From Polyangiaceae bacterium (GTDB lineage Bacteria > Myxococcota_A > Polyangia > Polyangiales > Polyangiaceae), in NCBI GenBank assembly GCA_029261965.1, contig JAJDAH010000112.1, forward strand, positions 1 to 64,000: DNA of 64,000 bases. The letters are read 5' to 3'. The position numbers and the translations under genes were made by a program. The notes beneath the pieces are model-generated. The model made no database searches, had not been told where the DNA came from, and saw nothing but the letters and a program-made list of their open reading frames with translations. The number at the start of each line of letters is the position of its first letter. Positions within the stretch are counted from its first letter, which is position 1. This document shows positions 1-64,000 of the stretch, piece by piece.

Positions 1-531
1 GCTCGACAGGCCGAGCCCGCCGGCCATCCCCACTGGGAAATCCTGCAGTGGGAAAAACCCGTGAACCTACCTCTGGACGACGAGAGCTTCGACCTCGTGT
101 CGGCGAGCCACGTGCTCGAGCACCTCGAGGACGACGCCGGCGCGCTCGACGAGTGGATCCGCCTCGTCCGCCCGGGCGGACATCTGCTCATCATCCTACC
201 GAGCAACGAAGTCCTCTTCCCCGGCTCGAAGCACCTGCGCACCTACGAAGTCAGCCAGTTCGCCGCGCGCCTGTCGAGCCTCGGTCTCGAGCGCGTCGCC
301 GTCGACGAGCATCAGCGCTTCGACTGGGCTTGGAAGCATCGGTTCCTCATCCTCTTTCAGAGAAGAGGCTTTCTGCCCAAAATGCTGATCGACGTACCGA
401 GAACTCTCAGTTTTCTCCCGGCGCAGCTCGTCTCTTGGCGAATTCTGGATGCGGTCGACCGCGGCCTCGAGAAGGTGGGCATGCCGAGCTCGAGCATCGC
501 CTACGTGTTTCGCAAGCCGCGCGGCGCCTGA
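1..531 (+). CDS. SAM-dependent methyltransferase, class I (5' end outside window)
   Basis: The reading frame is open from base 1, so the start lies upstream; 176 C-terminal residues are visible. The segment DLVSASHVLEHLED followed by LVRPGGHLLIILP is the motif IV to post-VI region of Methyltransf_11-type class I methyltransferases (seen). The SAM-binding glycine loop must lie in the missing N-terminal part. The C-terminal part carries a hydrophobic stretch and a basic tail (FRKPRG). The substrate cannot be inferred. A GTG at 61 is in frame but would start inside the Rossmann fold, so it is unlikely to be the start. A 10-bp hairpin follows the stop. Confidence 0.8.
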   Translation, partial: ARQAEPAGHPHWEILQWEKPVNLPLDDESFDLVSASHVLEHLEDDAGALDEWIRLVRPGGHLLIILPSNEVLFPGSKHLRTYEVSQFAARLSSLGLERVAVDEHQRFDWAWKHRFLILFQRRGFLPKMLIDVPRTLSFLPAQLVSWRILDAVDRGLEKVGMPSSSIAYVFRKPRGA

Positions 532-552
532 GCCCGAGACTGCAAAGCCCAC

Positions 553-580
553 GGGGGTGTGCAACCAGCGGCACACCCCC
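553..580 (+). terminator. GC-rich hairpin after the methyltransferase
   Basis: A perfect 10-bp inverted repeat (GGGGGTGTGC / GCACACCCCC) with an 8-nt loop begins 22 nt after the stop codon. There is no T-run, so it is either a T-less intrinsic terminator or a 3'-end stabilising hairpin. Confidence 0.5.
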
Positions 581-654
581 GAGTTCCGCCTCCAGCTGTG
601 CATGTAGCTGCACGACTCGAGCAGCCAACGACGCACAAACCCCGCCTTTTGTGT

Positions 655-670
655 CGGCACGGGAGCTGCA
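655..670 (+). promoter_or_regulatory. possible sigma54-type -24/-12 element
   Basis: CGGCAC, five bases, then CTGCA gives the GG-N10-GC spacing of sigma54 promoters, with one mismatch in each half to TGGCAC / TTGCA. It lies 26 bp before the ATG at 696, giving a very short leader that would just hold the GGAGGA ribosome binding site. Such matches arise by chance in GC-rich DNA. Confidence 0.25.
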
Positions 671-695
671 ATGTCCCCGGATCGGAGGACACGAC

Positions 696-1430
696 ATGAA
701 CACCCCGCTCGCCAACCGCAGCTTCCTCGCCAACCGGACGCTGCTCGCCCACCGCGCGGTTGCCCCGCTCATCGCCAGCGCCATTGCGCTAGCCAACGTC
801 GCCTGCGTTGGAGCTCACGCCACCGACGACGACATTGCGACCATGCAGCTCGGAAGCGCGGCCGGGATCGACGACGGCGCTCTGCCTCCCATCCCGGCGC
901 CACCGGAGCCCATCGAGGATCCGGCTACGCCACCCCCGGCGGGAGCCGCCGAGACGACCGCCGAGCTGGCGACCGAAATCCTCGAAGACGAAATCGCCAC
1001 GTGTCTCTCGCTGCCGACCGAAACCGAGGACGTGTGCGCCGCGCCCCGGTCCGATTGCATCGGCGAGTACGTCTGGCGGACCGGCGACATCGACGCCTGC
1101 GCCTTTCACGCTTGGCCGAACGAGTGCTCGGCGCTGAGCGCCATCGACCGGTTCGACCTCGACGCCTGCGAAAACGACGCGTTCTTCGCGGACGAGCATC
1201 CCTTCGTCGGCGTCATGGAAACGTACCTCGGCTACCGCTTCGACGACGGCGCCGACAAAGGACGCTGGGCCTGCGTTTTCAACATCGTCCGTCACCGGGG
1301 GGTGAGCGAGCTCTGCTCGACGATGCCCATCGACTTCTCCGGCGGACAGGATTGCGAAACCCACGTCGACGAGTTCGCGCAAAGCACGAGCTACGCGGAC
1401 GACGTGCTGTTTCACGGGCGCTGCCGGTAG
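696..1430 (+). CDS. exported protein of unknown function, acidic, Cys-containing
   Basis: The product is 244 residues; no family recognised. The ATG at 696 is chosen because GGAGGA (685-690) sits at good spacing and the encoded N-terminus is a basic head followed by a hydrophobic stretch (about residues 25-38), a signal peptide ending near ANVACVGA. This could be a lipoprotein signal with an atypical lipobox (Asn at -3) or a type I site. Residues 40-100 are acidic and Pro-rich, probably a linker. The C-terminal part (from about 105) holds eight or more Cys (CLSLP, DVCAAP, SDCIG, DACAF, NECSA, DACEN, WACVF, ELCST, DCETH), suggesting a disulphide-bonded extracytoplasmic domain. It is probably transcribed alone. 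Confidence 0.7.
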   Translation: MNTPLANRSFLANRTLLAHRAVAPLIASAIALANVACVGAHATDDDIATMQLGSAAGIDDGALPPIPAPPEPIEDPATPPPAGAAETTAELATEILEDEIATCLSLPTETEDVCAAPRSDCIGEYVWRTGDIDACAFHAWPNECSALSAIDRFDLDACENDAFFADEHPFVGVMETYLGYRFDDGADKGRWACVFNIVRHRGVSELCSTMPIDFSGGQDCETHVDEFAQSTSYADDVLFHGRCR

Positions 1431-1444
1431 GATCCAGACCAACA

Positions 1445-1469
1445 CCAGGCCGCCCGCGGGCCCGCCTGG
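1445..1469 (+). terminator. weak GC hairpin
   Basis: CCAGGC and GCCTGG pair over 6 bp around the self-complementary GCCCGCGGGC, 14 nt after a stop codon. There is no T-run. It may end transcription of the upstream gene. Confidence 0.25.
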
Positions 1470-1542
1470 ACGGCCCACCGGCCGAGCGGGGTCGTGAGGC
1501 TTCGGAGCAGCCACGACGCGATGTGACTGTTAAGGTACGGGC

Positions 1543-2469
1543 ATGCGCTCGCTTTGGTTTCTCGCCGCCTTCGTCGGAACGCTTTCAGGCTGCTCCTCCG
1601 ATCCCGCGGATTCTTCCGACGGAGAGCCCAACAATCCTCCCGCCCCGGTCAAGTACGCCGCGGGCATCACCGAGGTGGAGGGCGGACTCGTCTTCGCCAC
1701 CGAAGAGTACACGCTGGAACCCGGCGCCGAGCGCTATGTCTGCTTCGCAGCGAACACCGAAACCGCGGCGAACGTCAAAGCCCACCGCTACGACGCGCGC
1801 TCATCGGTGCACCACTTCATGTTCGCTCGCACTTCTGCGCCCGAGCCCGATGGCATGAGTGACTGCCCGGTGCTCTTTCGACCGACGTGGGCTCCCTTGT
1901 TCGTCGGCGCGACAGTGGACAGCGAAGTCGATCTGCCAACGGGCAGCGCCCAGATCCTACCGACCGACACCCAGTTGATGGTTCAGCTGCACCTGCTCAA
2001 CACGACGCCGGATCCAATTACGGACCAGGCCGTGTTCGAAATGACGTTGTCCGACGACGCCGCCCCGACGCCGGTCGGCATCTACGCGTTCGGCACCATC
2101 GCCGTCGACTTGCCGCCCCAGCAGACGACCATGGTGGTCAGCGACTGCACCCTGGACAAGGACGTGGAGATTTTCGGAATTCTTCCGCACATGCACTACC
2201 TCGGTCGATCCCTCGAAGTGCAGATGGGCACCGACGAGGGCTCGCTCCAAACAGTGTGGAAGCGCGACCCCTACGACTTCGACGACCAAACGCTCGACAT
2301 GGCCCCGCTCTCGTTTCCGTCCGGCATGCTCACGAGGACCACGTGCATGTTCGACAACACGACCGCAGAACAGGTCGGCTTCGGCGAGAGCACCTTCGAC
2401 GAAATGTGTTTTGCCGTGGGATTCGCGCTGGGAATCGACGGCGTCGACGGCTGCATCGGCGGGTTTTAG
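1543..2469 (+). CDS. copper type II monooxygenase-like lipoprotein (PHM/DBH family), copy 1
   Basis: This 308-residue protein has a lipoprotein signal (LSGC, lipidated Cys17) and the complete ligand pattern of peptidylglycine alpha-hydroxylating / dopamine beta-monooxygenases. The first copper site would use His90-His91 and His150 (QLHLLNTT); the second His216-x-His218 (PHMH) and Met288 (DEMC). Spacings between ligands (59, 66, 70 residues) are close to those of PHM. The TTCMFDNTT segment before the Met is also family-typical. Such enzymes hydroxylate C-H bonds with O2 and ascorbate; the substrate here is unknown and activity is inferred. Two paralogues occur at 37942 and 58974. The leader has AAGG 8 nt before the ATG. 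Confidence 0.8.
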   Translation: MRSLWFLAAFVGTLSGCSSDPADSSDGEPNNPPAPVKYAAGITEVEGGLVFATEEYTLEPGAERYVCFAANTETAANVKAHRYDARSSVHHFMFARTSAPEPDGMSDCPVLFRPTWAPLFVGATVDSEVDLPTGSAQILPTDTQLMVQLHLLNTTPDPITDQAVFEMTLSDDAAPTPVGIYAFGTIAVDLPPQQTTMVVSDCTLDKDVEIFGILPHMHYLGRSLEVQMGTDEGSLQTVWKRDPYDFDDQTLDMAPLSFPSGMLTRTTCMFDNTTAEQVGFGESTFDEMCFAVGFALGIDGVDGCIGGF

Positions 2470-2512
2470 CCCCGCCCAAGGTTTGCCCTCGCGCGGCTAC
2501 CAGCTCGCGCAG

Positions 2513-4579
2513 CTACCAACTCGCGTGCCACCGATGCCCACCGAGCAGTATCTCGATGGCCGGGCGGTCGAAACGATGCACACGCTCCCCGGTGGACGGC
2601 GGCGACAGTCGGCGGCGATCCAAAGGAGAGCTCCGGAGATCGATGCTCGCGGTGTCGTCGACGAGCGGGCCAGCGGCGAGATTCTGCCGGCGATAGCGGA
2701 GTGGAGCGCGAGCCAAGACGATGGCGAAGTAGCTCGCTCTGCCTTCGGCGTGCACAGAGAGCAGGTCGCGGTGCGCGAAAACGGACGCGAACGTGCTGTA
2801 CAGCACCGCGTTCGCCGCCGGGCTGATCGAGCGATCCGACCACGCGACGAGAACACCGTCGGGAGCCAACAGATCCGCCAGCCGATGCAGATACTCCTGC
2901 GTGTAGAGCTTCGCCGCTCGGTCGACGTAGCCCGGATGCACCGTGTGCACGATCAGGTCGAAAGCACGGGGCTCGAACAGGCTCGGAGCGAGCACGGCGT
3001 CCATCTCGTGATAGGTGACCCGCGGGTTCGTCGCGACGCCGTAGTTGAGCTCGTGGAGCCGTTCGAGCAGCGGCGGCACCGTCGCTCCGACGTCGATGAC
3101 GTCCGTTCGAGCGAACGCGGTGGCCACGAAGCCAGCGGTGCGCCCCGAGCCCGCGCCGAGAACGAGCGCTCGGCGGAGGCGCCGCGCATAGGCGACACCA
3201 AACGCCCCGATGCTCGATTCCATCCTCATCCCGGGCTCGGCTTGCAGGCCGACGGGGCTGTAGCCCGTTTGGTAGAGCCTCCGTTCACTGCCTTCACGAC
3301 GCGGTACCGAGTAGATCGCCGTCAGCTCGCCAGGCCCTCGAAAGATCTCGTGCACCTCGACCCCCGGCCGCTTCTCCGACCGCTGGACGAGGCGAGTGTC
3401 GTTCGTGAAAAACGCCCCCAACGCGAGCACCAGCACCGCGCCCGCCGCGACCAACGGAGCGCGCCGCGCAAAAACGCTCACCAGGACGAGCCCGGCGACG
3501 GCCGCGACCCACGGAGCTGGCAACAGCGCCGAAAGAACGACGCTGGCGACGAGGCCAAGCGCATTGCCAGCGCCGAGCGACAGGAGGGCGCCGCCGGTTT
3601 TCGTCCGGCTCGATGAGCGTTCGTGTACGAACGCTGGCAGCAGCGCGCCGATGGGGATCGCCGCTGGAGCCATCAAGACGAACATCCCGGACAGCGCCGC
3701 GGGCGCGCCGCCCGGCATCGGACGCAGGGTAACGCACGCCACGAGCATGCCCGTCGCCGCCATACCGACGGCGCTGGCAACGAGAACGCCGTGAAAGGAA
3801 AGCCGGAGCCGGTACCACGCCACCGCGCCGAGCGCATGACCGCACAGGAACACCGCGATGACCCCAGGGCCGACGTAGTAGAACGGGCGAAACAAGACGC
3901 TCGCGAGCAAAAGTGCGGCGCCCTGAAACAGGCCCGTGGCTGTGCCAGCGACACCGAGCTCGCGAACGAACCTGCCAACCCGGACTCGCTCGAGCGCCCG
4001 CGCAGACGTGAGCCACAGCAAGACCGCGACGGTGACGTGGGTCGCCACGAGGAACGCAAACGCCGCCCTCAAACCCCAAGTCGGGTAGAGCCAACCCTCC
4101 ACGGCCACAATCGCCAAGAAGGCACCCAGCGCGTGATAGGCGTAGCCCCGACCGACACTTCCAACGATCTCGATGACGGCCGGCAACGTCACGCCGAGCA
4201 GCACGGCGGGCACCGCGACGCTAGCGGCCCCGAGGAGCGCGCTCGACGCCGAGATCCCGAGCGCGCCGGCGATCGAAACCACGAGAGAGCCCATGGCCGA
4301 CGACAAGAACGGAAACGCTAACAGCCAAGCCGTCGAGAGCACGGCCAGCACGACTTCGGCGACCCACGGTCTTCGAACGCGCGCCGAAAAGAGCGAGCCC
4401 ACGCCGACACCAACGATGAAGGTCGCCACGACCACCGGCGTCACGACCGGCGACGAGCCGACCGAAAAATCGAGCGCTTTGAGGTAGACGACTTCGCTAC
4501 CGAGACCGCCAACGCCCGTCAAAACGGCGAGCGAGTGCGCAAGACCGCGACCCGCCGGAGCGTTTCGAGTCGTCGACAT
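2513..4579 (-). CDS. polytopic membrane protein with degenerate spermidine-synthase domain, copy 1
   Basis: The product has 688 residues. About the first 390 are very hydrophobic with some 10-12 membrane segments; the last 290 form a soluble Rossmann-type domain like spermidine/spermine synthase. The SAM/dcSAM loop VLGAGSGRTAG is at about residues 468-480. Where aminopropyltransferases have the catalytic DSTDP segment, this protein reads HTVHP (about 542-548), so the catalytic Asp is absent and polyamine synthesis is unlikely. It is closely similar in layout to the gene at 9024. It converges on the lipoprotein gene ending at 2469. The function is unknown; a membrane-tethered methyltransferase or ligand sensor is possible. 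Confidence 0.75.
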   Translation of the reverse strand: MSTTRNAPAGRGLAHSLAVLTGVGGLGSEVVYLKALDFSVGSSPVVTPVVVATFIVGVGVGSLFSARVRRPWVAEVVLAVLSTAWLLAFPFLSSAMGSLVVSIAGALGISASSALLGAASVAVPAVLLGVTLPAVIEIVGSVGRGYAYHALGAFLAIVAVEGWLYPTWGLRAAFAFLVATHVTVAVLLWLTSARALERVRVGRFVRELGVAGTATGLFQGAALLLASVLFRPFYYVGPGVIAVFLCGHALGAVAWYRLRLSFHGVLVASAVGMAATGMLVACVTLRPMPGGAPAALSGMFVLMAPAAIPIGALLPAFVHERSSSRTKTGGALLSLGAGNALGLVASVVLSALLPAPWVAAVAGLVLVSVFARRAPLVAAGAVLVLALGAFFTNDTRLVQRSEKRPGVEVHEIFRGPGELTAIYSVPRREGSERRLYQTGYSPVGLQAEPGMRMESSIGAFGVAYARRLRRALVLGAGSGRTAGFVATAFARTDVIDVGATVPPLLERLHELNYGVATNPRVTYHEMDAVLAPSLFEPRAFDLIVHTVHPGYVDRAAKLYTQEYLHRLADLLAPDGVLVAWSDRSISPAANAVLYSTFASVFAHRDLLSVHAEGRASYFAIVLARAPLRYRRQNLAAGPLVDDTASIDLRSSPLDRRRLSPPSTGERVHRFDRPAIEILLGGHRWHASW

Positions 4580-4597
4580 GCTCCGACCCGTACGGGC

Positions 4598-5920
4598 TCA
4601 GGCGGGCACCCAGTGCAGGTGCACGGTGTTGTAGAGCGGCACGTCGAGGCGTTGAACGACCTCGAGCGTGTTGGCGTCGACGATGGCGATGCCGTGATCC
4701 TGTCCATTGGCGGCGATGTACGAAGTGCCGGGGAGGTCGCACACGCCCCGTAGCTCGAAGAGTCCCATGTCGAACGCCGAAAGCGATCGCAGCGCATGAG
4801 TGCCTGGCGACACGCGGATCAAGTTGTCCGAGTGAGTGAACACGCCGAACACGTTGCCGCTCTTCGAGTGGGTGACGACGCTCTGGTTGCGTCGCTGATG
4901 GCCGGGAGCCAAGGTCAACCGTTTGATTTGCCCCTTTTTCGGATCGAACACGACGATGGGAGATGGAAGCGCGTACAGGCGCCGGCGGTACTCCGAAGGA
5001 CGAAGCGACGGCAAAGCGGCGCGATCACCGCCGAGCTCGTCGAGCAGCGCTTCGAGCCCCGGCGCGCCCATCCGCACGTATTGCAGGAGGCCCACGTAGA
5101 TCAGACCGTCGCCCCCGATGTCGAAGTGGGTCAGCGCCTGGTCGAGCGGAACCTCGAACTTGCGTTTGAGCTCGAGGGTCTTGCTGTCGAGAAACGTGAG
5201 CGAGGTCTCCCGGATGTTCCAGTAGTAGGGCGGCTTCGAAAAGTGATCGCCCCAGTGCCCGTAGTGCGAGACGACGACCTCCTTGCCATCAGGCATGAGC
5301 TTGGCGTCGTGTGGTAGGAAGCCGCCGGTCTTCACCGTGTCGAGCACACCGTAGCTCTCGAGGTCGACCACCTCGAGCAGCCCCTCGTGCTTCTCGCCGT
5401 CGGTTTTTCTGAGCGGCACGTAAGCACGGCCGTCGACGACGACCGCATGGCCACTGTAGTCGTAGTCCGACTCGTTCTCGAGCACGTGAACGACTTCGTG
5501 ACTCTTGCGGTCGAGCACGAGAGAGTGCTTTCCGCCGTCGGCCACGCAGAGGATCCGACCGCGGCCGATGTCGACGGGAATGTGTCCGAGGGTGACCGGA
5601 ACCGGGCTCGTGCGGAAGGCACCGGTGGCCAAGTCCACGTCGATGAACACCGACCACTTTTCGGGTTGGCGGCGCGTCTTGCGCTTCGCGAACGACTTTT
5701 CCAGCACGGACGCGGTGCCGTCGGTGCCGAACGCCAGGATTCGACCCGAGAGCTTCGGTTTGGCCCCACCCTCCGCCGACGAGGATTCTCCGGTGCTGCG
5801 CGCGCTCGGAACCGGAGGTGTCCTCGACGCCGGCGGCTCGGTACGCTCTTTGGAGCAACCGAAGCACGCTCCGGCTAGAGCGATCAACGCGCTACGCCGG
5901 GACACCCGTCTGCTCACCAC
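4598..5920 (-). CDS. Tat-exported beta-propeller lipoprotein (DUF1513-like)
   Basis: The product is 440 residues from a GTG at 5920. The longer frame up to 6079 would overlap the divergent gene start at 5982, and the GTG places a twin-arginine signal (SRRSALIAL) plus a lipobox (LAGAC or CFGC) at the N-terminus. A Ser/Pro/Glu-rich linker follows, then repeated blades of the YVTN type (VFIDVDLATG, LEVVDLESYG, LTFLDSKTLE, IAIVDANTLE). LPHDAKLMPDG resembles DUF1513 proteins, which are periplasmic and of unknown biochemistry. The start lacks an obvious ribosome binding site and a second GTG follows directly, so the exact start is uncertain. The intergenic gap to the divergent acyltransferase is 61 bp. 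Confidence 0.7.
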   Translation of the reverse strand: MVSRRVSRRSALIALAGACFGCSKERTEPPASRTPPVPSARSTGESSSAEGGAKPKLSGRILAFGTDGTASVLEKSFAKRKTRRQPEKWSVFIDVDLATGAFRTSPVPVTLGHIPVDIGRGRILCVADGGKHSLVLDRKSHEVVHVLENESDYDYSGHAVVVDGRAYVPLRKTDGEKHEGLLEVVDLESYGVLDTVKTGGFLPHDAKLMPDGKEVVVSHYGHWGDHFSKPPYYWNIRETSLTFLDSKTLELKRKFEVPLDQALTHFDIGGDGLIYVGLLQYVRMGAPGLEALLDELGGDRAALPSLRPSEYRRRLYALPSPIVVFDPKKGQIKRLTLAPGHQRRNQSVVTHSKSGNVFGVFTHSDNLIRVSPGTHALRSLSAFDMGLFELRGVCDLPGTSYIAANGQDHGIAIVDANTLEVVQRLDVPLYNTVHLHWVPA

Positions 5921-5981
5921 CGGAGTATCTTTGCCGAACGCGCGAACCGTCAAGAAGCGTTCGCTCGCGCCCGGTCGGACG

Positions 5982-7115
5982 ATGAGCACCACGAGTCCAG
6001 AGCGCTGGCACTTCCTCGACATCTCGCGGGGCGTGATGGTGCTTCTCTTGGTGTTCGGGCATGCGGACGTCTTCTTCAACCCGTCGGCCTACGGAGACGA
6101 GGGCTTCGGCGGTAGCTTCGTTCCGGTCGGTGCCCTCGAGGACTTCGTAGCGCGAGCTGTTCGCCTCCCGGCCGCAACGGGATTCTTCTTCATTTCGGGA
6201 ATCACGCTGGCTCGACGCTACGGCGCCGTGCGTACCGACGGCTCCACCCGGAGCTATGCGTCGCACGTCCTCAGACGCGCCGCGTTCTTTCTAGCCCTCG
6301 AGCCACTCGTCATCGGTCACCTGTGGACGGCATCGATGACCGAGAACATGATCGCGTTTGGTGTCATCTCTTGTTTCGCCTTGTGTTTCCTCGCCTCGGT
6401 CGGGTTTTCGCGGCTCGGACCCATGGCGGCGGTCGCGCTGGCCGTCGCCCTCGTGCTGGGCAAGGAGCTACTGCGGATCCCCGCGCCGGCCGATCCCCTG
6501 AGCCCAGCAGCGATGGCCTACGGCTTGCTCTGGGAACCCGTGTTCTACGCGGGCCATTGGTACGCATCGTACCCCGTCGCCGGATGGCTCCCAGCGATGT
6601 TGCTCGGTTACGCTTTTGGCGTCCGTCTGCTCGCTCGCAAACCCGGCGCCACACCGAGCCCGCGCCCCCTGCTCGTGGCCAGCGTCGGCCTGGCCGTCGC
6701 ATTCTTCGCGCTCCGTCTGAGCACCACTTTCGGCAGCCTCGGGCAAGCGGTCCCGGGATCCGCCGTCGAGCTCTTCAACATGAGCAAGTACCCACCCAGC
6801 TTGCACATGATCCTGTGTGCGCTTTCGCTCGTGGTGTTGATCGTCGCGATTTCCGCGCGTCTCTCGGCAACCCCACAGTCGTTCGTTTTCCGCTTCTTCG
6901 CCGGCTACGGCCGGCAAGCATTCTTCGTGTACATCGTGCTCGCGGTGGGGTTCGGGATCCCCGGGGTCGTCTTCGGATGGCGGGCCGACGGCTCACTGTT
7001 CCTGTCTACCGTCGTATTCTTCCTGTCGCTGTACCCGATGCTGCGTACCGCCGAGGCCTACGATCGCTTCAAGCGTCAGCACCGCGCCCGCATTTGGATC
7101 CTGAAGTATGTCTGA
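5982..7115 (+). CDS. integral membrane acyltransferase-like protein (DUF1624 / HGSNAT type)
   Basis: The product has 377 residues and about ten hydrophobic segments. The N-terminus WHFLDISRGVMVLLLVFGHAD has the Asp-x-x-Arg-Gly and His layout seen at the start of membrane acyltransferase families (OafA/OpgC-like and the heparan-glucosaminide N-acetyltransferase/DUF1624 group). The ATG at 5982 is chosen because this motif normally begins within the first 20 residues; the frame is open further upstream but overlaps the divergent gene. The stop overlaps the next gene by 8 bp, so the two are translationally coupled. The likely role is acylation of an envelope saccharide (inference). Confidence 0.65.
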   Translation: MSTTSPERWHFLDISRGVMVLLLVFGHADVFFNPSAYGDEGFGGSFVPVGALEDFVARAVRLPAATGFFFISGITLARRYGAVRTDGSTRSYASHVLRRAAFFLALEPLVIGHLWTASMTENMIAFGVISCFALCFLASVGFSRLGPMAAVALAVALVLGKELLRIPAPADPLSPAAMAYGLLWEPVFYAGHWYASYPVAGWLPAMLLGYAFGVRLLARKPGATPSPRPLLVASVGLAVAFFALRLSTTFGSLGQAVPGSAVELFNMSKYPPSLHMILCALSLVVLIVAISARLSATPQSFVFRFFAGYGRQAFFVYIVLAVGFGIPGVVFGWRADGSLFLSTVVFFLSLYPMLRTAEAYDRFKRQHRARIWILKYV

Positions 7116-8001
7116 GCTCACGCGGCGGAAGACCCTCGCCCTCGGCGCGGCTTTCAGCGCGTGGTGGCTCACGGGCTGCAAAAAGAAGCGCGAACCGAGC
7201 CCTCTCGTTCTCGCCATCGCGCACGCCGGAGAGCGCATTCCCGACGACGCGGCGTGGTTGAAGGGAAAGCCCGCGAGCGTTCTCGCCACCGACCTCGATC
7301 GACACCTCGACGATCTCTACGTGCCGACCGCCCGTGCCCTCGGACTCGATTGCGTCGTTGCGGAGTACCATCGCTACGCCGTCGACGTGAACCGCGCGCC
7401 CGAGAGCGTCGACAAGAGCGTCGTCGTGGGGGCGACCGCACCACCGGGAAGCATGCCCCGCGGCATCCACCGCGTGGCGACCACTCGCGGAGTACCGCTC
7501 CTGACGGAGCCCATTTCTCGACCCACGCACGAGCGCCTCGTGAAACAGGCGTACGAGCCGCACCACCAGCGCATCAACGAGCTCTCGAGCGCTCGCGAAG
7601 GCGCAGCGCCTGGTTGGTCCTTGCTTCTCGATCTGCACAGCTTTCCTTCGGTCGCGCTTCCGTGGGATCTCGACCCGGGCAAGGTGCGCACCATGGACAT
7701 CGTCGTGAGCGATCTGGACGGCAAATCAGCGCGCCGCGATCTGGTCGAAATGGTTCGTGCGGCCTATGCCGACGCGGGCTTTCGGGTGACGCACAATTTT
7801 CCATACCTGGGCAGTCACACGATCCGCCGCCATGGACGGCCGGAGAAGCGGCGTCACGCGATACAGGTCGAGCTGAACCGCGCGGCCTACATGAACGAAA
7901 AAACCTTCGAGCTCGCGGAGCCGACCTGGAAAGACGTCCGCAACAAGCTCGCGACCGTGCTTGAACGCTTGACGAAACAGGGCGCCGACGCGACGGGCTA
8001 G
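7108..8001 (+). CDS. N-formylglutamate amidohydrolase-family lipoprotein
   Basis: The product has 297 residues. A Tat-like N-terminus (TRRKTLAL) leads to a lipobox LTGC (Cys24) followed by a basic KKKR stretch. The mature part has N-formylglutamate amidohydrolase family motifs: His39 in AHAGERIP, DRHLDDLY (64-71), Asp175-Leu-His177 in DLHSFP, and Glu255 in VELNRAAYM. These would bind a catalytic metal. Cytosolic family members act in histidine degradation; an exported lipoprotein form suggests a different substrate, perhaps a cell-wall or extracellular acylated amino acid or peptide (inference). It is coupled by an 8-bp overlap to the acyltransferase-like gene. Confidence 0.7.
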   Translation: MSELTRRKTLALGAAFSAWWLTGCKKKREPSPLVLAIAHAGERIPDDAAWLKGKPASVLATDLDRHLDDLYVPTARALGLDCVVAEYHRYAVDVNRAPESVDKSVVVGATAPPGSMPRGIHRVATTRGVPLLTEPISRPTHERLVKQAYEPHHQRINELSSAREGAAPGWSLLLDLHSFPSVALPWDLDPGKVRTMDIVVSDLDGKSARRDLVEMVRAAYADAGFRVTHNFPYLGSHTIRRHGRPEKRRHAIQVELNRAAYMNEKTFELAEPTWKDVRNKLATVLERLTKQGADATG

Positions 8002-8083
8002 CGATTTTTCCGTCCGCACCTCCCGCGCGACAAGACCCAGCCGCCGCCCTTGCCCCCCGCGCCCTCGGCAAGCGCTGTACCCC

Positions 8084-8983
8084 TCAGCAAGCCTTGCCGC
8101 CGCTCGGTACACAGGTCCCGCCGCTGCAGGTCATGCACGTGCCACAACCACCGCAGCTCAGCGTTCCTCCGCATCCGTTCGACCGGCTGCCACACCAGTT
8201 CCCGCCGCATCCTACCGGCGTGCAACCGCACACGTTCGCCGTTCCCGCTCCGCCACACGAGTTGGGGCTCGTGCAACTGCCACAATTGATGGTGCCGCCG
8301 CAGCGATCGGGGATCGACCCGCAATTTTTGCCTTCGACGGAACACGAGGTCGGAGCGCAGCCGCATTCACCTGTCACACCGGCACCGCCGCAAGTCTCCG
8401 GCAGGGTGCAGCCGCCGCAACTGATCGCGCCGCCGCAACCGTCGAGGCGCACGCCGCAGGCGTTGGGACCGAGATCCGAGCAGTTCATCGGCGTGCACCC
8501 GCATTCGCCGGGCGCGGTTCCGCCGCCACAAGTTTCCGGCCCGGTGCAACCGCTGCAATCGATCATCGAGCCACAGCCGTCGGGGTGCATTCCGCAGGCC
8601 TTCTGGCTGATGCCTGCGCAAGTGACCGGAGTGCAGCCATCGCCACTACTTCCAGGGTCGCCGTCGATCGGGGCATCACCCATCGCGTCGCCACCGCCAC
8701 CTGTCGTCGTCCCGCCGAGGCCGCCGCCACCTCCCCCGGTCGCCGCGGTGCCTCCGGTGCCCCCCGTGCCCAAGCCACCGGTACCGCCGAAGCCGAGGCC
8801 ACCCGTACCGCCACCGGCCCCCGCCATGCCCCCACCGCTCGATACGTCCGCGGACGCATCGAGCGTTCCGTCACCGCTGGTGAGGCCCGAGAGATCCTGC
8901 GCGAAGCACGCCGCCGCAAGCAGCGCCGCGGCCCCGACGAGCGACCATCGAACCGCCAACAGGATCACTCGGTTTGCTCGCAC
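8084..8983 (-). CDS. secreted Gly-rich protein with four Cys-rich repeats
   Basis: The product has 299 residues. After a signal peptide (hydrophobic to about residue 27, with the lipobox-like AAAC) comes a Gly/Thr-rich linker (about 50-110) and then four tandem repeats of 40-46 residues. Each reads roughly CTPxxC, x6-10, CG, x4, GCGG, x2, CGGC, x2, PETCGG, x5, CGC. The fourth copy is shorter and ends the protein. The Cys spacing is regular enough for a disulphide-stabilised rod. Similar repeat proteins are common in Polyangia (known pattern); no biochemical function can be given. The antisense Pro-rich frame is a shadow. Confidence 0.7.
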   Translation of the reverse strand: MRANRVILLAVRWSLVGAAALLAAACFAQDLSGLTSGDGTLDASADVSSGGGMAGAGGGTGGLGFGGTGGLGTGGTGGTAATGGGGGGLGGTTTGGGGDAMGDAPIDGDPGSSGDGCTPVTCAGISQKACGMHPDGCGSMIDCSGCTGPETCGGGTAPGECGCTPMNCSDLGPNACGVRLDGCGGAISCGGCTLPETCGGAGVTGECGCAPTSCSVEGKNCGSIPDRCGGTINCGSCTSPNSCGGAGTANVCGCTPVGCGGNWCGSRSNGCGGTLSCGGCGTCMTCSGGTCVPSGGKAC

Positions 8984-9023
8984 GTCGAACCAACTCGCCA
9001 GCGATTATATCAGCTGGAAAGCC

Positions 9024-11102
9024 TCAGTCACGAGAGAGAGCGTAGCGGTAACCCGACACGAGCACGCTCCACGACGGATTGTCGAAGCGATGCGTCGCTT
9101 TCGTGGCGTGCAGCTTCAACGGCGTGACCTGCTCGGACTCGTCTAGCTCCAGGACAGCGTTCATGAATCTGTCCCGAGGCACTCGTTGTATCGCAGAGCG
9201 ATCGGGGCGGAACTTTAGTTCATCACTGCTGTTGGCCACGAGAAAGTAGTCCCACGGCGACGCCGCCTTTTGGACCGGCAAGACACTGTAGCTGCGCTGG
9301 TGCGCGAAAACCTCCGCCGCAGTGTTCACCAAGACTTGATTGGCTTCGAGCGTCAGTAGCCCATCCGACCAAAAAATCAGTACTCCATCGGCGGCGAGAA
9401 GGCTCTTGAAGGCCGCAAGACTCTCCACCGTGTAGAGCTTCGCCGCGCTCGCCACGAACGCAGGGTCCACAGTCATGATGATGATGTCGTAGCCACTCGG
9501 CAAGAACCGAGGCGCGAGGATCGCATCGCAGCGGTGCAGGCGCACTCCCTGACGCGCGAGCACGTCGAAGTTGTCGTCACGGAGAAAGCGCAAGAGCCCG
9601 GAGCTCGTCTCGCCGACGTCGACCAAGTCCACTTCGTCGAAAATCATCGACGCCACGCCGGCCGAGCGCCCCGATCCGGCACCGAGCACCAGCGCTCGGC
9701 CGAACCGCTTGGCGTAGGACGCACCAACGATCGAGATCACCCCCTCCATGTTGTGATCGAGAACGACCGGGGAGTAGCCGTTCTGGTGCAACCGCCGAGC
9801 GAAAACCGGTGACGTCGTGTCCGCGCGCGCGCGGGGTGCACGATACCGAAAGACCCCCGTCACCTCACCGAACCGCCGAAAAGACGCGTCGATCGACTCG
9901 ATCGACTGGCCCTTGTTCACTCGGCGGAGCATCACCTCTTCCGAACAGAAAACCGCCACGACGACCACGATGCCGAGCGCGGCAGTGATGGTCGTAGATC
10001 GACGCTCACCAGCGAAAGCGATGGCCGCCAGTAGGGTGAGCAGCAGCATGATGGCCACGAGTTCGTTCGTGTACGTCAGCAGAAAGAAGGCGGTGAAAAG
10101 CAGACCAGCGGCGTTGCCCAGCGAAAGCGCCAAGACGGCCGCACCGAGCGCTCGCCGGGGGCGCCGCTCGGCACCGACGAACGCCGGCCAGAGCGCGCCG
10201 ATGGGAATCGCCGTGGGTGCGACGACGAGCACCAACTGAACCGTCATGCTCATGACGCTGGCTGGCGGCTCGAGCAAGAAGAGCGCCGCGGCGGCCGACA
10301 CCGAAATCGACGCGCCAACGCAAACCGCTCGAATGCTTCTCTCGAAACTCCACCGCAAACGAAGCCACAGCACCGACCCCAAGAACAGCCCGACGAGAAA
10401 AGTCGCGAGCAACACCGGAGTGAGGAAGTAGAACGGCTTGAAGAGGCGACGAGCGAGCACGAGCCATGCCGCCTGCAGCCCGCCCGTCGCGATGCCGACC
10501 GACAGCAAGCGAAGGGGCACCTCCCCCCAAGAGCTGCGGACAGCCGTGTATCTCACGGGCCAAAGCAGCATCGTCGACGCGACATGAGCGCCGGCGAGCA
10601 TCAGGAGGCAAGAAGTCAGCCCGGACGTGGGGAACACCACCGCGTCGACCAGGAGCAACCCCGTCAACGCGCCGAAGCTCTGCCAACCGTAGGCTCGCGC
10701 GGGGTTGCCGGAGCTCTCCGCCACCATCGGGAAGGTGATGCCGAGCAGAACCGCCGGAGGAAGAACGTACACGCTCCCGAGCAGCGTCGCGCTCGTCGTT
10801 GGTCCGAGAGCCGGCGCCAGCGCGCCCAGAACCGAAGCGTTGATGCCGAGCACCCGAGGCAACGAGAGCGCGAGCAGCGCGTAGTAGATCGCGAGCAATA
10901 CCTCGACGGCAAACGGAGCTCGAACGGATCGACTGAGCCAAGCGCCTACGCCCACGCCGGCGATGAACAACGCCACGACGAGCACCGACGTCGTGGGCGC
11001 TGCACCTACCGTCTGGTCGAGCAGCTTCAAATGCACGCTCTCGCTGCCCAGTCCGCCGACGCCGGTGAAGAACGCCAGCACGAGAGATCTTCGCCCCGTC
11101 AT
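9024..11102 (-). CDS. polytopic membrane protein with degenerate spermidine-synthase domain, copy 2
   Basis: This 692-residue paralogue of the protein at 2513 has the same layout: N-terminal motif FFTGVGGLGSE against LTGVGGLGSE there, 10-12 membrane segments, and a C-terminal spermidine-synthase-like domain. The glycine loop VLGAGSGRSAG lies near residue 470. The catalytic DSTDP position reads MTVDP (about 541), so the first Asp is lost while the second is kept. Conserved tail motifs are AAKLYT and VLIFWSD. The start ATG at 11102 is well placed at the first membrane segment. Aminopropyltransferase activity is doubtful; the function is unknown. Confidence 0.75.
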   Translation of the reverse strand: MTGRRSLVLAFFTGVGGLGSESVHLKLLDQTVGAAPTTSVLVVALFIAGVGVGAWLSRSVRAPFAVEVLLAIYYALLALSLPRVLGINASVLGALAPALGPTTSATLLGSVYVLPPAVLLGITFPMVAESSGNPARAYGWQSFGALTGLLLVDAVVFPTSGLTSCLLMLAGAHVASTMLLWPVRYTAVRSSWGEVPLRLLSVGIATGGLQAAWLVLARRLFKPFYFLTPVLLATFLVGLFLGSVLWLRLRWSFERSIRAVCVGASISVSAAAALFLLEPPASVMSMTVQLVLVVAPTAIPIGALWPAFVGAERRPRRALGAAVLALSLGNAAGLLFTAFFLLTYTNELVAIMLLLTLLAAIAFAGERRSTTITAALGIVVVVAVFCSEEVMLRRVNKGQSIESIDASFRRFGEVTGVFRYRAPRARADTTSPVFARRLHQNGYSPVVLDHNMEGVISIVGASYAKRFGRALVLGAGSGRSAGVASMIFDEVDLVDVGETSSGLLRFLRDDNFDVLARQGVRLHRCDAILAPRFLPSGYDIIIMTVDPAFVASAAKLYTVESLAAFKSLLAADGVLIFWSDGLLTLEANQVLVNTAAEVFAHQRSYSVLPVQKAASPWDYFLVANSSDELKFRPDRSAIQRVPRDRFMNAVLELDESEQVTPLKLHATKATHRFDNPSWSVLVSGYRYALSRD

Positions 11103-11174
11103 CCGGAGCGCAGAAGTGTACGGGAAGCGGCGATCGGCCGCCGACCGAGATGGGCCTCGCTCAGAAGGCGCCCT

Positions 11175-11741
11175 CTACGCGCGCAGCCCCCGCGCGCGCA
11201 ACGCGTCTTGGGCCCCGCCAATCCCGCTCAGACCCATGGCGCCGCCACGGTGAACGATTCGCTTCCCACCGGGCCAACAAGCCGCCAGTGCCGGCGCGGA
11301 GCTCGTGAACTGAAACTCGGGCGAAAAAACCACTGTGTTCAGCGGGGCGAGCTGCTCCCCGCCAGGTCCAAGCAACCAGTGCGTCTGCCGATCGATGACG
11401 ACAACTGGTGGGAAGTCGGTCAACGGCCGTTTTGCCTGCGTCTTCACCCAAGAGTGCACCGCGACGAAGCCCGCTCCGCCGAGCCCGGCAACGAACAGCA
11501 GAATCACGCCCGCCAACACGAAACCCTTGCCCATCGATCCGAGCACGAGCTGCGCGACGCCATTGGCGCCGACGATGAACGTCACGAGACCGAGCACGAA
11601 TCGCAGCCAGAAGGTCCAACCCGTTCCCCGATTCACGAAGACCAGCCGATGACCGTCTTCGTAGAGCACGTGCCCAGCGGCTTCGGTGAGAATCGTCAAG
11701 TTGGCCCGTGCCCCCGCACCGGGGATCAATACTAGGCCCAT
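11175..11741 (-). CDS. membrane protein of unknown function, two TM segments
   Basis: The product has 188 residues from the ATG at 11741; a GTG at 11783 would add 14 residues, and neither start has a clear ribosome binding site. Residues about 40-66 (WTFWLRFVLGLVTFIVG) and 74-98 (VLAGVILLFVAGLGG) form a membrane hairpin. Flanking soluble parts look beta-rich (LVFVNRGTG, PPVVVIDRQTHWLL). The family is not recognised. It lies downstream of the 50-residue gene on the same strand, 75 bp away, and may share its transcript. Confidence 0.55.
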   Translation of the reverse strand: MGLVLIPGAGARANLTILTEAAGHVLYEDGHRLVFVNRGTGWTFWLRFVLGLVTFIVGANGVAQLVLGSMGKGFVLAGVILLFVAGLGGAGFVAVHSWVKTQAKRPLTDFPPVVVIDRQTHWLLGPGGEQLAPLNTVVFSPEFQFTSSAPALAACWPGGKRIVHRGGAMGLSGIGGAQDALRARGLRA

Positions 11742-11816
11742 CGGTCGATCGCCACACCCGCTCCTGAGCGCACCACCGATCACGAGCGGCGCGCGAGGTG
11801 GGCTCGCTATCGGTCT

Positions 11817-11969
11817 TCAGCGTCGGTGGCGCCGAGCTCGCTGCTCGGCGGCGACTTCGGCGACCAACCGCTTTGCTTCGGCCATCCCGATCAGCGCCAC
11901 TAGTTGCAAGAACTTCGCTTCCTTGTCCCGAGGCCGCTCTTCGCGCTCGACGGTTCTACCCAGTAACAT
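11817..11969 (-). CDS. small protein, 50 residues, charged helical
   Basis: ATG at 11969, TGA at 11817. A strong ribosome binding site (GAGGAG) lies 8 bp upstream of the ATG, which is the best evidence that the frame is real. The product begins MLLGRTVEREERPRDKE, has a hydrophobic helix-forming middle (FLQLVALIGMAEAKRL) and ends with a basic tail (RARRRHRR-like). It would form an amphipathic helix and might bind nucleic acid or a membrane. No family is recognised. The upstream 100 bp contain an AT-rich tract that may hold its promoter. Confidence 0.55.
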   Translation of the reverse strand: MLLGRTVEREERPRDKEAKFLQLVALIGMAEAKRLVAEVAAEQRARRHRR

Positions 11970-12372
11970 GCGAATTTCTCCTCAGTCCGACCCCGAAAAA
12001 TGCCGAGGTTGCGAGAGGAAATTCTAAGCGCGAAAAAACCGCTAGTTTGTTTGATCTTCGTTTGTTTTTCGTTCCCGCCGACGGTCGCCCCCTCAGGAGC
12101 GGCGACGACGCACGCTCACTCGGCCGGAGCGAAGTCGAACACGCCTCGGTCAACGCATCCACCGGCATCAGTCGAACTCTCCGTCGGAGTGGAAGTAGAA
12201 CTTGCAAGGCTCCAAAGAGGAGAAGCCGCGCCGCCGGGAAAAATGCCCGAAAGTGCCGTGCGCTTCGACAGCGCGATCGCCAAAGCCCGGACCGAACAGA
12301 AGGAGCTCAGCGTTCCGAGCATCGGAAAACCGGGCGGTTTCCATCGCCATCTGGAGAATTTCTCCAAATGCT
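11970..12372. other. 403-bp intergenic stretch with AT-rich tract
   Basis: This lies between the divergent 50-residue gene and the methyltransferase. An AT-rich tract around 12035-12075 contrasts with the GC-rich surroundings and is a likely promoter zone. A frame beginning with an ATG at 12241 (MPESAVRFDSAIAKART) has reasonable codon use but no ribosome binding site and runs into the methyltransferase in another frame, so it is not called. A short inverted repeat lies at 12352. Confidence 0.4.
12352..12366. repeat. 7-bp inverted repeat at a gene start
   Basis: TGGAGAA-T-TTCTCCA is a perfect palindrome with a one-base centre, ending 6 bp before the ATG at 12373. It is a possible operator overlapping the ribosome binding region, or chance. 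Confidence 0.3.
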
Positions 12373-13266
12373 ATGGTCGGCGACATGACGCACGACGAAG
12401 CCCAGCGGCGTCGCATGCTGGAGGTCAACGAGAACCAGCGCATGTTGTACGAGCAAGAAGCGGAGGCTCACGCCAACGCCGGCGCCTCGACATCCAAGAA
12501 GGTGATTGGCGCGTTCAAGGACACATTCGCCACGCGCACATGGCAGGGTGTCAAGCGTCGGGTAGTCAAGGCGCGACGCGGTTTTACCGATCCCAAGCTC
12601 GTCGACCAGCTGTTTGGAGAGTGGCTACCGTCACAGCTAGACGACAAGGACATGCTCGACCTCGGGTGCTACACCGGCCACGAATTCAGCCTCGCGGTGG
12701 CAAAGGATTGCCGGAGCTATCTCGGCGTCGACCTCAGCGAAAAAGCGCTCGGCGTTCTCGACGACCGGCTCCGAAAAATCGGAGCGAAAAACGCCAAGAC
12801 CATGGCCGTGGATTTTCTGTCCGACGACTTTCCCGACCTGTCGTTCGATTTGATTCATGCCAGGAGCGTGCTTCACCACTTCGAGCATCTCGACGTGCTC
12901 ATGCGACTACTGCACGAACGAAGCCGCCCGGGAGCCATCGTCCTCACTCTCGATCCCATGCAGACGGCGATCTCGGCGCGAATCGCGCGGGGGATCTATC
13001 GGCCGTTTCAGAACGATCGAGATTGGGAGTGGCCCTTCACCCGAGCAAGCTTCGACGCCATTCAGAAGTACTTCGAAATCGAGCACGTTCAAGGCTGGTT
13101 CGGCACGGCAAAATGGGCCGCAGCCACCAGCCTGATCAGCCCGGCCCTCGGTCAATCGCTCGGCGAAAAACTACACCAGCACGATCTCCGCGTCGCCAAC
13201 AAGGTCGGTCCCGGATTGTGGAGCTGCTTGTACGTCGCGACGAAGCTCCGCCGCAAAGATCGCTAG
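12373..13266 (+). CDS. SAM-dependent methyltransferase, class I
   Basis: The product has 297 residues from ATG 12373; an in-frame ATG at 12385 gives the alternative start MTHDEAQRR. The SAM-binding motif is MLDLGCYTGHEF (about residue 95), then YLGVDLSEKAL, MAVDF and FDLIHARSVLHHFEHLD, the standard Methyltransf_11/25 layout. The first 80 residues are helical and charged (NQRMLYEQEAEAHA) and may bind substrate or partner. The C-terminal 120 residues include IYRPFQNDRDWEWPF, an insertion that could shape substrate choice. The substrate is unknown. A strong hairpin follows the stop, so the unit is probably monocistronic. Confidence 0.75.
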   Translation: MVGDMTHDEAQRRRMLEVNENQRMLYEQEAEAHANAGASTSKKVIGAFKDTFATRTWQGVKRRVVKARRGFTDPKLVDQLFGEWLPSQLDDKDMLDLGCYTGHEFSLAVAKDCRSYLGVDLSEKALGVLDDRLRKIGAKNAKTMAVDFLSDDFPDLSFDLIHARSVLHHFEHLDVLMRLLHERSRPGAIVLTLDPMQTAISARIARGIYRPFQNDRDWEWPFTRASFDAIQKYFEIEHVQGWFGTAKWAAATSLISPALGQSLGEKLHQHDLRVANKVGPGLWSCLYVATKLRRKDR

Positions 13267-13280
13267 TCTGCAGAAAAAGT

Positions 13281-13311
13281 GCACGGCGCCATCGACAACC
13301 GGGCGCCGTGC
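13281..13311 (+). terminator. strong GC-rich hairpin
   Basis: A perfect 10-bp stem (GCACGGCGCC / GGCGCCGTGC) with an 11-nt loop starts 15 nt after the methyltransferase stop. No T-run follows. It is probably the transcript end. Confidence 0.55.
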
Positions 13312-13341
13312 CCAAGCCGTTGCTAGGCTCGGCCGCCCTTC

Positions 13342-14541
13342 ATGCCTTCACGATTCCTTGCCCGTTTCATCGGATCGCTCGCCATCGCCGCTTCCGTCGC
13401 GTGCAGCTCGAGCTCGGAGTCCGGCAACGCTGACGCCGGGCCGAGCAATCCCGACGCCGGCGCCACCCGCTCCGACCGTGAGTTTGAAACCGCGGGGCGC
13501 TACCCCGTCGGCAACTCGACGTTCACCGTGACCGACACCTCCAGGTCGCGGTCGCTAGTCGTGGAAGTCTGGTACCCGGCGGCTGAAAACGCCCGCGCAG
13601 CCGCAGAGGCGGGAACCGGCGCCGAAGATTTCCTCGGCGACCAGACGGAGCGCACCGCCTACGCGGATCTACTCGGTTCCGCCCCCGCCGGTTGCCCTTC
13701 GACGCGCACCGGGTCAGCGCGAGACGCGGACGCGGCACCGGGTTCTTCGTGGCCCGTCATCGTTTTTTCGCACTGCCACAGCTGCACGCGGTTTTCCGCC
13801 TTCAGTGTCGCCGAGCGGCTCGCGAGCCACGGGTTCGTCGTCGCCGCTCCGGACCACACCCTCAACACCCTCTTCGACGAGCTCGCCGGAACCCCTGGGC
13901 CGCTGACCGCGGAGTTTCTCCAAACTCGCGGCGCGGACATGAGCTTCGTACTCGACGTCCTGCTCGACGCCACCGCCACGGTCGTTCCCGAAGCCGTGCG
14001 CGGAAAGCTCGACGCCCAGAAAGTCGGCGCAATGGGACACAGCTTCGGGAGCGTGACGACGGGGCTCGTTCTGCAAGACGACCCGAGGTTTGTCGCCGGC
14101 TTCGCGATGGCTGCCCCGTTCGAGAACCCACTGCTCGTCGGGGTCGACGTCACCCGGGTTTCCGAACCGGTGATGTTCCTTCTGGCCCGGGAGGACAACA
14201 GCATCACCGAGATCGGCAACGAGCTCATTCGAGACAACTTCGCCCGGATCCCCGCGCCCGCGTGGAAAGCCGAGGTCACGGATGCGGGCCACTGGTCCTT
14301 CTCGGACCTCTGCGCCATCAACGATGGCTTCTCGGCGTGCTGCGGCGACGGCATCCGCCAAACAGTCGCCGGCGAAGCGTTCACTTACCTGACCGCCGAA
14401 CGCGGCCGACAAATCGGCGCCACCTACGCCGTCGCTTTCTTTCGGTCTACCCTCGCCGACGACGACCTGGCATCGACGTACCTGAGTGATCTGAAACCGG
14501 ACGACGCGGTCAGCATCGAATCGAGGAACCCCCAGCCGTGA
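13342..14541 (+). CDS. alpha/beta hydrolase lipoprotein (PAF-acetylhydrolase/dienelactone-hydrolase-like)
   Basis: The product has 399 residues. The N-terminus is a lipoprotein signal ending ASVAC, with a Ser/Gly/Asp-rich linker. The mature domain is an alpha/beta hydrolase: PVIVFSHCHSC (oxyanion region), the nucleophile elbow GHSFGS with Ser234, a probable acid Asp285 (LLAREDN) and His317 (DAGHWSF). The early segment LVVEVWYPA is typical of platelet-activating-factor-acetylhydrolase-like proteins. The substrate is likely an ester or lipid outside the cytoplasm (inference). The stop overlaps the GTG start of nhaA by 4 bp (GTGA), so expression is coupled, an unusual pairing. Confidence 0.75.
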   Translation: MPSRFLARFIGSLAIAASVACSSSSESGNADAGPSNPDAGATRSDREFETAGRYPVGNSTFTVTDTSRSRSLVVEVWYPAAENARAAAEAGTGAEDFLGDQTERTAYADLLGSAPAGCPSTRTGSARDADAAPGSSWPVIVFSHCHSCTRFSAFSVAERLASHGFVVAAPDHTLNTLFDELAGTPGPLTAEFLQTRGADMSFVLDVLLDATATVVPEAVRGKLDAQKVGAMGHSFGSVTTGLVLQDDPRFVAGFAMAAPFENPLLVGVDVTRVSEPVMFLLAREDNSITEIGNELIRDNFARIPAPAWKAEVTDAGHWSFSDLCAINDGFSACCGDGIRQTVAGEAFTYLTAERGRQIGATYAVAFFRSTLADDDLASTYLSDLKPDDAVSIESRNPQP

Positions 14542-15707
14542 AGATCTTCGAGCGATTCGCCCGCACGTCGATCTCGTTTCTTCTTCAGAACTCTCTCTTT
14601 CTACTCGTGGGTGCCGTCGCGGCGCTCGTCTGGGCCAACGTCGACAACGAAGGCTACCGGCACCTGGTCGAGGGCAAGCTGCACTTCGTCATCAACGACG
14701 TTTTGATGTGCTTCTTCTTCGCCATCGCGGCCAAGGAGATCTGGGAGGCGCTGCTGCCGGGGGGCGCCCTATCCTCTCCGCGCAAGGCCGGCACGCCGCT
14801 CTTGGCCACGCTGGGCGGCATCGCCGGACCCGCCCTGCTCTATCTGTGGGGCGCGCACGCGCTCGATGCGGCCGAGCTCACGCGCGGGTGGGCCATCCCG
14901 TGTGCGACGGACATCGCGTTTTCGTATCTGGTCGCGCGCTTGGTTTTCGGCGCCGGCCACCCCGCCATACCCTTCCTACTGCTCTTGGCGATCGCCGACG
15001 ACGCCGTCGGCCTCATCATTCTCGCGGTCTTTTATCCGACCGGCGACATGCACCTGGTGACGTTCTTCGCCTGCGTGGCCGCGGCCGTCCTGTTCAATCT
15101 ACTCGTGCTACGGCGACTGAAGATCCGGAGCCATTGGGCATACATCCTCGTCGCCGGACCGCTGAGCTGGTTCGGCTTCCACGAAGGCGGCATCCATCCC
15201 GCCCTCGCCCTCGTGCCCATCATCCCGACACTTCCGCACCAAGCAGACGATGTCGGCATTTTCGCCGAGGAGGACTTGCCCGCAGCCGAGCGGCGACACG
15301 ACACGCTCAACGAGTTCGAGCATTGGTGGAAGAACCCCGTCGAACTCGTCCTCATGCTCTTCGGTTTCGCCAACGCGGGAGTAGCGCTCGGGAGCGTTGG
15401 AACCGCGACACTGCTCGTGAGCGGCGGGCTCTTGATGGGAAAACCCATCGGCATCGCGCTGCTCACGCTGCTCGCCCTAGCCTTCAAGCTCGAGATGCCC
15501 GAGGGCATGAGCTTCCGGGACGTCGTGGCCCTCGGATTCATGGCGGGCATCGGCTTCACCGTCGCCCTGTTCGTTTCGACCGTTGCCTTTCCCCCCGGCG
15601 CGGTTCAGGACTCGGCGAAGATGGGCGCGCTCTTTTCCTTCAGCGCCGCGATCCTGGCGTTCATCACCGCCAAACTCCTGTCGATAAAGCGCTTCGAGCC
15701 TGGGTAG
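14538..15707 (+). CDS. nhaA: Na+/H+ antiporter NhaA
   Basis: This 389-residue integral membrane protein of the usual NhaA length exchanges Na+ or Li+ for protons in the inner membrane and helps pH and salt homeostasis. Seen motifs are CATDIAFS with Asp125 (equivalent to Asp133 of E. coli) and LAIADDAVG with the paired Asp154-Asp155 that bind and transport Na+ (Asp163/164 in E. coli). The N-terminal SFLLQNSLFLLVGAVAALVWAN is family-typical. The GTG start overlaps the preceding hydrolase stop by 4 bp. It converges on the TerC gene with a 21-bp gap. Confidence 0.93.
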   Translation: MKIFERFARTSISFLLQNSLFLLVGAVAALVWANVDNEGYRHLVEGKLHFVINDVLMCFFFAIAAKEIWEALLPGGALSSPRKAGTPLLATLGGIAGPALLYLWGAHALDAAELTRGWAIPCATDIAFSYLVARLVFGAGHPAIPFLLLLAIADDAVGLIILAVFYPTGDMHLVTFFACVAAAVLFNLLVLRRLKIRSHWAYILVAGPLSWFGFHEGGIHPALALVPIIPTLPHQADDVGIFAEEDLPAAERRHDTLNEFEHWWKNPVELVLMLFGFANAGVALGSVGTATLLVSGGLLMGKPIGIALLTLLALAFKLEMPEGMSFRDVVALGFMAGIGFTVALFVSTVAFPPGAVQDSAKMGALFSFSAAILAFITAKLLSIKRFEPG

Positions 15708-15728
15708 CGCGGCGAGCCACTCGACCCT

Positions 15729-16508
15729 TCAGGCTCCCCGGGTCCCGGCACGCTCGACGTCGAGCTTCTTTTGGTACCCGGACTGAATGATGTCGACGAC
15801 GACCAGCACCGCGATCGAAAAGTAGAACGTCGTCTTCGACAGCGGTTCCACGTGGTAGCCGAACAACGTGAGCCCGGCGACGTGGCCGCCTTCACCCAGG
15901 AGCACCACGCCGACGATCAAGAGGATGAAGAGGCCTAGGACCTCGTACTTGCGATTTTTCTTCAAGAAGTCGCTCACCCGGTCCGCCATGAGCATCATGG
16001 CGAGCCCCGAAGAGATGATGGCTATCGCGAGAACGTAGAACACGTCGGTGATGGCCAGCGCAGAAAGGATCGAGTCGAAGCTGAACACCAGATTCATCAA
16101 CACGATGTTGAAGATCACTCGCCCGGTGGCGCTGCTCTTCGCACCGACATCGCTCGACAGGTCCTCCACCGCGAGCATGTGACCGATCTCCTTGACGGCG
16201 GTGTACATGATGAAACCACCACCGAGCAGAAAGACGATGGTCGAAAAGTTGAACGAGCCACTCACGATGCTCGAGTCGATCGAGAAGAACGGCTCCTTGA
16301 GCACTTCGATGAGCTTGATCATCACGAAAAGCAGAACGACGCGAAGACCCATCGCGATGAGGATCCCCGAGCGCCGTACGCTCTTCTGCTTTTCTTCGGG
16401 TGCCCGCTGCGACTCGATCGAGATGTACAGCAGGTTGTCGAAGCCGAGCACGGCTTGCAGAAAGATGAGGACGGCGAGGTTTCCGAGATTGGTGGCGAGC
16501 TCAGACAT
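15729..16508 (-). CDS. TerC-family membrane protein
   Basis: The product has 259 residues from ATG 16508; an alternative start at 16520 adds four residues. Family motifs with membrane-embedded acids are seen: AVLGFDNLLYISIE in the first membrane segment and LVFSFDSILSALAIT after the middle loop. There are seven or so membrane segments with a charged cytoplasmic linker (SDFLKKNRKYEV). TerC proteins export Mn2+ or load it into exported proteins, and some belong to tellurite-resistance sets; no ter genes are nearby. No yybP-ykoY Mn riboswitch was found upstream. The C-terminal tail (SGYQKKLDVERAGTRG) is soluble. Confidence 0.85.
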   Translation of the reverse strand: MSELATNLGNLAVLIFLQAVLGFDNLLYISIESQRAPEEKQKSVRRSGILIAMGLRVVLLFVMIKLIEVLKEPFFSIDSSIVSGSFNFSTIVFLLGGGFIMYTAVKEIGHMLAVEDLSSDVGAKSSATGRVIFNIVLMNLVFSFDSILSALAITDVFYVLAIAIISSGLAMMLMADRVSDFLKKNRKYEVLGLFILLIVGVVLLGEGGHVAGLTLFGYHVEPLSKTTFYFSIAVLVVVDIIQSGYQKKLDVERAGTRGA

Positions 16509-16931
16509 CGTGGGCGCCATTGCATCGCACTGTCCCGCGAACGCAAGGGCTCACCGCGCGCTCACCGCGCGCCTGGATTCTGGGGTATCTCGGCTAGATC
16601 TGCTCCCTCGGCCCGTCGAGCTCCACTCCCCGCGTAGCGCCGTCTGTGTACTGCATGAACCTCAGCTTCTTCTCGATGCTGCGGTTCTTGTGAACGAGTC
16701 GGCCCCGTCGCCAGAGCGACTGGTCGCAGCCGTCGATGGGGGCCCGCCTGGTGGGGACCGGGTCGTGTGAGCCAGCGACGCTCGACGCCCGAGCTTTCGC
16801 CCGAGGAATCTAGAAACTGGGACCAGGGCCAAATCGGCGGATCAGCCACAAACCCCGCTCTGGAACCTGTCTTAGCCGCACAAAAGCGTACGTTACGTCA
16901 ACGTGATATTCTGCTCGTCGAGGACCTCTCC
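16509..16931. other. 423-bp divergent intergenic region
   Basis: It separates terC from the radical SAM gene. Holds an 11-bp tandem duplication (16550-16571), a short minus-strand frame with only a late ATG (MQYTDGATRG, 19 codons, not called), and the inverted repeat ACGTT-ACGTC-AACGT at 16890-16904, 28 bp before the radical SAM start. No RNA gene was recognised. Confidence 0.4.
16550..16571. repeat. 11-bp tandem duplication upstream of terC
   Basis: CTCACCGCGCG occurs twice head to tail, about 42 bp upstream of the terC start. It is a possible regulator half-site pair or simple slippage product. Confidence 0.35.
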
Positions 16932-18563
16932 ATGCGCGTTCAGCTCATTCATCCACCAGCTCACGTCAATCCCAAGGCGCTGACGGCGCTCCGGCCATCG
17001 CCCCCTCTCGGCTTGGCCTACATCGCGGCCGCGCTTCGCGAGGCGGGTCACGACGTTTCGATGCTGGATTGCTTGGGGGACGCTCCAACTCAGCTCACCC
17101 CTGAAGGCCCGGTCTCCCGCATCGGCCTGAGAGACGACGAGATCCTTTCTCGCATCGATCGCGACGCGCCGGTGCTCGGCATCACCAACATGTGGAGCTA
17201 CGCGTGGCCGGCGCTCCGACAGCTGGTTTCGAAGATCAAGAACTGCTTCCCCGAGAAAATCATCGTCGCCGGCGGCGAGCACTTCACCGGGCTGGCGGAA
17301 GTGTCGATGCAGCAAGCGCCGATCGACATCATCGTGCTCGGCGAAGGCGAACGCATCATGAACGAGCTCGTCGGCAAGCTCGAAGCCGGAAACTTCGACG
17401 CTTCGAGCGTCGACGGCATCGTCTGGCGCGACGGCGACAAGATCGTCATGAACAAGCGCCCCAAGGGCTCGAAGGCCGTGGACGAGATCCCGTGGCCCGC
17501 GTGGGATCTGTTCGACCTCGACGTCTACAACGAGCACCGATTCCTCCCCGGGACGTACATGGGCAAGACCGTGCCGGTGCTCGCCACCCGTGGCTGCCCT
17601 TACGACTGCACCTACTGCTCCGCCCCCAACATGTGGGAGCGCCGATGGGCCCCTCGTGCGCCGGTCGAAGTGGCGGACGAGGTCGAGTTCTACGCCAAGG
17701 AGTACGGCGCAACGCACTTCCCGTTTCAGGATCTGACGGCGTCTCTTCAGCGCAAGTGGACCGTCGACTTCGCACGGGAGATCATCAAGCGGAACCTCGA
17801 CATCAAGTGGCAGCTCGCGGTCGGTACCCGCTGCGAGATCATGGACGACGAGGTCTGCCAGCTGCTTTACGAATCCGGTTGCCGCACGCTCTACTTCGCC
17901 CCGGAGTCCGGCTCGGACAGAACTCGCAAGCTCATCAAGAAGAAGATGAAGCGCGAGGCGCTGATGAGCGCCGTCGAGAGCACGGTCAAGGCCGGGATCA
18001 CCCTCGGGATCTTCCTCGTGATCGGCTTCCCCCACGACAGGCGCGAGGACCTCGACGAAACCGTCAAGCTCGTGCGTGAACTCGCCCGCATGGGCGTCAC
18101 CGACATCTGCGTGCCGGTCTTCTATCCAATCCCCGCCAGCGAGCTCTACGACGACCTCATCGCGAGCGGCCGCATCACCCAATGCGATGCGACATTGCTC
18201 GCCCCCATGACCGCACACCTTCCGATCCTGACGGAGGAGCGGAACTACTGCGAGCACGTGTCGGCTCGTGAGCTCAACTTCTACAAGTATTGGATCGTGG
18301 CGAACTTCTACGGCACGTCCTACGCGACTCACCCCGAGCTGATGACACGAATGGCCAAGAACTTCTTCAAGAACGAAGAAGAGTCGAAGATGGAAACTTT
18401 CGTGCTCGAGCTGAAGAAGAAGGTGCTCGGCAGCGGCACCGGCAACGCCCGCCCCGACACGCGCGGTCCCAACTCGCCGACGCCAAAAAAACGAGTTCCG
18501 CGCGCCCCCGAGCGCAAGTCCGAAAAAACCGGGCAGCTCATCCGCTTGCGCCACGCCGGCTGA
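16932..18563 (+). CDS. B12-binding radical SAM protein
   Basis: The product has 543 residues. ATG 16932 is chosen because GAGG lies 8 bp upstream and the N-terminus then matches B12-binding domains directly (VQLIHPPAH, SPPLGLAYIAAALREAG). The [4Fe-4S] motif CPYDCTYC gives Cys222, Cys226 and Cys229, which with SAM generates the 5'-deoxyadenosyl radical. The cobalamin domain (about 1-150) lacks the DxHxxG motif, as is common in this class. Known members methylate unactivated carbons or rearrange lipids, hopanoids and natural products; this substrate is unknown. The tail from about 510 is basic and Pro-rich. The context is membrane and surface genes. Confidence 0.88.
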   Translation: MRVQLIHPPAHVNPKALTALRPSPPLGLAYIAAALREAGHDVSMLDCLGDAPTQLTPEGPVSRIGLRDDEILSRIDRDAPVLGITNMWSYAWPALRQLVSKIKNCFPEKIIVAGGEHFTGLAEVSMQQAPIDIIVLGEGERIMNELVGKLEAGNFDASSVDGIVWRDGDKIVMNKRPKGSKAVDEIPWPAWDLFDLDVYNEHRFLPGTYMGKTVPVLATRGCPYDCTYCSAPNMWERRWAPRAPVEVADEVEFYAKEYGATHFPFQDLTASLQRKWTVDFAREIIKRNLDIKWQLAVGTRCEIMDDEVCQLLYESGCRTLYFAPESGSDRTRKLIKKKMKREALMSAVESTVKAGITLGIFLVIGFPHDRREDLDETVKLVRELARMGVTDICVPVFYPIPASELYDDLIASGRITQCDATLLAPMTAHLPILTEERNYCEHVSARELNFYKYWIVANFYGTSYATHPELMTRMAKNFFKNEEESKMETFVLELKKKVLGSGTGNARPDTRGPNSPTPKKRVPRAPERKSEKTGQLIRLRHAG

Positions 18564-18595
18564 GCTCGCCGAAACGAACCCCGAGAGCCAGCGGC

Positions 18596-20134
18596 TCAGC
18601 GCGGGGCCGCCCGCCGACTGTCGACCGCGCGGTAGAGCGCCCACGGACCAGTGCTGAAAATGCGCCGGAACGGAAGCGCGGCCATGTACCCGTTCGGCGC
18701 TTCCCCGCGGACCACGATGTATTCGTAGTAATAGCCAAACCGCTCGTAGTTGTAGAGCCAAGGCCACCACTCGAACATGACCGGGGTCGGTGGCCGCTTC
18801 GTGTCCCCACGTGGGCGGACGGGCATCGTGAACGCCATGTCGGCGAAGCTGAACGCGATGACCGCGCCTTTCTTCGCCTGAGCATAGGCGGAGAAGTGGG
18901 GGTAGGGCAGCGACATCGACACGTCACCGCCGTGCTCCCACGTCATCGCCAGTAGCGAGCTGCGTTCGGGCACGTGCTCGAGGATGCGGTCGAAAGAACG
19001 CGCCTCCCGGTCGAAGCGCACGAGATGAAACCAGCTGTTCGAAACAGTCACCACCGCGAGCGGCAAGAGCATGAGCTTCAAACGCCTGAGGCTCACTACG
19101 GCGGGAACCAAAAGCGGCAAGAAGCTGAACGCGATGACGCCGTTTCGCAGATCCAACGATTTGACCGAAGCCGTGTGCGTCGGCAGCGCAAAGAACAGCA
19201 GCAGATTGATCGTCACGAATACCGCGACGACCCGTTCGTCGTGGCCGAGCGCCCGAAAGCGCGCGCGGGTCACCGGCAATGCTCGCCAGGCCAGAACGCC
19301 AAAAACCAGGAGGAACACCACGACGAGCCCGCTATCCGTCAAGTCTTGATAACCGCCGGCGATCCAAGCCGGCAGCCACTTCAGCTTGAACCACAACCCC
19401 GGATGCTCGACGCCGCCGTAGGGCTGCGCGTGTTTGCCGAGCAGGACCCAAACCAGCGCGCCCAAGACCAGTGGCGTCAACGGCAACAGCCGCCGAACGA
19501 GCTGCTCGCGACGACCAAGAACAACCGAGAGCGCCGCGTACCCGAGCAACACCGCAGCGCCATAGATGTGGCACAGCGCGATCGCGACCGAAAGCACCGT
19601 CAGCACCGTCGTCGACACCCGTGTCTGCTCGCGCCGCATGAACACCGCTATCGCCACGAACGCCAAGCCAATCGACAGGTTCGAGCTCAAGAACCCCCAG
19701 AAAACTGCTCGGTTGTAGACGAGCGGGAGCGCGAGCAGCGCCAATAGCGGCGGCTTTTTCATCACTCGCAGCGCCAGCAGCACCCCTAGCGGGTAGAGCA
19801 CCAGCGACAAGAACACCAAGCTCCGCATCGCCGCATCGATGCCCACGACCCGACTGAGATACCCCCCGAAAACATACGGCAGAAGATAGAGCGAACGATC
19901 GAGCGCGAGCTCGTAGTGCCGGAAGTAGCCCAGCTTCTCGGCGTCCAAGTTGCCGAACATCGACGCCATCGCGTAGTGCTGCGGCAAATCCGTGAACGGC
20001 AGGTACGCGAGCGCGAGCGCCGGCGCGGCGAGCACCACGACAAACGCCAGGATCGTGTGGCTCCCGCTGAGCCACTGCCGCGCCGGAGCTACCCGTTCGG
20101 GCGCCGCGCTCGACGGGGGACTGCTCGCGGGCAT
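18596..20134 (-). CDS. polytopic membrane protein, GT-C glycosyltransferase-like
   Basis: The product has 512 residues from ATG 20134; an alternative start at 20164 adds 10 residues. There are about 10-12 membrane segments and a first outer loop LPFTDLPQHYA carrying an acidic residue next to His, the position where GT-C enzymes keep catalytic acids. The C-terminal 120 residues are soluble and aromatic (FEWWPWLYNYERFGYYY). The likely role is transfer of a sugar from a lipid carrier on the outer face of the membrane (inference from fold layout); no exact family can be named. It converges on the radical SAM gene with a 32-bp gap. Confidence 0.6.
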   Translation of the reverse strand: MPASSPPSSAAPERVAPARQWLSGSHTILAFVVVLAAPALALAYLPFTDLPQHYAMASMFGNLDAEKLGYFRHYELALDRSLYLLPYVFGGYLSRVVGIDAAMRSLVFLSLVLYPLGVLLALRVMKKPPLLALLALPLVYNRAVFWGFLSSNLSIGLAFVAIAVFMRREQTRVSTTVLTVLSVAIALCHIYGAAVLLGYAALSVVLGRREQLVRRLLPLTPLVLGALVWVLLGKHAQPYGGVEHPGLWFKLKWLPAWIAGGYQDLTDSGLVVVFLLVFGVLAWRALPVTRARFRALGHDERVVAVFVTINLLLFFALPTHTASVKSLDLRNGVIAFSFLPLLVPAVVSLRRLKLMLLPLAVVTVSNSWFHLVRFDREARSFDRILEHVPERSSLLAMTWEHGGDVSMSLPYPHFSAYAQAKKGAVIAFSFADMAFTMPVRPRGDTKRPPTPVMFEWWPWLYNYERFGYYYEYIVVRGEAPNGYMAALPFRRIFSTGPWALYRAVDSRRAAPR

Positions 20135-20196
20135 CGGGCAGAGTCTACCCAATGCGGCGCACACCCGACCGACGCGGTGGCGCGAGACGGCGACGT

Positions 20197-20517
20197 TCAG
20201 TTCAGCTCGTCGGAACCCTTCGCGTTCGGGCGGATGACCACGAGCTCCATGAGCTCGCGATCGTTCGCCTCACGTGCCTCGCTCTGCTCCCGTCGACGGG
20301 CCACTTTCGCCTGGGTCTTCTTCTTGGCGGTCTCGGCCTTCCGCTTCTCTTTCAACTGCTGGTACTGCTCGCGACGCCGTTTTTTCAGCTCTTCCTTCAT
20401 GGCGAGATGGCGAGGATCCTTTGCCCGCTGCTCCTTGGCCCGCTGGTACGCCTGGCGACGCATTTGGCGGGCAAGCTCCTTCCTCGAGATGATGCGGTCG
20501 TCGGCCTCGTCGCTCAT
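20197..20517 (-). CDS. small Lys/Arg-rich coiled-coil protein
   Basis: The product has 106 residues from ATG 20517. Almost the whole chain (about 10-90) is charged and helical, with heptad-like Glu/Lys/Arg/Gln patterns (MKEELKKRRREQYQQLKEK). The last 20 residues (LMELVVIRPNAKG) are hydrophobic and could form a strand or docking peptide. No family is recognised. A nested hairpin lies in the 161-bp region upstream. It is downstream of the GNAT gene on the same strand. Confidence 0.6.
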   Translation of the reverse strand: MSDEADDRIISRKELARQMRRQAYQRAKEQRAKDPRHLAMKEELKKRRREQYQQLKEKRKAETAKKKTQAKVARRREQSEAREANDRELMELVVIRPNAKGSDELN

Positions 20518-20585
20518 CGACTGCACCGATCGATCCGCAGCGGCGGGGCCGGTAGAAAATAATCCGATATGATTTCCAGTAGTTG

Positions 20586-20627
20586 ACCTCCGGTTACCCT
20601 GAAAGAGCGTTCAGTAGTACCGGAGGT
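20586..20627. repeat. nested hairpin / cruciform element
   Basis: An outer 9-bp stem (ACCTCCGGT / ACCGGAGGT) encloses an inner 5-bp stem (CTGAA / TTCAG) with the loop AGAGCG. It lies between the GNAT gene end and the coiled-coil gene start, beside an AT-rich tract (20555-20580). It could be a terminator, a structured leader of the coiled-coil gene, or a palindromic repeat of a dispersed family. Confidence 0.5.
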
Positions 20628-20678
20628 TGGCCGCCGAAGCAACTTTCTACGACGGCCGCCTAAAACCTCGGCAGTGGC

Positions 20679-21212
20679 CTACTCCTCCTGCCCGGTATCC
20701 GAGCCGTCTGGGGTCGTTTTTCCCACCAGCCACCGCCGACGATCGAGCTGGTACACGGCGCATTCGTCCGCGGCAAGCTTGCGATTCTCGACGAATCGAA
20801 AGCCCATTCGCTCGTAGAACCGACGCGCGCGGTGGTTCGAAACCAAAGGGTCGACCAGCACCGATCGCACGGTGGGTTCTTCGAAGCAGCGTTCGAGGGC
20901 GAGCTGCATCATCCGCGTTCCAAACCCCCGACCGAGATCGGACTCTTCCCCTATCCAAATGTCGATCGCTCGTAGATCCGGCGGGCAGTCGCCCCAGTAG
21001 TGGCTGTCCTCGAGCGCCGGATCGATAATCTGGATGAAACCCACGGGACGCCCTTCCACCTCGGCAACGAGCTGCTCGCGCCAATCGGGATCGCGAGCAA
21101 GCTCCTGCTCCCAGCCCCAGTCGTCGTTGGGATCGGACTCGATGACGTGGGGCTGTTCGTCCCAGTGTCGGACCAAGTCGAGGTCGTCGAGCGTGGCAGT
21201 TCGCAGTCGCAT
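20679..21212 (-). CDS. GNAT acetyltransferase, aminoglycoside 6'-N-acetyltransferase-like
   Basis: The product has 177 residues; ATG 21212 is chosen because MRLRTATLDDLDLVRHW is the usual GNAT opening. The order of motifs fits the Acetyltransf_8 / AAC(6') group: WEQELARDPDWREQ, GRPVGFIQIIDP, IDIWIGEESDLGRGFGTRMM (acetyl-CoA loop GRGFGT) and NHRARRFYERMGFRF. It transfers acetyl from acetyl-CoA to an amine; an environmental homologue need not act on antibiotics. The upstream region lacks a clear ribosome binding site. Its neighbours are unrelated membrane genes. Confidence 0.75.
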   Translation of the reverse strand: MRLRTATLDDLDLVRHWDEQPHVIESDPNDDWGWEQELARDPDWREQLVAEVEGRPVGFIQIIDPALEDSHYWGDCPPDLRAIDIWIGEESDLGRGFGTRMMQLALERCFEEPTVRSVLVDPLVSNHRARRFYERMGFRFVENRKLAADECAVYQLDRRRWLVGKTTPDGSDTGQEE

Positions 21213-21342
21213 GGTGGGACGCGGGGCGCGCGCCTCGCCGCTGACGCTTGGGCGCACTTCCTGATGCGCATGTAGCACGCCCCGCGCTGGACATGCCGGC
21301 GACCATCGGCGAAAATGCGCTCGTGCGGACGTTCGGTAGGTC

Positions 21343-23100
21343 TTGAGCGCGCGCGACCGGGCCGCCCGATTGCTCGCGGATCGCCGAGTCCCAGCGGCGG
21401 CCACCCTGCTCGGCGTGCTACTCGCGCTGCCGTCGCTCTGGGGAAACTTTCACCCCGAAGACATCTTCTTCCGGGACGCCGCCGGTCTTGGCCAGATCTT
21501 GTTCGGCACAGTCGGCGATCCACGACATGCCAACATGCTCGCAAAAGACACGGGCGTGTTGCCGTGGATCGCCTCGGAAGATTGGCAGCTCGCCTTCTCG
21601 CGACCGCTGACCACGCTCACGCACCGGCTCGACTACGCATGGTGGCCCGAATCACCCGTGGCGATGCACGCGCACAATCTCGTTTGGTTCGCCGCGCTGC
21701 TCTTCGGGGCGGCCACCCTCTTTCGCCGGTGGCTGAGCTCGCCGGCGGCGGCTGGCTTGGCGGGGCTCCTGTACGCCGTCGACGACGCGCACGGTTTCGG
21801 CGTCGGCTGGATCTCGAACCGAAACGCGCTCGTCGCCACGGCCTTCGGAATCGGCGCGCTCCTCTTGCACGACAGATGGCGCAGCGCTCGCTCGACGTGG
21901 GCTGGCATCGCCGCGCCCTTTTTTCTGTGGCTGGCGCTCGGCGGTGGAGAGATGGGCCTTGGCGCGGTCGCCTACATCGCGGCGTACGCGCTCTTCGTCG
22001 ACACCGGCAAACGTCGTTGGCTGACGCTTTGGCCGACGGCCGTCGCGTTGCTGCTCTGGGCCGTGCCGTACCAATTGGGCGGCTTCGGCGCCCACGGCTC
22101 CGGGATCTACGTGACGCCGAGCAACGACCCCGTCGCGTTCCTCGGGCTGGCCATTGCCCGCTTGCCACTGCTGACGCTCGGAGCGCTCGGGGTCGTACCC
22201 GCGGCAGTCGCGGGTTTGCTCGTCGACCATTGGCCCGCGGTGTTCGTTCCCATCGCGGCGGGGATATTGCTTCTGGTGGCCCTCGGCTCTTACCCGATCG
22301 TCCGCGCCTCCCGTGAAGCCAAGTTCTGGTCGACTGGAGCCATCCTCAGCGCGCTTCCGATTTGCGCCGCGCTACCCGAGGATCGCTTGCTGTTCTTTCC
22401 CGGCCTCGGCGTGATGGCGCTCATCGCCCTCGTCGTGCGCCGAGCCCTCACGAGCCCGCATGACCTCGGCCGTCTTCGGCCGTTTGTCGTGTTCTCGGCG
22501 TTTGCGCTCCTCTTCTTGCAGGGCGTGCTCAGCCCGGTGCTTCTTCCCGTTCGCGCGTTCGGCATACGCGGCGCCACGCCTTGGCTCGCCCGCGCCGCCG
22601 AGTCCGCGCTGGCCGGGCACCAATCGTCCGAGCAACATCTCATCGTCGTCAGCGCGCCGGATCTGGCAGTGGGCTCGCTGATGCTCGGTGTGTACTCGAG
22701 CGTCGAAGGGCCCATCCCCCAGCACACCAGAGTCCTGCACGGTGGCCAAAATGGGCTCGTCGTCACCCGAGTCGACGCAAACGCACTGGTGCTCCGACCC
22801 GAAGGGGGGTTCATGGCCACGCCGCCCAACAAGTTCTTCCGCCTAGACGGCATGCGGGTCGGCGACGAGCTTCAGCTCACCGCCTTCCGATCGAAAGTCT
22901 TGGCCGTCGACGACGACGGGATGCCCACCGAGGTGGAGTTTCGATTTGGCTGGCCGTTGGAAGACGGGCACCTGCGTTGGGTCGGGTGGGACGGGAAACG
23001 ATTCGTGCCGTTCACGCCGCCCGCCGTCGGAGAATCCGCGCGCCTGCCGCCGAGCATGACGGACTGGAGCCTCGAAGAGCTCATGGCTCAGCTTCACTGA
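21343..23100 (+). CDS. polytopic membrane protein with C-terminal soluble domain, paralogue A
   Basis: The product has 585 residues from a TTG at 21343; no good ATG is available and the start is uncertain. The layout is an outer loop with acids (FHPEDIFFRDAAG), a Trp/Arg-rich loop (FSRPLTTLTHRLDYAWW), the motif WISNRNALVATAFG, about ten membrane segments, and from about residue 430 a soluble part beginning LIVVSAPD and ending with a beta-rich domain (LVLRPEGGF, RPLEDGHLRW-like). Two paralogues follow at 23094 and 25990. The fold resembles GT-C glycosyltransferases; activity is inferred only. Its 3' end overlaps the convergent paralogue B by 7 bp. Confidence 0.65.
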   Translation: MSARDRAARLLADRRVPAAATLLGVLLALPSLWGNFHPEDIFFRDAAGLGQILFGTVGDPRHANMLAKDTGVLPWIASEDWQLAFSRPLTTLTHRLDYAWWPESPVAMHAHNLVWFAALLFGAATLFRRWLSSPAAAGLAGLLYAVDDAHGFGVGWISNRNALVATAFGIGALLLHDRWRSARSTWAGIAAPFFLWLALGGGEMGLGAVAYIAAYALFVDTGKRRWLTLWPTAVALLLWAVPYQLGGFGAHGSGIYVTPSNDPVAFLGLAIARLPLLTLGALGVVPAAVAGLLVDHWPAVFVPIAAGILLLVALGSYPIVRASREAKFWSTGAILSALPICAALPEDRLLFFPGLGVMALIALVVRRALTSPHDLGRLRPFVVFSAFALLFLQGVLSPVLLPVRAFGIRGATPWLARAAESALAGHQSSEQHLIVVSAPDLAVGSLMLGVYSSVEGPIPQHTRVLHGGQNGLVVTRVDANALVLRPEGGFMATPPNKFFRLDGMRVGDELQLTAFRSKVLAVDDDGMPTEVEFRFGWPLEDGHLRWVGWDGKRFVPFTPPAVGESARLPPSMTDWSLEELMAQLH

Positions 23101-24860
23101 GCTTCGGAGGACACTTCGACGATCTCGCCGAGCGCCGGGGGCACGAAGTCGACGAACTGCCCGTCCTGCCACTTTTTCCAAACGAACCCGGGATCTTCGA
23201 GCGGACGATCGAGCTCGAAGGAAACGATGCTCGGGCGGCCCCCGTCGTCGATGGCGACGACCCTGGCTTTGAACGCTCCAAGCTCTGCCGTTTCGCCGAC
23301 CGTAGAAGGAGCGGCGCGGTAGATGGGCCAGTCGCTTCCAAAAAAACTCCGCTCGGCGCGAAGCACGAGGGTCTTTTCGTCGCGGCGCTGCACCCAGACC
23401 CTGCCGCTCGAGGGGCAGAGAATGTTCGAGCTGAGGGGGCGCGACTGTCCTCGCGCCTTCCGCATCAAGAGCCCGGTGCCGAAGATGGCCTGCATCGGGG
23501 CGTTGACGATGAAGACGCGTTGGTCGGCGCGAGCCGTGCTCACTGCTTCTTCCGCTCGGGTGTAGAGTCGATCGAGCGTGGCCGCGTCGTGGTGGCCGTC
23601 GATGAGCGCCCCGCGGGTCAGCGCGTACGCCGACGCCGGCCCGTGAGCGACAAACGCCGCGAGGCCCACCGCCAAGGCGGCGAAGCCGAGTGGCTTCGAG
23701 CGAATCGACCGGCGACCCGACACAGCGTGGACCACGAGCTCCGCGACGAGAATGCTGCCGCCGAGGGCGGTGACCACGAAGAAGCGCACCTGGGGTGCGG
23801 TCGCCGCGATGGGCACTTGCGCAAGCACGAGGCCGAGCGCCCAGAAGCGCAGGTGCGCGTGTCGGCGAAGCAGCGGTAGGAATACGACCGCAAGCAGCAC
23901 GAGAACGGTCACCGCGACCGCCGGCGACCAGAGCGGCTGCCAACTGAGCGTCGGGATCCCCAATAGCTTGGTGTCGACGAGCATCGGCACGCTCCGCGCG
24001 ACGGCGCCGGCAAACAAGCTCGCCTGGCCAATGGGATCGATGTACAGGCCGATGCCCTGCACGCCGTACCCCGCCGCGGCGTAGTAGACGACGTACGCCG
24101 CCGTCACGCCCACCCACGGCAGCGCCCCGACCGCGCGCTCGCGAAGACCGACGCGGTCGACGAAAAACGCGTGGCACCCGAGGTACACGGCGATACAGAG
24201 CGCCGACTCGCTGGTGACGAACGCGAGCCCGAGACTCACTGGACAGAGCCACGCGCCGGGACGCCAGCCATCTCGACGCCAAGCATCCTGCGACGCCAGG
24301 GCGACGGCTCCGAAGGCAGCGGTCATCATGAGGTTGCGCGCCGCTAGCCACTCGACAGATGCGGCATGGCCGTCTTCGAGCGCGAAGAACAGGACGGCGA
24401 GGGCCGCAGCGAGCGGCGAGCTGGTGAGCCGACGGGCCAGCCACGCAAAGGCCCCGATGGCCGCGGCGAGCCAGCCCAGGCTGATGGCATGCATCGCGCC
24501 GATGCCTTTGGGGAACAGCCGAAACTCCTGCACGTGCATCTGTAGCGGCAGCGGCCGAAACACCGCCATCGTGGCATCGAGGTTGGTGTACCAGGGCAGC
24601 CAGCCTTCCTCGCGGGTGCGCACGCGATACAGGAGCTCTTCGGCGGGCCGGCGCAGGTCGACGTGGTAGTCGCCGTAGCGGGCACGATGCATCATGCCCC
24701 AGTCGTCGAAGTACAGTCCGTTGTCGAGCGCGTGCGAGCAAAGCCCGACCGCCAGTAGCGCGCAACCAACGCACCACAGGACGTAGCGCTTCGCCATCCA
24801 CGAGCCGGCAACCGAAGAGTCTTCTTCGTTCGACTCTGCCCGCCGTGGCGCATCGGACAT
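23094..24860 (-). CDS. polytopic membrane protein with C-terminal soluble domain, paralogue B
   Basis: The product has 588 residues from ATG 24860; an upstream in-frame start at 24878 is possible. It shares the family plan with A and C: an acidic first loop (YFDDWGMMH), a loop VFRPLPLQMHVQEF, the motif EWLAARNLMMTAAFG, about ten membrane segments, then FIVNAPMQA and a beta-rich end (LVLRAERSFF, RPLEDPGFVW). The FDD pair is the strongest candidate for catalytic acids of a GT-C-like enzyme. It is tail to tail with A (7-bp overlap) and divergent from the pair at 25020. Confidence 0.65.
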   Translation of the reverse strand: MSDAPRRAESNEEDSSVAGSWMAKRYVLWCVGCALLAVGLCSHALDNGLYFDDWGMMHRARYGDYHVDLRRPAEELLYRVRTREEGWLPWYTNLDATMAVFRPLPLQMHVQEFRLFPKGIGAMHAISLGWLAAAIGAFAWLARRLTSSPLAAALAVLFFALEDGHAASVEWLAARNLMMTAAFGAVALASQDAWRRDGWRPGAWLCPVSLGLAFVTSESALCIAVYLGCHAFFVDRVGLRERAVGALPWVGVTAAYVVYYAAAGYGVQGIGLYIDPIGQASLFAGAVARSVPMLVDTKLLGIPTLSWQPLWSPAVAVTVLVLLAVVFLPLLRRHAHLRFWALGLVLAQVPIAATAPQVRFFVVTALGGSILVAELVVHAVSGRRSIRSKPLGFAALAVGLAAFVAHGPASAYALTRGALIDGHHDAATLDRLYTRAEEAVSTARADQRVFIVNAPMQAIFGTGLLMRKARGQSRPLSSNILCPSSGRVWVQRRDEKTLVLRAERSFFGSDWPIYRAAPSTVGETAELGAFKARVVAIDDGGRPSIVSFELDRPLEDPGFVWKKWQDGQFVDFVPPALGEIVEVSSEAQ

Positions 24861-25019
24861 GGTGGCTCGGTGGTACAAAGTTTGCGGGTCACCGGCTAGT
24901 TTCGACGCGTCTCCGTCGACGGTCGCGGTCGCAGTCGATCGGGCTTTGGCCGGTCCACGGCCTCCAACTCCAGCTCCGAGGCTTACCTCCCAGGCCCGGC
25001 TTGTGGCACGGTGAACACG

Positions 25020-25988
25020 ATGAACGCCGGCGCCATCGAACCGCCGACCGCTGCGATCCCTCGGCGGCTTCTCGCGGCGTTCTACCTCGTCGTACCCCTC
25101 GCCATCGGCGGAGCCCTGCTAGACGGTCTGGTCCTCGGCGGATCGATGCGCGCCGGGCTACCGCTCGTGCCGGACGAGCTGCCGTATTGGACGCTGCTCT
25201 TCAACGTGCCGCACGTGGTCGCGAGCGTCTTGCTCCTGGCAGACCGCGAATATCTCGTTTACTACCGCTGGCACATCGCCGGAGCCCTCGGGGGCGTCGC
25301 CGCGCTGACGCTTCTTCACGCCAGCGCGAGCATGAACGTGACGATGTGGATTGCCGCGGCGATTCTCAGCTACCACCTCGTCGGCCAACAGGTGGGGATC
25401 GCCAAGATGCTCGGCGGCTGCACGAGTTCGCTGATGACCGCTTGGAAGGGAATCGGTGCGGCGCTACTGCTGCTGGCCACCGCGTCGCAGCTCGACGTGA
25501 TGCACCTCCCCGAGGGGTTCGTGCTGGACGAGCACCAGCTTGGCGCGCTCTTGTGTCTCCCGCTGCTCTATCTGGGGCTGCGCGTATGGCAAAAAAGCAA
25601 ACCCGGCCTCGGCAGGCTCTACGTGCTCGGCAACCAGTTGATGTTTCTGGCGTTCGTTCCGCTCGCGCAAACCGGATATTTTTTCATGGCCGCCGTGATG
25701 ATTCGGGTGGTGCACGATCTCACGGCGTTCTCGTTCTACATCGTGCACGATCGGAATCGACATCGGACTGAAGACAAGAACAGCCTCTACCGGGTGTTCT
25801 CGGTGACCCGACTTCCGCACTGGGCGCTGCTGCTCGGTGTTTCGATCGGCCTCGGACACCTCTTGACGCGGATCGAACCGAGCGAGCTGATGCACCCGGT
25901 CGCGATGATCTCGATGTTTCACTACTGCATGGAAGCAATGACTTGGCGGAGAACGGGGCTCCACCGCCGCGCCGTCAGCATCGCCTGA
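25020..25988 (+). CDS. His-rich integral membrane protein, possible metalloenzyme
   Basis: The product has 322 residues; ATG 25020 has GGTGA five bases upstream, and a GTG at 25011 could add three residues. There are about eight membrane segments. His residues recur at the ends of segments: FNVPHVVAS, YYRWHIAG, SYHLVGQQVG, RVVHDLTAFSFYIVHD, MFHYCMEAMTWR. This pattern suggests a haem- or metal-binding membrane enzyme, but no family is recognised. The next gene starts 1 bp after its stop, so it is cotranscribed and probably works with paralogue C. Confidence 0.65.
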   Translation: MNAGAIEPPTAAIPRRLLAAFYLVVPLAIGGALLDGLVLGGSMRAGLPLVPDELPYWTLLFNVPHVVASVLLLADREYLVYYRWHIAGALGGVAALTLLHASASMNVTMWIAAAILSYHLVGQQVGIAKMLGGCTSSLMTAWKGIGAALLLLATASQLDVMHLPEGFVLDEHQLGALLCLPLLYLGLRVWQKSKPGLGRLYVLGNQLMFLAFVPLAQTGYFFMAAVMIRVVHDLTAFSFYIVHDRNRHRTEDKNSLYRVFSVTRLPHWALLLGVSIGLGHLLTRIEPSELMHPVAMISMFHYCMEAMTWRRTGLHRRAVSIA

Positions 25989-25989
25989 C

Positions 25990-27756
25990 ATGGGAGCGGC
26001 AACCTTTTCCAAACAGCCTTGGCTGTGGGCGGCAGGGATCATCGTGGCAGCGCTCCTTCTGCACCTCGGAGGGTTGTCCGCCGGCCTCGAGTTCGACGAC
26101 CCGATCCTGACCAAGCTCATCGCCGCTCGCATCGACAGTCAGAACGTGCCGGGCGAGTGGCACGAAGTCGCCGGCCTCCGCAATCCCGACGGACCGGCGG
26201 GCATCGCGCGCGACATCGCCGCCGGTCGAGTTCCCTGGTGGACCGATCCCGAGGGAGCCTGGTCGATGTTCCGGCCCGCCGCGGTCGTGACTCACTACAT
26301 CGACATGTGGTTTTGGCCAGCGAGCCCCGTGTTGATGCACGTGCAGAACATGGTGTGGCTGGGTTTCTTGTTCTTGTCAGTGTGGTGGCTCTTCCGGCGA
26401 TTGTGCGAACGGGAAACCGTGGCGCTCTTCGGCCTTGCACTGTTCGCGTTCGCCGCGCGAAACGGCGAGATGGTCAGTTGGATCTCCGCCCGTAACTCGG
26501 TGATGATGGTCGCGTTCGCCGCGCTCGCGCTCGCCGTGCACGATCGCGCGCGCCGCGAAAGCTGGGCGCCGGGGCGCTTTCTCGCCCCGCTGTTTCTGCT
26601 TTTGAGCCTGTGGAGCAGCGAGGGCGGCGTGAGCCTTTGGGGAGCGCTGCTCGGCTACGCGCTATGGGTGGACCGCGGCAAGCTAGCCGCACGCGCCGTG
26701 GCGCTCGCTCCCATGGCGGCCGTCACCGCCGGATGGCTCTTGCACTATCGTCTCAGCGGCTTCGGCACCCGCGGCGGCGACTTGTATCTCGATCCCGTCG
26801 GAGATCCGCTGGCGTTCCTCGCCGCGGCTCCGGCCCGCCTCGCTCAGTTGGCGCTCGAGCTGTTCGGCCTTCCCCAGAGCGCGTTCCGCGAGTCGTGGCC
26901 ACCGCCTGGGCTCGGTGACGCGCTCAACGTGCCAGCGATCCTCCTGTGCGTGACTACGTTGCTCGTGCTCGGATGGTTCGCACGGACGGATACCCGAGTG
27001 CGCTTTTGGCTCTTCTCTTCCGTGCTCGCGCTGCTGCCGCTCTGCGCCGGTGCGCCGAGCCACCGGCTGCTTTTGCTGCCCGCGGCGTTCACCTGCGGCG
27101 CCCTCGCGCTGGCAGCAGCCGAGCTTTGGCGCCTGACCGAGAACAAGCGCCTTGCTGGCCGCTCGCTGGTGGCGGCGTGGGTCGCCGCGCATGTGCTCGG
27201 CGGCATCATCTTGATTCCGATGACCGGGCGCGCGCGCACCGGCGCGGACGTTCTCTTGCAAGGCCTTCGCGCCGAGCTCCCCGTGGGTCACGGTGAGCCA
27301 CCGTTGATGGTGATCAACACGCCGCATGCTGCGGCAACCGCTTTCGCGCTGTTTCTCGCGAGCGACGTCCCGTTCGGCGACGACCAACACTACGTGCTCG
27401 GAGCCGCAGCGGCCCCAGTCCTTCTCACTCGGGTGGCACCGAACGCCATTCGGCTGCAGCCCGCGGGCGGATACCTCGCCGAGCCGAGCAGCCGAGCCTA
27501 TCGAGCGGCAAACCGACCGATGCGCAGCGGCGAGCAGTTTCGCCTAGGCGAAGGCCAGCTGACCGTCGAAGAAGTCAGCCCCGACGGGCGCCCACTGAGC
27601 GTGCTCTTGGTTTGGGGCGGCGCCGAACGACTCGAAGACGCGAAGCTGCGTTGGACCACCACGGTGCACGACGGCGCACGCTTGCGCAGCATCGACGTCA
27701 CGCTGCCCAAACCGGGACAATCAGTCGAGGTGCCGTTCCTGATGCCGCCGACATGA
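25990..27756 (+). CDS. polytopic membrane protein with C-terminal soluble domain, paralogue C
   Basis: The product has 588 residues. It shows the same plan as A and B: an acidic loop (LEFDDPILTK), an inserted loop and MFRPAAVVTHYIDMW, the motif SWISARNSVMMVAFA, about ten membrane segments, then LMVINTPHAA and the beta-rich tail (LQPAGGYLAE, ERLEDAKLRW). The first outer loop is longer than in A and B. It follows the His-rich membrane gene by 1 bp. The function is inferred to be transfer or remodelling of a lipid-linked sugar, without direct evidence. Confidence 0.65.
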   Translation: MGAATFSKQPWLWAAGIIVAALLLHLGGLSAGLEFDDPILTKLIAARIDSQNVPGEWHEVAGLRNPDGPAGIARDIAAGRVPWWTDPEGAWSMFRPAAVVTHYIDMWFWPASPVLMHVQNMVWLGFLFLSVWWLFRRLCERETVALFGLALFAFAARNGEMVSWISARNSVMMVAFAALALAVHDRARRESWAPGRFLAPLFLLLSLWSSEGGVSLWGALLGYALWVDRGKLAARAVALAPMAAVTAGWLLHYRLSGFGTRGGDLYLDPVGDPLAFLAAAPARLAQLALELFGLPQSAFRESWPPPGLGDALNVPAILLCVTTLLVLGWFARTDTRVRFWLFSSVLALLPLCAGAPSHRLLLLPAAFTCGALALAAAELWRLTENKRLAGRSLVAAWVAAHVLGGIILIPMTGRARTGADVLLQGLRAELPVGHGEPPLMVINTPHAAATAFALFLASDVPFGDDQHYVLGAAAAPVLLTRVAPNAIRLQPAGGYLAEPSSRAYRAANRPMRSGEQFRLGEGQLTVEEVSPDGRPLSVLLVWGGAERLEDAKLRWTTTVHDGARLRSIDVTLPKPGQSVEVPFLMPPT

Positions 27757-27817
27757 GACGCTCGACGCCACGAGGTCGCGTCGATCGCCGCGGCTCGTGA
27801 AGAATGACCGGTGAGAG

Positions 27818-30250
27818 CTACTCGGAGGCCGGCTCGGGGGCGAACACCGTCCGGCAAAGGGCGAGCGCCACGAGATAGATGGCGAGACCCACCCAGAGCG
27901 ACATCGTGATCCCCGCATGCAGCGCCACGACGGTGGCTAGTGTCGACGCAAGCACGCTCATCGCCCCGTTGATGCTCCAGAGCCATGGGATCCGTGTGCC
28001 CGCGCGCTCTCCGATCGCCCGGAGTCCCGCCGGAAAGGGCACCCCCAAGAGCATGCCCATCGGCAGCAGCATCACGGCGGCAACGAGGGCTCGTGCCGTG
28101 GTCGGAAGCGCGCGCGTGGCCTCGAACACGGCACCGCTCACCGTCCCGAGCACCACCGCGTAGCCGACGAGAGCCAGAATCGCTCTCGGAACCCGCTTGC
28201 CGAGAGCCGGCAAGTCCCCGCTGGCCAGCCATCGGCTGCCAAAGCTGCCGCCAATCAGCAGCGTGAAGAGCACGACCGCGAGAGTGTAGACGGGTTGGCC
28301 GAGATAAAAGGCGAAGCGCTGCAGAAACGCGATCTCCACGAACATGAAGCCGAGCCCCAAACAAGCGACGTAACCAAGATCAGCGGCCGGGCTGCCTCGC
28401 CCCGCGCGTACCTCTCGGCGACCGAAGAAAAGCGGGACCAAGAGAAAAGCCCCCACCAAGAGAGTGGCCACCGCGACCACTTTCGCCACGATCGCCAGCC
28501 CGTTGCCAAACAGGTGAGTCTGCTCGAACGAAAACATCGCTCGGAACATGTCGCGCAGCCGGTTCTGATAAAAGAAAAACGGCCGATCGTCGGTCGTGGG
28601 TGAAATGTCGATCGGCCAACGCTCGAGCTGTTCTTGAAACTTCGCCGAGTCCGTCTGCCGCAGCGCCACGTGCATCATCGCACTCTCGAAGTCGACCGGC
28701 TCGCCTCGCCCGGGGAAGTACACCCGGCGGAACCCGAGCTCATCAACCTGCGTGGCCAGTTTTTCGACCTCCGCGTCGGTGAAGCCATCCGGCTTAATCA
28801 AAAAGTCGTACATGGTCGCGTCGCCGAGGCCCATCCACGGCGTCGCGACGACGATGACCGAACGCGCCGGGTCGCTCCCCCGGGCGACGAGCGCCGTGCG
28901 TGCGATCGACGCGAGACGAGCGCCAACCGCCAGACCGGGCAAGGTCACCGAAGACACCGTGAACACGCCGCCGGGCTTGAGCGCGCCAAAAAAATCGTTG
29001 AAGGCGTCGACCGTGTAGAGACTGTTCTCGGTCAGCGCATAGGCCCCGGCAGCGGTGGCCGCCGACGTATCGACCATGCTCAGAAGCAACACGTCGAAAC
29101 GTTGGTCGGTTCCGCGCACGAAGCTCCGCCCGTCGTCGACGACCACGTGCACGTCGGGGCGGTCGTAAAGCCCGCCGGAGTACTCCTTGTACTGGCCGCG
29201 CACGACCTTCTCCACGATCAATGGATTGATTTCGACGGCTGTCACCGCTTTCGCCCCGGCCGCCAGAGCGGCCAGCACGTCCTTGCCGCCACCGGCACCG
29301 ATGATGCAAACGTCTTCGGGCGATGGGCGGGACCGATACACGACGGCGCTCAGATCGTGCGAAGTGAACTGCGCTCCCTCGAGTGATCCATCGAACCGGG
29401 TGATCGTGGTCATCGCGTTGAGGTCGATGACCAGCGTCTTCTGCTCGGGGATGTCGCCCTGGTACTTTGGACTCACCCCCCATCCCCGAAAGCCCGCGCC
29501 CGGTCCGACCGTCACCATCGAAAACGAGTTCCACTCGTTGAACTCGATCAGCGCGGGGTCCATGTTGATCCCCTTCGCCACACGAATGCGCAGCAGACCG
29601 AGACTCGGGTCGAGCGCTGCCACGGCGATGACGAGCCCGGCGGCGACCGACGCGATGGTGAACGACCTCTTCTTGGACTGGGCTCCCCTGGCGAACAGCA
29701 CTGCCGCACCGGTGGCCAGCAGCGCGCAACCGAGCATCGCCCGAGGCCCCCCGAATGCCCCGAGGAGCGGGATCACCAACAAACATGCCGCGCCGGCGCC
29801 GAACAAGTCCCAGAAGTAGAGATCGTGAGCGCTCTTCGCGTGACGCATCATCGCCAGCGCGATGGCAAATCCGCCCGCGAAAAACGGTGCCGCCGCCATG
29901 ATGAACAACCCGAGCAGCTTCCACGTCAACCGCGTGAAGATGGTTCCCCCGAACCAATCCGGGGTGAGGTGAATCAGCGCGATGTCTACCCCCACGATCA
30001 CGAGCGCCAGCACCGACGACGCCAACGCCAGATGATCGCCGGTTCGTTCCGGGGCGAGCTTTGGCTGCCGAAGATGAACGAACAGCGCTGCGGCGGCGGA
30101 GCCGAACAGCGCCACCGAAATCACGAAGAACGCGAAGTGGTACCAGAGCACCACCGAAAAAATTCGAGTGAGCACGAGCTCGGTGCTCATCAGCGCCGCC
30201 GAGAGCAGTCCGACTCCGATTCCGACGTCGCGCGTGTACTTCGAGCTCAC
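27818..30250 (-). CDS. membrane protein with embedded spermine-synthase-like domain
   Basis: The product has 810 residues from a GTG. Six or so N-terminal membrane segments are followed by a soluble domain (about 210-570) and a C-terminal block of about six more. The soluble domain has the spermidine-synthase glycine loop VCIIGAGGGKDVLAAL and the acidic partner AVEINPLI. The segment corresponding to the catalytic DSTDP reads LLLSMVDTSAA, so the catalytic Asp is Ser. It ends with TTDDRPFFFYQ, a motif common in these membrane-fused relatives. The function is unknown and differs from the 2513/9024 pair in having membrane blocks on both sides. It is the last gene of a minus-strand run from 34094. 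Confidence 0.75.
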   Translation of the reverse strand: MSSKYTRDVGIGVGLLSAALMSTELVLTRIFSVVLWYHFAFFVISVALFGSAAAALFVHLRQPKLAPERTGDHLALASSVLALVIVGVDIALIHLTPDWFGGTIFTRLTWKLLGLFIMAAAPFFAGGFAIALAMMRHAKSAHDLYFWDLFGAGAACLLVIPLLGAFGGPRAMLGCALLATGAAVLFARGAQSKKRSFTIASVAAGLVIAVAALDPSLGLLRIRVAKGINMDPALIEFNEWNSFSMVTVGPGAGFRGWGVSPKYQGDIPEQKTLVIDLNAMTTITRFDGSLEGAQFTSHDLSAVVYRSRPSPEDVCIIGAGGGKDVLAALAAGAKAVTAVEINPLIVEKVVRGQYKEYSGGLYDRPDVHVVVDDGRSFVRGTDQRFDVLLLSMVDTSAATAAGAYALTENSLYTVDAFNDFFGALKPGGVFTVSSVTLPGLAVGARLASIARTALVARGSDPARSVIVVATPWMGLGDATMYDFLIKPDGFTDAEVEKLATQVDELGFRRVYFPGRGEPVDFESAMMHVALRQTDSAKFQEQLERWPIDISPTTDDRPFFFYQNRLRDMFRAMFSFEQTHLFGNGLAIVAKVVAVATLLVGAFLLVPLFFGRREVRAGRGSPAADLGYVACLGLGFMFVEIAFLQRFAFYLGQPVYTLAVVLFTLLIGGSFGSRWLASGDLPALGKRVPRAILALVGYAVVLGTVSGAVFEATRALPTTARALVAAVMLLPMGMLLGVPFPAGLRAIGERAGTRIPWLWSINGAMSVLASTLATVVALHAGITMSLWVGLAIYLVALALCRTVFAPEPASE

Positions 30251-30290
30251 GTACCGATCGATCTAACAGGGGGGTCGTCCCGGACCAAGC

Positions 30291-31871
30291 TCACGGCCCG
30301 CGTTTGACCGCCGTCGCCATGAAGTGCGCGCTGTACCGCCTGAGCCGGGAGGTCTCGAGGAATCGCTCGAGTGCCGTGAAGCGCCGAAGGAGCCACGGCG
30401 GAATGAACTCCGGCAAGAAGGTGAAGTACTCGATCTGTTCACTCCAGGACTGCCCCTCGATGGGCGGCAACTCCGAAGGCAAGATCCACTCTTCCGTCCC
30501 GTCGTCGATCTTGCGGAGCATCGGAAAGACGTAGCCCATGTAGAACGCGAACAGCGGGTTGAAGGTATTCATCTCGTGCAAGAAGAACACTCCGCCGGGT
30601 TTGAGCACCCGAAAGATCTCCGAGAGCACTTTCTGCCGAGCCTCGGCTCCCGGAACGTGGTGCAAGACATTGATCGCGTAGGCAAAGTCGAAGCTCGCGT
30701 CCTCGAAAAGCAACTCGGTCGCGCTGCCCGTGGCGAATGCGATCGCCGGTGTGATGCCTTCGGACTGCAGGCGCGCCTTTTCCACCTGACCCGCGGAGTC
30801 GTCGATGCCCGTCATGCAGAAACCCGACCTTGCGAGCTCGACGGCGTACGGACCTTGCCCACAACCGACGTCGAGACCACGCGCGCCGGGCCCGATCTTC
30901 TGACGCTGCAACGAGTCGACCATCGCGCCCGTTTTGCGTTGCAGGAGCCGGCCTTTGACGTGCTCGGGGATCAGCGAGCCGTACTCTTCGGCGAGCTCGT
31001 CGAAGTGCTTTTGCTGTCGACGCATGGTCGTGCGGAGCTCTTCGCGCCACACCAGGAGTGAAACCACGCCGATGCCCATGGCGAACCAGACCGTCCCGAT
31101 TCGAAAGACCGCGGCGACGACCACCGCCTGGCCCTCGGCGACCCCCGACTCGGCCAGCTGAATGATGATGACCGAACTGGCGACGCCACCGCCGAGAGGG
31201 ATGCCGCTCAACCCTCCGGTCGCCGTGCCTCCAGCGAACGCATGGGCGCTGCGCGAAAGCGTCACGCCCTCGGTCAGGAACGAGCTCGAGACGTGAAGCG
31301 CAAGGATGAGCAACCCCCACGTCATCAAGCTCACGAAGGTCAGCGACCATGCGAGCCCGAGCGATCGTTTCCAGCTCGGCCCGATGAAACGCGCCGCGAC
31401 CAACGCGCCGAGGAGCAACCCCGCCGTGGAGCCCGCAAGCGCCGCCGATCCACTCTCGATCGACCAGAACACCAGGAGTGACAACAGGTCGAGGGTGCGT
31501 TCGGCCACCCACACCGCCACGAGTTGTCCGGTGCGAACGGACGACACCTTCCGCAAGTAGACGACGCGCAAGAGCTCTCCCAACCCGAACGGGGTCAACA
31601 AGAGGGGAACCGTCGCCAGGTAGAAGCGCCAGCTGTTGCGTACCGCCACGCTGTGGGTGAACCGACGAAGCAGGTAGTGCCACCGGAGCCAACGGGTACT
31701 GACGTGAAGCGTCGTGAGCACGGCGCAGCCCAACAGCGCCAGCGAGATGCCCCGAGGCTCGGCCGCGAAGTGTTCGATGGCGCCGGCAGCGAGACCAAAC
31801 CAGTAGTAAGCCGCCAGCGCGCCAGCGAGCAGAGCGGCGACCCCGAGCGCGACTATCCACTTGACCAGCAT
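30291..31871 (-). CDS. flippase-like membrane domain fused to a methyltransferase
   Basis: The product has 526 residues from ATG 31871 (a TTG lies one codon upstream). Residues about 1-280 are the polytopic LPG-synthase-TM/UPF0104 type seen in MprF flippase domains and glycolipid transport proteins (LTPFGLGELLRVVYLRK, WVAERTLDLLSLLVFW, SGIPLGGGVA). After a charged linker (RRQQKHFDELAEEYG) a class I methyltransferase follows: GLDVGCGQGPYAVEL (about 337-351), GIDDSAGQ, FDFAYAINVLHHVPG and RVLKPGGVFFLHE. The fusion suggests methylation of a membrane lipid or polyprenyl-linked compound that the first domain binds or flips (inference). Gaps to neighbours are 40-45 bp, same strand. Confidence 0.8.
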   Translation of the reverse strand: MLVKWIVALGVAALLAGALAAYYWFGLAAGAIEHFAAEPRGISLALLGCAVLTTLHVSTRWLRWHYLLRRFTHSVAVRNSWRFYLATVPLLLTPFGLGELLRVVYLRKVSSVRTGQLVAVWVAERTLDLLSLLVFWSIESGSAALAGSTAGLLLGALVAARFIGPSWKRSLGLAWSLTFVSLMTWGLLILALHVSSSFLTEGVTLSRSAHAFAGGTATGGLSGIPLGGGVASSVIIIQLAESGVAEGQAVVVAAVFRIGTVWFAMGIGVVSLLVWREELRTTMRRQQKHFDELAEEYGSLIPEHVKGRLLQRKTGAMVDSLQRQKIGPGARGLDVGCGQGPYAVELARSGFCMTGIDDSAGQVEKARLQSEGITPAIAFATGSATELLFEDASFDFAYAINVLHHVPGAEARQKVLSEIFRVLKPGGVFFLHEMNTFNPLFAFYMGYVFPMLRKIDDGTEEWILPSELPPIEGQSWSEQIEYFTFLPEFIPPWLLRRFTALERFLETSRLRRYSAHFMATAVKRGP

Positions 31872-31916
31872 CAACAGGTCGCGAGCCGGGGCATCGGCCC
31901 CGCGCCGGAAGGAAGG

Positions 31917-33059
31917 TCAGGGAGCGGCATCACCGGTCACCGCGGGCACCCTCATTTCCCCGGTCGACGGGGCGTCCACCGCCGCCGCCGAATCGTCGGC
32001 CGCTGCATCTTGGGGTCCGGGGTCGTCGTCTTGAACGAGTTCGGCGCCGGCATCCTCGCCCGTCGTCGTCGTGATCAGCATCGACAGCATCGCCACTACG
32101 GTGAACTTCTCAGGCTTTCCTCCGCGCTCCACGTCGAGAGTCATCGTAGCGCTGGTCGTGAACTTTCCTCGAAGCGGGACACCGGTCACACGGTCGACCA
32201 CCAGGTCCCCCGTCCCGTCGCCTCGATATCGCTCTAGCGTCGCCGTTTGTCCGGGAAGGATCGGATCGGGAACCGGCTGCGATGGGGCTTCCTGGCGCGA
32301 AGACACCTTGATCACGGCCAGGTCTTCGTCGAGCCCCACCAGTCGCATCGTCGAGACTTGGATGATCTTCACCCCACCCGCGCTCAACGTTTCCCGGAAG
32401 TGCCACTCGGCTCCGATGCCCACGGGCGCGCCAGGCAACCGGAACGGGTATCGCGGCTGCGACTGCCACGCGCTGTCGAGAAAGCTCTTGAGCTCGGCCG
32501 GAGGCTCGACCCCCCCGAGCTTGCCCGCACGAACCTCGACGACTTCGGCGTCCTCGGCCACGAGCATCGTGTTGCTCGTGCCCGCCATCGGCGAGAGCTG
32601 CTCGTTCATGTGGTCGAGGTATTCTTTGGGAAACTTCTCCCCACGGAGCTCGATTGAATCGATGACCGCCTCTTCCTCGACGAGCGCCAGTGTCTTGAAA
32701 TCACGCTCGCGAAGGATTGGATCCGCCGTACCACGCTTGGTCGTGATGCGAACCGTCATGACGAGGGTGGGGTATTCGACGGGCTTCTGCCCCTGCAGCG
32801 ACAGCGACCCGTTCGTCTCGATAACCGTCGTATAGCGGTATCCCGTCCACCGACCGACCTCGAGCTTGGTCCACGGCTTCTGGCCAGCATCCACCATGTC
32901 GGTGTACTGGCTGTACTCGCTCGCGTCCGCGCCCGCCTTCGAGGAGATCCCGCATCCCTCGCACCCGCGTTGACAACCGAGAGCGACCGTCAGCGTCAGC
33001 AGCATCCCGGCGCGCCGCCACAGACGGGAGCGTCGCGTCAGCGATGGGAAAGAGCGCAC
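31917..33059 (-). CDS. lipoprotein of unknown function (DUF6263-like)
   Basis: The product has 380 residues from a GTG placed 3 bp after the upstream stop. There is a basic N-terminus and a lipobox VALGC, then a Cys cluster (CQRGCEGCG). The mature part is beta-rich with GIGAEWHFRETL and RLVGLDEDLAVIKV, reminiscent of DUF6263 proteins, a family without known biochemistry; this match is tentative. The last 55 residues are Asp/Ala-rich and probably disordered. The position within a four-gene minus-strand run (phosphoesterase, this gene, flippase-methyltransferase, spermine-synthase-like) suggests an envelope role. Confidence 0.6.
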   Translation of the reverse strand: MRSFPSLTRRSRLWRRAGMLLTLTVALGCQRGCEGCGISSKAGADASEYSQYTDMVDAGQKPWTKLEVGRWTGYRYTTVIETNGSLSLQGQKPVEYPTLVMTVRITTKRGTADPILRERDFKTLALVEEEAVIDSIELRGEKFPKEYLDHMNEQLSPMAGTSNTMLVAEDAEVVEVRAGKLGGVEPPAELKSFLDSAWQSQPRYPFRLPGAPVGIGAEWHFRETLSAGGVKIIQVSTMRLVGLDEDLAVIKVSSRQEAPSQPVPDPILPGQTATLERYRGDGTGDLVVDRVTGVPLRGKFTTSATMTLDVERGGKPEKFTVVAMLSMLITTTTGEDAGAELVQDDDPGPQDAAADDSAAAVDAPSTGEMRVPAVTGDAAP

Positions 33060-33062
33060 ACT

Positions 33063-34094
33063 TCAGGTTATAGCCGATGCCTCGAGAGGACAGGTGCCCG
33101 AGCTCAGTCCCATCGCCGCCCTTTGCATCTCCGGGACGTCGTACCGCAGCCAGCCGCGATAGAACGCTTCCCACCAGTCGAAGAACGACTTGTCTCGATG
33201 CGGCCCCAGTACACCGAGATACTCCTCGTCGGTGAGCTCGCGGCCATCGGGGTACTGCTGCACCACGAATCGGCCATCATCGTATCGGGCAAACGTCGCG
33301 TCATCGAAGGTCCAGGAGCCCGTGTTGACGTAGGTGCCTCCCGGCAGCTCCAGGCGGCCCGGTTGATGTGAGTGCCCGCACACCAAGACATCCACGTCTG
33401 GATTGCCCAGCACGGTCTCGGCGGCGCGCAAGAGGCCAGCGGCGTCTCCCCACTCGCCTCGACCCCAGTAGTCCAGAAACTTCCAACAGCGCTCCGCTTT
33501 CGCGGTGTGGCCTCGACTTTCGTAGACGTGGGCCAGCTCGCGCTGCAGTTGCCCATAGCGAAAGAAGAGCCAATGGCCGAGACGCGTGCTCCAGTAGTAG
33601 TGCTTGCGCATCGGGATCCGCACCGGAGAGCGCACGACCTTCTCGATGAGGGCGTGGGTGCGCACCGCCCAGAACGCTCGCCGATCCCCCGGTTGATGGA
33701 AGTCGTCGAAGACGTTGCCGTGCTCGACGAGCACCCGGTCACCAATCGCGAGGTTGTCGTAGTAGCGAAGCGGCAAGAAGTCCGCGAGCGCGCGCCCGGA
33801 GCCTTCGTGATTACCCCGGAGGTAGTAGACCGGCATCGCCCGGGCGAGCTGCCGGAGATCCTCGATCAAACGTGGGTGACCCTCTTCGACACGCCCCGGC
33901 GTCCAGGCTTGGGCGAGGTCGAACCCGTCCCCGACGATGACGAACGCATCGGCGCGACACGCCTCGTCTTCGAAGAATCGGCGGAGCAGGTCGTCTTTGC
34001 GACCAAAGCTCTCGGTCGGGCTCCCGTCGCCGATGTGCAGGTCGCTGACGAAGCAGACGCGAGCGTCGGCACTGAGGCGAGCGGTGTTGTCCAT
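33063..34094 (-). CDS. calcineurin-like metallophosphoesterase (LpxH/UDP-DAGn-hydrolase-like)
   Basis: The product has 343 residues from ATG 34094. All dimetal phosphoesterase motifs are present: Asp18-x-His20 (SDLHIGD), Asp56 (VGDGFD), Asn95-His96-Glu (RGNHEG), a His after VLVEHGN, and GHSH in VCGHSHQPGR. It resembles cytoplasmic LpxH-type pyrophosphatases more than secreted ones; no signal peptide is seen. The C-terminal 60 residues (FFDWWEAFYRGWLRYD) are amphipathic and might contact the membrane. It is the first gene of the minus-strand run to 27818; the next gene begins 3 bp after its stop. Confidence 0.8.
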   Translation of the reverse strand: MDNTARLSADARVCFVSDLHIGDGSPTESFGRKDDLLRRFFEDEACRADAFVIVGDGFDLAQAWTPGRVEEGHPRLIEDLRQLARAMPVYYLRGNHEGSGRALADFLPLRYYDNLAIGDRVLVEHGNVFDDFHQPGDRRAFWAVRTHALIEKVVRSPVRIPMRKHYYWSTRLGHWLFFRYGQLQRELAHVYESRGHTAKAERCWKFLDYWGRGEWGDAAGLLRAAETVLGNPDVDVLVCGHSHQPGRLELPGGTYVNTGSWTFDDATFARYDDGRFVVQQYPDGRELTDEEYLGVLGPHRDKSFFDWWEAFYRGWLRYDVPEMQRAAMGLSSGTCPLEASAIT

Positions 34095-34197
34095 GAAGCG
34101 GCCGGCGGCGCGGCCATCATCCCAGACGCCGGGCCCCCCACAGCGCGAAAAGGAGGGTGCGCCGAACCGTGCCCCCGCTGGCCTGAAGGCCCCCCGG

Positions 34198-34260
34198 TGT
34201 GACGCGTCACGCGTCACTTGGGCGTAACTGCACCCCCTCACTGTGATACGCGCCGTCACA
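34198..34260. promoter_or_regulatory. palindrome cluster, probable regulator binding sites
   Basis: GTGACGCGTCAC (34199-34210) is a perfect 12-bp palindrome, directly followed by another GCGTCAC half (34211-34217). A second dyad, TGTGA-N9-TCACA, lies at 34242-34260, 44 bp further on, about four helical turns. The sites are 140-200 bp upstream of the sigma54-like element, where enhancer-binding proteins usually bind, and 105-165 bp from the divergent phosphoesterase start. Confidence 0.45.
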
Positions 34261-34396
34261 CCCCGACCTTCCCCCTAAAAAACAGCTGTTTCGTCATTCT
34301 CCGACGGGCGGCTGGGTGGACACGGGCTCGTGGCAACCCGCCCACGCCCCATCGCAAAAACCTCGGGAAATTGGCCGATCCGGGAAAATTCGAAGT

Positions 34397-34412
34397 TGGC
34401 CCGTCTCCTGCA
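34397..34412 (+). promoter_or_regulatory. candidate sigma54 promoter (-24/-12)
   Basis: TGGCCC, five bases, CTGCA matches the sigma54 consensus with one mismatch per half and has exact GG-N10-GC spacing. It would start transcription near 34423, leaving a leader of about 90 nt before the ATG at 34514. Confidence 0.4.
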
Positions 34413-34513
34413 GAAACAATCTCCCGAAGTCGTTGTCACAAAACGACGTCCCCGAACGATGAGGGGACAGAGCCAGAAACCACACCGCCGAACAAGGCAA
34501 GGGAGACAGAGTC

Positions 34514-35203
34514 ATGAAGATTGCAAAGTACATCGGGACGCGCGCGCTGGTTGTTGCCTTGGGAGCTTTCGCGGTGGTCGGAACCACGACGACGGACGCG
34601 GAAGCATGCGGCGGCGCCTGGATCGACTTCGAGATGCTGCTCGACTTCCGGGACCACGGCATCGACCAGGCTGAGGAAGCCCTGGAAGAGGGCCGCTACG
34701 AGGCGGCCGCGGGTTACATTATCCGCGTCATGCCCCACGTCCGTCAGCTCAAGGCGTCGAGCAGCCCCGAGGTTCGCCGCGCGCTTCGAGTGCTGTCGGT
34801 CGCCACGGCGCGCTCGAACGGCCAGCTGAAAATCGACCGCGAGGTCCAGAGCTGGGTGATGGGCCAGAAGGAGTGGATGGGAAAGAAGAGCGAGGACCGC
34901 GCGAACAACCTCGAGTGGGCCATCAATTCCCTCCGCAGCATCGACAAGGTCAAGAAGGACGACCCGGTCGTGCAGACCGAGCTGGCCGAGGCGCTCGCCA
35001 AGGTCGACGCCCACAAGGGTGAGGCACGCGAGATCCTCGAGAAGCTCGCCAAGAAGGACCTGATCGTTTCCGCCGAGGGCTACGCGGTTCTCGCCGAGCT
35101 TCGCGCCGAGAAGGGCGACAGCAAGGGCAGCAAGCTCGCCATGGACCAGTGCCGGAAGATCGACGGCGAATCGACCGTCTGCGGCACCGCGCGGAAGAGC
35201 TGA
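34514..35203 (+). CDS. secreted helical-repeat (TPR-like) protein
   Basis: The product has 229 residues with a signal peptide (basic start, hydrophobic to about residue 22, probable cleavage near DAEA before CGGAWID). The mature part is helical with TPR-like pairs (IDQAEEALEEGRYEAAAGYI, ELAEALAKVDAHKGEAREIL, EGYAVLAELRAEKGDSKG), each matching the A-x-x-x-x-G/A pattern of helix-turn-helix repeats. It likely serves as a periplasmic scaffold or adaptor. Its stop overlaps the start of the tetrahaem lipoprotein (TGATG), so the two are translationally coupled and probably form one periplasmic unit. Confidence 0.7.
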   Translation: MKIAKYIGTRALVVALGAFAVVGTTTTDAEACGGAWIDFEMLLDFRDHGIDQAEEALEEGRYEAAAGYIIRVMPHVRQLKASSSPEVRRALRVLSVATARSNGQLKIDREVQSWVMGQKEWMGKKSEDRANNLEWAINSLRSIDKVKKDDPVVQTELAEALAKVDAHKGEAREILEKLAKKDLIVSAEGYAVLAELRAEKGDSKGSKLAMDQCRKIDGESTVCGTARKS

Positions 35204-36495
35204 TGATGAGAGGGGGACGTCTACTGGCTCGACTCCCCCTGTTGGCGATGGTGGTGGCGCTCGGTTGCAAAACCGAGCGTCACCCCGTTCCATCTCCCGA
35301 GCCAAGCGCCGAGGTCACACCTCCCCCGAGCGCCGCGCCGCCGCCGGTCGCGGCGAAAGTCGCTTTTGTCCCCGGCGACGCCGCTCACGGCAAGAAGCTG
35401 GTCGAAAAGTTCGAGTGCAGCCGCTGCCACATGGGAACCGGATTCGAGCCGGCCCGGCTCGACCAGAACTGCGTGACCTGTCACCAGGAAATCATGGCGG
35501 GGACTTTCGGTCGGAACGCCCCGGCGACCGAGCGGGCGCGGTGGAAAAAGACCGTGGCGGACTATCAAGACGCGCCAAGTCTGGCGGCCATGGGGGACCG
35601 CCTCGAGCCCGAATGGGTGATGGCCTACATCCTCGAACCGCACGACGTTCGGCCGACGCTCGTTCCTTCCATGCCGCGGCTCGACGTCACCGAGAAGCAA
35701 GCCCGCGACATGGCGACCTACCTCACCGCCAACCGGAAACCCGCGAAGAAGATTTCACCGATCAAAGGTGATGCGAAGAAAGGGCGCCGACTGCTCGAAG
35801 ACAAGAGCTGCGGCAGCTGCCACCTGTTCACCGGCGTGCCCGACTTGCCGATGAAGCCCGACCCGAAAGAGGCCACTAAAGAAACGCGAGCCGGCACGGT
35901 GCTCGCCCCGGACTTGCGTTACGCGCGCGACCGCTACTCTCCGGCAAACATGGTGCGCTGGCTCCTCGACCCGAAATCCATCAAGCCCGACACCAACATG
36001 CCCGCGCATTCGCTGACCCAGGCGGACGCCATGAGCCTCACCGCGTACCTGGTCGAAACCAAGCTCGCCCCGCTCCCGCCCAAACCCATTCCCAAACGCC
36101 TCCCCGTGCTCGACCGCAAGGTGAAGTACGAGGAAGTCGACGAGAAAGTCTTCCACGTGACCTGCCGGCACTGCCACGCCGATCCCGACGCGCTCATGGG
36201 CGACGGCGGTCCAGGCAACACCGGCGGGTTCGGCTTTCCGCCGCGCAAGCTCGACTTCAGCACTTACCGCGGAACGATGGCGGGTTACGTCGCGAAAGAC
36301 GGCGAACGCCACAGCGTCTTCGAAAAAATGAAAGACGGCACCCCGCGACTCGTCGCTTCGCTCTTGGCCCGCCAAGCCGAAGAAGCCGGCAAGCCGATCC
36401 CCGACATCCGCGGCATGCCGCTCGGACTTCCGGCAGCAACACCGGAACAGATCCAAATCGTCGAAACCTGGATCGCCCAAGGCCGCCCGCGCTAG
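35203..36495 (+). CDS. tetrahaem c-type cytochrome lipoprotein
   Basis: The product has 430 residues; ATG 35203 overlaps the preceding stop and a second ATG follows at 35206. There is a lipobox ALGC with Cys22, then a Pro/Ala-rich linker. Four CxxCH haem c motifs are seen: Cys72-His76 (CSRCH), Cys90-His94 (CVTCH), Cys203-His207 (CGSCH) and Cys321-His325 (CRHCH). The middle segments (MPRLDVTEKQARDMATYL, MPAHSLTQADAMSLTAYL) are the typical distal Met regions of mono-haem domains, giving two or three cytochrome c domains. It is outer- or inner-membrane anchored, with a probable role in periplasmic electron transfer. The partner protein is encoded just upstream. Confidence 0.85.
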   Translation: MMRGGRLLARLPLLAMVVALGCKTERHPVPSPEPSAEVTPPPSAAPPPVAAKVAFVPGDAAHGKKLVEKFECSRCHMGTGFEPARLDQNCVTCHQEIMAGTFGRNAPATERARWKKTVADYQDAPSLAAMGDRLEPEWVMAYILEPHDVRPTLVPSMPRLDVTEKQARDMATYLTANRKPAKKISPIKGDAKKGRRLLEDKSCGSCHLFTGVPDLPMKPDPKEATKETRAGTVLAPDLRYARDRYSPANMVRWLLDPKSIKPDTNMPAHSLTQADAMSLTAYLVETKLAPLPPKPIPKRLPVLDRKVKYEEVDEKVFHVTCRHCHADPDALMGDGGPGNTGGFGFPPRKLDFSTYRGTMAGYVAKDGERHSVFEKMKDGTPRLVASLLARQAEEAGKPIPDIRGMPLGLPAATPEQIQIVETWIAQGRPR

Positions 36496-36594
36496 TGCTC
36501 TGGATCCTGAATGCCTCACGAGACTCGGCGGCCCCTCCAAGGCGGCTAGGGTCTCGGGTGACGCCCGACCCGGTGACCGCGCTATGCTCTTCGA

Positions 36595-37167
36595 GTGACG
36601 GAGTCGGCGAAGAAGCTCGCAACGGTCGACGACCTTCTGGCGTTGTCCGCGGCGGACCGGTTCGAGATTCTCGCTGGCGAAATCATCGAAAAGTCGGCGC
36701 CGTCTCCGGAACATGGCCTCGCCCAGCGAACCCTCGGCCGCTTCATAGGCGGCCCTTTTCACGACGACCACGGCCGCGGGGGCCCGGGTGGATGGTGGAT
36801 CCTGACGGAAGTTCAAGTCGAGCTCGCGCCGCATGAAGTGGTCTGTCCTGACCTCGTCGGCTGGCGGCGAGAGCGACTGCCCAAGCCGTGGGGGCAGCGC
36901 CCCGTCCGCGTCGTCCCAGACTGGATCTGCGAAATCCTATCGCCCTCCAACGAAAGACGCGATCGAGGACACAAAGCTGACGTCTACGCCCAGTCGGGCG
37001 TCCCCCACTACTGGATGATCCCGCCGTCCGAACGACTGGTCGAAGCGTTCGCCCTAAGAGACGGAGAGTGGGTCCGCTCGGGTGCATGGGGAGACGACGC
37101 GAAGGTTCGGATCCCCCCCTTCGAAACCATCGAGCTCGACACCGCTCGACTGTTTCCACCGCTGTGA
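36595..37167 (+). CDS. Uma2 family protein (putative restriction endonuclease fold)
   Basis: The product has 190 residues from a GTG. The Uma2/DUF820 motif order is seen: FEILAGEIIEKSAPSPEH, PDLVGWRRERLP (first Asp), CEILSPSNERRDRGHKADVY (Glu and Lys of a PD-(D/E)xK-like site) and AQSGVPHYWMIPP. The family is widespread and often multi-copy in myxobacteria and cyanobacteria, with unknown biological role. It stands alone, flanked by unrelated genes. A 6-bp pairing (CGAGAC / GTCTCG) upstream at 36522-36555 may end the cytochrome transcript. Confidence 0.85.
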   Translation: MTESAKKLATVDDLLALSAADRFEILAGEIIEKSAPSPEHGLAQRTLGRFIGGPFHDDHGRGGPGGWWILTEVQVELAPHEVVCPDLVGWRRERLPKPWGQRPVRVVPDWICEILSPSNERRDRGHKADVYAQSGVPHYWMIPPSERLVEAFALRDGEWVRSGAWGDDAKVRIPPFETIELDTARLFPPL

Positions 37168-37254
37168 TCCTTCCTCGGCCAGGCCGGACATCCAGAGGTG
37201 ACCGTCGCGAGGTCCGTTGAATGAAGCTCGCTCAGCCCGAGTAGATTGATGGCG

Positions 37255-37842
37255 CTACCAAGCCACGCGTTCGAGCTCGTGCCCCTTCGTCGCGCGAAAG
37301 GCCTCGGCGGCGAGGAGCTCGAACGCTCGATAGACGAAGTCGTCGGGGCTCGTCAGGCGTGGGGGCACGAGCCGGTCGGCGAGGTCGTAGAGCACGAGAC
37401 CGTATTTTTCGTCGGGCACGACGCGGCAGCCGGGCAGGCTGACGAGTCGCGCGTGACGCCGGCCTTTTCTTAGCGGGGTCGACACGAGGTGCAGGTGCGG
37501 CCAGCCACCGTCCTGACGTGCCGAGTAGACCTGCACACGCGATCTGCCGAGGCAGAACGCCGCGAACCGCATGCGCTGATGCACGGTTTCCGGCGAGCCC
37601 GCTTCGAGCGACAGGGCAGACGAGCTCGGGTAGCGCACGATGATGCTCGGGCCGTGGTCGGCAATCATGGCCGAACGGCGTTTGGCCGCGGCGGCGACGG
37701 CGGCCATGGCGTGTTCCTCGGCCCAGCTGCACCACTCATCGAAGTGGCGCCCGGCGCAGGCTTCGAGATAGCGACGGCGATCGACCGCGAGCGCCTGGGC
37801 GCGAGCGAATCGTTCAGACAGTGATGTCCAGTCGACAGACAC
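37255..37842 (-). CDS. conserved-looking hypothetical protein
   Basis: The product has 195 residues from a GTG; no signal peptide or membrane segment. The N-terminal half is helical and charged (LSERFARAQALAVDRRRYLEA, WAEEHAMAAVAAAAKRR). The second half looks beta-rich (RVQVYSARQDGG, PHLHLVSTPL, KYGLVLYDLADRLV) and ends helical (FVYRAFELLAAEAFRATKG). The family is not recognised. It converges on the Uma2 gene (87-bp gap) and is divergent from the copper-monooxygenase-like gene. Confidence 0.55.
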   Translation of the reverse strand: MSVDWTSLSERFARAQALAVDRRRYLEACAGRHFDEWCSWAEEHAMAAVAAAAKRRSAMIADHGPSIIVRYPSSSALSLEAGSPETVHQRMRFAAFCLGRSRVQVYSARQDGGWPHLHLVSTPLRKGRRHARLVSLPGCRVVPDEKYGLVLYDLADRLVPPRLTSPDDFVYRAFELLAAEAFRATKGHELERVAW

Positions 37843-37903
37843 GGATGCACTAGGCTTCTACGCCGTGGACGAGCTCGGCCTTCCTCGCCGGGCGCTCGGC
37901 CGG

Positions 37904-37932
37904 TTGACACGGCTCGGGAAGTCCGGAATCTA
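37904..37932 (+). promoter_or_regulatory. possible sigma70 promoter
   Basis: A perfect TTGACA is followed after 17 bp by AATCTA, a poor -10. It would start transcription almost at the ATG at 37942, so the mRNA would be near leaderless; hence low confidence. Confidence 0.2.
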
Positions 37933-37941
37933 GACGCTCCG

Positions 37942-39048
37942 ATGAGTGTTTCGAAACCGACCCGATCCCTTCTCGGCGCCCTCGCTATCGCCTCGAGCCT
38001 GGTCGCAATGGGCTGCTCTTCGAGCGACGCCGCCGACCCCGCGGGAAGCACCGGCGCGGCTGGCGCGGGATCGGGCACCGGCGGCGCCGGCTCGGTCCCG
38101 ACGGGCCCTGGCCTCTCGCTGTCTCCGCCGGAAGACGGCCTTCAAGTCCGGTCGGTCGGAACGACCATCCCCGTGGGCGAAGACCAAGAGTTCTGCGAGG
38201 TCGTCGCGCTTCCGGGCTCGCCGAGCGACGTCTACACCATCGACCGCGTCGAGATTCAGATGACGGAGTACAGCCATCACCTGAACGTGCGCGCGATCGT
38301 GCCGGGCACCGAAGCCGACCAGAACAGCACCGCGGGTCAGCGCGTGCCGTGCCGGAACAACGGGACCAACGCTTTCGGTGAGGGATTCGCCACGCTCTCG
38401 ATGAGTCAGCAGCGGTACAACGACACCGCGTTCCCCGAGGGCGTGGGCCTTCGACTGGTCGGCGGACAGAAGATCGTCTTCAACTACCACTACCTGAACT
38501 CGAGCACGGAGCCGGTCGAAGCGAGAGCCGCGGTCAACCTGCACTTCGCCGAGCCCGGGAGCGTGCGAAAGGACATGCACCGTTTCGGCATGTACAACTT
38601 CGGCATCTCGATCCCGTCGCGCTCGCAGGCGAAGTTCACGATGGAGTGCCGGGTCAGCCAGGACATTCGAATCTGGAACCTGATCCGGCACACGCACAAG
38701 TGGGGCACGGACTTTCACACCTGGTACGCCGGTGGGGCGCGCGACGGCGAGCTCATCTTCACGAGCACGGACTGGGAGTTGAACCAAGACCACCAGCTCG
38801 CCGATCCGGTGCTCATCCCCGCGGGGCAAGGTTTCCGGTTCGAATGTAACTTCGACAATACGACCGAACGAGATCTCGGCTTCGGGGTGACGGCCGAGGA
38901 CGAGATGTGCATTCTGTACGGCCAGTGGTTCGTCGCGAACGACGGTGAAGCGCCGCTGAGCCAGGACTGCGTCGGCGTCGCACCCGGAGCGGACGGGATC
39001 ACCCAGGGCGCCCCCTGCGCGGGCTGCGCCGACGGCAAACTCTTCTGA
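37942..39048 (+). CDS. copper type II monooxygenase-like lipoprotein (PHM/DBH family), copy 2
   Basis: The product has 368 residues. Lipoprotein signal VAMGC (Cys25), then a Gly/Ala/Thr linker to about residue 56. Copper ligands by motif are His112-His113 (YSHHLNV) and His183 (NYHYLNSS) for the first site, His250-x-His252 (RHTHKW) and Met322 (EDEMC) for the second. Ligand spacings of 70, 67 and 70 residues match PHM and the copies at 1543 and 58974. The FECNFDNTT segment is also shared. The reaction is expected to be ascorbate- and O2-dependent hydroxylation; the substrate is unknown. Confidence 0.8.
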   Translation: MSVSKPTRSLLGALAIASSLVAMGCSSSDAADPAGSTGAAGAGSGTGGAGSVPTGPGLSLSPPEDGLQVRSVGTTIPVGEDQEFCEVVALPGSPSDVYTIDRVEIQMTEYSHHLNVRAIVPGTEADQNSTAGQRVPCRNNGTNAFGEGFATLSMSQQRYNDTAFPEGVGLRLVGGQKIVFNYHYLNSSTEPVEARAAVNLHFAEPGSVRKDMHRFGMYNFGISIPSRSQAKFTMECRVSQDIRIWNLIRHTHKWGTDFHTWYAGGARDGELIFTSTDWELNQDHQLADPVLIPAGQGFRFECNFDNTTERDLGFGVTAEDEMCILYGQWFVANDGEAPLSQDCVGVAPGADGITQGAPCAGCADGKLF

Positions 39049-39059
39049 GCCGCCCGTCA

Positions 39060-39073
39060 GCCCCCCTGGGGGC
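39060..39073. terminator. self-complementary GC run between convergent genes
   Basis: GCCCCC-CT-GGGGGC lies in the 31-bp gap between convergent stops. The two-base centre makes a tight hairpin; it may act in both directions. Weak evidence. Confidence 0.25.
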
Positions 39074-39079
39074 GCGCCG

Positions 39080-40162
39080 TCAGTTCACGGTAATCGTGAC
39101 GTCGCCAACGTAGGCACCATCGAACTCGGAGGCGTCCCCGAGGGCGGCGAAGGTGAATCGCAGCGTGACGAACGGCTGGCCAGCCAGGCTCGATAGGTCG
39201 GCTTGAATCGCCGTAGTCGAGCCGTTCGGATCGTCCCACACGTTCTGCCCGGAGAGGTAGCAGCTCGCGCAGTTGAACGGATTCATGACCTGGCTGTAGT
39301 TGAGCCCCGTTCCCTCGACCACGGTCCAACTCGACGCGTTCGTGCTCGCGCTGGGGCTGGAAGAGAGACTGACCTGCAAGTTGCTGCCCCCCGTCACCGC
39401 GATCTCCCACCAAAGATCGAAGCTGACCGTGATGGTGCAACCGCCGAACGGTGAAAAGTCGAGCGTCGGAAGCACCGCGGTCGATGCGATGGGCACGGTG
39501 TAACGACCTCCGGGCACGGTCGCGAGATAGGTCCGTCCGTCGCCGGGCCCGAACGAGCCGGAGGAAACGCCGATCGACCACGACCCGTCGGTGGTGACGA
39601 TGGGGGGAGGACTCGAGCCCCAATTCCAATTGATGGTGGCAGGAGACGTGCAAGTCCCTCCGCCTCCCGTGCCGCCAGTCGCCGCTCCTCCGGTCCCAGC
39701 GGCACCACCGATTGCCGCGCCCGCAGCGCCGCCCGTCGCGCCAGCACCCCCACCAGAACCTGAGCTCCCACCGGTAGACGTCCCCCCCGCGCCACCGGTA
39801 CCCGGCGCCCCACCCGTTGCCGGTCCGCCGCCCGTCGCCGGCGCGCCGCCCGTCGCCGGCGCACCGCCAGTCGCCGGCGCACCGCCAGTCGCCGGGGCAC
39901 CACCCGTCGCCGGGGCACCGCCAGTCGCCGGCGCGCCGCCGGTCCCGCCGGTCCCTCCGGTCGCAGGACCACCTCCGGTCGAAGGACCACCTCCCACCGC
40001 CGAGCCACCGCCCGTGGCCGCGCCACCTACCGCCGCGGCTCCGCCCGTGCTCGGACCCGCACCGCCGAACGAGCCCCGTCGAGCGGACCCGTCGGCGGTG
40101 GAACAACCTACCGACGCCGCGACCGCGACGAAAACAGAGGTGAGGATGAGTGCGCGACGCAT
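39080..40162 (-). CDS. Gly/Thr-rich repeat lipoprotein with C-terminal beta-sandwich domain
   Basis: The product has 360 residues. There is a lipobox SVGC (Cys20), then a 145-residue low-complexity region rich in Gly, Ala and Thr, including eight consecutive hexapeptides of the type GGAPAT (residues 75-122). From Cys171 onward a beta-rich domain follows (INWNWGSSPPPIVTTDGSW, ITVSFDLWWEIAV, FVTLRFTFAALG, DGAYVGDVTITV), similar in feel to MAM or carbohydrate-binding sandwiches, with a CASC pair. The protein is probably displayed on the cell surface. Its start is 5 bp after the Ser/Thr kinase stop, so the two are cotranscribed. Confidence 0.75.
   Translation of the reverse strand: MRRALILTSVFVAVAASVGCSTADGSARRGSFGGAGPSTGGAAAVGGAATGGGSAVGGGPSTGGGPATGGTGGTGGAPATGGAPATGGAPATGGAPATGGAPATGGAPATGGGPATGGAPGTGGAGGTSTGGSSGSGGGAGATGGAAGAAIGGAAGTGGAATGGTGGGGTCTSPATINWNWGSSPPPIVTTDGSWSIGVSSGSFGPGDGRTYLATVPGGRYTVPIASTAVLPTLDFSPFGGCTITVSFDLWWEIAVTGGSNLQVSLSSSPSASTNASSWTVVEGTGLNYSQVMNPFNCASCYLSGQNVWDDPNGSTTAIQADLSSLAGQPFVTLRFTFAALGDASEFDGAYVGDVTITVN
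39797..39940 (-). repeat. 18-bp coding tandem repeats (GGAPAT), 8 units
   Basis: Eight imperfect 18-bp units encode GGAPAT six times, then GGGPAT and GGAPGT. The units are near identical in DNA, so slippage could change copy number without frameshift. Confidence 0.8.
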
Positions 40163-40167
40163 CCCGC

Positions 40168-41592
40168 TCAGCTACCGAAGATCTTCCGCCAGAAGTTGCC
40201 TTCCTTCTTCGCGGCCTGCTTGCGAGCGGGCTGCGGCGCTTCACCCTCCGACGCTGGCTCGGCCGAAGGCTCTGCGGCGGTGGGTGCCTCGGCCGCCGCA
40301 GCGGGCGCGGGTGCTGCCGCCGGGGCTGCCGCTGGCTGCGGGGCGGCCGCTCGCGCCGCTGGTGTCGGCGCTGCCGCTGGTGCTGCCGCTGGGGCCGGGG
40401 CTGCCGCTGGGGCCGGGGCCGCTGGCTGTGGGGCTGCCGCGGCAACGGGTGGTGCGCCGGCGGACTCGGCGAGAATGTCGTCTAGCCCCCAATCCGACGG
40501 ATTCTCGAAGGCGTCGCCGGCTGCCTCGACGCCCGGTGTGCCGAGGGGCGAATGAACGATTTCGTCGATGATGGCCGCTGTGTCGCCGGAGAAGTCGTGG
40601 AGCGCATCGAGCACCAGATCGCCCAGAACTTGAGCCATGCTCGCGCCGCCCCTGCCCTCCGCCTTGCGCTCTTTCTCGCGCGCCGCAGCCGCCGCCGCGA
40701 CGTATCCGGCGATGTGTTGGTACGTCACGGCACGACCGAGACGCAACTGCACGATGCTGAGGTCACGCGCCATCTCGTCGGCGCTCTGGTAGCGATCATC
40801 ACGATCCCGCGCCAGCGCCTTGGCCAAGACGCGCACGACGTCCTCGGGAACGTCGTCGCGGATCTGACGCGGATCAGGGACCTGCGCCGCCTGAACTTGC
40901 TTGAAGGTTTCGAGATCGCTCTCCCCTTTGAAGAGCCGCCTGGCGCACAGCATCTCCCAGAGCAGGATGCCGGCCGCAAAGATGTCGACTCGTTTGTCGG
41001 CGCCCTTGCCCATCGTCACCTCGGGGGCGAGGTAGCCGAACTTTCCTTTGACGATGTCCTCGTCTTCGTCCGTCAGGTGAGAGCTCGCGGCGGCGAGACC
41101 GAAGTCGACGAGCTTGACTTCGCCGTACCTGGTCATGAGCACGTTGTGCGGCGAGATGTCCCGGTGAACGATGTTGAGCGGTTGGCCGTGGTGGTCACAG
41201 GCCTGATGTGCGTAGGCAAGCCCCTCGCAGATCTGCGTCGCGATGAAGACCGCAACTTCGACGGGCATGATCTCGTTCTGGGTCTCCATGTGCTCGAGCG
41301 TCTCTTTGAGGTCGGCACCGTCGACGAACTCCATGACGATGAAGTGCGAGCCCGCCCCCTGCCCGATGTCGAACACCTGCACACACTTCGAGTGGCTCAG
41401 GTAGGCACAGAGGCGTGCCTCGTCGAGAAACATGTTGATGAACTCTTTGTTCGCCGAGAGCTTCGGCAACACGCGCTTGATGGCGACCTTCTTGCGGAAA
41501 CCCTCAATCCCGGCACTTTCGCCTCGGTAGACCTCCGCCATGCCGCCTGCCGCGATGCGCTCCACGATTTGGTAGCGGACACCTTCACTCAT
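40168..41592 (-). CDS. Ser/Thr protein kinase (Hanks type) with Ala/Pro-rich tail
   Basis: The product has 474 residues. All catalytic elements are seen: Gly-rich loop IAAGGMAEVY, Lys39 (VAIKR), Glu58 of helix C, catalytic Asp145 in HRDISPHN with Asn150, DFG Asp163, and APE 189-191. The Ile-Ser-Pro-His-Asn form of the loop is typical of myxobacterial kinases. After the kinase domain (to about 290) come a helical part and a 70-residue Ala/Pro-rich tail, then a basic end (RKQAAKKEGNFWRK). No membrane segment is seen, so it is cytoplasmic. It precedes the Gly-rich lipoprotein by 5 bp. Confidence 0.92.
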   Translation of the reverse strand: MSEGVRYQIVERIAAGGMAEVYRGESAGIEGFRKKVAIKRVLPKLSANKEFINMFLDEARLCAYLSHSKCVQVFDIGQGAGSHFIVMEFVDGADLKETLEHMETQNEIMPVEVAVFIATQICEGLAYAHQACDHHGQPLNIVHRDISPHNVLMTRYGEVKLVDFGLAAASSHLTDEDEDIVKGKFGYLAPEVTMGKGADKRVDIFAAGILLWEMLCARRLFKGESDLETFKQVQAAQVPDPRQIRDDVPEDVVRVLAKALARDRDDRYQSADEMARDLSIVQLRLGRAVTYQHIAGYVAAAAAAREKERKAEGRGGASMAQVLGDLVLDALHDFSGDTAAIIDEIVHSPLGTPGVEAAGDAFENPSDWGLDDILAESAGAPPVAAAAPQPAAPAPAAAPAPAAAPAAAPTPAARAAAPQPAAAPAAAPAPAAAAEAPTAAEPSAEPASEGEAPQPARKQAAKKEGNFWRKIFGS

Positions 41593-41742
41593 CGAGACCT
41601 GCCTTCGGGCCCGCCAGCGTAAGCGATTCCGCCCGGGGGATGGACCGATCGAATCGGCCTCGCCCGCGAAGGCGACAGTCCCGGAAACAGGCTCGATCCC
41701 GCCTTTTGACGGACCCCGGCGGCACGAAAGTGGCTGGAACCA

Positions 41743-41770
41743 TTGACAAATGGCAGAGTGGTCTTAGCTT
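41743..41770 (+). promoter_or_regulatory. sigma70-type promoter with overlapping palindrome
   Basis: TTGACA, 16 bp, TAGCTT; -35 perfect, -10 with the key T, A and T. The -35 lies inside CCATT-GACA-AATGG (41740-41753), a perfect 5-bp dyad that could be an operator. It would give a leader of about 90 nt for the gene at 41867. Confidence 0.45.
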
Positions 41771-41866
41771 GTACATGTCCCCCGCTTTGAGCCCGCGCGC
41801 GCCCAGAAACGCGCAATGCGAGGTGTCGCGGGGCGTCAGCTCCCTCACCCGAAAGGAGGACCGAGC

Positions 41867-42274
41867 GTGACCAGCCGTCATTTTAGAAAGAAGAACGCCC
41901 ACAAGATTCTCGCGTCGCAGAACCGTCGCGAGCGAGCCGACGCCGCGCCGCGACTCAAAGCGAAGGTGCCGTCGCTCAATTCCCTCCGTCTCGAGATCCA
42001 CGAGACCCGGGACGGCGCCGAGATTCTCGGCTCGCGTCGCGCGCGACCCATCGTCGTCGAGCACGCTCCGGCCTGGTTCGAGCTTCCGTGCGTGCAGCCG
42101 GAGTGTGAAGAGGGGGGTCACGACGTGACGAGCACCGTGCTCGGCAAACTGCGCGCTGGCCAAGTGAAGTTCGATGGCTCGCACGTTTGCGGGGGCCACG
42201 TCGGGTCCGATCCCTGTGGTCGCGAGCTCCACTTTGCGGCGACCGCCGTCTACGACGCCGCCTCAGCCAAGTAG
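41867..42274 (+). CDS. small protein with Cys/His motif, unknown function
   Basis: The product has 135 residues; GTG 41867 is chosen because AAAGGAGGA ends 6 bp upstream, one of the best ribosome binding sites in the window. The N-terminus is basic (TSRHFRKKNAHKILASQNRRERAD), possibly nucleic-acid binding. The C-terminal half holds CVQPECEEGGHD and CGGHVGSDPCGRELH, a Cys/His set able to bind zinc. No family is recognised. A good sigma70-type promoter lies upstream. Its stop abuts the stop of the convergent symporter gene with no gap. Confidence 0.65.
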   Translation: MTSRHFRKKNAHKILASQNRRERADAAPRLKAKVPSLNSLRLEIHETRDGAEILGSRRARPIVVEHAPAWFELPCVQPECEEGGHDVTSTVLGKLRAGQVKFDGSHVCGGHVGSDPCGRELHFAATAVYDAASAK

Positions 42275-43753
42275 TCACCGTTCGATCGGATAGCGCCGCA
42301 TCAGGAACCACGCGAGCAGGAGGAGCACTCCGCCGAACGGTCCTACCGCGGTCAACGCTCCCACACCCAACACCACGTCCGCCTCGGCGCCGCTCGCGGA
42401 GGAGCTCGGATCGGCCAACGCGAGGCCGTAGAGCACGACGCCGCTCAAGCCGGCGGCAGTCTTCGTGAAGACTGCCTCCATCCCGTTGTACATCGCCTCG
42501 CGCCGATAGCCGGTCTCGCTGAAGTCGAGATCCATGACGTCCGCCATGATCGGCCGCGGGAGGACGTACATGACGGCGAGCGTCGGACCGATCAAGAGGA
42601 AGATGAAAAACGTGTGGCTGACGCGAACGAGGTCTGCTTCGGCCCCCTCTGCACCAAGCAAGCCCGCGATGCCCGTGCCGAACGCGTGTCCGAAAAAGGG
42701 AGCGTGGCCGATGGTCGCCAGGAGCGGCATCGTCAGGGCGAAACCGAGCAGCCCCCACAGGTAGACTTTCTTCTTTCCATACTTCCGCGCGAGAACGTCC
42801 ACGGGAAAAAAGAACAGCAAGCTCACGATCAGGGTGACCGCGCTCAGCATCCCGCTCACACCCTCGGTTTGATGCATGATCGTTTTCACGAAGAACACGA
42901 TGCTCGCCACTACGAGGCCGAACCCCAATCGAAACGCCGCCGTCGACAGGGCATAAATGAAAAACGGCCGGTTCTTGAGACAGGTCCGCGCCGACTCGAA
43001 GAACTTGAACGGCACGACTTTCGCGTCCATGGCACCGGTTTCCCGCACGAAAGCGAGCACCGGGAGAAGCGAGACAGCGCACGCCCCGGCGACCACCAGG
43101 CTCATCGTCTGGTAGCCATGCGCGTTGAAGTCTCCGTACTTCGGCCGCGTCGCCTCCGGCAGGGTCTCGAACAGCGCCAGGTTCGCGCCGTCGATGATCT
43201 CGCCGGCAGCGGCGAGACCGACGAGCGTTCCCAGGACCTCGAAGTAGCCCATGATCTGCGACACGCGGATCCGCTGAGGAAGATCGGGACATATCTCCGG
43301 TAGGAGCGACAAGTAAGGCGCCACCACGAGGGTGAAACCCCACCAGAACAGACCCAGCATCAACGCCAGGTACCCGATGTTGGTCGCGCTCGTCGGGTCG
43401 TTGGTGGGCGGATACCAAAGTGCGACGAACGATCCGAGCAGCACCGGGGCGCCGAGAGCAATCCACGGCAGCCGCCGCCCGAACTTCGTATTCCACTTGT
43501 CGGAAAAGTAACCGACGATCGGATCGGCAACCGCGTCTTGGATACGTCCGAACATCTGCACCAACGAAAACGCACCCAGCAGCAAGAACGCGGTGCTCTT
43601 CGAGTCGTCGGTTTGCACCCAGAAGTAGAGAAGGAAGCTGCCGATGGTCGCTGGCAACGCACCGACCGAGAAGTTGCCGACGGCATACGCCACCGCGACC
43701 GGCCACGAAAGGCGCGTCCCCGCGGTGGATGCCTCCGCTTCTCCCGAACCCAT
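42275..43753 (-). CDS. MFS transporter, GPH-type sugar:cation symporter
   Basis: The product has 492 residues and twelve predicted membrane segments. GPH/MFS_2 features seen are the acidic DAVADPIVGYFSD in segment 2 region (Asp pair used for cation and sugar binding in MelB) with KWNTKFGRRLPWIALGAP directly after, and the central loop ending in a second half with KYGKKKVYLWG. It imports a sugar or glycoside with H+ or Na+. It lies near but not next to the GH4 glycosidase (45913). The 80-bp gap upstream separates it from the divergent FHA-GGDEF gene. Confidence 0.85.
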   Translation of the reverse strand: MGSGEAEASTAGTRLSWPVAVAYAVGNFSVGALPATIGSFLLYFWVQTDDSKSTAFLLLGAFSLVQMFGRIQDAVADPIVGYFSDKWNTKFGRRLPWIALGAPVLLGSFVALWYPPTNDPTSATNIGYLALMLGLFWWGFTLVVAPYLSLLPEICPDLPQRIRVSQIMGYFEVLGTLVGLAAAGEIIDGANLALFETLPEATRPKYGDFNAHGYQTMSLVVAGACAVSLLPVLAFVRETGAMDAKVVPFKFFESARTCLKNRPFFIYALSTAAFRLGFGLVVASIVFFVKTIMHQTEGVSGMLSAVTLIVSLLFFFPVDVLARKYGKKKVYLWGLLGFALTMPLLATIGHAPFFGHAFGTGIAGLLGAEGAEADLVRVSHTFFIFLLIGPTLAVMYVLPRPIMADVMDLDFSETGYRREAMYNGMEAVFTKTAAGLSGVVLYGLALADPSSSASGAEADVVLGVGALTAVGPFGGVLLLLAWFLMRRYPIER

Positions 43754-43833
43754 CGAACCGAGACCCTACACCGAGTGGCACCGCGAGTGGGCCTCTCGGG
43801 TCTAAGCGTTATGATAGGATTCGTCCTCCGAGA

Positions 43834-44712
43834 ATGACGGACCGCCCGGAACGCACGACGGCCATCGCGGCTCCTAGCCTGCCGCCGCAAGCCGGCAACG
43901 CGTGCTCGGTCATCGTGATCTCCGGACCTTGCATGGGGTCGAAAGCCGAGCTCGGGACCTCCCCGGTCGTCATCGGTCGGCTCGAAGAGTGCGACTTCAC
44001 GATCGACAGTGACTCGGTGAGCCGCAAGCACGTCAAGATCGACCCGACTCCAGGTGGCTACACCTTGCGCGACCTCGGCTCCACCAACGGAACCAAGGTG
44101 AACAGCGTCAAGGTCACCGATCACCAGCTCGTCGACGGGGATCTCATCAAGGTCGGCAAGGCGGTCTTGAAGTTCGTCGCCAAGGGCAACCCGGAGGGGC
44201 ACTACCTCCAGAAAATGACCGAACGCGCCTCGGAAGATCCGCTCACTGGGGTCGCGAATCGGCGCCAGTTCGACGAGAGACTCGAGGCCGAAACGGCTAA
44301 AATCGCGTTCAACGCGGCACCGCTTTCGCTAATCCTCTTCGACATCGACCATTTCAAGCAGACCAACGACCAACACGGTCACCCGGCCGGCGACCACGTG
44401 CTCGTCGAGGTTGCACGAATCACGAGCCAGTGCATTCGCACCGGCAACGTCGTCGCCCGGGTCGGTGGTGAAGAGTTTGCCGTGCTCTGCCCGGGGACCG
44501 ATCTCGAGGCCGCGCGTGGGCTCGCACAGGTCATCCGCTCGACCATCGAGCGAGCGCCGATGCACTTCGACGGCAACGCGATTGCCGTGACGGTGAGCCT
44601 CGGGGTCGCCGTCGCGAGCCTGGCGAGCGGCGGCTCGCCGACAACGTTGTACAAGAACGCCGACAGCAAGCTCTACGAGGCCAAGAACGCCGGCCGCAAC
44701 TGCGTTCGTTAA
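43834..44712 (+). CDS. FHA-GGDEF diguanylate cyclase-like protein
   Basis: The product has 292 residues from ATG 43834. The FHA domain (about 25-115) has the phosphothreonine-binding residues: Gly-Arg 48-49, SRKH 63-66 and STNGT 83-87. The GGDEF domain (about 128-290) has the active GGEEF loop at 211-215, DIDHFKQTND metal site and the ending YEAKNAGRN. The product-inhibition I-site (RxxD) reads RTGN (202-205), so c-di-GMP feedback is probably lost. FHA suggests activation by a Ser/Thr kinase; one lies 2.2 kb upstream at 40168. It converges with the nitrilase gene, 4-bp overlap. Confidence 0.9.
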   Translation: MTDRPERTTAIAAPSLPPQAGNACSVIVISGPCMGSKAELGTSPVVIGRLEECDFTIDSDSVSRKHVKIDPTPGGYTLRDLGSTNGTKVNSVKVTDHQLVDGDLIKVGKAVLKFVAKGNPEGHYLQKMTERASEDPLTGVANRRQFDERLEAETAKIAFNAAPLSLILFDIDHFKQTNDQHGHPAGDHVLVEVARITSQCIRTGNVVARVGGEEFAVLCPGTDLEAARGLAQVIRSTIERAPMHFDGNAIAVTVSLGVAVASLASGGSPTTLYKNADSKLYEAKNAGRNCVR

Positions 44713-45806
44713 CCCCGCACGCCCGTCAAAAGCTCCGTGAGCGACGCGCGCTTGGACGTCGGCTTGGTGCCGAACGCTCTTTCGACGCCGCGCTCGTAGA
44801 TCGGCACCATCAGCCCCGGCAGCACGATGTCCGAGAACACGTACGCTGCCTTCGACAACCGTGTCTCCGGCTGAGTCGTGCTCGGCTTCGGTCGCTGGTC
44901 CGCCAGCGTCACTTCCGCGGATGTGAACGACTCGCCGTCGCTCGAAACGAGCTCGGCTACCGAACGGCCGCGGGCATCGATCACTTTGCAACCCGGGGTC
45001 GCGTCAGCGCTCATTTCCAGCTCGCCCGACGTCGCGAGCGCCTTGGCGAGCCGCGGCATCACCGGAACCAGGCTCAGCCCGAGCAGACGACCGCGCGGCA
45101 TCGGCGTGCGAATTCGACCGCATCCGACCGTGTTGACCGCCGGGACACCGAGCCAAGCGGTCTGCTCGTTGATCATTTTTCCGAAAAGCTCATCCTCGGA
45201 ACCCTTCATGCCGCGAACGAGTGGCACGTCGTCGAAACCGAAGCTCGTGCCGTCCGCGAGGTGATACGTCGGATCCGTCGCGTCGATGGGACAGCTCGCG
45301 ATGAGCATGAAATCGATTTTGCCGGCGTAGTCCGCCCATAGCTCCGGGTGCGCGCTGTCCCAACAGACGAGCATGCCGATGCGGCCCAAGTCGGTGTCCG
45401 CCATCGCGATGCGATACTCGTTGCGGCTCCCACGGAAGGCGCTGCGCTCCCAGCCCCAAGGGAAAACCTTGTCGTAGCGCCACTGTCGACCGTTCGGCGC
45501 CACGATGAGCAACGTATTGAACACGTCGCCACCTTCACGAAAGAGAAACGAGCCCGCCAGGTGCACGCCGAGACGGTTCGAGGTCTTCTCGAGCCACTGG
45601 GTGGTGGGTCCGCCCGCGGTCTCGGCCCGTCCGACGAGCGACTCGTCGTAGGTGTACCCGGTGTTGAAGATCTCCGGCAGCACGACCAGCTTGGCACCGG
45701 TTTTTGCCGCGTCCTCCACGAGTCGTTCGGCACGCTCGAGCCTCGTGGCGGTAGGGGCGGGATTGGCGTCCATTTGGATCGCCGCGACGTGGATTTTCCG
45801 GGCCAT
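44709..45806 (-). CDS. carbon-nitrogen hydrolase (nitrilase superfamily)
   Basis: The product has 365 residues; ATG 45806 is chosen as it starts directly with the family opening ARKIHVAAIQMDA. The catalytic triad is visible: Glu45 (LPEIFNTGY), Lys113 (YDKVFPWGWE) and Cys148 (LVCWDSAHPE). It hydrolyses a nitrile, amide or carbamoyl compound; the exact branch is not clear. A C-terminal extension (about 280-365) is longer than in many amidases. It is divergent from the GH4 gene (106-bp gap). Confidence 0.85.
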   Translation of the reverse strand: MARKIHVAAIQMDANPAPTATRLERAERLVEDAAKTGAKLVVLPEIFNTGYTYDESLVGRAETAGGPTTQWLEKTSNRLGVHLAGSFLFREGGDVFNTLLIVAPNGRQWRYDKVFPWGWERSAFRGSRNEYRIAMADTDLGRIGMLVCWDSAHPELWADYAGKIDFMLIASCPIDATDPTYHLADGTSFGFDDVPLVRGMKGSEDELFGKMINEQTAWLGVPAVNTVGCGRIRTPMPRGRLLGLSLVPVMPRLAKALATSGELEMSADATPGCKVIDARGRSVAELVSSDGESFTSAEVTLADQRPKPSTTQPETRLSKAAYVFSDIVLPGLMVPIYERGVERAFGTKPTSKRASLTELLTGVRG

Positions 45807-45912
45807 GAGACCGAGCAGCCTACCAGCGACCCGCTGGCTCGCGAAGCCGACTGCGATCGCAAATTTTCCGGCCCTGACCCAGGGGGCTCTCTGCCCTGCT
45901 AACCTCGGCCGC

Positions 45913-47178
45913 ATGAAACTAGCGGTCGTCGGAGGTGGGAGCACCTATTCCCCCGAGCTCGCAGACGGACTCGCGCGCCGTTCGAAAGACCTCGGACTCG
46001 AAGAAATCGCCCTGACCGACATCGACGCCGAGCGCCTCCGCGTCGTCGGCGGCTTCGTCGGCAGAATGCTCCGCAAGCTCTCTCCCGAGGTTCGGGTGAC
46101 TCTCGAGAGCTCCACGGAGGCCGCGATCGACGGCGCCGACTTCGTCGTCACTCAGATCCGCGTCGGGGGGCAAGAGGCGCGAAAGAAGGACGAGCAGCTG
46201 GGGGCGCGATTCGGGGTGATTGGCCAAGAGACCACCGGCGTCGGCGGCTTCTCCAAAGCGATGCGCACCATCCCCGAGCTGCTGAAGATCGCTCGCATCA
46301 TCGAAGAGCGCGCGCCGGGCGCGGTGCTCATCAACTTCACCAACCCGGTTTCCATCGTCACTCAAGCCCTGCTCAACCACTCGTCGGTCAACAGCATCGG
46401 GCTCTGCAACATCCCGATCGGCCTGAAGATGGACGTCGCCAAGATCCTCGGTGTCGATCCGGCCAGAGTGAAGCTCGACTCGGTCGGCCTCAATCATCTG
46501 AGCTTCGTCCGGCGGGCGCTCCTCGACGGAAAAGACGTCTTGCCGGGTCTTCTCGAAGACGCCGGCGCCATGCGCGAAGGCAAGCCGGCGAACATTCCCG
46601 AGCTCGACTACCCCGCCGAGTTCATCACGGCCCTCGGAATGATTCCCTCGGATTACCTGCGCTACTTCTTTCTTCAGCGCGAAACGGTCGACGACCAGAG
46701 CAAAAAAGAGAAGACCCGCGCAGAAGAGGTCATGGCCATCGAGCAGGACTTGCTCTCGCACTACGCCGACGAGAAGAACGAGGAAAAACCCGCGTCACTA
46801 TCCAAACGAGGCGGCGCGTTCTATTCGCACGCGGCGATAGAGGTCATCGAGGCCATCGCCAAAAACACTGGTGACGAGCTGGTGGTCGACGTCATCAACG
46901 GCACGACCGTCCCCGAGCTCCCGCCGGACGCTGCCATCGAGGTGCCCTGCATCGTCGATGCCCGGGGAGCGCGCGCGATCGCCCAACCGCCACTGGAACC
47001 GTCGATCCGGGGGGTGATCCAACACGTGAAAGCCTACGAAGAGCTGACTGTGAGATCGAGTGTGAATCAAAGTCGACGCGACGCCATCCTGGCTCTGGCC
47101 GCCCACCCGCTGGTGCCCTCGGTGGAGGTCGCGATCGGCGTGGTAGACGAAATCGGCGGCTCGTTGGGCCTTTCCTAG
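45913..47178 (+). CDS. GH4 family 6-phospho-glycosidase-like enzyme
   Basis: The product has 421 residues from ATG 45913. The NAD-binding start KLAVVGGGSTYSPEL and the Mn-binding Cys165 (LCNIPIG) and His195 (LNHLSF) are the signature of GH4 enzymes, which cleave alpha or beta glycosides by an oxidation-elimination route with NAD+ and Mn2+. INFTNPV and AIEVP are further family motifs. The length fits 6-phospho-beta-glucosidases, but the specificity is uncertain; no PTS genes are nearby, so a non-phosphorylated or kinase-phosphorylated substrate is possible. A hairpin follows the stop. Confidence 0.88.
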   Translation: MKLAVVGGGSTYSPELADGLARRSKDLGLEEIALTDIDAERLRVVGGFVGRMLRKLSPEVRVTLESSTEAAIDGADFVVTQIRVGGQEARKKDEQLGARFGVIGQETTGVGGFSKAMRTIPELLKIARIIEERAPGAVLINFTNPVSIVTQALLNHSSVNSIGLCNIPIGLKMDVAKILGVDPARVKLDSVGLNHLSFVRRALLDGKDVLPGLLEDAGAMREGKPANIPELDYPAEFITALGMIPSDYLRYFFLQRETVDDQSKKEKTRAEEVMAIEQDLLSHYADEKNEEKPASLSKRGGAFYSHAAIEVIEAIAKNTGDELVVDVINGTTVPELPPDAAIEVPCIVDARGARAIAQPPLEPSIRGVIQHVKAYEELTVRSSVNQSRRDAILALAAHPLVPSVEVAIGVVDEIGGSLGLS

Positions 47179-47184
47179 GGGAAA

Positions 47185-47219
47185 CAGCCTCAGACCCTGC
47201 GGGTAAACCCGACAGGCTG
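47185..47219 (+). terminator. branched hairpin after GH4 gene
   Basis: Outer stem CAGCCT / AGGCTG encloses CGGGT-AA-ACCCG, 6 nt after the stop; followed by an A-rich, not T-rich, tract. Probable transcript end. Confidence 0.45.
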
Positions 47220-47303
47220 AAACAAACAACCCACGCGGCGTCCTGGGCTATTCTCGCGGTTGTCTCGCCGACGAACCGAGTGAGGCCCAGCCGGACTACA
47301 CCC

Positions 47304-50171
47304 ATGCCAAGAACGCATTTGCGACTCGTACTACTGGCGCTGCTCGTTGCCCTCTTTTCACCCGCGTGTGGTGACGGGGGGTCCGGCTCCAAACCCGTGC
47401 TCAACGAACCCACTGGCGCGTCGCCGGCGGTTCACCCGTGCGCACAGAACCCGGTCATCTGTCCGCTGGGGCTCATTTGTGACCCGCTGGGAGGATGCGT
47501 CGATTGTCTCTTCGACGCGGACTGCGGGTCAGGCGAAAGATGCGACGGCCGTAGCTGCGTCCCCGCGACGCCCTGTGACACGTCGTCGGAATGCGCCGTG
47601 AGCGTTGCTACGCCAGTTTGCGATTCCACAAAAGAATGGTGTGTCGAGTGTCTGTCGGATTCCGACTGCACCATCGCGGCTCGATGCGAGGACTCGACCT
47701 GCGAGCCGTTCACGCCGTGCATCAACTCGTTCGATTGCCCTGAGGGTCTGGTTTGCGAGCGTGACGCCGGCGAGTGCGTCCGGTGCATCGCCGATGGGGA
47801 CTGCTCCCCAGAGTTCGCTTGCGTGGCGCAGGAATGTACGCCGAGATGCGAATCCGACAACGAGTGCCTGGCCACCAACAGACTCTGCGACAAGGGTCCG
47901 GGGGTTTGCGTGCAGTGCGTCGAGCACGTCGACTGTCCGGAGGTCTATCACTGCGACGAGGGCACCTGCGAGTTGGACGTCTGCGACTCGAGGGTCAGCT
48001 CGTGTGATCCGAGCCAAAACGCCATTCTGATGTGCAATGAAGTCGGGACGGGCCTGACGCCACAGCAGTGCAGCCCGAGGACGACTTGTGGCGACGCGAG
48101 CAACGGCTTCACTTCCTGTCTACCGTGGATCTGTGACCCAGGCGCGTTCCGGTGTGACCCCGACGGCGTGACCGTCTTACGCTGTCAGCCCGATGGCCTC
48201 TCCGAGGTCGACCTGACCGACTGCTCGCGCAATGGCGACGTCTGCCGGGACGGACTGTGCGTGACGCTGACCTGCACCGCGGGCGAACTTTTTTGCCAAA
48301 ACGGCGCCGTCACTCAATGCCGCAACGACGGCACAGCCGGAGCAATCTTGACTCAGTGCAATGGCTTCGAGTTCTGCAACTCGGCCACCGCCGCCTGCGA
48401 ACCGAAAACGTGCATCCCCGGTGAAGCGCTCTGCGAGGGCCAGGTCCTCACGGTTTGCAACGCCGAGGGCTCGGGCGCAGTCTCCGGCGGGACCGATTGC
48501 GAGGCCATGAGCCTCGGCTGCAACGCCTCGGCCAACGCTTGTGTGCCCATGGTCTGCACTCCCGGTACTCAGAGATGCACGGTATCGAGCATTCTCGAAT
48601 GCAACCCCCAGGGCACCGCGGAAATGACGCAGCCAGCGTGCTCCTTCGGGACCGCGTGCGTCGAAAGTGGCGGCTTGGCTCAATGCCTCGCGACCACGTG
48701 CACCGCCGGCAGCATGGTTTGCGAGAACGATGTCATCAAGACTTGCAACGCGACCGGAACGGGCACGCTGCCGGGCGGCACGGACTGCGGTCTCGCCGGC
48801 GAGGCCTGTTTCAACGCCACGTGCCTTCCGGTCGTGTGCCAGGGCACGACGTTCTGCCAAGGCGAAGCCGTGTTCAACTGTCTCGACAACGGCACGCGCT
48901 CAACCTTGAATCGCAATTGTCCTCTGACGCAGTTCTGCAACGAGACGGGCGCCTCGGCGAGCTGCGTGCCTCAGGTCTGCGCTCCGGCCACCTCGTCGTG
49001 CGTCGGCGCTGTCGCAGGAACCTGCAACTCGAACGGCTCGGGGCTGGAGCCAGGCGGCACGGACTGCGCCGCAAGCGGCGACGCCTGCGTCAACGGCACC
49101 TGCTTGCCGATAATCTGCAACGCCGGACAGCGCTTCTGCCAAAGCGGAAACGTCTTCACCTGTGGACCTCAAGGCGCCACCTCCTCTCTTTTCGACACCT
49201 GTCAGGCCAACGAGTTCTGCGACGACAGCGGCGGCAGCGCCATCTGTCGCCGTGACGTTTGTACTCCGGGCAACCTGGTCTGCCGGGGCAGCGTCGTTGC
49301 GCCGTGCAACTCCCAGGGCTCCGGTCCTGAGCCCACCGGTGGGACCGATTGTGCACTGACTGGCGAAGCGTGCGTCGAGACGACTTTCCCGCTCATGACG
49401 GCGACCTGTCAGCCCATCGTCTGCACCGCGAACGAAGACTTCTGCATGGCCGACGCCCTGCATCGATGCAACTCGACCGGCACGGGGTCGACGTTGATCC
49501 GAAATTGCCCAGCCGCAAACGAGTTCTGCGACGATTCCGGTAGCCCGGCGGTCTGCAGCCCGCAGGTCTGTGTCGCGAATGCTCCGGCCTGCGACAACGA
49601 GACCCTCGCCACCTGCAACAGCAACGGTTCGGGCCACGTCGCACACGGCACGGATTGCTCGGCCTCGAGTCAGGTGTGCAACGAGTCGGTCATGTGCGCG
49701 CTCGCCGCGCTCGACGAAGCCGTGCCGTCAGCCATCGCGTCGGCGTCGAGCAGCAGCCGGATCGTCGGAAACTACTACAGCGTCGCCACGGCTCGCACGT
49801 TGACCGAAATCGAACAGTTCGCCACGGTGAGCGGAACGTCGCTTTTTACCTGGGTCGTCTACGAGGCGGACACCCAGACCGGCACCTACAACCGGATCTC
49901 TCAATCGACGACGTCGAGCTCGGGCATGGACCAGTACCACAGCTCCGGAACAATCAACGTCACGCTCCAGCCCGGCAAGTTCTACATGGTCGGCGTGTTC
50001 ATTCAGGGTGCCCACACCCACTTTCGTCAAGTCTCTGCAGGCCAGGCGTTCACGAGCTTCGGCAAGCGCCTCTCGGGTCTCCTCACCAGCGGCACCAGCG
50101 CGCCAACGACGTTGTCGTTCTCCACCAGCACGACTATCTACCGCCAGCGCCTCACCACCACCGGCCCCTGA
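47304..50171 (+). CDS. giant Cys-rich repeat lipoprotein with C-terminal beta domain
   Basis: The product has 955 residues; ATG 47304 gives a clean lipoprotein signal (lipobox FSPAC, Cys22), a GTG at 47280 is possible but unneeded. Residues about 45-240 contain short Cys motifs (CVDCLFDADC, CVECLSDSDC, CVRCIADGDC) repeated about every 45 residues. Residues about 240-800 alternate two Cys repeat types: one with CNxxGxGxxxGGTDC (storage of GTDC ends), one with FCQxGxVxxCxxxG and NxFCDDSG. The last 130 residues are Cys-free and beta-rich (YYSVATARTLTEIEQFA, SGTINVTLQPGKFYMVG). Probably a long disulphide-braced surface stalk with a head domain. No enzyme motif was seen. Confidence 0.75.
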   Translation: MPRTHLRLVLLALLVALFSPACGDGGSGSKPVLNEPTGASPAVHPCAQNPVICPLGLICDPLGGCVDCLFDADCGSGERCDGRSCVPATPCDTSSECAVSVATPVCDSTKEWCVECLSDSDCTIAARCEDSTCEPFTPCINSFDCPEGLVCERDAGECVRCIADGDCSPEFACVAQECTPRCESDNECLATNRLCDKGPGVCVQCVEHVDCPEVYHCDEGTCELDVCDSRVSSCDPSQNAILMCNEVGTGLTPQQCSPRTTCGDASNGFTSCLPWICDPGAFRCDPDGVTVLRCQPDGLSEVDLTDCSRNGDVCRDGLCVTLTCTAGELFCQNGAVTQCRNDGTAGAILTQCNGFEFCNSATAACEPKTCIPGEALCEGQVLTVCNAEGSGAVSGGTDCEAMSLGCNASANACVPMVCTPGTQRCTVSSILECNPQGTAEMTQPACSFGTACVESGGLAQCLATTCTAGSMVCENDVIKTCNATGTGTLPGGTDCGLAGEACFNATCLPVVCQGTTFCQGEAVFNCLDNGTRSTLNRNCPLTQFCNETGASASCVPQVCAPATSSCVGAVAGTCNSNGSGLEPGGTDCAASGDACVNGTCLPIICNAGQRFCQSGNVFTCGPQGATSSLFDTCQANEFCDDSGGSAICRRDVCTPGNLVCRGSVVAPCNSQGSGPEPTGGTDCALTGEACVETTFPLMTATCQPIVCTANEDFCMADALHRCNSTGTGSTLIRNCPAANEFCDDSGSPAVCSPQVCVANAPACDNETLATCNSNGSGHVAHGTDCSASSQVCNESVMCALAALDEAVPSAIASASSSSRIVGNYYSVATARTLTEIEQFATVSGTSLFTWVVYEADTQTGTYNRISQSTTSSSGMDQYHSSGTINVTLQPGKFYMVGVFIQGAHTHFRQVSAGQAFTSFGKRLSGLLTSGTSAPTTLSFSTSTTIYRQRLTTTGP

Positions 50172-50245
50172 CCGTCGGCCAGGGCGAGACGCTCGACGAC
50201 TCGGTGGCGTGGCCGCGGCACCACGACCGCTACGAAGACGCGCTT

Positions 50246-51610
50246 TTAGAGCAGCACTCTCGTCGCCAGGTTCAGAGTGATGAAGAAACCGCACACGTCG
50301 GTGACCGTCGTCAGCAAGGGGCTCGAAGCGAGCGCCGGGTCGATGCCGACTCTCTTGAGCAAAAGCGGGACGAGCCCGCCAAAACACACCGCGACGAGCG
50401 AATTAATCGCCATCGCTCCGCCAACGACGACACCGATGAGAGCCCATTCACTGCCACGCATGAACCAGGCTATCAAACCGATGAGAGAGCCGAGCACGAT
50501 GCCGTTGATGATCCCAACCGGCAACTCCTTCGCCAGCGTGTGCAGGATGTCCCGCGGCTTGAGCAAACCCAGGGACAGCTCGCGGATGCTCACCGCGACG
50601 GCTTGATTGCCCGCGCAACCACTCATGTCGCTGAGGATAGGGAGAAAAATGGCGAGCGCCGTCACCGCGGCTATGGTCGGCTCGTAGACCGCGACCACGC
50701 TGGCCGCCACCAAGTTGAGCAAGATGTTCGGGCAGAGGAACGCCAGGCGACGCACGATTCGAACACCGAGCTTCGTGCTTCTGAGCTCTTCACCGCCGAT
50801 GATGCCGCCGAACTCGAGGAAGTTTCGCTCGGCCTGCTCCGCGTGCGCACGCTCGACGGCGGCCCGTCGTACGACACCCACGAGCTTGCCGGCTTCGTCC
50901 ACCACTGGTGCCGCAAAAAAATTGTGGTCGGCAAAAAAGTGCTCGAGATGCGGTCGTTCATCGGTGACGACCACGCGAGCTGGTTCGGGAAACATGATAC
51001 TTTCGAGCGTGCGGTCGGGTGGCGTCAGGATCAGGTCACGCAGACGAATCACCCCTCGCAAAGTGTCGCTGTCTCCCGTCACGTAGATGTACTGCACGTC
51101 GTACTTGGCGTAGTCCGCCGCGTGCTGGCGAAGGTCGTCGAGCAAGTCGCCGATGGAGCGGCTCGCTGGATGCGAGAGGTACTCCGTGATCATGAGCCCA
51201 CCGCAAGTGTCGGAACCGTAGTGGGATAGCTCGCGCACTTCGGCGGCGTCCTCGGGGTCCATACGCTGCAGAATCGCTTCGGCGTCCGACGGGTCGAAGA
51301 ACGTCAAGACGTCGGCTTGGTCATCCGAATCCATTTCGCCGACGATCGCGGCGGCGGCCCCGGTGCTCAGCGCGCTGACTACCTTGGCCGCTTGCTCGTC
51401 GGTCAAGTGTTCGGTGAGAGTCGCGGCGAGATCGGGATCGATCTCGGCGAGCAACTCGAACATCCTGGTCCGCTCACCAGCGCCGAGTCGGGTGATGAGA
51501 TACGGTATCTCTTCAGTCGGGACGCTCCCCAACGACGCGATCAGCGCGTCGGAATCTCCCCCCGTGATGGCACGTTCGAGCTGACTGACAGGATCCGCGG
51601 ATTCGGGCAT
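50246..51610 (-). CDS. mgtE: magnesium transporter MgtE
   Basis: The product has 454 residues, the usual MgtE length. Order: N-terminal superhelical domain (about 1-125, repeats such as LLAEIDPDLAATL and ILQRMDPEDAAEV), paired CBS domains (about 130-255), a plug helix, and a five-segment membrane pore. The pore motif ILSDMSGCAGNQAVAVSIREL and LGSLIGLIAWF are family-typical; Mg2+ regulates gating through acidic residues of the N and CBS domains. Standalone; no M-box riboswitch fits in the 84-bp upstream gap, which instead holds a hairpin. Confidence 0.93.
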   Translation of the reverse strand: MPESADPVSQLERAITGGDSDALIASLGSVPTEEIPYLITRLGAGERTRMFELLAEIDPDLAATLTEHLTDEQAAKVVSALSTGAAAAIVGEMDSDDQADVLTFFDPSDAEAILQRMDPEDAAEVRELSHYGSDTCGGLMITEYLSHPASRSIGDLLDDLRQHAADYAKYDVQYIYVTGDSDTLRGVIRLRDLILTPPDRTLESIMFPEPARVVVTDERPHLEHFFADHNFFAAPVVDEAGKLVGVVRRAAVERAHAEQAERNFLEFGGIIGGEELRSTKLGVRIVRRLAFLCPNILLNLVAASVVAVYEPTIAAVTALAIFLPILSDMSGCAGNQAVAVSIRELSLGLLKPRDILHTLAKELPVGIINGIVLGSLIGLIAWFMRGSEWALIGVVVGGAMAINSLVAVCFGGLVPLLLKRVGIDPALASSPLLTTVTDVCGFFITLNLATRVLL

Positions 51611-51641
51611 GGTCCGGCCAACATAGCTGCGCCGGGTCTGC

Positions 51642-51667
51642 CGAAGGGCACTGAACGCCGCCCTTCG
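51642..51667 (-). terminator. GC hairpin between cytochrome and mgtE
   Basis: Perfect 8-bp stem CGAAGGGC / GCCCTTCG, 10-nt loop, 28 bp downstream of the multihaem cytochrome stop on the minus strand; no T-run. Confidence 0.45.
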
Positions 51668-51694
51668 TCGTGAATCGTCAGCGCGGGCTCGTTC

Positions 51695-53770
51695 CTATGG
51701 ATCGCAGCTGACTTCGCGGTTGCCCGATCGGCAGATTTGGATACCCAAGGCTCGATCGATCATGTCTTTTGGCACGGCGCCTTGACCTTCGTGGGAGAAG
51801 CTCACGATAGGCACGCCCTCGGGGTCGAGGAACTGGGTCAAGTCGTAGAGGATGCCGTCGCCGTCGGCCATCGCAAAGCGGCCGGTACCGAAGCCGAAGG
51901 TCTCTCGAGCTTTTTGGATCGAGCCGTCGGCGTCACGGTGGCAGCGGCTGCACTCCTGCGGCCGACGCTTGGCGACGTGCGGCTCGTCGATGGCCCAGTT
52001 GAAACCGCGATGCCCGGCAGCGCTAGTTCGAATGCGATCAGTGAATACCGGCGTACCGCTCTCGTCGGTGACGCTCATGAAAACCTGCATCGACGGACAG
52101 AACGTGCCGATCTTGCCGCGCTGATTCATGCCGACGAAAAACAGATCGAGAGACGTGAAGTCTCGGCTGGGTATCTCGATGCCCGGCGACAGGAGACCAC
52201 TCAGGCCGTCCTTCTTGCTGAGGCTGTAGTCCATCTCGACGTGGCAACCGAAGCAGTACTGGCGGTAGGCGGTGTGGCACGTGCTGCACTCGAGCACTTC
52301 GGTGTGGCTGAAGCCGGTGTCGGCACGACGACCCATCGCGTCCGTCATGAACGGGTTCACGCCTAGCTCGAGGCGATCGTGGATCTGCGGAACCGGCAGA
52401 CTGTCTGGACCGCCGGGCGGGGGCACGGCGAGGCGGATTTCCACTTCACCCCGGTCGTTTCGAAACAGCGGGAGTGCATTGCCGGCGCAGTTGAGAAACG
52501 CGTCCGCGGGACCGGTGGGACTGCACTCTTGATCCGGCGCCCCGGCGGGAGGCAGTCCGGCGGTCGCCGTGCCTTCGGCGATGGCCTGGTCGATGTTCCC
52601 GTGGCAATTTTCGCACCGGACCGACACCTGAAATTTCGAGGTGGAATAGATCCAGCCATCACCGTGAACGTCGCGCCCGACATGGCAATCGACGCAGGTC
52701 ATGCCCGCGGAGAAGTGAAGGTCCGGCGGGAACCTCGGATCGACCGAGGCTTGGAGGTAGCCGTCATCCGGTCGGCCGTGGATTCCGCCGGCGTTGGGCA
52801 AGTCGACACCGAGAACGTCGATGGGGTCGGCATCGAACTCCCATTCGATGACACCGCGAAAGAGAAGACCAATGCGAGCCCCTTGATGGTGACAAGTCTC
52901 GCACTGGCTGCCGGGGATGGCCGAGGTCAGCTCGTGCTCGACGGGATGGGCTCGAAAATCTCGAACGGCGCTCGGGTCCATCGAACCCGTCTGACCGAGC
53001 TCGTCGTAGATCATGTGGCAAGCGGTGCAGCCACTCGAACGGTAGTTCCCCGGCACGTCGTTCTTGCCGAAGCTCGCTTGGTGGCACCGCGTACAGTTCT
53101 TCACCAGGTAGTGATCCATGGCGGTGGAAATCTCGCCGATGGGCGCGCTCGGATCCGGCACCTCGGCCTGCTCGAGCGACAGCACCGCGCCACGGGGAAT
53201 TTCCCCCGAACCCACCGATTCGATGGCGCTGCTACCGAGCTCCGCCGCGCGACCTTGCATGCCCGCCTGGAATCTCGGCACGTCGAAGTGCCCGACGAAG
53301 GTGCTCATGACCGAGCGCTGGGTCGAGTCCACCAACGGCTGGTGGCAACCGTTGCCGGGATCCGCCGGCGAGCTGCTGCCGCAGCTCGTGGACGCGACAC
53401 GAAAATCGCCGGGGTTGACGAAGCGTAAGAACGCTGGATCGACACGGTCGAGCTCGTCGACCGAGAGATTTTTCAAATAGCCGGGCGTGGGCAACTCGAG
53501 AACCCACGGTTCTGCCGCGACGTGCGCCAGAACCGCTTCGGTGGCGTCTCCATCACCGCCGTGACAGTCGGTACACGACAAATCGTAGCCGGGGTGCGCG
53601 AGCTCTATGGCGTTCTCCTCCCCGGACGGGCCGTGACAGGTCGACGACTCGCACGATTGCCGCACGACGGGCGGTGGTCCGGGCGGAGTTTTCTCGGAGC
53701 CGCAGGCAGCGACGATGGCCGCCGACGCCACTGGAACCAGCACCGACAAAAACGAGGACAGGTAACGCAT
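51695..53770 (-). CDS. multihaem c-type cytochrome lipoprotein with unusual haem motifs
   Basis: The product has 691 residues; lipobox VAAC (Cys23). Nine CxxCH motifs are seen (CTDCH, CTRCH, CTACH, CETCH, CVDCH, CENCH, CSTCH, CFGCH, CSRCH), the first at Cys66-His70. In addition there is a CX4CH motif (Cys40-Cys45-His46) and a CX11CH motif (Cys130-Cys142-His143), so up to eleven haems. Role: periplasmic or outer-membrane electron transfer, or an oxidoreductase with a special haem, as noncanonical motifs mark catalytic haems in some enzymes. The gene begins 5 bp after the lipoprotein gene at 53776, same operon. Confidence 0.85.
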   Translation of the reverse strand: MRYLSSFLSVLVPVASAAIVAACGSEKTPPGPPPVVRQSCESSTCHGPSGEENAIELAHPGYDLSCTDCHGGDGDATEAVLAHVAAEPWVLELPTPGYLKNLSVDELDRVDPAFLRFVNPGDFRVASTSCGSSSPADPGNGCHQPLVDSTQRSVMSTFVGHFDVPRFQAGMQGRAAELGSSAIESVGSGEIPRGAVLSLEQAEVPDPSAPIGEISTAMDHYLVKNCTRCHQASFGKNDVPGNYRSSGCTACHMIYDELGQTGSMDPSAVRDFRAHPVEHELTSAIPGSQCETCHHQGARIGLLFRGVIEWEFDADPIDVLGVDLPNAGGIHGRPDDGYLQASVDPRFPPDLHFSAGMTCVDCHVGRDVHGDGWIYSTSKFQVSVRCENCHGNIDQAIAEGTATAGLPPAGAPDQECSPTGPADAFLNCAGNALPLFRNDRGEVEIRLAVPPPGGPDSLPVPQIHDRLELGVNPFMTDAMGRRADTGFSHTEVLECSTCHTAYRQYCFGCHVEMDYSLSKKDGLSGLLSPGIEIPSRDFTSLDLFFVGMNQRGKIGTFCPSMQVFMSVTDESGTPVFTDRIRTSAAGHRGFNWAIDEPHVAKRRPQECSRCHRDADGSIQKARETFGFGTGRFAMADGDGILYDLTQFLDPEGVPIVSFSHEGQGAVPKDMIDRALGIQICRSGNREVSCDP

Positions 53771-53775
53771 GCCGA

Positions 53776-54816
53776 CTAGCGGATCCTGAGGACTCCCATC
53801 CCCGTAGCGGACGCTTCGTTGTTCGACTGATCGGTGACTATCGCCTCGACCCTCGCTTCGACGCCATCCAGATCCGCGCCGCCCAGCTCGGCAGGGTTCA
53901 TGACGATGGGAACCAAGTATCGATTGTCGTCGTCGAGACAGATGAACTGCGAGAATCCATCGCCGGCGCGAGTCGTGGAATCGCCGGTGTCCGTCCGCGT
54001 GATCGTCACGCTCACCATCGCCACCTCACCCACGAAGTTTCGCGTTCGAAGCGCAACGGTGATCGACCGACCGGCCTGCCCCCCGCCGACCATCGGGATG
54101 TCGCCACCGGGCAAGAGACTGACGAAGGCCCGTGGATTGCTCGGATCGGGCACCCCGACCTGAACCTCGAGCTCGCCGCCGGGCTGACACGGCCCACCCA
54201 CCGCACCGTCGCCCCCACCGTCCACCGGTTTCGGTCCGACGGAACCTGGGGCTCCGCGGGCGATCCATTCCCTGAAAACGGCAATCTGAGCATCGGGCAG
54301 CGGCGTGGCGGTCGCCGCAAACGGCATGAGCGAGCCGAAGATGATCTCGCCTTCCTGGGTGAGCGGACAAACGGAGAGGGGGTACTTGCCGTCGGTGCCG
54401 CGAGTAATGCCCGGATCCCAATTGGGATCCGGCTCGAACTGGATCGCGCCGAACTCGTCGTGCGAGCCGACGAGCTTGAGATAGAGCCAGCTGTTGTCCG
54501 GACGAAACGGGTCGATCCGCGGCATGCGATCGTACTCGCAGGACGGAACACTGAGCAGCACGTCGCGTAGGTCCGCTTGCCCGCGTACCGCCGGCGTGAA
54601 GCTCAATCGCGCCTGGCCATCGGTACCGCCGTGGCAGCTCGAACCGGTGGCGCACGACTCGGTGACGACTCCGAGCACGGCCTCGTAGCTCCCGGGCGCC
54701 GGGCCAGCATCGTTGCCGTCGTCGTCACTGGGCGTCGACGAGCATGCGGGGGCCAGGACGGCGAACGCACACAAGGTCACCCAGATCGAAGTCTGCTCGT
54801 CAGCCCGAATTTTCAC
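53776..54816 (-). CDS. lipoprotein with CX5CH motif, partner of multihaem cytochrome
   Basis: The product has 346 residues from a GTG with GGGAGG four bases upstream. Lipobox APAC (Cys25), acidic linker, then VLGVVTESCATGSSCHGG, a CX5CH motif (Cys55, Cys61, His62) where mono-haem domains of the planctomycete type have CxxCH. The following RLSFTPAV, MPRIDPFRPDNSWLYLKLVG and MPFAATATPLPDAQIAVFREWIARGAP match that domain type well, including its distal Met segments. Haem binding is therefore uncertain: a looped haem motif or a disulphide. The last 120 residues form a beta-rich domain. Cotranscribed with the cytochrome. Confidence 0.75.
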   Translation of the reverse strand: MKIRADEQTSIWVTLCAFAVLAPACSSTPSDDDGNDAGPAPGSYEAVLGVVTESCATGSSCHGGTDGQARLSFTPAVRGQADLRDVLLSVPSCEYDRMPRIDPFRPDNSWLYLKLVGSHDEFGAIQFEPDPNWDPGITRGTDGKYPLSVCPLTQEGEIIFGSLMPFAATATPLPDAQIAVFREWIARGAPGSVGPKPVDGGGDGAVGGPCQPGGELEVQVGVPDPSNPRAFVSLLPGGDIPMVGGGQAGRSITVALRTRNFVGEVAMVSVTITRTDTGDSTTRAGDGFSQFICLDDDNRYLVPIVMNPAELGGADLDGVEARVEAIVTDQSNNEASATGMGVLRIR

Positions 54817-54850
54817 GCGCCTCCCTGACTCGCGCTAGCCTAGCGGACTT

Positions 54851-55849
54851 TCAAGCCGCCGGCACGTTGCTCACCAGCTTCGTTTGGAGGGAAGCCGAGA
54901 GCGCGTCGCCGAGCATGGCGGAGCCCTCGTGCTCGCGATCCATGGCGAGTAGAACCGCCCCGACGACCGGTTCTACTTCCAACCGGACCACGCGTGCGCC
55001 GGGCTTCGCCTTTTTGAGCCCCCGAGCGACCGCGATGGTCAAGGTGGGGTCCACCCCGCGCTGAAGCACACTGCCACCCAAAACGACGGTCACCGTGTCG
55101 GCGTCCAGAAAAAGACGTTCGACGAGTACCTTGGCGGCGAGCGCAATCTCCTCACCCGCCTCTTCGAGCAGTGAACGCGCGACGCGGTCGCCTTCGGCAG
55201 CTGCGTCGAACACGAGCGGAGCGAGCCGACCGAGCTCCGCACGAGGGTCGTCGTTCATCCAGAGATCGATCACGTCGATGAGCGGCTCGACCCCGAGGGT
55301 CGAGCAAATCTTGCCGTAGAGCGACGTTTGCGGACCCCGGCCGTCCTCGCCACGCATGGCGCGTCGCATGGCTTCGCGCCCGAGATCTCCGGCGGATCCG
55401 AAGTCGCCCAGCTCGAACCCAACTCCGCCCACGTTCTCCACCCGCCCGTCGGTCGTGCGACCGATCGCATTCGTTCCCGTGCCCGACACCAGCGCTACCC
55501 CCACACCCGCCGGGGCGCCGGCGCGAAGAACGAGGTGGCTGTCGTTGACTAGGGTTCGTCGAGGTTCCATCGGAATGGGTGGCAGCTGCCGACGAATCGC
55601 CTCGAAGTCTTTCGGGCGGTCCGCACCGGCAATCCCGTAGCCCGCCCAAGCGAGCTGCTCGAAGGTCGCTCCCGCCGCGTCGAGGGCACGCTCTGCGACG
55701 TCTGCCAGCGCCGCTCTCGCGCGCTCGGCGCCGATGGTCTGGTAGTTGGCGGGCCCCCCGTCGGCGCGTGCCACGACGGTGCCCGCGTCGTCGGCAATCA
55801 TCGCCGACGATCGCGTACCGCCAGCGTCGATGCCGAGATAAAGAGCCAT
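54851..55849 (-). CDS. BadF/BadG/BcrA/BcrD-type kinase, N-acetylglucosamine kinase-like
   Basis: The product has 332 residues of the ASKHA fold: phosphate loop 1 LGIDAGGTRSSAMI, loop 2 VGVALVSGTGTNAIG, adenosine region VVLGGSVLQRG. The family phosphorylates N-acetylglucosamine and related sugars with ATP, or activates CoA reductases; the length and the GYGIAGADRP segment favour sugar kinase. It starts 18 bp after the Gfo/Idh oxidoreductase gene, pointing to a shared sugar pathway (inference), perhaps cell-wall amino-sugar recovery. Confidence 0.8.
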   Translation of the reverse strand: MALYLGIDAGGTRSSAMIADDAGTVVARADGGPANYQTIGAERARAALADVAERALDAAGATFEQLAWAGYGIAGADRPKDFEAIRRQLPPIPMEPRRTLVNDSHLVLRAGAPAGVGVALVSGTGTNAIGRTTDGRVENVGGVGFELGDFGSAGDLGREAMRRAMRGEDGRGPQTSLYGKICSTLGVEPLIDVIDLWMNDDPRAELGRLAPLVFDAAAEGDRVARSLLEEAGEEIALAAKVLVERLFLDADTVTVVLGGSVLQRGVDPTLTIAVARGLKKAKPGARVVRLEVEPVVGAVLLAMDREHEGSAMLGDALSASLQTKLVSNVPAA

Positions 55850-55867
55850 GGGTCGAAGACCGCGCGC

Positions 55868-56938
55868 CTATCTCTCGAGCCAGAGGTCGACGGCGCGCTC
55901 GACACCCTTCGGCCGAAACGGAAACTCGATCCGTTTGCCCGTTGCGGCACTTTCGTAGGCGGCGTAACTGATCTCGAGCTGCACCAAACCGTCTTCGCCG
56001 CTCACCCGCGGTTTCTCGCCGGTTCGTGCGCAGTGGAGGAAGTGCTCCATCTCTTGCGGGTAGCCGTTGTTCCAAAGCCAATCTGGGTCTTGCCACGACC
56101 ACAGGATGCTTTCGGGATCGTCGGCGGGTCCCTTCTGGCTGTACATGCGCATCCCGGTGCCGCGAAGCAGATCACAATACAGCACCCCCTCGGTGCCGGT
56201 GATGTCGAGGTGACTCTCCATTCCCCCTTGGAGCGACCAAGATGATTCGAGCAAAGCCGTCACGCCGCCCTCGAACTCGAGCACACACACCGAGTGGTCT
56301 TCGAGCTCGCTGTCCGGGTGGGTTTCGTTCGACATCCGGGCATACACGGCGACGGGTTTGGGATAGTCGAGCACGAATCGAGTCACCTCGATCGCGTGGC
56401 ACCCCATGTCCATCAGAATGCCACCCCCCGCTTCATCGCGAGTGAAAAACCACGGCGAGTGAGGGCCGCCGTGCGCCTCCACCTGTCGTACTTGAAAGAC
56501 GCGACCTAGGGCTCCACTTTTCAGCATGTGCTTGGCCCGAACGAACTTGGGCACGAAACACAGCTCCACCCCGACAGCGAGCATGACGCCGGCTTTCTTG
56601 CAGGCGTCGACCATCCGTTGCCCCTCTTCGAGGTTCGTGGCCAACGGTTTTTCGCAGATCACGTGCTTGCCAGCCTGCGCCGCATCGAGCACGACCTGCT
56701 CGTGCAGGTGGTTCGGAAGACCCACACAGATCACGTCGAGGTCTGCGGCCTCGAGCAGTTGACGATGATCGGTGAATACTTTCGGGATGCCGTGCTTCTT
56801 CGCGAACTCTCCGCCACGTTTTTCGTCGCGGGAGACCACGCCGACGAGCTTGGCACCACTGACTCGATTGAGCGCTTGGGCGTGCACGTCGGCCACCCAG
56901 CCAGTCCCCGTCAGACCCACACCGAGTACGTCCGTCAT
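55868..56938 (-). CDS. Gfo/Idh/MocA family oxidoreductase
   Basis: The product has 356 residues; ATG 56938 chosen because the Rossmann start VGLTGTGWVADVHAQAL follows at once. NAD(P)-binding GxGxxA-like loop at 8-14, the conserved EKP at 96-98 with catalytic Lys97, and GGGILMDMGCHAIEVTRF with the catalytic His near residue 175 are seen. Family members oxidise or dehydrate sugars, inositols or glycosides, some removing sugars by an NAD-dependent cycle akin to GH4/GH109. First gene of the minus-strand run through the kinase at 54851. Confidence 0.87.
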   Translation of the reverse strand: MTDVLGVGLTGTGWVADVHAQALNRVSGAKLVGVVSRDEKRGGEFAKKHGIPKVFTDHRQLLEAADLDVICVGLPNHLHEQVVLDAAQAGKHVICEKPLATNLEEGQRMVDACKKAGVMLAVGVELCFVPKFVRAKHMLKSGALGRVFQVRQVEAHGGPHSPWFFTRDEAGGGILMDMGCHAIEVTRFVLDYPKPVAVYARMSNETHPDSELEDHSVCVLEFEGGVTALLESSWSLQGGMESHLDITGTEGVLYCDLLRGTGMRMYSQKGPADDPESILWSWQDPDWLWNNGYPQEMEHFLHCARTGEKPRVSGEDGLVQLEISYAAYESAATGKRIEFPFRPKGVERAVDLWLER

Positions 56939-57094
56939 GACACGGGAGGCTACCCCGGCGCGGCCGGCGCATCGGCAGATTTCGTGGGGTGTACGTGCCG
57001 AGCGGATGGCGCAAGGGAGTTGCCCGCTCGCCCACGCCGTGCGATCGAACGCTGGTAGTCCGACGCCTCTACGTTGGAGCCAAGGAGAAGTCTC

Positions 57095-57934
57095 ATGCCC
57101 CACCGCCTTTCTCGCGCCCCGCTCCGGGCCCTCGGCGCGCTCACCATCGCTGGCTCGATATTCGCGGCGCCGACGGCAACGGCTGGAGAGCTGCCGGTCG
57201 ACTTGGCCAAACGCCCGCTCACGTTGCCGAAGGGCACTATCCGGGCCGAAACGGCCTTCGACATCTTCCGCGTCATGATCGATACGCCGTTCGGCACCGC
57301 GGACGAAACCTTCGTTCGGTGGATCACCGGAGCCGGCGTCGGCATCACGGACGACTTCGAAGCTGGCGCGCTGCTGCTTCCGATCCTGCTCTCGCCGGAC
57401 GGTGGATTCGGCGACATCCAGGTTTACGGGATGTACCGTTTCATCGAGGGTGAAGCCGAAGTCGGCGCGCGACTCGAGCTGAATCTGCCCACGGACACCG
57501 ACTTCGGTGTGGCGTTCGGTCTTCCCGTGTTGCTCCGGTTCAGCGACGCCATCCGCGTCGACACCGGCCTCACGCTAAACATCGCGACCGATCCAACGGT
57601 CGTCGGTCTCGCGGATCCGCTCCTTCCGCAGCCGATCCCGACGAGGAGCACCGCTGGCATCCCGCTCGTGCTCAACTTCAACGCCACGAGCGAGATCTTC
57701 CTCGGTGGTCGCACGGGGTTCGGCGTCGCCGACTTCGAGAACTTCGGCGACACCGTGTTCATTCCCCTGGGATTCCAAGGTGGCTACTCGCTCGAAGCGA
57801 GCAAGTCCGCGCTAATCGATCTCGGCGTGCGGTTCGAGTGGCCGTTTTTCATCACTCCCGGCGGCAATGATGCGGTCAACGCCAACTTCTATCGAATCCT
57901 GATCGGGGCCGAAGCCTACCTAGACGTGTTCTGA
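57095..57934 (+). CDS. outer-membrane beta-barrel protein, unknown role
   Basis: The product has 279 residues; ATG 57095 is chosen because AAGGAG lies 7 bp upstream (a TTG at 57074 is in frame). Signal peptide with probable cleavage after TATA-G. The mature chain alternates hydrophobic strands and turns (IRAETAFDIFRV, GVGITDDFEAGALL, AEVGARLELNLP, EIFLGGRTGFGV) and ends in Phe (YLDVF), the usual outer-membrane insertion signal. Probably a 10-14-strand barrel or pore. Its stop overlaps the next start by one base, so it is coupled to the dehalogenase-like gene and may admit its substrate. Confidence 0.7.
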   Translation: MPHRLSRAPLRALGALTIAGSIFAAPTATAGELPVDLAKRPLTLPKGTIRAETAFDIFRVMIDTPFGTADETFVRWITGAGVGITDDFEAGALLLPILLSPDGGFGDIQVYGMYRFIEGEAEVGARLELNLPTDTDFGVAFGLPVLLRFSDAIRVDTGLTLNIATDPTVVGLADPLLPQPIPTRSTAGIPLVLNFNATSEIFLGGRTGFGVADFENFGDTVFIPLGFQGGYSLEASKSALIDLGVRFEWPFFITPGGNDAVNANFYRILIGAEAYLDVF

Positions 57935-58827
57935 TGGAAGCTCTCCGAACGCCTGACGCACGCTTCGAAAAGCTTGCGGGATACGACTACGCCCCTCGAT
58001 ACATCGACGATCTGCCAGGCTACGACGGCTTGCGGCTTCATTACATCGACGAAGGCCCGCTAGACGCCGAGCACACCTGTCTCTGCCTCCACGGCGAGCC
58101 CACCTGGGCGTACCTCTACCGAAAGATGACGCCGGTTTTCACCTCCGGCGGCTGCCGAGTCATCGCCCCGGACTTTTTCGGTTTCGGTCGTTCAGACAAA
58201 CCAACGGCCGCGGAGTCGTATTCGTTTTCGTTTCATCGCAACACGCTCCTTCGGTTCATCGAACGCTTGGACCTGAAGAACGTGACGCTCGTCTGCCAGG
58301 ACTGGGGAGGCCTGCTCGGGCTGACCCTCCCGCTCGACGTCGGGGACCGCCTCGCACGCTTGATCGTGATGAACACCGCCATCGCTGTCGGGGCCTCACC
58401 GGGCAAGGGCTTCGAAGCCTGGCGCGACTACGTACGCAACACCCCGAACCTGTCGGTCGGCAGCCTGATGGGGCGCGCCGCCCCGAGCCTCAGCGAAGCC
58501 GAACGCGCCGCCTACGACGCCCCGTTCCCCAGCGACGACTTCAAAGAAGGCGTGCGCCGCTTCCCCGAGCTCGTACCCACATCACCCGACATGGAGGGCG
58601 CCGATCTCGGGAGAGAGGCGGCGACGTGGTGGAGCGAAACGTGGAATGGCCCGACGTTCATGGCCGTCGGCATGCAGGATCCAGTGCTGGGGCCGCCGGT
58701 AATGGCTGCGCTGAGGCAGGTCATCCGCGGATGTCCCCAACCGCTCGAGATCGCCGACGCAGGACATTTCGTGCAGGAAGCGGGTGATGTCATCGCCGCG
58801 CGTGCCCTCGCAGCGTTCGCCCGCTGA
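57934..58827 (+). CDS. haloalkane-dehalogenase-like alpha/beta hydrolase
   Basis: The product has 297 residues, close to the 310 of DhlA. The catalytic triad is complete: Asp123 nucleophile (CQDWGG), Asp249 (VGMQDP) and His278 (DAGHFVQE). HGEPTWAYLYRKM (oxyanion, Glu55) and Trp124 as first halide-stabilising residue mark subfamily I. By alignment from memory with DhlA, the second halide-stabilising cap Trp is Ala182 (LMGRAAPSLSEAE), so activity on halides may be weak or changed. No signal peptide: cytoplasmic. Translationally coupled to the upstream barrel protein. Confidence 0.8.
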   Translation: MEALRTPDARFEKLAGYDYAPRYIDDLPGYDGLRLHYIDEGPLDAEHTCLCLHGEPTWAYLYRKMTPVFTSGGCRVIAPDFFGFGRSDKPTAAESYSFSFHRNTLLRFIERLDLKNVTLVCQDWGGLLGLTLPLDVGDRLARLIVMNTAIAVGASPGKGFEAWRDYVRNTPNLSVGSLMGRAAPSLSEAERAAYDAPFPSDDFKEGVRRFPELVPTSPDMEGADLGREAATWWSETWNGPTFMAVGMQDPVLGPPVMAALRQVIRGCPQPLEIADAGHFVQEAGDVIAARALAAFAR

Positions 58828-58913
58828 GCCTCCGCTCGAATTTCGCTGCCTCTCGACCGCAGGATTTTCGCCACCTGTAAGGCGCGCAGATCAAACCCCT
58901 GCGACCGCGCAGT

Positions 58914-58941
58914 GGGCCGCCGCAATTCGGCCGGGCGGCCC
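58914..58941 (+). terminator. GC-rich hairpin before copper-monooxygenase copy 3
   Basis: Perfect 8-bp stem GGGCCGCC / GGCGGCCC, 12-nt loop, 86 nt after the dehalogenase-like stop and 32 nt before the next ATG; terminator or leader element. Confidence 0.4.
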
Positions 58942-58973
58942 GCGGCTCGGGCGGCTAAACTCAGCGCATCACC

Positions 58974-60014
58974 ATGCGCCGTGTTCCCACGATTCTTTTC
59001 TTGGCTGCGAGTTTCGCCGCCGCCGGTTGCTCGGGCTCCGACGACACCACCACCGCCCCTGGAACCGAGCCAGAAAAACCACCTCCGCCGCCAGAGCCCG
59101 ACCTATCCCACACGTTTCCGCCCATCACCATCGGGCCGGGCGACGAAATCACGAGCCTTTGTCAGAGCTGGACCGTCGGCAACGACACCCCGTTGTTCGT
59201 CAATTGGGTCCGCACCGTGAACGACGGCGGTTGGCATCACAGCAACTGGTTCTTCGTCACCGACGATCAGTACGACGGTCCCGACGGCACTTGGCCGTGC
59301 AGCGAGCGAAACTTTTCGCAAGTTGGCGCCGGCGTGAGTGGCGGAGTTTTCTTCGCTCAATCCACTCAGGCACTCGGAGAAGAGCAGAAGTTCGCCGAAG
59401 GCGTTGCCATTCACGTTCCGGCGAACGCGCGGATCATCGGCAACGTCCACTTGCTCAACACGACGCCCGACTCGATGGACAGCAGCCTGTCCTTCGACGT
59501 GAACGTCATCGAGCCCGAAGACGTCGTCATCGAGCTGAGCCCGATGACGTTCACGAACATGGCGCTCGCGATTCCACCGCGTCAGCGATCCGTCCACGAG
59601 ATGGACTGCGAGTTCCAGAGCGCGGCGGACTTCAACATCCACTACGTGCTGCCGCACTATCACGAGCTCGGCGAGGAGTTCACGCTGCATCTGACCGGTG
59701 GCGATCGCGATGGTGAGCTGTTCTTCGAGAACCGTGCTCCCACTGGCGAAGCATGGGGTCAGGTTTTCGACCCGCCGATCTCGATGGCCGGAGCGTTGGG
59801 CGCACGCCTCACCTGCGGCTTCGACAATACGTTCGACAAAGAGATCGGCTACGGCGTCGGCGACCAGGAGATGTGCATCTTCCTCGCGTTCACCGACAGC
59901 AAAAAGAAGTTCGCCGGCGTTTCACTCAGCAACGTCAGCGTCGGCGAGACGAACGCCGAGGGGCTCCACCGAAACGTCGGCGGATGCCTCATGATCGAGA
60001 CGCCGCCGGAGTGA
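58974..60014 (+). CDS. copper type II monooxygenase-like lipoprotein (PHM/DBH family), copy 3
   Basis: The product has 346 residues; lipobox AAGC (Cys19) and a Pro/Glu-rich linker to about residue 45. First copper site: His88-His89 (GWHHSNW) and His159 (NVHLLNTT); second: His228-x-His230 (PHYHEL) and Met300 (DQEMC). Ligand spacings 70, 69 and 70. The NVHLLNTTPDS segment is nearly identical to QLHLLNTTPDP of copy 1, and LTCGFDNT parallels TTCMFDNT. The substrate is unknown; the protein is tethered outside the cytoplasmic membrane. Converges with the aminotransferase gene. Confidence 0.8.
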   Translation: MRRVPTILFLAASFAAAGCSGSDDTTTAPGTEPEKPPPPPEPDLSHTFPPITIGPGDEITSLCQSWTVGNDTPLFVNWVRTVNDGGWHHSNWFFVTDDQYDGPDGTWPCSERNFSQVGAGVSGGVFFAQSTQALGEEQKFAEGVAIHVPANARIIGNVHLLNTTPDSMDSSLSFDVNVIEPEDVVIELSPMTFTNMALAIPPRQRSVHEMDCEFQSAADFNIHYVLPHYHELGEEFTLHLTGGDRDGELFFENRAPTGEAWGQVFDPPISMAGALGARLTCGFDNTFDKEIGYGVGDQEMCIFLAFTDSKKKFAGVSLSNVSVGETNAEGLHRNVGGCLMIETPPE

Positions 60015-60024
60015 AGGCGGGCGC

Positions 60025-61281
60025 TCAGAGCTCGGAAGCGTTTTTCTGAACCTTGGCGACGGCCTCGGCCACCGAATCGATGTCGGCGTCGCTTCCCAGA
60101 AACACCTGGTGCGGGATCCAAATTGACTGCTGGGCTGCTCGCTCCGCCACCGGACAGTGCACCTGCTCGTAGCTCGGCACGTTCGCGCCGCTGTCGTACC
60201 ACTGCTCGGAAAAGGTCTTGTACGGGAACAAGTGCTCGCCCCAGTCGAACGCCGAGTCTCCGAACGCACGGTTGAGCGGCGTGTAGCCCTCGTAGACGGC
60301 TAGACCCTCGGCAGACAATGCCTCGAGCACGCGGCCCTTTTTCTTCCCGGCGAACGCTTCGGGGTCGTGGCGGAAGATGAACTGGTAGCCGCCCCGAGTC
60401 GTGACACGCTCGTCCACCCGTAGGTTCGTGACCCCGGGGATCTCGTCGAGCTGTTTCGCGAGACGATCGTAGCCACGCACACGCTTCTGATTTTGCTCGT
60501 CGAGCCGCTCGAGTTGGGCGCGGAGCACCGCCGCCTGAAACTCCGTCATGCGGTAGTTGTGTCCGACCCAGTGCGGAGTGTCCTCGTAGCCGGGCTCGCG
60601 GCGGCCGCAGTTGTTGAGCATCTGCAAACGCTTTTCGAACTGCTTGTTGCTCGTCAGCACCATGCCGCCCTCGCCGGCGGTCATGAGCTTGCTCGACTGA
60701 AACGAGAACGAACCGAAGTCGCCCCAGCTACCGATGCCTTTGCCGCGCCACTCGGACCCGTGCATGTGGGCGCAGTCCTCGATCAACACGAGACCGCGTT
60801 TCTTGCAGAGCTCCGTCAGCCCATCCAAATCGGCAACGCTCGCTCCTAGGTGAACGCAAATCACGGCCTTGGTGCGCCCGGTGATCTGTTCTTCGACCTT
60901 CTTCGGATCCAGACAATAGTCGTCCGGGTCGACGTCGGCGAAGACTGGCACGCCACCCACGTAGAGCACCGCGCCTGCAGTCGCCATGAACGTCAGCGGC
61001 GTGAGGATCACCTCGTCGCCGCGCACGACTCCACCCGCCCGCAGCGCGAGATGCAGCGTCACCGTGCCGTTGGCAGCGCATACTCCGAACTCGGCGCCAT
61101 GCCGCGCCGCAAACGCAGCGGCGAACGCGCTCGCCTCGACGTTCGGGGAGGGGAAACCACCCCAGTTGCCCGTTTCGAGCACTCTCAGCAAACCGTCACG
61201 CTCACGCTCGTCGTGAAGCGGCCAAGGATGAAAAGGCTCGGTGCGAACGGGCGTCCCACCGTTGATCGCTAGCGCTGACAT
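60025..61281 (-). CDS. DegT/DnrJ/EryC1/StrS aminotransferase family protein
   Basis: The product has 418 residues; ATG 61281 chosen over an upstream extension because LAINGGTPVRTEPF is the usual opening. PLP-binding features: Lys198 in SFQSSKLMTAGEGG (internal aldimine), Asp169 in LIEDCAHMHG (PLP N1), and AANGTVTLHLALRA near the phosphate site. Family members aminate keto-sugars (nucleotide sugars, AHBA, inosose); the AINGGTP start and HxGSxWxGK stretch favour the inosose/AHBA-type branch (StsC/RifK-like), tentatively. 52 bp after the MATE stop on the same strand. Confidence 0.87.
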   Translation of the reverse strand: MSALAINGGTPVRTEPFHPWPLHDERERDGLLRVLETGNWGGFPSPNVEASAFAAAFAARHGAEFGVCAANGTVTLHLALRAGGVVRGDEVILTPLTFMATAGAVLYVGGVPVFADVDPDDYCLDPKKVEEQITGRTKAVICVHLGASVADLDGLTELCKKRGLVLIEDCAHMHGSEWRGKGIGSWGDFGSFSFQSSKLMTAGEGGMVLTSNKQFEKRLQMLNNCGRREPGYEDTPHWVGHNYRMTEFQAAVLRAQLERLDEQNQKRVRGYDRLAKQLDEIPGVTNLRVDERVTTRGGYQFIFRHDPEAFAGKKKGRVLEALSAEGLAVYEGYTPLNRAFGDSAFDWGEHLFPYKTFSEQWYDSGANVPSYEQVHCPVAERAAQQSIWIPHQVFLGSDADIDSVAEAVAKVQKNASEL

Positions 61282-61317
61282 GAGACGCGGAAGAAACAAG
61301 GGAGTGCGGCCCGCGTC

Positions 61318-61348
61318 AAGCAGAAGCCCCGCGCTAAGCAGAAGCCCC
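61318..61348. repeat. tandem 18-bp duplication over the MATE 3' end
   Basis: AAGCAGAAGCCCC occurs at 61318-61330 and again at 61336-61348 with an 18-bp period; the MATE stop codon lies in the overlap. A 7-bp dyad (CCCCAGC-ATA-GCTGGGG, 61345-61361) is adjacent. Confidence 0.5.
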
Positions 61349-62731
61349 AGCATAGCTGGGGCCTTCGCGCTCGAGCTCGGCCTCCACCACCACGAGGTGC
61401 CGCCTCACCATGATCGTGGCGACCAGCCCGATGCCGACGTTCGCCGCGGCCATGGCGACGAAAAGGCCGAAGAGGCCCGAGTACTTCGAGCCGAAGTAGG
61501 CCAGCGGGATGCTGAACACGAACAGCCGAACGAGGATGACGACCGCCGAGTGAAGCGGCTTGCCGACGGCGTTGAATATCGAGTTGACGAAAATCGATAC
61601 ACCAAAGGCCCCGTAAGTCACCGGGATGATCCTGAGGTAGTCGACGGCGACATCGACCACCTCCGCGGAGTCACTGAAAATCCCCACGATGGGGCGAGCA
61701 AAAATCGCCAGCACCGCCGCCACACCGAGGCTGTACACCAGGCTCGCTTTCATTCCGAACCGCAACGCCTGACGAATCCTGTCGCAGTTGCCGGCGCCAA
61801 AGTTCTGGCCCACGAACGGAGTCGCCGAGGTCGCCAATGCGAACGAGCCGATGAGCGCGATCGACTCGAGACGGCTGCCGACGCCGAAGGCCGCGACGGC
61901 GTTCTCGCCGTGAGCCGAGACGAACCGCGTCAGCACCGCGGTAGCAACCGGGACCAAGACGTTCGTCGCTGCCGCAGGCAGACCAACGAACAGAATCTCG
62001 CGCCAGGACTGGAGCACCGCCGAGATCCGCGGCAAGTCGAACGCCAGCATGCGTTCGCGGCGAGCCAAGATCCAAAGCGCGGCGAGGAACGTGACGCTCC
62101 ACGCGATCACGGTCGCGATGGCTGCGCCTTGGAGCCCAAGCGCTGGGAAAGGCCCGATCCCAAAAATGAAGAGTGGGTCGAGAACGACGTTCACCCCTCC
62201 CGCGATGCCCATGATGATTCCGGGCGTCTTGGTGTCGCCGGTCGCCCGGATCGCGCTGTTACCCACCATGGGAATGACGAGCACGGCGACCCCGAAGTAC
62301 CAGGTGGTCATGTACGACGAGATGAGCGGGATCATGTCCGGCGCGGCGCCCATCGCACGAAAGATCGGGTCGATCGTGAAGAGCCCAATGGCCGCCACCG
62401 TCACCACGAGAATGAGCGCGAGGGCGAGGGCGTCGGTGGTGATGCGCCGAACCCGATCTCGGTCCCCTTCGCCAAGCGCGCGCGAGATCGCGGCGGTCGC
62501 GCCGACCCCGATGCCCATCGTCAGGCTCATCACGACGAACACCACCGGGAACGTGAAGCTCATCGCGGCGAGCGGCCGCGGGCCGAGCTGGCCGACGTAG
62601 AACGTGTCCACGGTCTGAAACAGCAGGATCGACCCGATGCCGAGCGCCGTCGGGATCGCCATTTTCGTCAGACGCGGTCCCACGGGTCCGGTGAGTAGCT
62701 CGTGGCTACGGGCGCTCACCGGGCCGGACAT
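61334..62731 (-). CDS. MATE-family multidrug/metabolite exporter
   Basis: The product has 465 residues and twelve predicted membrane segments in two similar halves (LTKMAIPTALGIGSILLFQTVDTFYVGQLG and ILFVGLPAAATNVLVPVATAVLTRFVS regions). VVGNSAIRATGDTK-type and FVGQNFGAGNCDR segments are MatE domain hallmarks. It exports cationic drugs or metabolites using Na+ or H+ gradients; the substrate is unknown. The aminotransferase downstream could make a compound that it exports (inference only). Last codons lie in an 18-bp duplication. Confidence 0.9.
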   Translation of the reverse strand: MSGPVSARSHELLTGPVGPRLTKMAIPTALGIGSILLFQTVDTFYVGQLGPRPLAAMSFTFPVVFVVMSLTMGIGVGATAAISRALGEGDRDRVRRITTDALALALILVVTVAAIGLFTIDPIFRAMGAAPDMIPLISSYMTTWYFGVAVLVIPMVGNSAIRATGDTKTPGIIMGIAGGVNVVLDPLFIFGIGPFPALGLQGAAIATVIAWSVTFLAALWILARRERMLAFDLPRISAVLQSWREILFVGLPAAATNVLVPVATAVLTRFVSAHGENAVAAFGVGSRLESIALIGSFALATSATPFVGQNFGAGNCDRIRQALRFGMKASLVYSLGVAAVLAIFARPIVGIFSDSAEVVDVAVDYLRIIPVTYGAFGVSIFVNSIFNAVGKPLHSAVVILVRLFVFSIPLAYFGSKYSGLFGLFVAMAAANVGIGLVATIMVRRHLVVVEAELEREGPSYAGASA

Positions 62732-62801
62732 TGCAAACTGGTTCTAGCGCCCGGACCCTCGAGCGCCCAGGGGCCTACTCCGTCATCCCTCGACGCGGGA
62801 G

Positions 62802-62819
62802 GCTGCGCATCGGCGCAGC
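62802..62819 (-). terminator. short GC hairpin after VWA gene
   Basis: Perfect 7-bp stem GCTGCGC-ATCG-GCGCAGC, 20 bp downstream of the VWA gene stop on the minus strand; no T-run on that side. Confidence 0.45.
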
Positions 62820-62839
62820 GTTTCGGCGATTTCGACCCG

Positions 62840-64000
62840 CTAGCGCGGCGGCAGGGTGACTGTCGAGCAACCGAGCTGGATGTTCACGGTCCCCTGCTCC
62901 GTCGTGAGACGACTGCAGCTGGTCGGGCACATCTGGATGAGTGTCGGGTTGATCGGATCGTCATAGTACCAGCCGCCGACGCTCGGATCGCAGCTCGCCG
63001 CGTCGCCGACGTTGAAGATGGTCTCCTCCATCGTGGCGCCGGGAGGCGTGAACAGCACGTTGACCTTGCCAAAGTCGACGGTCTCGCCGTTTGGCCCCTG
63101 AGCGTCGATGCCGAAGTCGCAACCCAGGGCCTGGCCCCGAATGGCGTTCATCGCATCGAGGAAGTCCTGCGCGGCGGTGGCCGGGTTGACGATGAGCGCA
63201 TTGCCGGTGCCGCCGGCCATGGCGATGGCATCGAGGTTGGCGACGTTGCCGATGCCGATGACGAACGTTTGAACCGGAGGGCTGCCCGCAGCGGCGGTCG
63301 CCGCGAGCGCGGCGATGTTGCCGATGTTGGTGTCGCACTCCGTCGGCGAGCCGTCGGTCGCCAACACCGTGATGACCTTGCGGCCGGGGAACTGAGCGGC
63401 CCAAGCCGTCGTCGACTGAAGCGCGCTGGCCAGAGCGGCAGAGGTCGGCGTTCCACCACCCGGCATCTTGGCGTTCATCGCGTTGATGAGCAGCATGCGG
63501 CTGCCCGGCAACTCCTGAATCGTGACCGCTGGCGGCAGGTAGTCGTTGAGGTCGCACGAACCGCCCTGACCCGGAACACAGGTGAAGATGAACGGGTCGC
63601 AGCCCGGAGGACACGGCGGCGCGCCGAAGCAAGTCGGCAGCGCAACATCCGGCGGGAAGAATTGAATGCCGACGCCGATTCCGTCGCTCGTGGGGTCGTT
63701 GACGAAACCCGTGAACGCCGTCTTGATGGCGTCCCACTTGTTCTGGTTCGACATCGAGCCCGACTTGTCCATCATGATGAACATGTCGAGAGGCACCTGC
63801 TCCCCCTGGAAGACGCTCGACGCACATGCCGCGTCCGGGTCGAGCCCGCCTCCGCCGCCCTGACCGGTCGGCGCGTCGATCAGCCCAGCCCCAAAACCCC
63901 CGGTAGCCGGCCCAGCAGCAGCGCCGCCTGTTCCCGGGTTGATGCCCCCCGCGCCTGCACCAGCGCCAGCGCCGCCGCTACCGTTCGTCGCCGCGAAGCC
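62840..64000 (-). CDS. secreted VWA-domain protein with Gly-rich linker (N-terminus outside window)
   Basis: The frame is open to the last base; 386 residues are visible. The first 50 are Gly/Ala-rich (GTGG, GGGGG), typical of a linker after a lipoprotein signal. A von Willebrand A domain follows: MIDAS motif DKSGSM, GGGTPTSAAL (metal Thr) and VLATDGSPTECD. Inserted Cys-rich segments (CFGAPPCPPGCDPF) and a Cys-rich tail (SCDPS, MCPTSCSRL, LGCSTV) suggest extracellular disulphides. VWA proteins bind partners through Mg2+; adhesion or surface assembly is likely. A GTG at 63796 lies within the frame but is not the start. Confidence 0.82.
   Translation of the reverse strand, partial: GFAATNGSGGAGAGAGAGGINPGTGGAAAGPATGGFGAGLIDAPTGQGGGGGLDPDAACASSVFQGEQVPLDMFIMMDKSGSMSNQNKWDAIKTAFTGFVNDPTSDGIGVGIQFFPPDVALPTCFGAPPCPPGCDPFIFTCVPGQGGSCDLNDYLPPAVTIQELPGSRMLLINAMNAKMPGGGTPTSAALASALQSTTAWAAQFPGRKVITVLATDGSPTECDTNIGNIAALAATAAAGSPPVQTFVIGIGNVANLDAIAMAGGTGNALIVNPATAAQDFLDAMNAIRGQALGCDFGIDAQGPNGETVDFGKVNVLFTPPGATMEETIFNVGDAASCDPSVGGWYYDDPINPTLIQMCPTSCSRLTTEQGTVNIQLGCSTVTLPPR

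Follow-up and report, generated by a model that had tools for sequence, protein, structure and literature searches.

A large bacterial branch of PHM/DBH-type lipoproteins as candidate dicopper monooxygenases

PHM and DBH, which amidate peptide hormones and make noradrenaline, are familiar chiefly from the neuro-endocrine systems of animals, where they use ascorbate. The window analysed here, the whole stretch of 64,000 nucleotides on contig C16 of a Polyangiaceae bacterium, carries three genes for predicted lipoproteins that resemble these copper enzymes. This raises the questions whether the resemblance reflects true kinship, what such proteins might do outside the cytoplasm and whether three copies in one window have a meaning of their own.

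A preliminary description of the window had reported lipoprotein genes at positions 1543, 37942 and 58974, each with a full set of His-His, His, His-x-His and Met ligands. All three open reading frames are present, their codon-position GC is coding-like, and the reported ligand spacings are exact. They are called W1, W2 and W3 here:

1543..2469, + strand: W1, gene for a PHM/DBH-type lipoprotein of 308 amino acids (PF03712 match, 1.9e-8)
1810..1815, + strand: His-His pair H90/H91 of W1
2404..2406, + strand: Met ligand M288 of W1, in the EMC motif
37942..39048, + strand: W2, gene for a PHM/DBH-type lipoprotein of 368 amino acids (PF03712 match, 2.5e-8)
38275..38280, + strand: His-His pair H112/H113 of W2
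38905..38907, + strand: Met ligand M322 of W2, in the EMC motif
58974..60014, + strand: W3, gene for a PHM/DBH-type lipoprotein of 346 amino acids (below Pfam detection)
59235..59240, + strand: His-His pair H88/H89 of W3
59871..59873, + strand: Met ligand M300 of W3, in the EMC motif

W1 has the CuH-type ligands H90, H91 and H150 and the CuM-type ligands H216, H218 and M288; the corresponding residues are H112, H113, H183, H250, H252 and M322 in W2 and H88, H89, H159, H228, H230 and M300 in W3. The distance from the second to the third His is 59, 70 and 70 residues in W1, W2 and W3, respectively, followed by 66, 67 and 69 residues to the HxH motif and 70 residues in each protein to the Met. 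Inspection revealed lipobox-type signal peptides in all three (LSGC17 in W1, AMGC25 in W2 and AAGC19 in W3). Likely disulfides of W1 are C67-C108, C202-C304 and C268-C289.

Comparison of a family profile with the PDB identified human DBH (4zel, 9.4e-23) and rat PHM (1sdw, 1.1e-21), with both domains covered and with the HH, H, HxH and M ligands aligned in register; beyond DBH and PHM this search returned no credible entry. The single sequence of W1 had no true match in the PDB, and DBH and PHM were found by the profile only. The Pfam domain Cu2_monoox_C (PF03712) is detected in W1 and W2 and not in W3, and Cu2_monooxygen (PF01082) in none of the three. Among the 38 near-complete copies of the source genome, 22 match PF03712 and two match PF01082, the latter being the two heme-fused copies described below. 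The bacterial entries of the two Pfam families cover the branch in part, W3 and others lying below detection, although the N-domain does align in the profile and in the models of W2 and W3.

AlphaFold models of W2 (pLDDT 82.7; DBH Z 23.2, PHM Z 23.0) and W3 (pLDDT 87.9; PHM Z 23.7, DBH Z 23.6) show the two-domain beta-sandwich fold, with best Z scores of 23.2-23.7, but one set of aligned copies underlies both, which makes them partly dependent on one another. The next fold is that of PNGase F and its relatives (Z at most 9.9). This distantly similar two-domain beta-sandwich, at Z 8-10, is a far weaker match than PHM/DBH, and PNGase F is not known to be a copper enzyme. W1 is placed by the profile only. 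The assignment to the PHM/DBH family made in the preliminary description is thus upheld by the profile, by Cu2_monoox_C in two of the three proteins and by the predicted fold in two of the three. Judged from profile and models, W1-W3 are genuine bacterial relatives of the PHM/DBH copper enzymes of animals.

The likeness extends to details. With PHM (1sdw, 1phm) the bacterial proteins share the two-domain beta-sandwich, the HH/H and HxH/M ligands and the positions of the disulfide cysteines in the CuH and CuM domains. Among DBH and the MOXD proteins, DBH (4zel) is the best profile match, and it also has the Asn located three residues past the third His and the Asn of a CxxxN motif that are invariant in the bacterial copies. 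The copper ligands of DBH are His262, His263, His333, His412, His414 and Met487, and its disulfides include C232-C283, C390-C503 and C466-C488 (PMC4846438), which the bacterial Cys pairs fit. Replacing any of the three CuH histidines of PHM with Ala results in an inactive enzyme (PMC6123673). In contrast to PHM, to which they are 14-20% identical, the bacterial copies are predicted to be lipid-anchored; unlike DBH, W1-W3 have no detected DOMON or dimerization domain, and one bacterial clade carries an N-terminal c-type heme module where DBH has DOMON.

The 38 near-complete copies have a mean column identity of 17% and a median pairwise identity of approximately 23%. Invariant among them are the six copper ligands, two Asn, two disulfide Cys, Met1 and the lipobox Cys. 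Start codons that gave a lipobox were preferred, so the number of lipoboxes is inflated, and the invariance of Met1 and the lipobox Cys is partly due to construction; these two were left out of the hypergeometric count, according to which ten invariant columns containing all six ligands would arise by chance with a probability of ~1e-10. Several further Cys, Gly, Pro and Glu positions are more than 90% conserved in the 38 copies, and any given ligand is retained by 115-121 (94-99%) of 122 proteins drawn from seven genomes. Since all six ligands are invariant despite a mean column identity of 17%, the pattern is beyond chance, and their retention at such low pairwise identity indicates strong purifying selection. 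Decay or redundancy of many of the duplicates, with a family size that is neutral or an assembly artefact, is therefore hard to reconcile with the 38 near-complete copies, and the 11-55 copies in other genomes of the phylum likewise speak against it. The state of the assembly (480 contigs, 3.5% contamination), several fragments at contig ends and one copy without its His ligands would fit such a scenario, which we regard as highly improbable. The copy in question, L095 (G000 C406:53292-54086), has lost its copper-ligand histidines and is either a pseudogene or a copper-free paralogue.

The source genome is a draft of 9.59 Mb in 480 contigs, 96.4% complete. PF03712 has 24 matches in it, a profile of W1-W3 has 43 and a profile of the 38 near-complete copies has 45; these 45 include contig-end fragments and degenerate copies, and approximately 40 genes are intact. 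A single genome encodes about 40 scattered predicted lipoproteins of this kind, apparently all uncharacterised. The preliminary description had taken three copies in one window as notable. With 45 matches in 9.59 Mb the expected density is 0.30 per 64 kb, and approximately 0.5 windows with at least three copies are expected genome-wide, so this aspect loses its weight. Common descent, which had also been proposed, is borne out in the sense that the three belong to one homologous family, but not as a local duplication. A tree of 122 proteins places W1 beside copies of genomes G336 and G003, W2 beside three copies of its own genome and a G336 copy, and W3 beside copies of its own genome, G187 and G085. 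Each of the three thus belongs to a different deep clade; they are ancient paralogues that lie on one contig by coincidence, and the tree rejects local tandem duplication as their source. Lineage-specific expansion is seen in the source genome as well; for instance, eight copies that are 48-65% identical form a clade.

The family is widespread in relatives. PF03712 is present in 68 of 98 genomes of the taxonomic family and in 152 of 282 genomes drawn from the phylum, and it was found in none of 14 control genomes. Because searches of many genomes cap the count for each genome, comparison of copy numbers rests on searches of a few genomes with the deep profile: eight rich genomes of the taxonomic family have 14-21 matches each, against 45 in the source genome, and four genomes of the order or class have 55, 20, 13 and 11. 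The genome with 55 matches, G336, belongs to the same order and exceeds the source genome.

We consider it likely that W1-W3 are lipid-anchored dicopper monooxygenases and represent an extensive bacterial branch within the PHM/DBH (copper type II) superfamily, as sequence and models suggest. The proteins would be exported and lipid-anchored, presumably in the outer membrane, and would adopt the PHM fold with its two beta-sandwich domains. Two separated coppers would be bound, CuH via the His-His pair and the third His and CuM via HxH and Met. By homology, O2 would be activated at CuM, CuH would relay electrons, and a small molecule or an exposed group outside the cytoplasm would receive one oxygen at a C-H bond. 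Substrates probably differ between the paralogues, since almost nothing apart from the copper core is constant among them.

The fold and ligand set are as in PHM and would also suit its true function, here the alpha-amidation of secreted or prey peptides. PHM binds the carboxylate of its peptide substrate through Arg240, Asn316 and Tyr318, and this clamp is not conserved in the bacterial copies: the Arg240 position is Arg and the Asn316 position Asn in 0 of 40 copies, and the Tyr318 position is Tyr in three of 40. In addition, Pfam detects neither a PAL lyase domain nor any other further domain in W1-W3. The absence of Arg from the Arg240 position in 40 copies together with the lack of an attached PAL make amidation unlikely from the sequences, and we give it very little credence. 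The same lack of conserved PHM substrate-site residues would be expected if the dicopper fold had been kept in lipoproteins that bind, sense or store copper and are not monooxygenases, a reading with which it also agrees that no gene for a partner enzyme or reductase recurs alongside the copies. However, the six ligands of two chemically different sites are kept, including the Met of the O2-activating copper, and storage needs less than that; heme fusions in a sister clade moreover point to electron transfer. We therefore judge such a non-catalytic role improbable, though less so than amidation.

That lipid-anchored monooxygenases of this kind represent an unstudied oxidative chemistry on the bacterial surface, as the preliminary description proposed, is plausible, both catalysis and surface exposure being putative. 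More speculative is the idea that members of the phylum possess a large and varied array of dicopper hydroxylases outside the cytoplasm, which would receive electrons from c-type cytochromes and not from ascorbate, with a different extracellular compound for each paralogue, like an external P450 repertoire; we hold this only tentatively and think it doubtful as a whole. The compounds in that case may be derived from prey or plants or be surface metabolites of the cell itself.

A clue to electron supply comes from two copies of the source genome in which a CxxCH motif precedes the copper domains; they are its only copies matching both Pfam copper domains:

G000 C332:6751-8397: L092, with an N-terminal c-type heme motif (CHECH)
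G000 C316:7049-8428: L093, with an N-terminal c-type heme motif (CLGCH)

Their N-terminal regions resemble small class I cytochromes c. L092 has a Cytochrome_CBB3 match of 4e-4, which is below the curated cut-off, and L093 has no Pfam cytochrome match. In the tree both fall into one clade with copies of G336, several of which are heme-fused. One CxxCH ahead of the copper domains is also found in 13 of 24 long open reading frames from other genomes of the phylum; these were picked for length, and the fraction is not the frequency of heme fusion. Several related genomes have fusions of this type (among L177-L196). The DOMON domain of DBH shares its fold with a cytochrome domain that binds heme (PMC4846438), and since DBH carries it, a heme-type module beside the copper core has a precedent in form. 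The heme-fused clade suggests cytochrome c, not ascorbate, as the source of electrons, and on the likeliest reading of the sequences c-type cytochromes are the electron donors of the bacterial members. W1, W2 and W3 contain no heme motif. Neither an all-against-all comparison nor a tally of Pfam matches in 65 flanking genes found a family in more than three, and genes for heme proteins are not enriched near the copies (7 with versus 450 without, control regions 3/296; p 0.75). As there is neither a recurring partner gene nor such an enrichment, a c-type cytochrome or another periplasmic reductant as donor of the heme-free W1-W3 is a guess.

The fold and the presumed chemistry are already known; what is new is the predicted lipid anchor, the massive multiplication and, for one clade, the fusion to a heme module. 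No NCBIfam model matches the bacterial branch. A search of the open-access literature yielded nothing specific on bacterial PHM/DBH homologues, and none of the few such papers with the Pfam names concerns bacteria. A bacterial branch in which one genome has approximately 40 copies, the copper sites are fixed and one clade is heme-fused would locate the diversity of the superfamily, would give bacterial models of the PHM/DBH mechanism and would offer a putative set of C-H hydroxylases. How such an enzyme is reduced in bacteria, if not by ascorbate, becomes directly testable.

Some neighbouring genes in the window are described for completeness:

57934-58827, + strand: alpha/beta hydrolase gene
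51695-53770, - strand: lipoprotein-like open reading frame of 691 amino acids with nine CxxCH and one CxxxxCH and a Cytochrome_c3_2 match
53776-54816, - strand: lipoprotein-like open reading frame with a CxxxxCH
35149-36495, + strand: open reading frame of 448 amino acids with four CxxCH, likely a multiheme lipoprotein

The alpha/beta hydrolase gene lies upstream of W3, in the same orientation and at a distance of 147 bases, and co-transcription is possible; a pairing of this kind does not stand out at other copies of the family. The nine-heme gene, near W3, is treated as a coincidence in view of the missing enrichment, and the gene with the CxxxxCH is the next one upstream of it. The gene with four CxxCH is located approximately 1.4 kb upstream of W2.

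Follow-up and report, generated by a model that had tools for sequence, protein, structure and literature searches.

Three related membrane proteins, set around a His-rich membrane protein in a genome of the Polyangiaceae, raise the question of which reaction they serve and whether they form, with the genes beside them, one modification locus of the envelope. The question is addressed here for a window of 64,000 nucleotides (the whole stretch of DNA that was analyzed), starting from a preliminary description in which the three were regarded as paralogous and GT-C-like.

Organization of the Locus

The four central genes, called A, B, H, and C, are the following.

21343-23100, + strand: A, GT-C family protein of 585 aa, with a TTG start, HPED after TM1, SRPLT, and WISNRN
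23094-24878, − strand: B, GT-C family protein of 594 aa from a TTG, or 588 aa from the ATG at 24860; long branch
25011-25988, + strand: H, His-rich polytopic membrane protein of 325 aa
25990-27756, + strand: C, GT-C family protein of 588 aa, starting 1 bp after H

The GC3 of these open reading frames is 0.80-0.83, which is coding-like. A and B are convergent with a tail-to-tail overlap of 7 bp, B and H are divergent, and C converges on a further gene, c1. C lies directly behind H, as first described, with a junction that reads TGA C ATG. Given this arrangement, one transcript is plausible only for H and C. None of the four proteins matches a family at the Pfam or NCBIfam cut-off.

The paralogy of A, B, and C is confirmed by the search of their own genome, in which C retrieves A with E 2.9e-52 and B with E 1.6e-37. 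Over the alignment, the identity to A is 31% for B and 34% for C. The three motifs named at the outset (an acidic loop, RPL or RPA, and W-x-(S/A)-x-RN) are each present in all three proteins, reading, in the order A, B, and C, ED/DD/DD, RPL/RPL/RPA, and WISNRN/WLAARN/WISARN. The C-terminal domain was described as sharing a V(S/N)xP start, which holds for A (VSAP) and B (VNAP) but not for C, where I replaces V (INTP). Of the R/RLED described at its end, LED is found near the end of A, B, and C, but the preceding R occurs in C only.

The Predicted GT-C Fold and the C-Terminal Domain

The AlphaFold model of C, built from 53 aligned sequences, has a pLDDT of 91.2 and a pTM of 0.92. All 19 PDB matches of the model at E <= 0.001 are GT-C enzymes (Foldseek). 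In structural alignment, the Z values are 21.4 for Stt3, 20.2 for Pmt4, 18.9 and 18.7 for ArnT, and 18.7 for PglB, all above the value of about 13 that the tool gives as the possible-noise level for helical proteins. The GT-C-like character proposed for these proteins is thus borne out by structure prediction, and the model assigns a GT-C fold to C with high confidence. Sequence comparison is less informative: a search of C against the PDB returned no chain, and the family profile returned one match at chance level (E 0.32). One of the fold matches is PIG-U (8imx_U), a GT-C-fold subunit of GPI transamidase, so that a GT-C fold alone is no proof of catalysis. Altogether, the assignment of A, B, and C to the GT-C glycosyltransferases has good support.

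The model also delimits a second domain.

27241-27753, + strand: C-terminal beta-rich domain of C, residues 418-588, from structure prediction

Modeled alone, this domain has a pLDDT of 88.5 and a pTM of 0.85. It has no clear match in the PDB (best Foldseek E 0.049, best Z 3.0); such poor matches of a predicted structure do not prove a new fold. Among the matches listed for the domain there is no carbohydrate-binding module, which does not exclude one.

Relation to Known GT-C Systems

Most of the weak matches of the family profile are GT-C proteins that carry TPR repeats and resemble TMTC (CAZy family GT105). A homologous GT-C region is shared by C (residues 24-380) and the TMTC-like proteins (hhalign 99.7%, E 4.4e-27). 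Of five aligned TMTC-like relatives, one has PF08409 above the cut-off and two have weak PMT_2 matches. The motifs of the human TMTC proteins are DD, SHKSYRP, RxD, KE(T/Q)xxT, DW, and ERxxY, and full-length prokaryotic homologues of TMTC are noted as well (PMC7801869). The family sites were paired with these motifs by profile-profile alignment and by their order along the chain.

26095-26100, + strand: D36-D37 of C, acidic pair after TM1, equivalent of TMTC motif M1 (alignment)
26272-26277, + strand: R95-P96 of C, RP of TMTC motif M2 (R in 53/53 sequences, P in 52/53)
26491-26493, + strand: R168 of C, in W-x-x-x-RN, Arg of TMTC RxD (R in 53/53)
26620-26622, + strand: E211 of C, Glu of TMTC KE(T/Q)xxT (E in 53/53)
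27064-27066, + strand: R359 of C, Arg of TMTC ERxxY, the phosphate contact (R in 53/53)

These counts refer to the main family alignment of 53 sequences, that is, the 3 window proteins and 50 from scanned loci, a selection of the open reading frames listed there; a smaller alignment comprises 47 of the same 53. D37 is present in all rows that have a letter there (51 of the 53), and the preceding position is D in 47 and E in 4. An Asp or Glu after TM1 occupies the position of the GT-C catalytic base, and the constancy of D37 fits the GT-C superfamily. Of the TMTC motifs, the family retains, with very few exceptions, DD and RP, together with Arg in RxD, Glu in KE, and Arg in ERxxY. It has lost Lys in KE and Asp in RxD: K precedes E211 in only 3/53 sequences, and the Asp position is Ala in 47/53. 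The family has invariants of its own, for example, W83, G259, and P269. Where TMTC carries a TPR tail, A, B, and C show no TPR match in Pfam and C ends in the predicted beta-rich domain, and none of the three matches PF08409 (TMTC_DUF1736) at E <= 1. The family is related to TMTC-like enzymes but falls outside TMTC in these respects.

The top fold scores belong to the oligosaccharyltransferase group of Stt3, AglB, and PglB, over most of the model of C (Foldseek E 2.2e-6 for AglB, Z 21.4 for Stt3), but the identity in the structural alignments is 8-13%, and Pfam STT3 has no match in A, B, or C at E <= 1. WWDYG is the oligosaccharide-transfer motif of Stt3. ArnT, the lipid A aminoarabinose transferase, likewise shares the GT-C fold with C, but with 8-9% identity; neither PF13231 nor another ArnT-type Pfam family is found in A, B, or C at E <= 1, and PMT_2 does not occur above its cut-off.

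A likeness in domain composition is offered by the GT136 pentofuranosyltransferase ORF12 of Citrobacter youngae, which modifies O antigen and is described as a GT-C protein with a C-terminal beta-rich module that binds the acceptor and is not essential (PMC11127046). A, B, and C have, by prediction, the same combination, and they share with GT136 an acid near TM1, catalytic in GT136 and putatively so here. An acceptor role may be assigned to the C-terminal domain of the family because the GT136 module binds the acceptor. GT136 works in a three-component locus with a donor synthase and a flippase (PMC11127046), whereas no such partners dedicated to the family are kept beside its members in the 88 loci compared.

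Spread of the Family and Descent of A, B, and C

A search with C yields 12 family matches in its own genome, A, B, and C included; nine of them lie outside the cluster first described. The C360 and C180 matches, which the tree places close together, may be copies produced by the assembly. In the same taxonomic family, matches were found at E <= 1e-5 in 41 of 60 sampled genomes, the own genome included, with at most 5 matches in any other genome of this sample. A profile scan of the phylum, which scored 9 candidates per genome, gave matches at E <= 1e-10 in 79 of 140 genomes. Many of these are short and weak, and the six proteins recovered from eight re-examined places are mostly TMTC-like. The scan of named genomes provided 67 loci, from Myxococcota, Planctomycetota, Acidobacteriota, Hydrogenedentota, Pseudomonadales, Spirochaetes, and others. 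Literature searches, judged by title and abstract, gave no paper describing the family. Together with the lack of a Pfam or NCBIfam match at cut-off for A, B, and C, this agrees with the suggestion that the family is undescribed, and its novelty as a named unit is supported as far as tested.

A is the sister of a paralogue on contig C316 (51% identity, support 100), and the longest branches in the tree lead to B and C (2.02 and 2.47). The AU test rejects a recent local triplication, which would place A, B, and C in one clade (p 7.4e-7), but not a sister relation of B and C (p 0.46). The AU trees comprised 34 and 36 rows, picked by hand; for the trees, four own paralogues were shortened by their N-terminal extensions, and two of the rows added were limited to <=620 residues. 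Under random placement, three of the 12 family genes would fall into such a span with P 1.6e-4. Clusters of unlike members recur, as in locus L098, which carries four from different parts of the tree. Since no single clade unites A, B, and C and unlike members cluster elsewhere as well, the cluster looks assembled from old paralogues.

The H Protein

In all four copies of H, the residues H68, H122, H235-D236, and H246-D247 are conserved. The same applies to H304-E308, which is missing only from the stretch of L141 cut in the alignment and is present in the L141 open reading frame. The conserved His, Asp, and Glu suggest a metal site. H has one paralogue in its own genome (L059), beside an Lnt-like gene; two further relatives come from a genome of the Pseudomonadales (E 3e-55 and 5e-39). 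No match was found in the other 281 of the 282 genomes searched in the phylum or in plasmids, and no relative was confirmed in viral contigs. A role of H as a conserved partner of the GT-C proteins is not supported in the genomes covered: in the short stretches read around the three other copies, no gene of the GT-C family adjoins H. H probably stands as a gene of its own, joined to C in one transcript in this place alone.

Conservation of the Neighborhood

Beyond C lie three further genes.

27818-30250, − strand: c1, membrane protein of about 14 TM with a spermine-synthase-like domain (PF01564, 30.4 bits, cut-off 22.9)
30291-31874, − strand: LPG_synthase_TM (flippase-like) and methyltransferase gene
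31917-33059, − strand: c4, predicted lipoprotein, N-terminus judged by eye

Among the 88 loci, some of which are overlapping copies of one region, the family has no general neighbor; the commonest nonfamily cluster is c1 (7/88). A same-strand partner less than 60 bp away accompanies 37 of 92 members (those above 80 bits, identical tails removed). In three gammaproteobacterial loci (L108, L124, and L126), an Acyl_transf_3 gene lies directly upstream within this distance on the same strand, and a GT2-methyltransferase gene is near the member of L045. The c1 gene is present in about 16 copies in the own genome, and 3 of the 10 own family loci have one at a distance of up to 2.5 kb (P 2.9e-4, in a test made after seeing the neighbors). 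In L046, L047, L048, L054, and L093, it is on the same strand and directly upstream of the GT-C gene.

The c4 gene was outside the list of genes first described. Its close orthologues (E < 1e-50) occur in 8 other genomes of the 60, and five of these have a GT-C family gene no more than 7 kb away from c4. As c4 was picked from L047-L049, three of the eight (G054, G059, and G012) were known beforehand; of the new ones, G027 and G020 agree, G032 and G006 do not, and G035 is a contig of 3.4 kb. The order c4, c1, and convergent GT-C gene is found in L048, L144, and L145, as in the window. Between c4 and c1, the window has the flippase-methyltransferase gene, and L144 has another gene of the c1 type, on the opposite strand. 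In L047 and L049, c1 is missing from its place between c4 and the GT-C gene; L147 has c4 and c1 without GT-C, and L146 has c4 alone.

The five GT-C genes that occupy this place beside c4 in other genera form one clade (support 98). C was tried as their orthologue, but its grouping with all five is rejected at AU p 0.006 and that with only three at p 0.0115, a result that shares the weakness of long branches, C being one. Either the GT-C slot beside c4 is kept and filled here by a different family member, or C has diverged beyond the reach of the test.

In the 11 regions compared, A, B, H, the flippase-methyltransferase gene, and the radical SAM gene as such are not beside the kept genes. The gene at 18596-20164, a weak match to the family (hhalign probability 45%), is beside them in one region, L045, which is itself in the own genome. 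The idea of a single modification locus with conserved neighborhoods stands only in part: relatives repeatedly show GT-C, c1, and c4 genes in company, GT-C near c4 in 5 of 8 genomes and c1 between them in three, but the remaining genes are not kept.

Proposed Function

From family membership, the GT-C fold, the conserved sites, and the partial synteny with c1 and c4, all of them computed, we infer a scheme for the activity, the donor, the acceptor, the membrane side, the role of the C-terminal domain, and the division of labor between copies. It seems rather likely that A, B, and C are inner-membrane GT-C glycosyltransferases which act at the periplasmic face. One sugar would be taken there from a polyprenyl-phosphate carrier and passed to an acceptor in the envelope, for which a surface polysaccharide or a glycolipid is the most likely candidate. 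In C, D36-D37 would supply or position the catalytic base, R359 would hold the donor phosphate, and R95-P96, R168, and E211 would line the donor site, while the C-terminal beta-rich domain, probably periplasmic, would help to hold the acceptor. The many divergent copies may differ in their acceptors or act one after another along a single glycan. The upstream Acyl_transf_3 genes and the GT2-methyltransferase gene near the L045 member point to glycans. Counted against this scheme are the lost Lys and Asp of the TMTC motifs, the lack of a kept dedicated donor synthase and flippase, and the lack of a carbohydrate-binding module among the matches listed for the C-terminal domain.

A choice of protein as acceptor is fairly unlikely. 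In that case, A, B, and C would be O-glycosyltransferases like TMTC or Pmt, acting on exported or lipid-anchored proteins such as c4. The profile link to TMTC-like proteins and the matches of the model to Pmt4 and Stt3 are in agreement with it, as is the retention of the lipoprotein-like c4 near a GT-C gene in five of the eight other genomes with a close orthologue. However, the TPR part and two site residues of TMTC are absent, c4 stands in G032 and G006 with no GT-C gene close to it, and most members of the family lie away from any c4. Moreover, the Z of Pmt4 does not exceed those of Stt3 and ArnT once the error is considered, so that the fold does not choose the acceptor.

Much less probable is a catalytic loss of B and C, which would then be structural or regulatory partners like PIG-U in GPI transamidase. 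PIG-U is indeed among the fold matches, B and C have the longest branches and lack the first N of NRN, and C is without the D155 and H158 positions that are common in the family (44/53 and 43/53). Yet D37, R95, R168, E211, and R359 are all present in both proteins, and both frames are open. A single dedicated pathway of A, B, H, C, the radical SAM gene, the flippase-methyltransferase gene, c1, and the 18596-20164 gene, to which the 1-bp gap between H and C, the recurrence of GT-C, c1, and c4, and the nonrandom clustering of A, B, and C would lend themselves, is very doubtful, with genes on both strands, H absent from 281 of the 282 genomes searched in the phylum, and most of the set not kept in the compared regions.

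The glycosyltransferase reading can be extended to a myxobacterial system in which the GT-C family, with a new C-terminal fold, c4, and c1 would deliver a modified sugar, for example, aminopropylated or methylated, to a lipoprotein or an envelope glycan, the GT-C slot being exchangeable, so that genomes plug in different members; this is a speculation of low probability.

Biological Significance

The C-terminal domain, if its fold is new, would represent a further acceptor-binding type among GT-C enzymes. The conserved site residues and the c4-c1-GT-C cassette provide concrete handles for tests. The family is large, extends over several phyla, and is multiplied in this genome, and it has no Pfam or NCBIfam model; sugar transfer in the envelope is therefore under-counted in these bacteria.

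Further gene families in the window and in other loci

The GT-C family, the unnamed membrane proteins that include three paralogues of the window, is represented by four dissimilar members, all inside 12 kb, in the compared locus L098 of Myxococcales bacterium 8_1_Oct_SF_Bin19, and these fall in separate parts of the family tree.

GT-C family members in L098
122-1954
6109-7980
8052-9878
9875-11905

In two further compared loci, L041 and L088, a GT-C family gene is immediately followed downstream by a member of the family of window gene 18596-20164. The proteins of this family carry about 10 hydrophobic stretches each, and neither the two members scanned nor that of L088 matched anything in Pfam.

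Members of the 18596-20164 family
window 18596-20164
L041 7769-9328
L088 2050-3732
L045 (own genome) 1747-3420

The His/Asp-rich membrane proteins comprise window 25011-25988 and members in the loci L059 (own genome), L140 and L141. Two copies are present in the genome of the window and two in one Pseudomonadales genome; the family matched nothing in Pfam or NCBIfam and was absent from the remaining 281 of the 282 phylum genomes searched.

Window 16767-18563 is a B12-binding radical SAM protein; in NCBIfam it scores highest with the Sden_1168 P-methyltransferase family, at 160 bits where the cut-off is 575. Two more large membrane proteins, window 2513-4579 and 9024-11102, are similar to each other at their N-termini; one has a weak methyltransferase match under the cut-off and the other matches nothing in Pfam. 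Membrane spermine-synthase-like proteins are strongly expanded in this genome, being encoded at window 27818-30250 and in about 15 more places, with five or so on a single contig (C8).
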